From Baffinella frigidus (lineage: Eukaryota > Cryptophyceae > Cryptomonadales > Baffinellaceae), in contig MU646325.1 of assembly GCA_026770585.1 (NCBI GenBank), forward strand, positions 594,407 through 616,026: a stretch of 21,620 nt of DNA, given 5' to 3'. Positions 1 to 21,620 of this stretch are shown in pieces; position 1 is the stretch's first letter; every line of letters begins with the position of its first letter. Under the pieces are notes generated by a model. That model ran no database searches and was not told where the DNA came from. It saw only the letters and a list, made by a program, of their open reading frames with translations. The translations under genes were made by a program, and so were the position numbers.

Positions 1-60
1 TGGGGGTTGGGATTTAGGGCCTGGGGTTTAGGGTTTAGGGGGTGGGGGTGAGGGGCGAGG
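1..60 (+). repeat. degenerate telomere-like repeat at the left edge
   Basis: Runs of GGTTTAGGG-like units (gggtttagg, gggatttagg). Together with similar tracts further right they are interspersed and degenerate, so this is not a chromosome end. Here they would lie in the next SAC1 intron. Confidence 0.6.
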
Positions 61-95
61 GGGTAGATACAGGGTGCAACTGAGGGGTTCAAAAC

Positions 96-215
96 CTCGA
101 GGTCGTCGACAGGGACTGACACGGGTGCGGCGCGAGCCGTGCCGGGCGCGCCGCGGAAGTGCGACTCCGAGGCTGCTGCTTCGACGGCGCGCATCACCGG
201 ATCCGGTGCCGCGCC
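96..215 (-). CDS. SAC1: possible SAC1-like exon 9
   Basis: A 120-nt open stretch with acceptor CCCTGCAG at 216-223 and donor CTCGAG|GTTTTG at 94-95. It is phase 0/0, so it could follow exon 8, and its GC-rich composition resembles the other exons. The peptide (GAAPDPVMRAVEAAASESHF and on) has no clear family motif, so only splice signals and frame support it. Confidence 0.4.
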
Positions 216-3200
216 CTGCAGGGATGCGGCGGGTAACTGCCCCGGACGATGTTTGCTCCAGAAGGTATTGTAGATTTCAGCTTCAGACCGATTTTGGACC
301 GGGGTTCGAGGATCGGGAAATCACTAAAAAGCATCCTGTATGCCATATTAGGTATGGGTTTTATGCCAAGATAGCATTGCCCACAATCAACACGTCACAA
401 AACGCAAACTCTCCCTCGAATTTTCATTTCCGACCCGCGCGAAGCCAAAACCTACAATTCCCAAGCTTCTAATTAGAGCAGATATTGTTCGCAGCTGGAA
501 AAGGGACGCGGTGAGCCCTCATGGAATGAGACAGAGGTAGACGACACCTGGACGAGCAGCAGGTGGGTGGCGCCGTGCGCCGCCGCGATTGACTCCAGGT
601 GCTTCGAGAGCGCTGGGCCCTGCCGTTTAGGGATGCGGGGTTAGCCCCCGAATCTCGCTGGAACGCCGCCAGCCACTCGGAAGAGCTCTTCCAGGGCGGG
701 GAGCCGCGCACGACAATCCACGCACGACAAAAAAACGTGCATGCCGCATGGCTGGGGTCTGGACCGATTTTAACTATTACATACATTAGTTATAATCGGT
801 CCAGTTTATTTTATGACTTGTAGAATGGCTGGGGGCGGACCGATGCGCCCGAAGGTTTGATGATGGGCACGCCGCTAGCCACTTGGAAGAGCACGGGCGG
901 GGAGCCGCGCACGACGATGTAGCTCGCGCGCGTTTTGCCGACTTCGAAAACCTGCGAAATAAAGATGTATTTCACTAAATCTTGCGGATTACGTAATTGA
1001 ACTGCCCCACCCCCCCCCCTCCCCCAGCGAATCAAGACTTTTGTAGGGCTTATGGCGTAGGTCTCAAGGGTTTAGGGTTTTGGGTTTAGGGTTTTGGGTG
1101 TAGGGCTTAGGGCGTAGGGTTCAGTCTCAAGACACAATACGCACAGACCTACACAGACTCGACACAGTCGGCAGCCTCCCCCGATGCGCCTTCAGAAGAG
1201 GTGGTTTTGCAGGAGGGAAGGGGGAGGGGGAAAGAGAGCCCGAGGCAAAGACAGCAGGCAGGTATTGGGGCGGCGCCACAAGGGTGCATCACAAGCGGAC
1301 CTGCTCGGTCTCGACAAAGTCGGCAGCCTCCCCTGATGAGTCCACGCCTGCCCAAACACGGAAAACACCAGCGCTTCAGAAAACGCTTCAGAAAACGGAA
1401 AACACCCGCGCTTCACGATTCAGATATTCACGAATTTTGGGAACCACCGCGCTTCACGACTCGGACTAGCCAAACAGGGGGGAAACGACAGAGATTCACG
1501 GCCCCGGCCTTTCAAAAAACAATTGCGGCTTAGCCTCAACAGCAAACACAACTTGAACGTCGCTGCGTAAATCGCGAGTGCCCAATCCCTGGCAGGTGCC
1601 ACACGTACGTCGCCTCATTGAAAGAAAAAAATGGTACTGTACAAGAAACAAATCGAAAGAAAAATTTGCTCCACGCAAAAGTTGCACCAAGCAATTTGCT
1701 TCGGAAGCTAGGGTTTATAAGCACCTGTTGCGCGGCGAGGATAGAGCGGGTCTCTGATTAGTTCAATGAAATTTACTACACAAGTTGACTCATTTTGTTC
1801 GTTGCTAATTTGCTTTTCGAGGTCTGAATCGTGTCAACTAATCAGAGACCCGCTCTACGCGCGCACGCGCCCCCGGCGCACGAGGAGCGTGAGCGTCAAA
1901 TCGAGTCTAACTTCCGCTGGCGCTGCATGCATCGCGAGTGCCCAAACCACCGGGAGGAAACCACGCGTGCTGGGACCCTCCAGCGTTGAGGAAAATGTTA
2001 CCCGACTGACGCGAGCCCCGGGACTACCGCAGGTGGGGACCTGCCGGATCTGCCCCCACCTACCGCAGGTGGGGACCTGGGACCTCACCTGTCGCGCGGC
2101 GCGGATACGCGCGCACGCGCCCCCGTCGCGCGAGGAGCGTGAGCGTCGCGCTCCGCCCGTCCTTGGCCACGGGCAGCCCCGCCTGCAATCACCCCGCCGC
2201 ACGTCGGTTAATAACATGTCATCCTGAACTCGAGGAGTTCAGGATGACGTGTTGTACTGTACAGAGCAGTTTTGTGGCTCGAAAATGAATGGACGTGGGA
2301 TTGCGGGGAGGCTCGGGCCATGCTGTGGTCTGCGTTAATAGGGTGACTGCCTAAATTCAGGGTGTTTGCCTACGGTATTGACTACGGCGTACGATGGTCA
2401 ATACGCCCCCCGGCGCTGCCCGTCCTTGGCCACGGGCAGCGCCGCTTGCCGTCAGAGGGCGGGGTCACGGGGAGGTTCCTTCAGGGAGCGAAATGTCGGT
2501 TACTGAATTGAGATGTCTTTGAAATGTCGGTTACTAAATTAAGATGTCTTTGTACTGTACAGAGCAATTGTAAATCAGTGCCAAGAAAATAAATGGACCT
2601 ATCCGTCTGAAGTAATGAGGCGGGGCGGGGTCACGACGAGGCTCGGGCCTCCCTTTTGTCAACCGACTCAAACATCAACCGGCTCCAACGTGTTGGATTC
2701 GGTGTGTAAAGGGTTTCGCTGTATCAAGTTCAGTAAAGATACTTTCTCTCGTGCAGGATGTTGGCGCATTTCGCTGAATCGATTTTCAGTGAAGCCACTT
2801 TCTCTCTCGCAGGATTCTCTGGGGCGGCGTGGAAGAGGGACATTCATAGGAAAACGACCCGAAATTAGGGTAGTTTAGCCTACGGATCTCCTATGACCAG
2901 ACCTACCGTAGGAGACAGGTCTCCTAGGACCAGGTCCTCGGAGCCTCTCGGCCTACGGTAGGCAACCCGTAGGCTAAACTACCCTAATTTCAGGTCGTTG
3001 AACAATCAACATGGGAAGTCAAAACTGGATTCGGACCTGGACGACAGCGCCTTGGATGAATCGCGTGACCCAGGCTGCGCCCTCGCCCCCCACCGACTCC
3101 AGGCCTGGTTTCGGGTTTTGGGGATTAGGGATCAGTCCGCCCGTGGTAAAATTCGGGCTGGGGGAGAGCGAGCGAGCGAGCGAGCGAGAGAGCGAGAGAG

Positions 3201-5886
3201 AGAGAGGGAGGGAGGGAGGGAGGGAGAGAGAGAGAGAGAAGCAATTTACGGGAAATCGGGAAGCAGGCCGGGGCTGCAAAAACACCCAACCACACAGTGG
3301 CCTTCAAAGGAGATTTGGATCCAAAATCCAATCGAAATGTCAATGAATTAAAATTTGCACACCGTTCTACAGTAGTCCACCACCCAACGCAAATCAAAGG
3401 GGGTTCTGTCAGACCGAGGGTCATCTCCTGATTCCAAAAAAATCGGTCAACGTAACTCTCTCTCGCCCCCCCCCCGCCTCCTCACGGGCCTCAATAGATT
3501 GTCATTTTTTTTGGGACTTGAAGCCATTTCTGAGCTTAACTCACTTTTAGGGGTTTATTCCATCTCAGGTTTACCAGATTTTTTTGAGATGGACGCCTGC
3601 TAACAAAATATAACTTATTATGGGCTGGAAATAGACCGAGAGCCATCTCCTTATTCCAGAGAAACCGGTCGAAGTAGCCTTCCCCCGCCTCCTCCTCCAC
3701 GGCCTCAATAGATTCTATCTCAGATTTGGGAGGGGCTTGGAGCCGTTTTTCTCATTTCTGGGGGTTGAACCAACATAAATCTATTAGATGGATGCCTTGC
3801 GAAATATAATGTATCATGGGGGGTGGGACTAGACCGAGAGCCATTTCCTTGTTCCAGAGAAATCGGTCGAAGTAACTTTCTCCCGCCTCTCCCCCACCTC
3901 CTCCCGGGCCTCCAGGGTGCGCGACGATGGGCCGCGAAAGGTCGAATCTGCGTTTAGGGTTGAGGGTTTAGGGTTTAGATTTTCCCTGCCCCCCCCCCCC
4001 GCCTTCCTCAGGGCCTCCGGGGTGTGCGAAAATCGGCCGCGAGAGGTCGAATCTGCGTTTTAGGGTGTAGGGTTTAGGGCTGAGGTGTGGGGCTCGCGTT
4101 AGTCGGGAAACTGGATGATTCACAGAGCTTTCCCCCGCCTTCCCGGAAGCATGTTCAGTTAAAAACACGATTTGTGTTATCTTAAGCAACTCTCCCCGCC
4201 CCCCCCCCGGCCTCCTCCCGGGCCGCCAGGGTGTGCGACAATCGGCGGAGAAAGGTCGAATCTGTATTAGTCGGGGGCTCGCGTTACCACCAGCAATCCG
4301 AAGTAACGTACTCAAGGTTTTCTAAGCCCTCGGATCCTCGTACTAATCCATGAAATCTGGGTTAGTCGGGATACTCTTCGTCCTTTGCGTTGCAGAGAGA
4401 GAGAGAGAGTTCAGCACAAGTTTGATGTGGAAAGGCCCTTTTTCGATCAAAAAGGGACCCTAAATGTCGCTTTTGGTCCAAGTGCATTCCTCAAAAAAGT
4501 CACTGGGGAACGGATCCACCTGGGTCCACCAGGACTCCTAGCTCTATCCCAGTTCAATTTGGGCTTGTAGATAGAGTGCCCCCTCCCCCAATTTTCACAG
4601 GTGAATTTCATGGGGGTGTGTCAAAATTTACCTGTGAATTTTCGGGGGGAGCACTCTATCTACGAGCCGAAATTGAACTTGGACAGAGCTAGGAGTCCGA
4701 AACAGACTTGCCGAGTTGGTCTCCAAAGGTCGATGTGCATGGATGAGTTGCCCGCGCAGGGCACCTCCCTGGTACGCATGGAAGTTTGGAAACAAACTCG
4801 GTGAGTCCAGTTCGGAGTCTTGGTGGGAGGTTGCTCACTCCAACAGCAACCCGTTGCATATTACAACCGGGTCGGGTTGATTTCAGGTAAACCGGACATA
4901 TCTGTCCGTATCTCCGTCAGCAATTCCGAGGCCCCTAGGGCCTGCTACCGTAGGGTCCCTACAAATATACCAAAAAAAAAATGTTTCCGGATTCTTGCAA
5001 GGATCCGGTAAATACTGCTACGGGTTGCTGCTGGCTCGTGGGAGAAGAAAAACCCTTGTTATTTTTTGAATGAAAACAAGCAGGGACCACAGAAGATTGG
5101 AGGATTATCGCATGTGGGTGGTTGCTGACTCGTAGGAGAAGAGGAAGCCTTGCGAAGAGAGGAACTGCTCCACTTTCCGAGCGTCTCGCGCGATCCCTTC
5201 GTTCACCGACCTGCTTATGAATGAAAATTCAAAAAAATGTTGGATAACCATCAAATAGTGAAATTCATGGTGTTGCAGAGCGGCATCCAGCCGAGCTGCA
5301 CAGACAGCGAGGCGTCACGCGACGCAGCACCTCTTGAGGCAAACATTCAATCATCAGCCCTCTTTTTTCACATTCAAATATAGGGTCGAATGACAGGCTG
5401 GGCGGGGAGCGACTTCTTCTCAGCGGGGAGGAGCGCGAACGGGAACAGATGCGCCTCCGTGACAGAGAAGATTGCGCCGCCGCACATCGTCGCAGCCTGC
5501 GTCGCCTGCGAAACCACGACGAGGAACGACTCCCGGTCTAGATGGAGGACCCCCATCACGGCAGCGATGCCCATTTCGACGGCGCCGGTAGGCCGCCCTG
5601 GCTGCGCCGCACGCACCTCGCCTGTGCGCCGGTCAATGCTCACGCCACCCCTCATCGAGCCGTGCCGCGAGTCGATCAGCACGAACGCGGCGGCAGTGAT
5701 GTGCAGCACCACGGGGCCCTCTGCACAGCGGGGGAGGTCTGCGCGGGTGAGCGATTGGTATTCTGAGCGGGTGAGCGAAGCGCTCGCGGAGGAGGGCGAC
5801 GACGACGCATGGTGTTCGCTCTCCAGCGCTGCATTCTTCGTCAGCCGGTCCGCCTCGGCCCAGTCGTCATCGCCATCGAGGGCCAT
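96..5886 (-). CDS. SAC1: Sac-domain phosphoinositide phosphatase, SAC1-like (nine exons; 3' end outside window)
   Basis: Sac-domain proteins remove phosphates from phosphoinositides (SAC1 itself: PI4P at the ER/Golgi). Nine minus-strand exons (5414-5886, 5130-5210, 3835-3947, 3037-3104, 2089-2182, 1301-1347, 841-951, 548-619, probably 96-215) join in frame with intron phases 2,2,1,0,1,0,0,0. Family landmarks appear in the correct order: N-terminal strands GVLHLDRESFLVVV and IFSVTEAHLFPF, GFLFSYE then FDLSRP, DRFLWN, WVTRFIQGAVVQ, TLTLLARRGRVRA, EAADFVETEQ, SYIVVRGSPPVLFQ, and a KHLESIAAAHGATHLLLV segment. The catalytic CX5R loop lies later in the family, so it should be beyond the left edge. 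A Ser/Ala-rich region of about 60 residues precedes the domain. FIG4- or synaptojanin-type Sac proteins are possible, but the FVETEQ motif favours SAC1. It is divergent from MED4. Confidence 0.85.
548..619 (-). CDS. SAC1: SAC1-like exon 8
   Basis: Acceptor GCAG at 620-623, donor GTCCAG|GTGTCG at 546-547; 72 nt, phase 0/0. It encodes ALSKHLESIAAAHGATHLLL, matching the Sac helix-strand FxxHFxxLxxxYGPVxxVNL. This is the last exon I place firmly; the catalytic exons must be off the edge. Confidence 0.72.
655..722 (-). repeat. echo of SAC1 exon 7
   Basis: Minus-strand ATTGTCGTGCGCGGCTCCCC is followed by a diverged GCTCTTCC-AGTGGCT-GCGGCGT, repeating the middle and end of exon 7 with an indel that breaks the frame. 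It lies in intron 7, downstream of the exon it copies. Confidence 0.7.
758..805. repeat. short palindromic hairpin
   Basis: CTGGACCGATTTTAACTA and TAGTTATAATCGGTCCAG form inverted arms around a 10-base loop within SAC1 intron 7. Confidence 0.7.
841..951 (-). CDS. SAC1: SAC1-like exon 7 (RGSxP)
   Basis: Acceptor TTTCGCAG at 952-959, donor GCATCG|GTCCGC at 839-840; 111 nt, phase 0/0. SYIVVRGSPPVLFQ followed by IIKPS matches the Sac strand SFVQxRGSxPxFWxQ...xKP. A frameshifted copy lies downstream at about 655-722. Confidence 0.8.
1040..1125 (+). repeat. telomere-like TTTAGGG repeats in SAC1 intron 6
   Basis: Degenerate gggtttagggttttgggttt array. On the coding (minus) strand it reads CCCTAAA, like almost all such arrays in the window. 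Confidence 0.7.
1155..1192 (-). repeat. echo of SAC1 exon 6 end
   Basis: Minus-strand GGGGAGGCTGCCGACTGTGTCGAG repeats the core of exon 6 (GEAADFVE), but the following codons have decayed to a TAG where exon 6 has CAG. It lies 150 nt downstream, in intron 6. Confidence 0.75.
1301..1347 (-). CDS. SAC1: SAC1-like exon 6 (FVETEQ)
   Basis: Acceptor GGCAG ending at 1348, donor GAGCAG|GTCCGC at 1299-1300; 47 nt, phase 1 in and 0 out. It encodes GVDSSGEAADFVETEQ, one of the most conserved Sac signatures (RGxDxxGxVANFVETEQ). A degraded copy with a stop lies downstream at 1155-1192. Confidence 0.82.
1742..1858. mobile_element. 117-bp inverted-repeat element (MITE-like) in SAC1 intron 5
   Basis: TAGAGCGGGTCTCTGATTAG at the left is mirrored by CTAATCAGAGACCCGCTCTA at the right. 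The interior is AT-rich without coding capacity. It is shaped like a non-autonomous MITE; I see no clear target-site duplication. Confidence 0.75.
1858..1899 (-). repeat. echo of SAC1 exon 5 end
   Basis: Minus-strand GACGCTCACGCTCCTCGTGC followed by GCCGGGGGCGCGTGCGCGCG re-encodes TLTLLVRRGRVRA, against TLTLLARRGRVRA in the exon, then hits a stop. It lies in intron 5, downstream. Confidence 0.75.
2089..2182 (-). CDS. SAC1: SAC1-like exon 5
   Basis: Acceptor GCAG at 2183-2186, consensus donor ACAG|GTGAGG at 2087-2088; 94 nt, phase 0 in and 1 out. TLTLLARRGRVRA matches the conserved Sac strand TLIxRRSRxRAGTR, but GTR after RA is replaced by YPRRAT. Both exon ends have degenerate copies nearby (2417-2445 and 1858-1899). 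Confidence 0.78.
2213..2253. repeat. near-perfect hairpin
   Basis: CATGTCATCCTGAACTC, a GAG spacer, then GAGTTCAGGATGACGTG. It sits in SAC1 intron 4 just upstream (minus sense) of the exon 5 acceptor. Confidence 0.75.
2417..2445 (-). repeat. echo of SAC1 exon 5 start
   Basis: GCTGCCCGTGGCCAAGGACG on the minus strand repeats the first codons of exon 5 (LPVAKDG). It lies about 240 nt upstream in intron 4, preceded by an AG. Confidence 0.75.
2715..2818 (+). repeat. direct repeat of about 50 bp, two units
   Basis: TTTCGCTGTATCAAGTTCAG... and TTTCGCTGAATCGATTTTCAG... both end in ACTTTCTCTC(G/T)...GCAGGAT. On the plus strand they resemble polypyrimidine-CAG acceptors but lie antisense in SAC1 intron 4. 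Confidence 0.6.
2855..2998. mobile_element. inverted-repeat element in SAC1 intron 4
   Basis: 31-bp arms: CGACCCGAAATTAGGGTAGT... at the left and its near-perfect complement ending ...ACTACCCTAATTTCAGGTCG at the right, around an internally palindromic GTAGG/CCTAC-rich core. It is MITE-like and has no ORF. Confidence 0.75.
3037..3104 (-). CDS. SAC1: SAC1-like exon 4
   Basis: Acceptor CAG at 3105-3107, donor CAG|GTCCGA at 3035-3036; 68 nt, phase 1 in and 0 out. It encodes AAWVTRFIQGAVVQ, the Sac segment usually read as W(V/I)xPxIQGFVxI. It joins exons 3 and 5 in frame. Confidence 0.78.
3160..3240 (+). repeat. GAGC/GAGA/GGGA microsatellite
   Basis: Purine-rich simple repeat in SAC1 intron 3 (pyrimidine-rich on the coding strand). 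The repetitive ORFs here are artefacts of it. Confidence 0.85.
3415..3700 (-). repeat. two tandem echoes of SAC1 exon 3 end
   Basis: Copies ending at 3637 and 3415 re-encode YFDRFLWNKEMAL and YVDRFFWNQEMTL, each followed by a G|GTCT donor as in exon 3. The nearer copy differs from the exon by three third-position changes over its last 40 nt. Units repeat roughly every 200 nt and include flanking GC-rich sequence. Confidence 0.8.
3835..3947 (-). CDS. SAC1: SAC1-like exon 3 (FDLSRP ... DRFLWN)
   Basis: Acceptor CAG at 3948-3950, donor CTCG|GTCTAG at 3833-3834, 113 nt, phase 2 in and 1 out. FDLSRP corresponds to the family's YDLT(H/R)S and DRFLWN to its RFxWN. A Gly/Glu-rich linker of about 18 residues separates them. 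Both ends of this exon are copied into the flanking introns: two extra starts at 4021-4052 and 4230-4261, and two extra ends at 3637-3700 and 3415-3490. Confidence 0.78.
3950..4090 (+). repeat. telomere-like repeats between exon 3 echoes
   Basis: gggtttagggtttaga and tttagggtgtagggtttagg tracts sit directly upstream (coding sense) of the exon 3 acceptor and of its first echo, so CCCTAAA lies where branch point and polypyrimidine tract are expected. Confidence 0.65.
4021..4261 (-). repeat. two echoes of SAC1 exon 3 start
   Basis: Starts at 4052 and 4261 each follow a CAG and encode FDLSRPIFAH and FDLSPPIVAH, against FDLSRPIVAH in the exon. Each differs from the exon at five positions, four of them third codon positions. 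Confidence 0.8.
4532..4698. mobile_element. CCTAGCTCTG-family TIR element, copy 1
   Basis: Ends GGACTCCTAGCTCTATCCCA and a mirrored TTGGACAGAGCTAGGAGTCC, with long imperfect inner inverted repeats (AATTTGGGCT.../...GAGCCGAAATT). Lies in SAC1 intron 2; no ORF. Related to copies at 7169, 8534, 14307, 14537 and 21011. Confidence 0.8.
5030..5055 (-). repeat. echo of SAC1 exon 2 end
   Basis: Minus-strand GGGTTTTTCTTCTCCCACGA re-encodes GFFFSHE against GFLFSYE. It lies in intron 2, downstream of exon 2. Confidence 0.65.
5130..5210 (-). CDS. SAC1: SAC1-like exon 2
   Basis: Acceptor AAGCAG at 5211-5216, donor GA|GTCAGC at 5128-5129. It encodes a helix-like stretch ending EQFLSSQGFLFSYE, the Sac 'GFYFSY' strand. 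Phase 2 in and 2 out (81 nt). The reading frame also stays open to a TAA at 5105-5107, but the phase match with exon 3 decides the donor. Confidence 0.75.
5414..5886 (-). CDS. SAC1: SAC1-like exon 1 (start codon)
   Basis: The ATG at 5884-5886 has A at -3 and G at +4 and opens MALDGDDDW. An in-frame upstream ATG at 5962-5964 exists but adds residues without resemblance to the family. The exon holds a low-complexity Ser/Ala stretch and then the start of the Sac fold (GVLHLDRESFLVVV, IFSVTEAHLFPF). The donor AAGAA|GTCGCT is weak; I chose it because it gives phase 2, which matches exon 2. Intron 1 and exon 2 both begin with GTCG, a short direct repeat across the intron. Confidence 0.75.
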
Positions 5887-6159
5887 GTTGCAAAGGGTTT
5901 CGACTTGGGGAATAGGGGGCGGAATCTTAGTCAGCACTGGCCACTTTTGGAGGTTTGACCACAAATCTTAAGTCAGCATCGGCCACTTTTGGGCAGGATC
6001 CTCGACAGGGCTGTCTTTCTCTTCTCTCGATCAGAGACCGCCCCCCTGCTTCCCCATCCTGCGGGATCCGGGTTGGCCTGACCTCCCGCGGCCCTTAGAC
6101 GCTGGGAAGGCTGGAGTCGGGAGGGGCCCCACACGTAGGCAGCCTTGATTCTCAGCAGC
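5887..6159. promoter_or_regulatory. bidirectional promoter between SAC1 and MED4
   Basis: The 273 bp between two divergent start codons. It contains a 25-bp direct repeat (see 5926-5991). I see no convincing TATA box. It presumably drives both genes; inferred from layout only. Confidence 0.5.
5926..5991 (+). repeat. direct repeat in the bidirectional promoter
   Basis: Two copies of CTTA(A)GTCAGCA..GGCCACTTTTGG about 40 bp apart. They could be paired binding sites. Confidence 0.55.
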
Positions 6160-6318
6160 ATGGCGGAGGATGGCGGCGGGGCGCCGAAGCGCATGGCCAA
6201 GGAGCTGGAGGTGCTCGAGGGCCTGACCAAGACGCTCCTGAACACCATCTCCGGCTCATCCGTCCCGAATGGCCGTCGCCAGGGCTCAGGCGACGAGATC
6301 CAGGCCCTCGTGCGGCAA
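6160..6318 (+). CDS. MED4: MED4 exon 1 (start codon)
   Basis: AGCAGCATGG has A at -3 and G at +4. It encodes MAEDGGGAPK then the LEVLEGLTKTLL helix. The donor CGGCAA|GTCTTG is the phase-0 option; the frame stays open to 6477, and a GC donor (CAG|GCACAC, about 6337) would add six residues resembling exon 2. The start is firm, the end is not. Confidence 0.65.
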
Positions 6319-9300
6319 GTCTTGAAGCAGCACCAGGCCACCCAGGCACACCCGCCCCCCCGCCCCAGCGCCTCCCTCTGCCCGCCAAGGCTTCCCGTCC
6401 TCCTCTCTTCCGCGGGTATGCACGGCCTGGCCGCGTTTCAGCAACGCCGCACCGCCCACCCTGTTGGCTCGGGTTGAGGAGGGCGGTGAGGTGGCGGGCT
6501 GAGACGGTGGGGTGGCGGGCTGAGGAGGGTGGTGGGGCGGCAGGCGGCGCACGAGGAGGTCAAGAAGCATCAAGCGCGACAGCAGCACGTTCAACCCTCG
6601 CCCCACACCCTAGTCCCTCAGCCCTCAACCTTGCACCCTACACCCCAAACCCTAATCCCCCATCCCTCATCCCTCAACCCTCAAATTGCACCCTTTAGAA
6701 ACCCCGACCCTAAACCATGAACCGTAAACCATAAACCATAAACCATAATCCATAATAAATAAACACTAAACCAGAAACCCTGACCCTACACCCTAAACTT
6801 CACAACCTAAGCCCTAAACCCTAAACCCTAAACCCTGAACCCTAAACCCCAAAGACCAAAGCCCAAAGCCCGAACCCTAAACCCTGAAGTCTGATCAATC
6901 AACCCCACACCCTCAACCCTACACCTTCAACCCTACACCCTAATCCCTAAACCCTACACCCTTAGAGTAGAGGGCTTTACACCCCATTTTAAAATCAAAT
7001 GATTGCAATGGTTTGAACAAGAGTCGCGTCCAAATAGATCCACTGCCAACGTTAGCGCTTGGTATTACGTCTGTGTGACGTCAGGACCGTAATTAATTAG
7101 ATAACCAATGAATCAGTTCTCTGCGAGGCGCTCTTCAGGTGCAGGACAAGATTGGAGAGGTTGTCGCGGAATCCTAGCTCTGTCCCACCTGGATTTGGGC
7201 TCCCCATACGTAAATTTCATGGGGGATGTCAAAATTTACCTGTCAAATTGGTGGGGGGGGCGAATTTATGGGGAGCCGAAATCAAGTGGAACAGAGCTAG
7301 GATTCACTGTTCTGAATCTCTGCGACGCGCTCTCCCCACGCAAGAGCTTAGGGTTGAGCTGGTGAAACAGAGTCTTTCTATTATGCGTACCACGAATCGG
7401 CCACTTAACGAGAAAAGCACAGATTCCCGGCCCAATCCGCCAAAAGTCACGCCTCTTGTGTGGCAGGTTGAGGACAAGATCGGAGAGGTGATTGCGGTCG
7501 AGGGCCTCATCGACCACCTCATCGGATCCCTCCAGGTGCCTGTCAACTTACCAAGGATCAAAGGTTCCTGTCAAGTTACCACACGCAGTCAACTTACCAA
7601 AACCCCTGTCAACTTACCACACGCCCAGTCAACTTACCACAAGCAGTCAACTTACCACACGTGTCTGCTTTTGCCATTTTTTTCTGGACCGGAACCGTGA
7701 ACTTGAACCGTTTTTACATTGGTTTGGCGGCGCCAACTTCTCTTCAGGCCGCCATGTTCGTTAGAAAAGCTTTCAGCCCTGGGACCCTTTCCTAAGCCAA
7801 TTCTGATACAAAACCAACGCTTAGATGTGTAATAAGAAATTTGCGGTGTTGTAGGACCTTGCGGGCCTAAAATGAATACCAGGATTTGACTTTAGGACTT
7901 AAAAAAAGGTCCCAAGACTGGAAGCTTTTCTAGTTAATGTATCCCTCCCTTATAGCGGCCGTGACGGTATCCACGAAAGTCTCTCTCTCCAGACACTGCC
8001 TCGGTGAGGGTGCATACATACCATCAGGCCGTGCCGGTATTAACAATGTGTCCTCGCTTGCTCTCGATATTAACCAAATTCTCTCTCGGCATTATCAAAA
8101 ATCTCTCTGTCTCTCTCTCTCTCTCTATGTCTCTCTCTCTCTCTCTCTATTTCTCTCTCTATCTATCTATCTATCTATCTCTCTCTCTCTCTCTCTCGGT
8201 GTTAACAAAGTGTCTCTCTCTCGGCAGGGGATCGAGCACGAGCTGTCATTCCTGATCCACCGCTCCAACGCGGGCATGGAGGAGACCCGCGGTATTCCCC
8301 GTCACGCCCACCAGTACCCACTCGAGGCTAGATATGGGACCTTTTTAAAACAGAGCTTCGTTTACAAGTGAAGGGGGGAAAGTGATGTGTAGTAATTTTC
8401 ACACAAATAGGGGCGTTTGGTCACGTTGCTGGGGGGGATTCCCCCAGCAACGTGACCAAACCTGCCCGTGACTGGTACTAAATTTAACAACCCCATATTT
8501 AAAATGGTCCCATTTCTAGCCTCGAGTGGACTTCCTAGCTCAGCCTGAGATAATCTGGTCTCTTCAAAATAAGGAGACCAGAAGTTGATTTCCTTTCTGG
8601 CACAAATCCGTAAAATTTTGGTGTAAAACGGCCAGCCAACCTGAGGCAGAGCTAGCTAGACTTGCCCCCACCCGCCCTGCAAAGTAAAGGACTTTGCTGG
8701 TTTGGGTCCGGTGGATTCCTGCCCCTAGGGCTGGAAGTCGTCAGACCCTGGTACAAACTCGGGAATTGGCGAAACAACCCAACTGGTTCGCTCCGGAAGG
8801 CGTGTGGCTCGTTCCCACGCCCGGCCACGCACTCCGCTGTTTTCACGGAGGCGGCTTGACGCGTTGGGGAATATCGTTTTGATTTATTTCGTGGTGGTCA
8901 CGTGACGCTCGAGAGTAATGAATAAGTAATAAAAAGGTCGCGTGGCGGCAGGGCGGCCGCCGGTGGAGACGGAGGAAGTTGTCGCCTACGCGAACCATTG
9001 CTCTGTTACCACCTTATTCGAATTTTGATTTATTTTGTGACGTGTGGTCACAAACCCGATTTGATTTATTTTGTGGATTTGATTTATTTTGTGGTCACGA
9101 TTTGATTTATTTTGTGGTCACGTGGGGTCATGTGACGCTCAAAAGTGATAAATTAGTAATGGATAAGTTGACGTGGCGGCAGGGCGGCCGCCGGTGGAGA
9201 CGGAGGAAGTTGTCGCATACGCAAACCACTGCTCCTTCACCACTTCTGCTGGCATCCGCTGGTTCACGCCGGATAACAAGTAACGCCCTCACCCTCAACT

Positions 9301-11950
9301 CTAAGTCATAGACCCTAAACCCTAAACCCCTGAACCCTAAACCATGAAACCCTGAACACTGATCCCTAAACCGTAAATCATAAGCCCTATACCCTAAAAC
9401 CTCAACCCCAAACCCTAAACCCTAAACCTTAAAACCTAAAACCTAAATTCTAAACCGTGACCCTAAACCCTAACCACTGGACACATAACACTGAACACTC
9501 CAACACTGAATCCTCACCCCTCAACACTGAACCCCCCCCCCCCTCGCGCAGGCCGATGCATCGCTCAGACCAGAGAGACGAGCGGTTCATGCTGCCCTTC
9601 CCCGCCGACCACATGATGCGCCTCCAGGGGGGGATGTTCTCCTACGCTTCGACCCGGAAACCTGTCCCCGACGCCGATGAACCTGCCTCAGGCACGCTTG
9701 GATTTACGGTTCAGGGGTTCGGGTTTGAGGGGTAAGGGTGTAGACGCACCCAGGCCGTGACCCGACGAGCTGCCCCCCGCAGGCACGCTATGGTTGAAGG
9801 TGTACGGTTCAGAGGTTTGGGGTTTAGGGGTTTACGGTTTACGGTTTAGGGTGTATGGCAGGGGAGGGGGGGTCTCATACGCCGCGACACGGAAACCTGT
9901 CCCCGACGCCGACGAACCTGCCCCAGGAACGCCCCACTTAGCAGGCATTGATCGAGGTCTTCACGGATACAGTCCATCTAAAAAAAAAGTACAAGAATCG
10001 TATCCATTGCTATGAATTGCAACCAGATTTCCCCCCGGAAATCTGAGGGGAAAGGAACTCGGGCGCTGCTAAGTGGACGGGTTGGAGTTTATGGTCGAGG
10101 ATTTAGGGGTTGGTTGCGTGAAAGCTTGAGGGGTTTATTGGGTGCGCAGAGATTCTTTCCTACACCTCGACGGATACCTGTCCTGGATGCTGACCAGCCC
10201 TCAGGCACGCTAGGGTTTGGGGTTTAAGGGTTTAGGGTGTAGGGTCTAGGCCCACGCTGGACGTGACCCGACGAGCCTACCCCCTCAGGCACGGTAGCGT
10301 TTCGGGTTCAGAGGTTTGAGGTTTAGGGTTTACGGTTGAGGGTGTGGGGATTAAGAACCTGGTGCCTTCCTCCCAGTCGAGCTGAGTTGCGGCTGCCCCG
10401 GAAGAAAATCTTCCAACCCTAAACCCCACCCCAACCCCCTAAACCCTAAACCCCACCCCAACCCCCTAAACCCCCTCAACCCCACCCCAAGCCCCTGGGG
10501 TGGGACCTAAATTCCACCCCAAGCCCCTAAACCCCACCCCAAGCCCCTCAACCCTAAACCCTGAACCGCTGCAGGTGCGGGTGCACCGGTGGAAGCAGCG
10601 GAGGAAGAGAAGGTTGCAGAACCGGAAGCGGCGACGGAGCCTGCTGCAAAGCGCGCGCGGTTAGATGAGCCCGGGGGTGGGGAGAAGGCGGGCGGACCTG
10701 CGGGCGCTNNNNNNNNNNNNNNNNNNNNNNNNNNNNNNNNNNNNNNNNNNNNNNNNNNNNNNNNNNNNNNNNNNNNNNNNNNNGGGGGCGGCAGGGGGGT
10801 TGGGGTGGGGGGATGGGAGTGGGAGCAGCGAGTCGGAAGCGGAGGTGCGTTTGGGTTATGGGAGGGGACTTAAGTGTTGGTCATCCTGGAATCACGCCAC
10901 ACGTCTAGCTCTTTGCGCCATTCCTGGGCGCAGTAATGTTTTATCTGTACCACGCAACTCTTTTATCACGAAACGTTGTGTTTGAACTTCGGACTTGTGA
11001 CCTGGCGTGGTCCCCCGAACCCTCCAGGGAGACTTCGAGATGGACCTCAACACCTCCGGGCCGGGCGAGGGGGCTGACTATCTCATAATTTGACTTGGCG
11101 TTAGAGCCGTTTCGTACGTGTATGACTTAAAACATCGGGATTGGTACTGTACAGGAAATTATGTAGATCTACCCGCCGCGAGCCCCCTGTCGCCGTAGCT
11201 TATCGCCGTATCCCGTCGCCGGTACCTTCTGGGAAGTTGACGAGACAGCTTTTGCCATTTGTCAACCCACGCCCTACGGAATGAATGATGTTAGGTGACG
11301 CAATGAAACCCTGCAGGGTGACTTCGAAATGGACCTCAACACTTCCGGGCCGCGCGAGGGGGCTGACGAGGACGAGGGGGTGGGGAGCGGAGAGGGCGAC
11401 GCCCCTCCGTCCGCACGCCCGGCGTGGGGTGATGCCGAGGGCGGAGGAGAAGGCGGGAGTGCGGGCGCGGAGGGTGGTGGGGGAGAGGGGGCGGCGGCGG
11501 CGGCGAAGGGGGGTGAGGGAGGGGAGGGCGGGGGGGAGGCGCAGGAGGGTGATGTGGCGGCGGCGAAGGAGGATGCATCGTCTTCGGACAGCGGGGACGG
11601 AGACGAAGGTGAGGGGGGGGGGGTCCGCGCGTTGTTTGACAATGTGTTCACACCGGGACTGAACACCATGGTGCCTGGGCCTCAAGGCGTGAGGTTGCTT
11701 TTCTTCTGAGCGAGGTGCGGGTGCACCTTTCTTGACAATGTGTGGTCACACTCGTTGCTGCTTCGAGCCTGGAAGACCGTGCTTGGCCTCCTGGCCTCTG
11801 ATTCCTGAACCCTAAATTATTTTTGAACCCTTGATGTTTTCTGATTCCTGAACCCTAAATATGTTGTGAACCCGAGATGTTTTCTGAACGCTCGATTCTG
11901 ATGCCGCGGCAGATTTCGACGAGCACTGGGAAATGGACCTGAACCGCTAG
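6160..11950 (+). CDS. MED4: Mediator complex subunit 4
   Basis: MED4 is a middle-module subunit of Mediator, which links transcription factors to RNA polymerase II in the nucleus. Nine exons: 6160-6318, 6544-6588, 7467-7535, 8228-8291, 9183-9279, 9552-about 9697, 10575-10844, 11317-11608, 11913-11950. An N-terminal helix (MAKELEVLEGLTKTLL) corresponds to the family's LEDLEVLSREL. A coiled-coil stretch follows, then the MED4 signature VETEEVVAYANHCSFTT (family: SxEEIIxYAHxIS) and PFPADHMMRLQGGM (family: PYPTDLEMRxGLLG). The C-terminal third is Gly/Glu-rich and ends in an acidic Ser/Asp tail, as in animal MED4. Helix-to-signature spacing is close to that of known MED4. The exon 6/7 junction and the exon 1 donor are unresolved, and exon 7 contains an assembly gap. 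Confidence 0.83.
6544..6588 (+). CDS. MED4: MED4 exon 2
   Basis: CAG|GCGGCG acceptor and CAGCAC|GTTCAA donor, 45 nt, phase 0/0, encoding AAHEEVKKHQARQQH (coiled coil). Its VKKHQARQQH resembles VLKQHQATQAH read through past the exon 1 donor, so one of the two is probably an exon-edge duplicate. Confidence 0.55.
6600..6970 (+). repeat. CCCTAAA-type repeat tract in MED4 intron 2
   Basis: About 370 bp of degenerate ccctaaaccctaaa, ccctacaccc and accataaaccata units, in the coding-strand C-rich orientation. No gene. Confidence 0.85.
7139..7168 (+). repeat. echo of MED4 exon 3 start
   Basis: CAG|GTGCAGGACAAGATTGGAGA re-encodes VQDKIGEVVA, against VEDKIGEVIA in exon 3 some 330 nt downstream. The copy ends abruptly where the TIR element at 7169 begins. 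Confidence 0.78.
7169..7305. mobile_element. CCTAGCTCTG-family TIR element, copy 2
   Basis: GAATCCTAGCTCTGTCCCAC... mirrored by ...GTGGAACAGAGCTAGGATTC, with inner arms GGGCTCCCCATA / TATGGGGAGCC. Inserted directly against the exon 3 echo in MED4 intron 2. Confidence 0.82.
7467..7535 (+). CDS. MED4: MED4 exon 3
   Basis: GGCAG|GTTGAG acceptor and CTCCAG|GTGCCT donor, 69 nt, phase 0/0. It encodes VEDKIGEVIAVEGLIDHLIG with heptad-like spacing of hydrophobic residues. This matches the MED4 coiled coil in position rather than in exact sequence. Confidence 0.75.
7536..7665 (+). repeat. GTCAACTTACCA direct repeats
   Basis: Six or so copies of (C/A)GTCAACTTACCA(C/A)(A/G) in tandem or near-tandem immediately after the exon 3 donor. 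Minisatellite in intron 3. Confidence 0.7.
7762..7931. mobile_element. 170-bp TIR element in MED4 intron 3
   Basis: AGAAAAGCTTTCAGCCCTGG at the left is mirrored by CCAAGACTGGAAGCTTTTCT at the right, with inner GGGACC/GGTCCC continuing the arms. AT-rich interior, no ORF. Confidence 0.75.
8105..8220 (+). repeat. CT / CTAT microsatellite
   Basis: (TC)n with an internal (CTAT)n block, directly before the exon 4 acceptor, so it also serves as an extended polypyrimidine tract. Confidence 0.9.
8228..8291 (+). CDS. MED4: MED4 exon 4
   Basis: TCGGCAG|GGG acceptor, CGCG|GTATTC donor, 64 nt, phase 0 in and 1 out. It encodes GIEHELSFLIHRSNAGMEET, the last part of the coiled coil. Its phase-1 end matches exon 5. 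Confidence 0.75.
8318..8531. mobile_element. TIR element with nested hairpin in MED4 intron 4
   Basis: Outer arms CCACTCGAGGCTAGATATGG and CCATTTCTAGCCTCGAGTGG. Nested inside is a perfect hairpin at about 8417-8462 (GGTCACGTTGCTGGGGG, then its complement). The flanking TGTAGTAATTTTCACA reappears in inverted form at 21284-21302. Confidence 0.78.
8534..8660. mobile_element. CCTAGCTCTG-family TIR element, copy 3
   Basis: CCTAGCTCAGCCTGAG at the left, CTGAGGCAGAGCTAG at the right, with GGTCTC/GGAGACC inside. It abuts the previous element. Confidence 0.7.
8876..9182 (+). repeat. tandem units of intron tail plus exon 5 start
   Basis: GATTTATTTTGTGGTCACGTG recurs about five times. The block GTGACGCTC...AGTAAT...CGTGGCGGCAG followed by exon-start sequence occurs twice, about 230 bp apart. 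The first copy at 8952-9004 re-encodes RPPVETEEVVAYANHCS. Over 53 nt it differs from exon 5 at four positions, all third codon positions. Confidence 0.8.
9183..9279 (+). CDS. MED4: MED4 exon 5 (signature)
   Basis: GGCGGCAG|GG acceptor and AACAA|GTAACG donor, 97 nt, phase 1 in and 2 out. VETEEVVAYANHCSFTT followed by IRWFTPDNK is the strongest MED4 match in the gene. Confidence 0.82.
9290..9530 (+). repeat. CCCTAAA-type repeats in MED4 intron 5
   Basis: accctaaaccctaaacccct array grading into aacactgaac units and a C-tract just before the exon 6 acceptor. Confidence 0.85.
9552..9697 (+). CDS. MED4: MED4 exon 6 (3' end uncertain)
   Basis: CGCGCAG|GCCG acceptor, phase 2, continuing exon 5. It encodes PMHRSDQRDERF, then LPFPADHMMRLQGGM, matching the MED4 PYPTDLEMRxGLLG block, then RKPVPDADEPASGT. 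The frame stays open to a TAA at 9733-9735. No GT in the open frame gives the phase 1 that exon 7 needs, so the end is set where the echoed segment stops. Confidence 0.7.
9700..10345 (+). repeat. MED4 intron 6: four exon-end echoes separated by TTTAGGG-like tracts
   Basis: Degenerate copies of the exon 6 end (DADEPASGT) occur at about 9763-9793 (DELPPAGTL), 9862-9930 (SYAATRKPVPDADEPAPGT), 10163-10212 (VLDADQPSGTL, frameshifted) and 10262-10300 (DEPTPSGT). The 9862-9930 copy differs from the exon at seven positions, five of them third codon positions. Three of the four run into a G-rich TTTAGGG-like tract. Confidence 0.75.
10400..10570 (+). repeat. CCCTAAACCCCACCCCA repeats
   Basis: Tandem ccctaaaccccaccccaacc/agcc units fill the last 170 bp before the exon 7 acceptor CTGCAG. 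Confidence 0.85.
10575..10844 (+). CDS. MED4: MED4 exon 7 (contains assembly gap)
   Basis: CTGCAG|GT acceptor, phase 1. It encodes an Ala/Glu-rich linker with a KRARL basic patch (possible nuclear localisation signal). After the gap, GSSESEAE ends at the good donor GAG|GTGCGT, phase 0, fitting exon 8. With exactly 75 N the two halves are not in the same frame, so the gap length is probably only an estimate or a G-run is miscounted. Confidence 0.6.
10709..10783. other. assembly gap of 75 N
   Basis: Run of N inside a GC- and G-rich coding segment. Confidence 0.99.
11028..11078 (+). repeat. echo of MED4 exon 8 start
   Basis: CTCCAG|GGAGACTTCGAGATGG re-encodes GDFEMDLNTSGPGEGAD. It differs from exon 8 (289 nt downstream) at four of 51 positions, three of them third positions, then breaks off into AT-rich intron. 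Confidence 0.82.
11317..11608 (+). CDS. MED4: MED4 exon 8 (acidic region)
   Basis: CTGCAG|GGT acceptor and GAAG|GTGAGG consensus donor, 292 nt, phase 0 in and 1 out. GDFEMDLNTSGP is followed by a long Gly/Glu/Ala low-complexity stretch and EDASSSDSGDGDE. The Ser/Asp end resembles the acidic tail of MED4. The open frame runs on to a TGA at 11707-11709, so intron retention would give an alternative C terminus. Confidence 0.7.
11913..11950 (+). CDS. MED4: MED4 exon 9 (stop codon)
   Basis: GCGGCAG acceptor, 38 nt, phase 1. It encodes (D)FDEHWEMDLNR and then TAG. The peptide resembles the start of exon 8 (GDFEMDLN), hinting that it too came from an edge duplication. Confidence 0.6.
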
Positions 11951-12688
11951 CATCTCTTCATCTCCCAGCTCTGCCGCGTCCAAGGGTGGCCAGCCGGGCG
12001 GTGCACGCATCATACGCATCCCGTAAGTGGCCATGGCTTCATATTTGACCCCAGGGAGGTTGTAAGCCCCTACCTAGAGCCCTACGTAGCAGCTTACGAG
12101 GCTACTGGCTGCTGAAGGGGTATACACGTGTAGGTCTACACCGTCTCCTACGGCGTGGTGGACGTGCTTACTCTCGAGTACAGACACGGCTCCTTACCCA
12201 GATCGGCCGGGCATGTACCATCGGCGGGGCGTGCTCTCCAGGCGTTGTCAGTACAGGGGTACCTCGCTCATAAGAAACCGCCCCCCCCTTTAGGACCACC
12301 ATAGGGCCCTAGGCATAGTCCTACTGTAGGGTCCTAGGGGAAGGCGGTTTCTTATGAGCGAGGTACCCCTGTACATGTAGCAGGCGTTGCAACAGAAGGC
12401 GCTCGGGGTGCTGTTCGTACACGCTGCATGTACGACCGGGTTTGTCTCGCTGCGAGACCAAGCTCGTTGAGGGCAGTTTGCACACTTCCGAGGCTTTGAT
12501 GTACTGAGGTTTATCTAATGAAGACCATCGTGATCTGGGCCTACCTCGCTCACAAGACCCCCCTCCTGTTAGGACCACCAGGACCACCGTAGGGGCCCAA
12601 ACGTCTTCTAGCTTACCTAGATCTGTTACCTACGTCCCGACGTCTCGCCCCACTGCAACCCTCCTCCAATTCCAATGGCTCCAATGAA
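11951..12688. other. convergent intergenic region
   Basis: The 738 bp between the MED4 and cyclophilin stop codons. Besides the palindromic element at 12251-12374 it holds short GTAGG/CCTAC-rich inverted repeats. I found no supported gene. The 88-codon minus frame at 12321-12587 overlaps the palindrome and has no family features. No clear AATAAA signal. Confidence 0.5.
12251..12374. mobile_element. 124-bp element with perfect 32-bp inverted repeats
   Basis: GTACAGGGGTACCTCGCTCA... and its exact complement ...TGAGCGAGGTACCCCTGTAC. The interior is also palindromic (CCCTAGG-like). Single-ended relatives occur at 12541 (CTACCTCGCTCACAAGA) and 13061 (TTACCTCGCGCATAAGAAAC). Confidence 0.82.
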
Positions 12689-12772
12689 TCAGAGGACGCC
12701 AGCGCGCTGGACGATGACCCGCTGTAGCGGCTTGTTGGCCCCACAAAACGAGTTCTTCGACCCGTAGTAGCA
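12689..12772 (-). CDS. cyclophilin exon 11 (stop codon)
   Basis: Acceptor CCGCAG at 12773-12778; 84 nt, phase 0; ends QRAGVL and TGA. NKPLQRVIVQRAGVL is the last strand of the cyclophilin barrel (family: KPLKxVxIxxCGxL). Confidence 0.8.
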   Translation of the reverse strand, partial: CYYGSKNSFCGANKPLQRVIVQRAGVL

Positions 12773-15700
12773 CTGCGGGGGGGGCGGGGAGGGGGGGGGG
12801 TAAGTGGACGTTTTTTGCGTGAGGGGTTCGGCTGAAGGGGTTTCAGAGGTCGACGGTTGTTTTAGAGAACTTTTGTGGGTGTATCCCTTAAGTGACCAAC
12901 GGGCGAATAATCGCCCGTGGAAGCCCTAGACAGGTTCTAGGGCCCTACGGCAGGGCGTATGAGCCTACTGGTCACTGAAGAGATAGGTCGGCGGCCTAGC
13001 TAAAAAAAACGTCCACTTAAACAAGGCCCCGCAAAACGCGTTCTTCAAGCCGTAGTACAGGGTTACCTCGCGCATAAGAAACCTAGTCCGTGGAGAGGCA
13101 CAGAGGGTTTCAGGCGTACTGCGGCCAAAGTCAAGGTGGCGTCGTGCTCTCCCCCCCACATCCGATCGCTTCTCGACGCTTCCAGAACATTCTGGTCGCT
13201 TCCAGTCTCTTCTAGAAGAATCTTCGTTAGTCCGTGACAAGACACGGATGGAATTTGGGTGTACCGCGGCCAACGTCGAGGTGGCGTCATCCTCTTCTCC
13301 CCCATTTAGTCGCTTCTAGACGCTTCTAGAACATTCTAGTCGATGCCAGTCTCTTCTAGAAGCATCTTCTTGGTCTTCTAGAAGCATCTTCTTTGGTTCT
13401 AGAAGCATCTTCGGTGGTGGCAAAGCCCTCAGGGCTAAAAGGTGTACCGCGGCCAACGTCGAAGTGGCGTCGTCCTCTCCTCCCCCCATCCCTCCGGCGA
13501 ACTGCTTCACCTGCTCCGCCGCGCCGCGTTAAGTAAAAAAAAAAAAGTTTACTGAGTTGAGAGTTGAGAGCTGAGAGCTCAAAAATTTCTTCGTAAATGT
13601 GAGACCTTTGTGACTAAGGATGGACGCCCTAATCCCGGCGTCAACCTAACAACGGCCTTCCGTAGTTTGCTGCTGTATACACTACGATAGGGTGGTACCG
13701 GATGCCGTAATTAGGCACGGAGCGGTGCGTAAGTGTGAGACGTTTATGACTACCTACACGGCCGACATGTATGCACCCGCACCGAAGCTGTGTCTGGGCA
13801 GGGACGAGAGCGGTCGCGTGGTTGCTCACTCAGCGTGGGATGGGTGCAATCCGGATACACCCGTGTTTTCTCTCGGCGTGGGGGGATTCAGGGTGTGGGG
13901 TTCAGGGTGTGGGGTTTAGGGTTTGGAGTTTAGGGTTTGGGGGTTTGAGTTTTTGGGTTTGGGGTTTAGGGTTTGGGGTTTGAGGGTTGGGGTTTGAGGG
14001 TTGGGGTTTGGGGCTTTGGGTTGGGGGATTTGTGGTTTCGGGTGTTGAGGGATTGGGACCGGAGTGTTGTTGAGCTTCGCGAGAATGTCACCCCCCTCAA
14101 GCACCTGCCGGTTGAAAAAGGGTTTGGGGTTTTAGGGTTTAGAGTTCAGGGTTTAGGGTTTGGGGCTTGAGGTTTAGGGGGAATCACGGGTCACACGGGT
14201 CAGATAACTCCTCACTTGCAGGGAGCGTTTAGGTTTTCACTGGCCGGTGTTCACACGATACATGTAGAACCAAATCAGGAAAATGTTTGACTTGGGAGGG
14301 CCGGTGAAACTTTAGCTCTGCCTCACTCGGGTTGACCGACTTTTCTCAAGTTAACACGGTAGGTCCGCGGTACAAATCCGTTAACTTTGGCGCGGGAAAG
14401 AGCCCGGGCTCACCAAATCGGTGAGCCCAAATAGACTTTAGACAGAGATAGGTCTCATCACCTGGCCAAATACGACATTGGTCTTGTCGATGTTGCTGTT
14501 GGCAGCAGGTGCGATCGATAACTCGAACTGCCGAACCCTAGCCCTGCCTGAGTGAAACTGGGCTCGCCATAAAACACATTTAGAGCAGAAACTCCAGTAT
14601 AAAACGGCGACTAAAAGAGGTTTATGGCGAGCCCAGATTTCCTCAGGCACAGGTAGGCGTTGAAGAGCAACCTGGCCAAAGACGACGTTGGTCTTGTCGA
14701 GGTTGCTGTTGGCCGCAGGTGCGATCGAGAACTCAAACTGCCCCCCCCCCTTCCGTGCCGATACCATCCCGGGCCTGGATTTGGGTTTCAGGTTCACGAA
14801 ATCGAGTCCAGAGTTTAGGGCTAAAACTGCCCCCAACCCCTTCGTTGTTGACGCCACACCAGGCCTGGTATTTGGGTTTGGGGGTTGGGGGTTGGGGTTT
14901 GGGGGTTGGGGGTTGGGGGTTGGGGGTTGGGGGTTGGGGGTTGGGGTTTGGGGTTTGGGGTTTGGGGTTTGTGGTTTGTGGTTTGTGGTTTGGGTTGTTG
15001 GGTTTGGGGTTTGGGGTTTGGGGTTCAGGGTTTAGGGTTCAGGGTTCAGGATTTAGCGCCCCCCCCCCTCCCGGTCACACGACCTAGTACGGGGGACAGG
15101 TGCGCGATCAGAGGTCCGAGGGTCCCTGGCAGGCCTCAGCCTGGAGTGAAACAGCTCGCTGAATAAAATGTTGGATCACTCATTTCCAGGCTTCAAATTA
15201 ATAAAGAAGAAAGACAAGAAGCTCCCTAAATTTGAAGCGAGTTTTCCGACGTGTGACGGGGTGAGAGGGAGTACCGATCATGTGTGAGGGCGTTGGCGTC
15301 TGCGCTTTCTGGTGCCTGGAAATCGTTCAAGTGATTCAGTGGATACACTCGAAAGGTGCGGCAATCGAAAGTTGCGGCATTCGAAAGTTGCGGCAATGGT
15401 GGGGGGGTGACAAAACCTTCCAAACGAGTATCCAGATGAATACGATTCAGGGGATTTCCGATCTCAAGGCTCTCAATGAAGTCTAGGCAGACGAATGTCT
15501 CATTTCTACCCTTTATAAACCAAAATTGTAATTATTATGAATACTCGGCGGGATTAAATACCTTCCGGAGGAGGAATTTGCCTTTCAGGCGCCCGAAATC
15601 GACCCGCTTGTCCTTGATGATCCTCCAAACCTGTTCGCAAAAAGTGGGGTTAGAGTTCATCACAGAGCTTCGCATTCCAGTTCAATCAAGGTTAAGGGTT

Positions 15701-18700
15701 TACGCGTCAGAGTTTCGGCTTTCGGGGGTTTACGGTTTACGGTTGGGGGGTTCGGGGTTCGGGGCGGGCGGAGGGGGGGCAAGCTGAGCAGTGCGCTACA
15801 GGTCAATCAAGGTTTGGGGTGTACGCTTCAGGGGTTCGGGTTTCGGGTTTCGGGTTGAAGATTTCAGGTTGAAGGTTTCGGGTTTGGGGTTGAGGATTCA
15901 GGGTTCAGGGGCGGGGGGGGGGGGCGAGCTGTCGCGTTCCAGGTGAATCCAGGTACAGGGTTCGCCCTTGAGAGTTTCGGGTTTAGGGTTTCGGGGAAAG
16001 GGGGTCACCGAGCTGTCCAAGAGGTCGACAGGCTTCTTCTCCGACGCTTTACACTGCCGGGCGGGGAGCAGGCGTCAACTTTAGACACCACCTCAACTTT
16101 CAATTGGCAGGGAGCAGGCCTGACCTTGAGATCAAACCTCAACTTTAGAAGATTTTCGTGGTGAGGCTTCCTGCTTGATGGGCCGCTTTTTCTGGAGTGC
16201 TTCCCGTGCGATCGCCTGTGACTCGCGAACAAGGACACGCAACGCACCTAGGATGGTGATATGCTCCTAGGCGTAGCCCTGACGTACGACCCGAGGGCGG
16301 TGCGTGTCCATAATTCCGAGCAACCGCTATGGGGACGCTCGTGCGCCACGCGAAACCCTGAACCCCGAAATCCCTGAACCTGTTTGATGGGCTGCTTCTT
16401 CTGGAGGGCCTCGCGCGCGATCGCCGCCTCGATTATCACCTGCGTGGTTGGGGGTGTAGAGTTGAGGGTTTAGAGTTCTGAGAGCACCCGTCAGTTCACA
16501 AAGGGGAATTTGCCCAAAGTTGATGATAGAGATGTGTAGAATGTTTGTACCAGATACACGCCAAAAGACAAAATAGCGCCCGGCGGCGATCGCTGCCTCG
16601 ATTATCACGTTTGGGGTTGAGGGTTGAGGGTGGTGGTTTTCCGGTGTAGGGTTGAGGATTTGGGGTTCAGCGTTTTAGGGTTGAGGGTTTAGGGTTCGGG
16701 GTTGAGGGTTTACGGTTTAGGGTTTGGGGTCTAGGGTGTGGGGTGTGGGGTTGAGGTGTGAGGTTTGAGTGTTTAGGGTTCAGGATGCAAGAGGGGCTAC
16801 ACGGTCTACCCGAGAAATTCAAAGCAGGCAACCCGAGTTCGTCGCGTCACTTGATAGAATCTGTTTCGCGACGCGTCGATCTAACGGATTTCTGGTGGAT
16901 GGGAGGGAAGGCAGGCCTCTTGGCACGGCACGCCCACCGCCGACGGCCCTAGCGCTCCTACGAGAAACCCTAGCGCTCCTACGAGAAACCCAGGCCTGGG
17001 GGCCCTACGGCCCACCGTGGTCAATACCGTAGGCTCAACTACCCTGAATGTAGGGTGTTGCCCTATGAAGGAGGATGGGAGGGAAGGCAGACCTCTTGGC
17101 ACGGCACGACCAGCGTCCCGGCAGCCACCGCCTTGAACATCGCCGCTGCATTATGGCCACTTTGTTTTAGGTTGCAAACGTCCGTCTGGCTCCGAGGCGG
17201 CTCCACAGATGGCCGCTGCACGGCCATCTGTGCAGCGGCCATCTGACTACTGCATACAGTGCCACAAGGAGGCTGGTAACGGTCGTAACGGTCGCATCGG
17301 TACCACCACACGCGGGGTACCCCCGGCTAGGTCATTCAGGGTTTGATTGCTCCCAACGTAGGCGGACACCTTTATTCGTGAGAGGTCGGTGGCACGGTTG
17401 GTCAAGGCACTTGACTCTGCACCAGCATCTTAGGTCATCTTCCAAGATTCGTTGGGGGAGCTCAAGTCGCGCTCGCTGTACATTTCGCAATGCTCAAGTA
17501 CGACGTTTTCGTCGTACTTTTTCGAAAAACGAGAGGATGAAAGTACATTTCACAAAACGAGAGGTCCAAAGTACATTTCGCAAAACGATAGGTCCGAAGC
17601 GCATTTCGCAAAACCAAAGGTTCCAAGAACATTTCGCAAAAAGAGAGGGTCGAAACCTGTTTCGGGGGCGTCTTCCCCGAAGAGCCCAATCACGATTCGC
17701 CCCTCCAACGCCTGCCAACCCGTTTCAGGATTCATTTTGGAGGCTAGGGGAATCGAAACCACACAGCGGGCTACCACGGGATTTTCTGCCCAAATCGGGC
17801 CACCTTTCCGTTACCTTATCCGTGGGAACCCCCACTATGTCCGTACGGGTTGCCTACCGTAGGGTCGTACGTCTTATCGCTTAGGGGTTATTCAAACCCC
17901 CGTCGACGTCCGCGGTGTGAATGGTGTAAAGTGGTTGAGAAGACAACATCGTGATCTTGGTAGGGGATGAACCGCCTGTGCGTCGAGGTTCGAGCTCCGC
18001 CCCTCGTTCGCCTTGTTTGCTGAGTTCACGCCCTGCACCGCGTTTGAGGTTTAGGGTTTGAGGTGAGGGGTTTAGGGTTTAGGGTTTCGGGTTTGGGGTT
18101 TAGGGTTTAGGGTTTGGTGTTTAGGGTTTAGGGTTTGGGTGCAGGGCTAGGGATAGGGGTTCAGGGTTTAGGGGTTAGGGTTTAGGGTTTGGGTTTAGGG
18201 TAAAGAGTTCAGGGTAAAGAGTTCAGGGTTGAGAGTTGAGGGTTTAGGGTTGAGTGTTGAGGGTTCAGGGTTTAGGGTTCAGGGTTTAGGGAGCTGGGTT
18301 TAGGGTTTAGGGTTGAGAGTTTAGGGTTTAGAGTTTAGGGTTTGGATTTCAGAGTGTATAGTTTATGGTTTATGGTTTATGGTTTATGGTTAGGGGTAAG
18401 AGTTTAGGATTCAGTGAATGGGATTTAGGGTTTTGGTTTCAGGGTGTAGAGAGATCACCTGGATCTTGATGTCGATGAAGACCCTGTCAGTCACAACTCC
18501 CACAGCCTCCACTGCTTCGGAGAAGGACAAGGAGAAGAAGAAGAAGAAGAAGAAGGACAAGAAGAACAAGAAGAACAAGAACAAGAAGAAGAAGAAGCAG
18601 AACAAGAACAAGAACAAGAACAAGAACAAGAACAAGAACAGGTACAAGAAGAAGAAGAAGAAGAAGAAGAAGAAGAAGAAGAAGAAGAAGAAGAAGAAGA

Positions 18701-19691
18701 AGAAGAAGAAGAAGAAGAAGAAGAAAGACAATCATCGCCATGGTCGTAAACCGGCCCAACCCCAGAGAGGTCAGCGAGAGGTGAGAGGTCAGAGATGGCA
18801 CCTGGATCTTGATGTCGAGGAAGATCCGGTCGGTCACAACCCCCGCAGCATCCGCTGCTTCCACAACCACCGCCTCAACAGCCTCTGCCGCCTCCTCCGG
18901 CAGCGCGTCCGCCGCCTCCACCGCCTCCGCGACCGCCTCCTCCTCTGCCACTTCCTCCTCTGCGACGGCGTTCTTGGCCCACGCTTCCCCGGGGGCGAGC
19001 ACCTGCCTCGGTGAAAGGGGTTGAGGGACCACCAACCCTCACGGTCGGACCAAATCGACGGTTTGTTTCAGCCATTTCTTTTAGACAGAGGGGGTGAACC
19101 CGACCCCCCCGTAGGGGAGATCCGAGATCTTAAAATCGACGATTTGGTCGTCCCGTGAGGGTTGGTGGGATAGTCGTCATGGTTTCGCGAGTCGGCTCCC
19201 ACGAACCCTCACAGTTCGGCCAAGTCGCCTTAGGGGGGTCCCGTGATGTGCACTGGAACCCGTCGAAATCCTCTCAGGGGTTTTTCGATGGACGTCTACA
19301 GAGCATGGCCACCGAGGGGCATCAACACGCTCCACGGCCAGAGCAAACTTCCCTGGCCAGAGCAAACTTCCCTTTCTAGCTCAAGCCCCACAAGCACCCA
19401 GCCGCCAAGCCCCGCTCGTACCTGCAAGAGAGCGCCCAGTCCCACCGGCAGCATCACGCTTCCAACCACGCCGCGCCTGTCTATGGGTGGCGAGCGGAAC
19501 GAAGACTCTTGTCTGGCAATTCCTCCGCTGCACATCTTCATTCCACCAGCGTGCCCTGCATCCGGGCGGCGGAGGGAGAGCGCGGCGGAGGGAAGAAGTG
19601 ACGCGGCGGGGGTGGGCACGAGGAAGGCGTGGGCGTGGGTGCACAGGGCGAGCACGAGGGCCGCCCCGAGAGCAGATCTGACCCCCACCAT
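12689..19691 (-). CDS. cyclophilin-type peptidyl-prolyl isomerase, predicted thylakoid-lumen form
   Basis: Cyclophilins isomerise X-Pro bonds; lumen forms help fold and assemble photosystem proteins. Eleven minus-strand exons (19422-19691, 18802-19002, 17657-17711, 17093-17145, 16380-16439, 15562-15630, 15275-15315, 14672-14774, 14060-14104, 13448-13510, 12689-12772) join in frame to 1044 nt (347 residues plus stop). Leader: signal peptide with AHA|FLVP, transit region, then RRGVVGSVMLPVGLGALLQ with an AWA cut site. Fold landmarks in order: VTDRIFLDIKIQ, GRIVIGLFGEDAPET, MFKAVAAGT, VWRII, LTHDRPGMVS, FEFSIAPAANSNLDKTNVVF, VLEGGDIL, NKPLQRVIV. The Arg of the usual FHRI is kept (VWRI), but several other active-site residues appear replaced (HVVFG is NVVFG), so catalysis may be weak. 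It is divergent from the gene at 20234. Confidence 0.87.
12801..13019. mobile_element. 220-bp inverted-repeat element in cyclophilin intron 10
   Basis: TAAGTGGACGTTTTTT at the left, AAAAAAACGTCCACTTA at the right. Inner AGTGACCA/TGGTCACT and GGGCGA/TCGCCC palindromes. No ORF. Confidence 0.7.
13026..13058 (-). repeat. echo of cyclophilin exon 11 start
   Basis: TACTACGGCTTGAAGAACGC on the minus strand re-encodes YYGLKNAFCGA, against YYGSKNSFCGA. It lies about 285 nt upstream of the exon. Confidence 0.75.
13120..13301 (-). repeat. two echoes of cyclophilin exon 10 end
   Basis: Copies ending at 13120 (EHDATLTLAA) and 13265 (EDDATSTLAA) match the exon end EDDATSTLAA, each followed by a GTACxCC donor like the exon's own GCG|GTACAC. 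TTCTAGAAGCATCTTC-type repeats lie between the units. Confidence 0.75.
13448..13510 (-). CDS. cyclophilin exon 10
   Basis: Acceptor GAGCAG at 13511-13516, donor GCG|GTACAC at 13446-13447; 63 nt, phase 0/0. VKQFAGGMGGGEDDATSTLA fits the helix before the last strand (family: QFxxxxxxxGDxRA). Confidence 0.7.
13885..14040 (+). repeat. TTTAGGG-like repeats in cyclophilin intron 9
   Basis: gggtttggggtttagggttt array; CCCTAAA/CCCCAAA on the coding strand, starting about 20 nt after the exon 9 donor. Confidence 0.85.
14060..14104 (-). CDS. cyclophilin exon 9
   Basis: Acceptor CGGCAG at 14105-14110, donor CTCCG|GTCCCA at 14058-14059; 45 nt, phase 0/0. VLEGGDILAKLNNTP equals the cyclophilin VLEGMDVLxKI segment. 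Confidence 0.8.
14307..14457. mobile_element. CCTAGCTCTG-family TIR element, copy 4
   Basis: ACTTTAGCTCTGCCTCACTC at the left, GACAGAGATAGGTCTC at the right, with a GGGCTCACC.../...GGTGAGCCC hairpin inside. It starts within 5 bp of the donor of the exon 8 echo. Confidence 0.7.
14462..14527 (-). repeat. echo of cyclophilin exon 8 end (66 nt, with CAG before and CAG|GT after)
   Basis: It re-encodes FELSIAPAANSNIDKTNVVF plus GQ, against FEFSIAPAANSNLDKTNVVF plus GQ. Six differences in 66 nt, five at third positions, none disrupting. It could be a functional alternative exon, although splicing both in series would duplicate 22 residues. Confidence 0.85.
14537..14659. mobile_element. CCTAGCTCTG-family TIR element, copy 5
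   Basis: CCTAGCCCTGCCTGAG...GGGCTCGCCATAAA mirrored by TTTATGGCGAGCCC...CTCAGGCACAGGTAGG. It makes up almost the whole 144-nt segment between exon 8 and its echo. Confidence 0.82.
14672..14774 (-). CDS. cyclophilin exon 8 (active-site region)
   Basis: Acceptor TCCAG at 14775-14779, donor GGCCAG|GTTGCT at 14670-14671; 103 nt, phase 2 in and 0 out. With exon 7 it gives HDRPGMVS, then a GGGQ turn and FEFSIAPAANSNLDKTNVVF. The family's Trp before LDxxHVVFG is Asn here, and the His is also Asn. Confidence 0.85.
14860..15055 (+). repeat. GGGTTGGGG / TTTGGGG repeat array
   Basis: Nearly pure gggggttggg then ggtttggggt units, ending in tttagggttc. The Gly/Leu/Val-repeat ORFs here are artefacts. In cyclophilin intron 7. 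Confidence 0.9.
15275..15315 (-). CDS. cyclophilin exon 7
   Basis: Acceptor TTTCCAG at 15316-15322, donor GATCG|GTACTC at 15273-15274; 41 nt, phase 0 in and 2 out. It encodes APESADANALTHD(R), and completes LTHDRPG only when joined to exon 8, which supports both boundaries. Confidence 0.75.
15352..15401 (+). repeat. GAAAGTTGCGGCAATC triplicate
   Basis: Three near-tandem 16-bp units (cgaaaggtgcggcaat, cgaaagttgcggcatt, cgaaagttgcggcaat) in intron 6 just upstream of exon 7. Confidence 0.75.
15562..15630 (-). CDS. cyclophilin exon 6
   Basis: Acceptor CGAACAG at 15631-15637, donor CGGAAG|GTATTT at 15560-15561; 69 nt, phase 0/0. It encodes VWRIIKDKRVDFGRLKGKF. VWRII replaces the family's FHRxI and the usual QGGD is absent. 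Confidence 0.8.
15690..15990 (+). repeat. degenerate GGGTTTCGGG / TTTAGGG tracts
   Basis: Two blocks, each ending in a G-run plus cgagctg, with AGGTCAATCAAGG or AGGTGAATCCAGG preceding. Telomere-like repeats in cyclophilin intron 5. Confidence 0.75.
16171..16218 (-). repeat. echo of cyclophilin exon 5 end
   Basis: It re-encodes AIAREALQKKRPIKQ against AIAREALQKKQPIKQ. Seven differences in 45 nt, six at third positions. Unlike the exon it has no GT after CAG. Confidence 0.82.
16380..16439 (-). CDS. cyclophilin exon 5
   Basis: Acceptor CACGCAG at 16440-16446, donor AAACAG|GTTCAG at 16378-16379; 60 nt, phase 0/0. VIIEAAIAREALQKKQPIKQ is a helical insertion before VWRII. I do not recognise it from canonical cyclophilins; splice signals, frame and echo conservation support it. 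Confidence 0.7.
16569..16607 (-). repeat. echo of cyclophilin exon 5 start
   Basis: GTG ATA ATC GAG GCA GCG ATC GCC re-encodes VIIEAAIA, then diverges. It lies upstream of the exon. Confidence 0.75.
16608..16790 (+). repeat. TTTAGGG/TTGAGGG-like repeats
   Basis: ggttgagggttgagggt, ggtttagggttcggg and gtgtgggg units in cyclophilin intron 4, directly upstream (coding sense) of the exon 5 start echo. Confidence 0.85.
16917..16935 (-). repeat. echo of cyclophilin exon 4 end
   Basis: CGTGCCGTGCCAAGAG, followed by intron sequence CTGCCTTCCCTCCCATCC, repeats the exon 4 end and donor flank. The donor GT is GC here. Confidence 0.75.
17093..17145 (-). CDS. cyclophilin exon 4
   Basis: Acceptor ATGCAG at 17146-17151, donor CAAGAG|GTCTGC at 17091-17092; 53 nt, phase 1 in and 0 out. 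AMFKAVAAGT is the cyclophilin helix TxxNFxALCxG. An earlier donor (CTG|GTCGTG) would also be phase-consistent and omit VVPCQE. Confidence 0.75.
17203..17244. repeat. perfect palindrome
   Basis: CAGATGGCCGCTGCA, CGGCCATCTG, TGCAGCGGCCATCTG: a nested hairpin in cyclophilin intron 3. Confidence 0.8.
17540..17655 (+). repeat. 29-bp minisatellite, about four units
   Basis: AAAGTACATTTCGCAAAACG...GGTCC units with small changes, abutting the exon 3 donor. The ORFs on both strands here are repeat artefacts. Confidence 0.85.
17657..17711 (-). CDS. cyclophilin exon 3
   Basis: Acceptor TTGGCAG at 17712-17718, donor GAAACAG|GTTTCG at 17655-17656; 55 nt, phase 0 in and 1 out. ALEGRIVIGLFGEDAPET is the canonical second strand (family: GRIVIGLFGxxVPxT). 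Confidence 0.88.
18040..18450 (+). repeat. TTTAGGG repeat tract in cyclophilin intron 2
   Basis: About 400 bp of gggtttagggtttaggg with ggttgagggt, ggtttatggt and agagttcagg variants; CCCTAAA on the coding strand. Longest telomere-like array in the window, internal. Confidence 0.9.
18458..18519 (-). repeat. echo of cyclophilin exon 2 end
   Basis: It re-encodes EAVEAVGVVTDRVFIDIKIQ against EAADAAGVVTDRIFLDIKIQ and keeps a CAG|GTGATC donor. Eight differences in 60 nt, all conservative. A long CTT polypyrimidine tract precedes it on the coding strand. Confidence 0.82.
18530..18725 (+). repeat. AAG/AAC trinucleotide and hexanucleotide microsatellite
   Basis: (AAG)n, (AACAAG)n, then about 80 bp of pure (AAG)n. 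The apparent poly-Lys, poly-Phe and poly-Leu ORFs are artefacts. Confidence 0.95.
18802..19002 (-). CDS. cyclophilin exon 2 (mature N terminus)
   Basis: Acceptor GAGGCAG at 19003-19009, donor ATCCAG|GTGCCA at 18800-18801; 201 nt, phase 0/0. VLAPGEAWA completes the lumen signal, an Ala/Glu/Val-rich acidic spacer of about 45 residues follows, then VTDRIFLDIKIQ, the first cyclophilin strand. Confidence 0.82.
19029..19168. mobile_element. inverted-repeat element in cyclophilin intron 1
   Basis: CACCAACCCTCACGG...CGGACCAAATCGACG mirrored by CGACGATTTGGTCG...CCGTGAGGGTTGGTG. A partial third arm (cgaaccctcacagttcggcc) lies at 19202-19221. Confidence 0.75.
19422..19691 (-). CDS. cyclophilin exon 1 (plastid/lumen leader, start codon)
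   Basis: The ATG at 19689-19691 has G at +4. MVGVRSALGAALVLALCTHA is a hydrophobic signal peptide; AHA|FLVP puts Phe at the first transit-peptide position, the hallmark of red-lineage complex plastids. An RR-initiated hydrophobic lumen signal ends the exon. Donor TTGCAG|GTACGA, phase 0, 270 nt. Confidence 0.82.
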
Positions 19692-20233
19692 TCGATGACA
19701 CCCGTGGCGGACTATTCGTAAGTTGACACAATGTGGGTTTTGCCGTCAACTTTGGAGGTCAAAGTGCGCTGCGCAGCAAACAGATGCGCCCAAATAAACC
19801 TCCGAGGATTTTTTTCGCCCGACAAACGAGGCGAGGAGAGGCCGTGTTTTTTCCTCAGGTCGATGGCGATTCTCCCTCTATTTGCGACGAAGCCCGCGTG
19901 TCCACAACCCATTCCCGAACAGGCACCCACCTGCGGGCCACTTCCTCGCTTTTGAGCCTCGTCTGTGGAGAATCATCCGTCTTTTCTTGTGCTTGGATCC
20001 TCGAGCACCGCAGCTCCCAAACCAGCGACATCTGAATGGTGCATGCTCGACCGCGCGTGTTCCACCACGCTGAGCGAGCCGCGGTGGCGCCCAGAGCAGG
20101 CCGCGAGACGCTGTGCAGCGCACAGAAGGTGCCCGAGGTCTGTCTTCCTTATCCGGTGCCCTCGAGCAGGCGAAGACTGTGATCGGACAGCCCCGGTACC
20201 AATAGACCGGCGAGGATGGGACGACTAGGAGCC
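19692..20233. promoter_or_regulatory. divergent intergenic region (putative shared promoter)
   Basis: 542 bp between the cyclophilin start (minus) and the ATG at 20234 (plus). ORFs on both strands lack family features and overlap each other. No clear TATA box. Regulation is inferred from layout only. Confidence 0.4.
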
Positions 20234-20338
20234 ATGGCGGCGGCCAACGACGCGCGTGAGTCCCTCGCATCTGGACCGCCCCTCGCTCCCCCGGAAGAGT
20301 TCGCTCCTGCGAAGGGGGAGCCCATGACTTCCCCAGAG
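20234..20338 (+). CDS. first exon of an unrecognised gene
   Basis: GAGCCATGG start context (G at -3 and +4), 35 codons, MAAANDARESLASGPPLAPP and on to MTSPE, ending at a consensus donor GAG|GTGCGT, phase 0. The Pro/Ala-rich N terminus has no diagnostic motif. I cannot assign a function. Confidence 0.55.
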
Positions 20339-20450
20339 GTGCGTCTTCGCTCCTCCATACACGCAAGCGACTAGAGCATCCTGTCCGAAAGAGCCCGCGG
20401 GAGAGTGTGGCGGCGCGGGAAAAGCCTACACCGTTTTTGCGCCCCCGCAG

Positions 20451-20507
20451 CATCCTCAAAACTGCGCACAGCGGACATGTGGAGTCGCGTGTTACGAAAT
20501 GGCCGGC
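20451..20507 (+). CDS. possible second exon of the same gene
   Basis: CCCGCAG acceptor, GGC|GTGCTG possible donor, phase 0/0, encoding HPQNCAQRTCGVACYEMAG, which has three Cys. Its last 8 nt plus intron flank (CCGGCGTGCTGTGCTGACCC) are repeated at 20566-20585, the same edge-echo pattern as the other genes. Confidence 0.35.
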
Positions 20508-20565
20508 GTGCTGTGCTGACCCGGGGATGGGGCAGGTGATGTTGACCGGAGAGTGCGCGGCATGG

Positions 20566-20590
20566 GCCGGCGTGCTGTGCTGACCCGTGG
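20566..20590 (+). repeat. direct repeat of possible exon edge
   Basis: GGCCGGCGTGCTGTGCTGACC followed by C(G/C)... matches 20501-20521 almost exactly, including sequence past the presumed donor. Confidence 0.7.
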
Positions 20591-20754
20591 GGCTTTCGTG
20601 TGCGTGCTTTGAAACCTCTCACCGCTTCACTAGATCCTGTAAAAAAAGGTCGTAATGTAACCTTCTGAACCCGGGGGAGAGCAGGTGGCGCTGTGCGTCG
20701 CGATGACTGGGTGGGTGGTGATCGAGGTTTGCAACATGCACGGGTCATCTCCTA

Positions 20755-20940
20755 CACCCTTAACCCTAAACCCTGCACCCTGCACCCTAACCCTCATTCC
20801 TAAACCTAAACCCTACACCATAAACCCTAAACCCTGAACCCTCACCCTAACCCTTGGCCATAAACCCTGAACCAGAAACCAGAAACCATAAACCATAAAC
20901 CATAAACCATAAACCGTAAATCATCAACCATAAACCCGCA
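20755..20940 (+). repeat. CCCTAAA-type repeats
   Basis: ccctaaaccctgcaccc, ccctacacc and accataaaccataaa units, C-rich on the plus strand, consistent with an intron of the plus-strand gene at 20234. Confidence 0.85.
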
Positions 20941-21010
20941 CGAACCTCTCCTGGCACACACCAGGAAACTTTACACGATGGAAATACTGCTCAACTCGAA
21001 GGGCTGATGG

Positions 21011-21156
21011 GAATCCTAGCTCTGCCTCACTTGGGTTGGCCGAATGTTCTCAAGTCAACACGCTGGTTTTGCGGTACAAATTCGTCAACTTTGGAGCGGA
21101 AAAAATCCCTTCCCATCAAAATTGGTGGGCCCAAATGTACTGAGACAGAGCTAGGT
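21011..21156. mobile_element. CCTAGCTCTG-family TIR element, copy 6
   Basis: GAATCCTAGCTCTGCCTCAC at the left, GAGACAGAGCTAGG at the right. The interior TCTCAAGT(C/T)AACACG resembles copy 4 at 14307. Confidence 0.8.
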
Positions 21157-21424
21157 CCCCCCAATGCCAGCGCCTGGCCACACGAAGCTATTCAAGCACC
21201 CAATTTAAAAGTTGAGTGCAGGCGTTTTGGTGGGGGCTGGTCACGTGTCCGACTGCCAAGCGGGCGGACACGTGACCGGACATGTGAAAATTACTACACA
21301 ATTTAAAAATTGGGTTCTAAATTGAGGAAAGCGATAGCCTCGTGTGGGGAACCGCCGCCTTCAAATCGAGACTACATGACTGTCGACGCATCAGAGATTT
21401 TACCTGTGGCATTTCCCCTGTGGC
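21157..21424. other. non-coding stretch with a hairpin
   Basis: Inverted repeat GGTCACGTGTCCG / CGGACACGTGACC at 21238-21278, followed by TGTGAAAATTACTACACA, shared inverted with the element at 8318-8531. No exon recognised. Confidence 0.6.
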
Positions 21425-21587
21425 TCTCTTTCTCTCTCTCTCTATCTCTCTCGCTCTCTCTCTCTCTCTTTATCTCTCTCCCCCCCTCCCTCTCTCTCTC
21501 TCCCAACTCCCTCTCTCACACACACACACAACTCGCTCTCGCTCTCAACGCTCTCTCTCTCCCCCCCCCTCTCTCTCTGTCTCCCTC

Positions 21588-21620
<33 letters not shown>
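21425..21620 (+). repeat. CT microsatellite to the right edge
   Basis: (TC)n with short CA, C-run and CAACT interruptions; extends past the window. Confidence 0.95.

Follow-up and report, generated by a model that had tools for sequence, protein, structure and literature searches.

To our knowledge, tandem duplication across an exon–intron border is known from single cases. Gao and Lynch reportedly found in 2009, in six genomes, that internal gene duplications of intronic and exonic segments are frequent; their reported per-gene rates look lower than the per-border rate described here for Baffinella frigidus, although the methods differ. In the RNA-dependent RNA polymerase gene of potato, Ma, Lan and Niu (2016; PMC4974935) described a border-crossing tandem duplication which, like those reported below, doubled the acceptor and the start of the exon. 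The potato gene gained an intron and retained a small piece of exon, whereas in Baffinella the spare copy has apparently been absorbed into a longer intron, and copies lie at 55 of 171 sampled short-exon edges, or at 59 of 241 when all matches are counted. The AGGT model (PMC3443670) likewise starts from tandem duplication of a coding segment holding splice-like sequence, but there the exonic segment creates the intron, whereas the introns studied here seem to pre-exist and the copies are not flush with them. Small tandem duplications that arise in mammalian cells from fill-in at breaks by Pol alpha-primase/CST and end joining (PMC8355091) resemble the local units of Baffinella, whose copies abut or lie a few bases apart. 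Introners (PMC9860276) are dispersed elements, whereas the Baffinella copies are local and derive from the host exon; inverted-repeat elements are, however, common in Baffinella introns too. The main text of PMC9860276 contains neither 'Baffinella' nor any word starting with 'crypto', and among the listed titles and abstract openings of open-licence PubMed Central papers none was found on Baffinella introns or on widespread copies of exon edges.

The window, by which we mean the whole analysed stretch of 21,620 nucleotides (contig MU646325.1, positions 594,407 to 616,026), comes from the 382 Mb assembly of B. frigidus. Three genes were modelled in it:

548..5886, minus strand: gene with a SAC1 domain, of the phosphoinositide phosphatase type, with 7 modelled exons (Pfam PF02383 Syja_N, E=2.6e-24)
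6160..11950, plus strand: MED4 gene with 9 exons, modelled with Guillardia theta P0008 as the guide (Pfam Med4, E=1.9e-10)
12689..19691, minus strand: cyclophilin-type gene, 13 exons, exact mapping of the annotated B. frigidus protein P0001

One more putative SAC1 exon lies inside the 2025-bp 'intron' between exons 2 and 3; the modelled exons stop short of the C-terminal part of the domain, and scoring of 7998 candidates gave no SAC1 homologue at E≤0.001. MED4 exons 1 and 6 have GC donors and exon 7 contains an N gap. Our numbering departs from that of the earlier note on this DNA: its cyclophilin exons 4, 5, 8, 10 and 11 are 5, 6, 10, 12 and 13 here, and its SAC1 exons 5, 6 and 7 are 4, 5 and 6.

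The earlier note had claimed that exon edges are echoed in the adjacent introns, nearly always on the correct side, that is, with the 5' edge copied upstream and the 3' edge downstream. For each of the 29 exons, the 45 nt at either end, or the full exon where it has fewer, were aligned with both flanking introns (26 introns), using 100 dinucleotide shuffles per comparison as the control and a threshold of z>5. Correct-side copies were found at 16 of the 52 exon edges, distributed over all three modelled genes, which establishes the echoes as real; SAC1 exon 2 falls just below the threshold (z=4.8), and the 5' echo of cyclophilin exon 10 (z=8) is based on a short, G-rich alignment. Wrong-side copies were found at three of 52 edges (SAC1 exon 5 and cyclophilin exons 6 and 12), all in exons of less than 90 nt and with the aligned bases common to both 45-nt ends. 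An echo suspected between MED4 exons 1 and 2 was not borne out (z=0.5 for both mutually facing edges). Chance matches at a score of ≥34 occurred in 0/390 shuffled flanks and in 6/452 flanks of other loci. The echoes and repeats in the window are as follows:

660..717, minus strand: 3' echo of SAC1 exon 883-951 (z 13.6; exon 33/36 and intron 15/17 identical; 5-base gap)
1146..1186, minus strand: 3' echo of SAC1 exon 1301-1347, with donor (z 16.6)
1722..1897 (aligned core 1856-1897), minus strand: 3' echo of SAC1 exon 2089-2182 (z 13.1), split by a TA-flanked inverted-repeat element at ~1744-1855
2413..2454, minus strand: 5' echo of SAC1 exon 2089-2182, acceptor AG lost (z 19.7)
3411..3912, minus strand: unit of ~220 bp recurring around the putative SAC1 exon, 'exon 3' of the earlier note (FDRFLWNKEMALGL and two variants; repeat comparison)
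5022..5058, minus strand: weaker 3' echo of SAC1 exon 5130-5210, donor GT changed to GC (z 4.8)
7136..7169, plus strand: 5' echo of MED4 exon 7467-7535, with CAG (z 11.1), directly followed by a hairpin element at 7169-7305
8875..9012, plus strand: 5' echo of MED4 exon 9183-9279 (z 29.9; 77 intron and 61 exon positions aligned)
9859..9932, plus strand: 3' echo of MED4 exon 9552-9691 (z 21.7)
10151..10349, plus strand: additional, more diverged copy of the end of MED4 exon 6 and intron (156/199 aligned positions identical)
11018..11078, plus strand: 5' echo of MED4 exon 11317-11608, with CAG (z 25.2)
13025..13057, minus strand: 5' echo of the last cyclophilin exon 12689-12772 (z 15.3)
13113..13303, minus strand: two tandem 3' echoes of cyclophilin exon 13448-13510 (z 23.8; spacings 183 and 143 bp)
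14460..14532, minus strand: 3' echo of cyclophilin exon 14672-14774 (z 30.1), with hairpin elements on both sides at 14537-14657 and ~14313-14454
14821..14879, minus strand: 5' echo of cyclophilin exon 14672-14774, the weakest in the z>5 set (z 8.0)
16170..16216, minus strand: 3' echo of cyclophilin exon 16380-16439 (z 17.0)
16575..16640, minus strand: 5' echo of cyclophilin exon 16380-16439, acceptor lost (z 17.5)
16894..16948, minus strand: 3' echo of cyclophilin exon 17093-17145, 23 intron positions, GT changed to GC (z 11.2)
18450..18518, minus strand: 3' echo of cyclophilin exon 18802-19002, with donor (z 30.3), past a GAA/TTC microsatellite
20501-20526 and 20565-20590, plus strand: 26-bp direct repeat in the putative fourth gene of the earlier note (repeat comparison)

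Near the SAC1 echo at 1722..1897 a more distant segment of the intron is, by eye, also repeated.

Echoes occur in other genes of the genome as well, and two further samples agree with the window. Kinase matches (62 of 108, from 30 loci plus 32 fetched; mostly short and clustered, and chosen before echo testing) were combined with all ten of the ten CCT matches, and 24 of 45 kinesin matches, the short ones, formed a separate set. Kinase/CCT matches of ≤210 nt carried correct-side copies at 24/78 edges and wrong-side copies at 0/74; for those of >210 nt (33 of the 72) the counts were 2/66 and 0/66. The kinesin matches gave 19/48 on the correct side and 3/46 on the wrong side, or 17/44 and 0/42 after post hoc removal of two matches that are themselves echoes; five of the 24 kinesin matches contain a stop, and only the two that pair as a copy of a neighbouring match were removed. 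Accepting z>5 at any score gave 31 correct-side and three wrong-side copies (C662, C302 and C132) in 144 tests per side, and additionally requiring a score of 28 left 28 and one in the same tests. Summed over the three gene sets with the long kinase/CCT matches excluded, an echo is present at 55/171 short-exon edges; with the long matches and the two echo matches included, the sum is 59/241. Of the B. frigidus exon borders sampled, a quarter to a third are accompanied by a decaying copy in the intron next to them.

The origin that the earlier note had offered as a plain reading, tandem duplication spanning exon–intron borders, is directly visible in young cases as clean tandem units. Nine units of 79-253 bp, with copies ≤9 bp apart, span the exon edge, the splice site and the intron:

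Kinase/CCT set: C487, 115 bp; C2:1189821, 118 bp; C422:50917, 141 bp; C469, 253 bp; C6, 79 bp
Kinesin set: C632, 204 bp; C123:77833, 253 bp; C112:293979, 252 bp plus a third copy
Window: cyclophilin exon 12, 183 bp (alignment with many gaps)

In these nine the copies have the same orientation and a spacing equal to the unit length; most pairs in the window are too decayed for this to be seen. Overlapping copies also occur in the kinesin set. Five bases separate the copies in C123:77833 and in C6, and a longer unit of 369 bp at C506:57080 has copies 20 bp apart with 337 of 349 alignment columns identical. The units contain both exon and intron sequence (for example at MED4 exon 5 and in C469, C632 and C112), the intron share of clean units being tens to hundreds of bases; the alignments of several pairs in the window extend over no more than 0-3 intron positions. 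The exon–intron border has no fixed place within the clean units (~20-62 match bases of 79-253). If the unit is tandem, the gap should also resemble the outer flank; such homology was found at z>5 in 15 of 42 pairs and was not found at that threshold in the other 27, and in one of the 15 (SAC1 exon 4, 3') what matches is a stretch of exon that an insertion has separated from the rest. With a stricter gap penalty several clean units fragmented into shorter pieces.

We consider the echoes to be, very probably, the recognisable exonic remnants of small local tandem duplications that crossed exon–intron borders by chance. A small duplication (79-253 bp in the clean cases, 369 bp in one) would cross a border and give the pre-mRNA a second copy of the splice site. 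Splicing would use the one next to the intact exon, as read from the protein models, so that the gene would still work while the other copy became intron, and the intron would be longer by one unit per duplication. The spare copy would then drift neutrally and be broken by indels, microsatellites, telomere-like repeats and inserted hairpin elements, and repeated rounds would build arrays of several copies. The older, decayed echoes probably share this origin; the duplications may have been made by repair of staggered breaks, and short-exon, exon-definition splicing is presumed to render them harmless. Exon-defined splicing is implied by this account. The correct-side rule follows from geometry, because a working gene depends on the copy that borders the intact exon and cannot use the other; the earlier note had taken the rule as evidence of a process acting on splice junctions, but a side forced by geometry needs no targeting.

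The way in which the echoes decay bears on whether they have a use. The earlier note had allowed that they might be alternative exons or decoy sites, and a functional role, as alternative first or last exon parts or as decoys tuning splicing, would be supported by the splice dinucleotides often being kept (by eye, AG in 23/27 and the donor in 18/24, one of them a GC donor; 12 edges were omitted as the border was unreadable or the match had been removed) and by a skew of mismatches to third codon positions. These fractions nevertheless agree with a neutral expectation of 0.87 (p=0.77 for AG and 0.11 for the donor), so that selection on the echo splice sites, looked for by eye, gave no departure from neutral. 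Over the 42 pairs, mismatches at codon positions 1/2/3 numbered 44/39/103 of 634/639/633. The third-position share (103/186) is slightly above the neutral maximum of ~0.5 for a copy beside a constrained exon (two-sided p=0.16), and single pairs such as cyclophilin exon 6, 3' (synonymous changes 6/7) look constrained. The frame, in contrast, is not respected: the same pairs contain 11 gaps, none a multiple of three, and four stops, many single pairs being ungapped. The annotated cyclophilin protein, moreover, uses none of the echoes at its eight z>5 edges. The echoes look neutrally decayed, with mismatch positions that fit a drifting copy beside a constrained exon, and a functional role is very improbable; the suggested alternative-exon or decoy use runs against the frame-free indels and these mismatches.

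The earlier note had also linked the echoes to intron gain or expansion, and expansion is supported. In the window, introns that contain a z>5 echo exceed in length those that do not (n=14 and n=12; medians 664 and 341 bp; two-sided p=0.025). The echoes could instead be footprints of intron gain, left by duplication of an AGGT-bearing exon piece or by an introner whose target-site duplication was long. That introns can originate by tandem duplication is accepted (PMC3443670), and a border-crossing one produced the new potato intron (PMC4974935). Gain, however, predicts a copy of the start of the downstream exon flush with the 5' end of the intron and a copy of the end of the upstream exon flush with its 3' end, whereas in the window the echoes are internal and none abuts the opposite end; the closest approach to a neighbouring exon is ~40 bp (SAC1 exon 6; window coordinates by eye). 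They also exceed the 3-9 bp target duplications given for introners in PMC9860276. We regard gain as very improbable. Introner insertion as such accounts poorly for the echoes: the echo alignments cover 33 to 138 positions and are local to one gene, and flanks of other loci matched in 6/452 cases. An assembly artefact, through mis-joined haplotypes or collapsed or expanded repeats, is conceivable in a scaffold that is not gap-free (N gap at 10709-10783), but most copies are several per cent apart, many are separated by unique sequence, and they differ in their end points and recur in dozens of contigs, which makes this explanation extremely unlikely.

Whether duplications favour borders was examined by treating intron windows in the same way as exon edges. 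Intron windows had a partner in 40/578 and 36/578 cases per side with exons masked (unmasked, 65-90/678 and 53-61/508), and exon edges in the same comparison in 14/49 cases for the window and 24/78 for the short matches. Faster decay of two drifting copies, as modelled, explains only ~1.5-fold, and a two- to threefold excess at borders is left, which may reflect intron turnover. A process directed to splice junctions, whether through nicks or breaks linked to transcription or splicing or through intron hairpins, would make borders mutational hotspots; the frequency of copies at edges (~29-39% in the window, short-match and kinesin sets) against 6-13% per side for intron windows argues for it, as do the modelled detection bias of only ~1.5-fold and the hairpins at some copy junctions (MED4 exon 3, 7169-7305; cyclophilin exon 10). 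The side rule, however, is explained without targeting, the clean units reach deep into the intron with the border at varying positions, and several of them have, by eye, no element at the junction. Within the accepted units only 35/294 intron windows are still recognisable, a calibration that presumes the tandem model; with so much of their intron sequence no longer recognisable, duplications confined to introns have probably been undercounted. Such a directed process is unlikely, and the wider proposal that the splice border is a duplication hotspot, from which introns grow outward and which forces splicing into strict exon definition, is likewise unlikely. Hairpin elements as the cause were not kept as the main account, since by eye some junctions have one and several clean units have none. 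The C469 unit seems to carry an element within itself.

Chance border-crossing duplication, our preferred reading, is notable here for its scale, with its mark on 55/171 sampled short-exon edges, and for the exon-defined splicing that it implies. For gene finders it carries a warning, as in such genomes a convincing exon end may be no more than a copy. Nature has set up an experiment in each young unit, where two near-identical splice sites lie in a single pre-mRNA, and the site that is used would reveal whether cryptophyte splicing proceeds by exon or intron definition. Given the proportion of edges marked, duplication across borders may be a main route of intron lengthening in the B. frigidus genome.

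The window (C23:594407–616026, in an assembly of 382 Mb and 1,364 contigs) contains three genes whose names are all supported by Pfam: cyclophilin (Pro_isomerase), MED4 (Med4) and SAC1 (Syja_N). The annotated Baffinella frigidus cyclophilin P0001 fits 13 minus-strand exons letter for letter, from 19691 to 12689, and matches the spliced translation of the gene as it was first read. The MED4 exon model was guided by the Guillardia theta protein P0008 and that of SAC1 was built from SAC motifs. The 29 modelled exons have a median length of 69 nt and the 26 introns, one of which conceals a putative SAC1 exon, a median of 506 bp. GC donors are apparent in two MED4 introns (6345/6346 and 9691/9692). 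The cyclophilin N-terminus (19691–19422), a signal peptide followed by AFLVP, resembles the targeting presequence of a red secondary plastid.

The earlier note had proposed that copies of exon edges ('echoes') lie in the neighbouring introns, those of 5′ edges upstream and those of 3′ edges downstream. The 45 nt at either end of every exon were aligned to the introns on both sides, each test being set against 100 dinucleotide shuffles, and the result bore this out: 16 of 52 correct-side tests exceeded z = 5 (one further reached z = 4.8), compared with 3 of 52 on the wrong side. The exons of all three wrong-side cases are shorter than 90 nt, and both 45 nt ends share the matching bases. An echo suggested for MED4 exon 1/2 was not recovered by this alignment in the window. 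SAC1 exon 3, with a putative border, lies within a repeated array, and the repeat reported in the fourth gene, a putative gene model, is present.

Other genes were sampled without regard to echoes: CCT chaperonins (10 of 10 hits) and protein kinases (62 of 108), with kinesins (24 of 45) as replication. HMM hits served as exon proxies in these sets, and their ends sometimes differ from exon ends. When both z > 5 and a score of 28 were required, 28/144 correct-side tests on the 72 CCT and kinase hits found an echo, versus 1/144 on the wrong side, the latter in telomere-like sequence; at z > 5 without the score rule the counts were 31/144 and 3/144. Under a stricter rule (score 34, simple sequence excluded) hits of up to 210 nt gave 24/78 versus 0/74 and longer hits 2/66 versus 0/66, while controls at score 34 passed for 0 of 390 shuffled flanks and 6 of 452 flanks from other loci. 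The kinesins gave 19/48 and 3/46. Their three wrong-side cases trace to two hits, C506:56113 and C112:294252, which are themselves echo copies of the adjacent hits C506:56373 and C112:293979, respectively; excluding the two post hoc leaves 17/44 and 0/42. By the stricter rule 14 of 49 window edges have an echo. Echoes occur at 55 of 171 short-exon edges (window, short CCT/kinase hits and kinesins minus the two echo hits), or at 59 of 241 edges if neither the long hits nor the two echo hits are set aside. The two echo hits (C506:56113 and C112:294252) bear stop codons and still score as kinesin exons in the HMM search; echo copies of this type probably lead annotation to call false exons. The open frames reported around four kinase hits (C811:139513, C546:254053, C477:124894 and C28:1221638) span 7,968 to 46,653 residues, an implausible length for a eukaryotic gene, and may represent masked or N-filled stretches.

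The echoes are very probably exonic remnants of small local tandem duplications crossing exon–intron borders, as had been suggested from the window alone. Whole units, spanning exon edge, splice site and intron, are visible in young cases; these are tandem duplications because the copy spacing equals the unit length, the defining criterion.

Young tandem units. For the last five, 1–7 bases separate the copies (range for the set).
C632:237766, 204 bp unit, final 48 hit bases plus ∼150 bp of intron
C112:293979, 252 bp unit, third copy present
C123:77833, 253 bp unit, copies five bases apart
C506:57080, 369 bp unit, 337/349 columns identical, copies 20 bases apart
C487, 115 bp unit
C2:1189821, 118 bp unit
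C422:50917, 141 bp unit
C469, 253 bp unit
C6, 79 bp unit

Several of these last five become shorter with a stricter gap penalty. The window units are mostly older, with an alignable exon part and an intron part that aligns only at times (MED4 exon 5, SAC1 exon 6 and cyclophilin exons 5 and 12). A tandem unit predicts homology between the gap and the outer flank; this was found at z > 5 in 15 of 42 pairs (16 window and 26 kinase/CCT) and was absent at that threshold in 27. Repeat-rich DNA accounts for a few of the 15, and exon sequence separated by an insertion for one (SAC1 exon 4, 3′).

By eye, a TA-flanked inverted-repeat element (∼1744–1855) is inserted within the SAC1 exon 4 echo, and this duplication therefore appears older than the insertion. 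A short palindrome (759–804, within 747–850) lies in the stretch separating one SAC1 exon from its echo, with an apparent 10 bp direct repeat, ccccagccat, on both flanks (by eye), and a long GAA/TTC and AAC-type microsatellite (∼18520–18725) separates cyclophilin exon 2 from its 3′ echo. Two further repeat types are present, the telomere-like tracts being long, degenerate, and both intronic and intergenic.

Repeats in the window.
4532–4698, 7169–7305, 14313–14454, 21017–21157: hairpin (MITE-like) elements, termini of the CTAGCTCTG type
6593–6960, 9286–9540, 13880–14180, 14860–15060, 18040–18450, 20750–20940: telomere-like tracts (TTTAGGG/CCCTAAA), both strands

Searching the genome DNA with 4532–4698 turned up 640 first-look candidates. 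Scores were computed for 40 of them, and among the matches listed, other copies have 86–91% identity (better strand). The hairpin elements are a large non-autonomous family.

The constancy of the side had been read as a process acting on splice junctions; geometry plus selection explains it. Duplication over an acceptor and exon start would give the order acceptor, part exon, acceptor, whole exon; the whole exon would be obtainable from the second acceptor only, leaving the spare copy upstream. Donor duplication would be the mirror image, with the spare copy downstream. A border-crossing tandem duplication in a still-working gene thus forces the correct side, which is therefore no evidence for a splice-directed process.

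Targeting of the duplications to borders is a separate matter. Exon edges find partners more often than intron windows, which do so in 40/578 and 36/578 per side with exons masked, and without masking in 53–61 of 508 for the window and in 65–90 of 678 next to kinase exons. Edges gain a 1.5-fold detection advantage in a simple model where drift affects both members of an intron pair but a single member of an exon–echo pair; a two- to threefold excess is left. Introns here also turn over by insertion, and only 35 of 294 intron windows in accepted units are still recognisable. Because this calibration presupposes the tandem model, we rate targeting as undecided and unlikely. Possibly many units date from shorter introns, where a 100–200 bp unit could hardly miss a border. 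Window introns with a z > 5 echo are longer (n = 14 versus 12, medians 664 versus 341 bp, two-sided p = 0.025), as expansion by duplication, also raised in the earlier note, predicts, but long introns also offer more room for echoes.

Use of the echoes as alternative exons or decoy sites is not borne out. Over 42 pairs, mismatches at codon positions 1/2/3 number 44/39/103 of 634/639/633 sites. A free-drifting echo beside an exon changing only synonymously would have at most about half of its mismatches at third positions; the observed 103/186 lies above this, although not significantly (p = 0.16). Individual pairs appear constrained, for example cyclophilin exon 6, 3′ (6 of 7 changes synonymous). 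Of the 11 gaps in these pairs, not one has a length divisible by three; four stop codons occur. Echo acceptor dinucleotides are kept in 23/27 cases and donors in 18/24, including one GC donor (scored by eye, 12 edges omitted), against a neutral-decay expectation of ∼0.87, and the annotated cyclophilin protein includes none of its echoes. We conclude from these sequence patterns that most echoes are probably dead, although individual ones may be used.

At duplication both splice-site copies share their sequence context, and the choice between them would therefore have to be positional. The pair bounding the shortest exon would win, as exon definition predicts, whereas a preference for the shortest intron would give the opposite. 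The short exons and long introns seen here would fit exon-defined splicing. Frequent internal gene duplications were reportedly found in several genomes by Gao and Lynch in 2009. Tandem duplication is an established route to new introns (PMC3443670), a border-crossing duplication in potato yielded a new intron (PMC4974935), unlike the apparent plain lengthening in Baffinella, and breaks in mammalian cells give small tandem duplications through fill-in synthesis and end joining (PMC8355091). Among the open-licence PubMed Central titles and abstracts covered, we found no other genome in which such copies mark between a quarter and a third of the exon borders sampled and plain intron lengthening results, as appears to be the case in B. 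frigidus.
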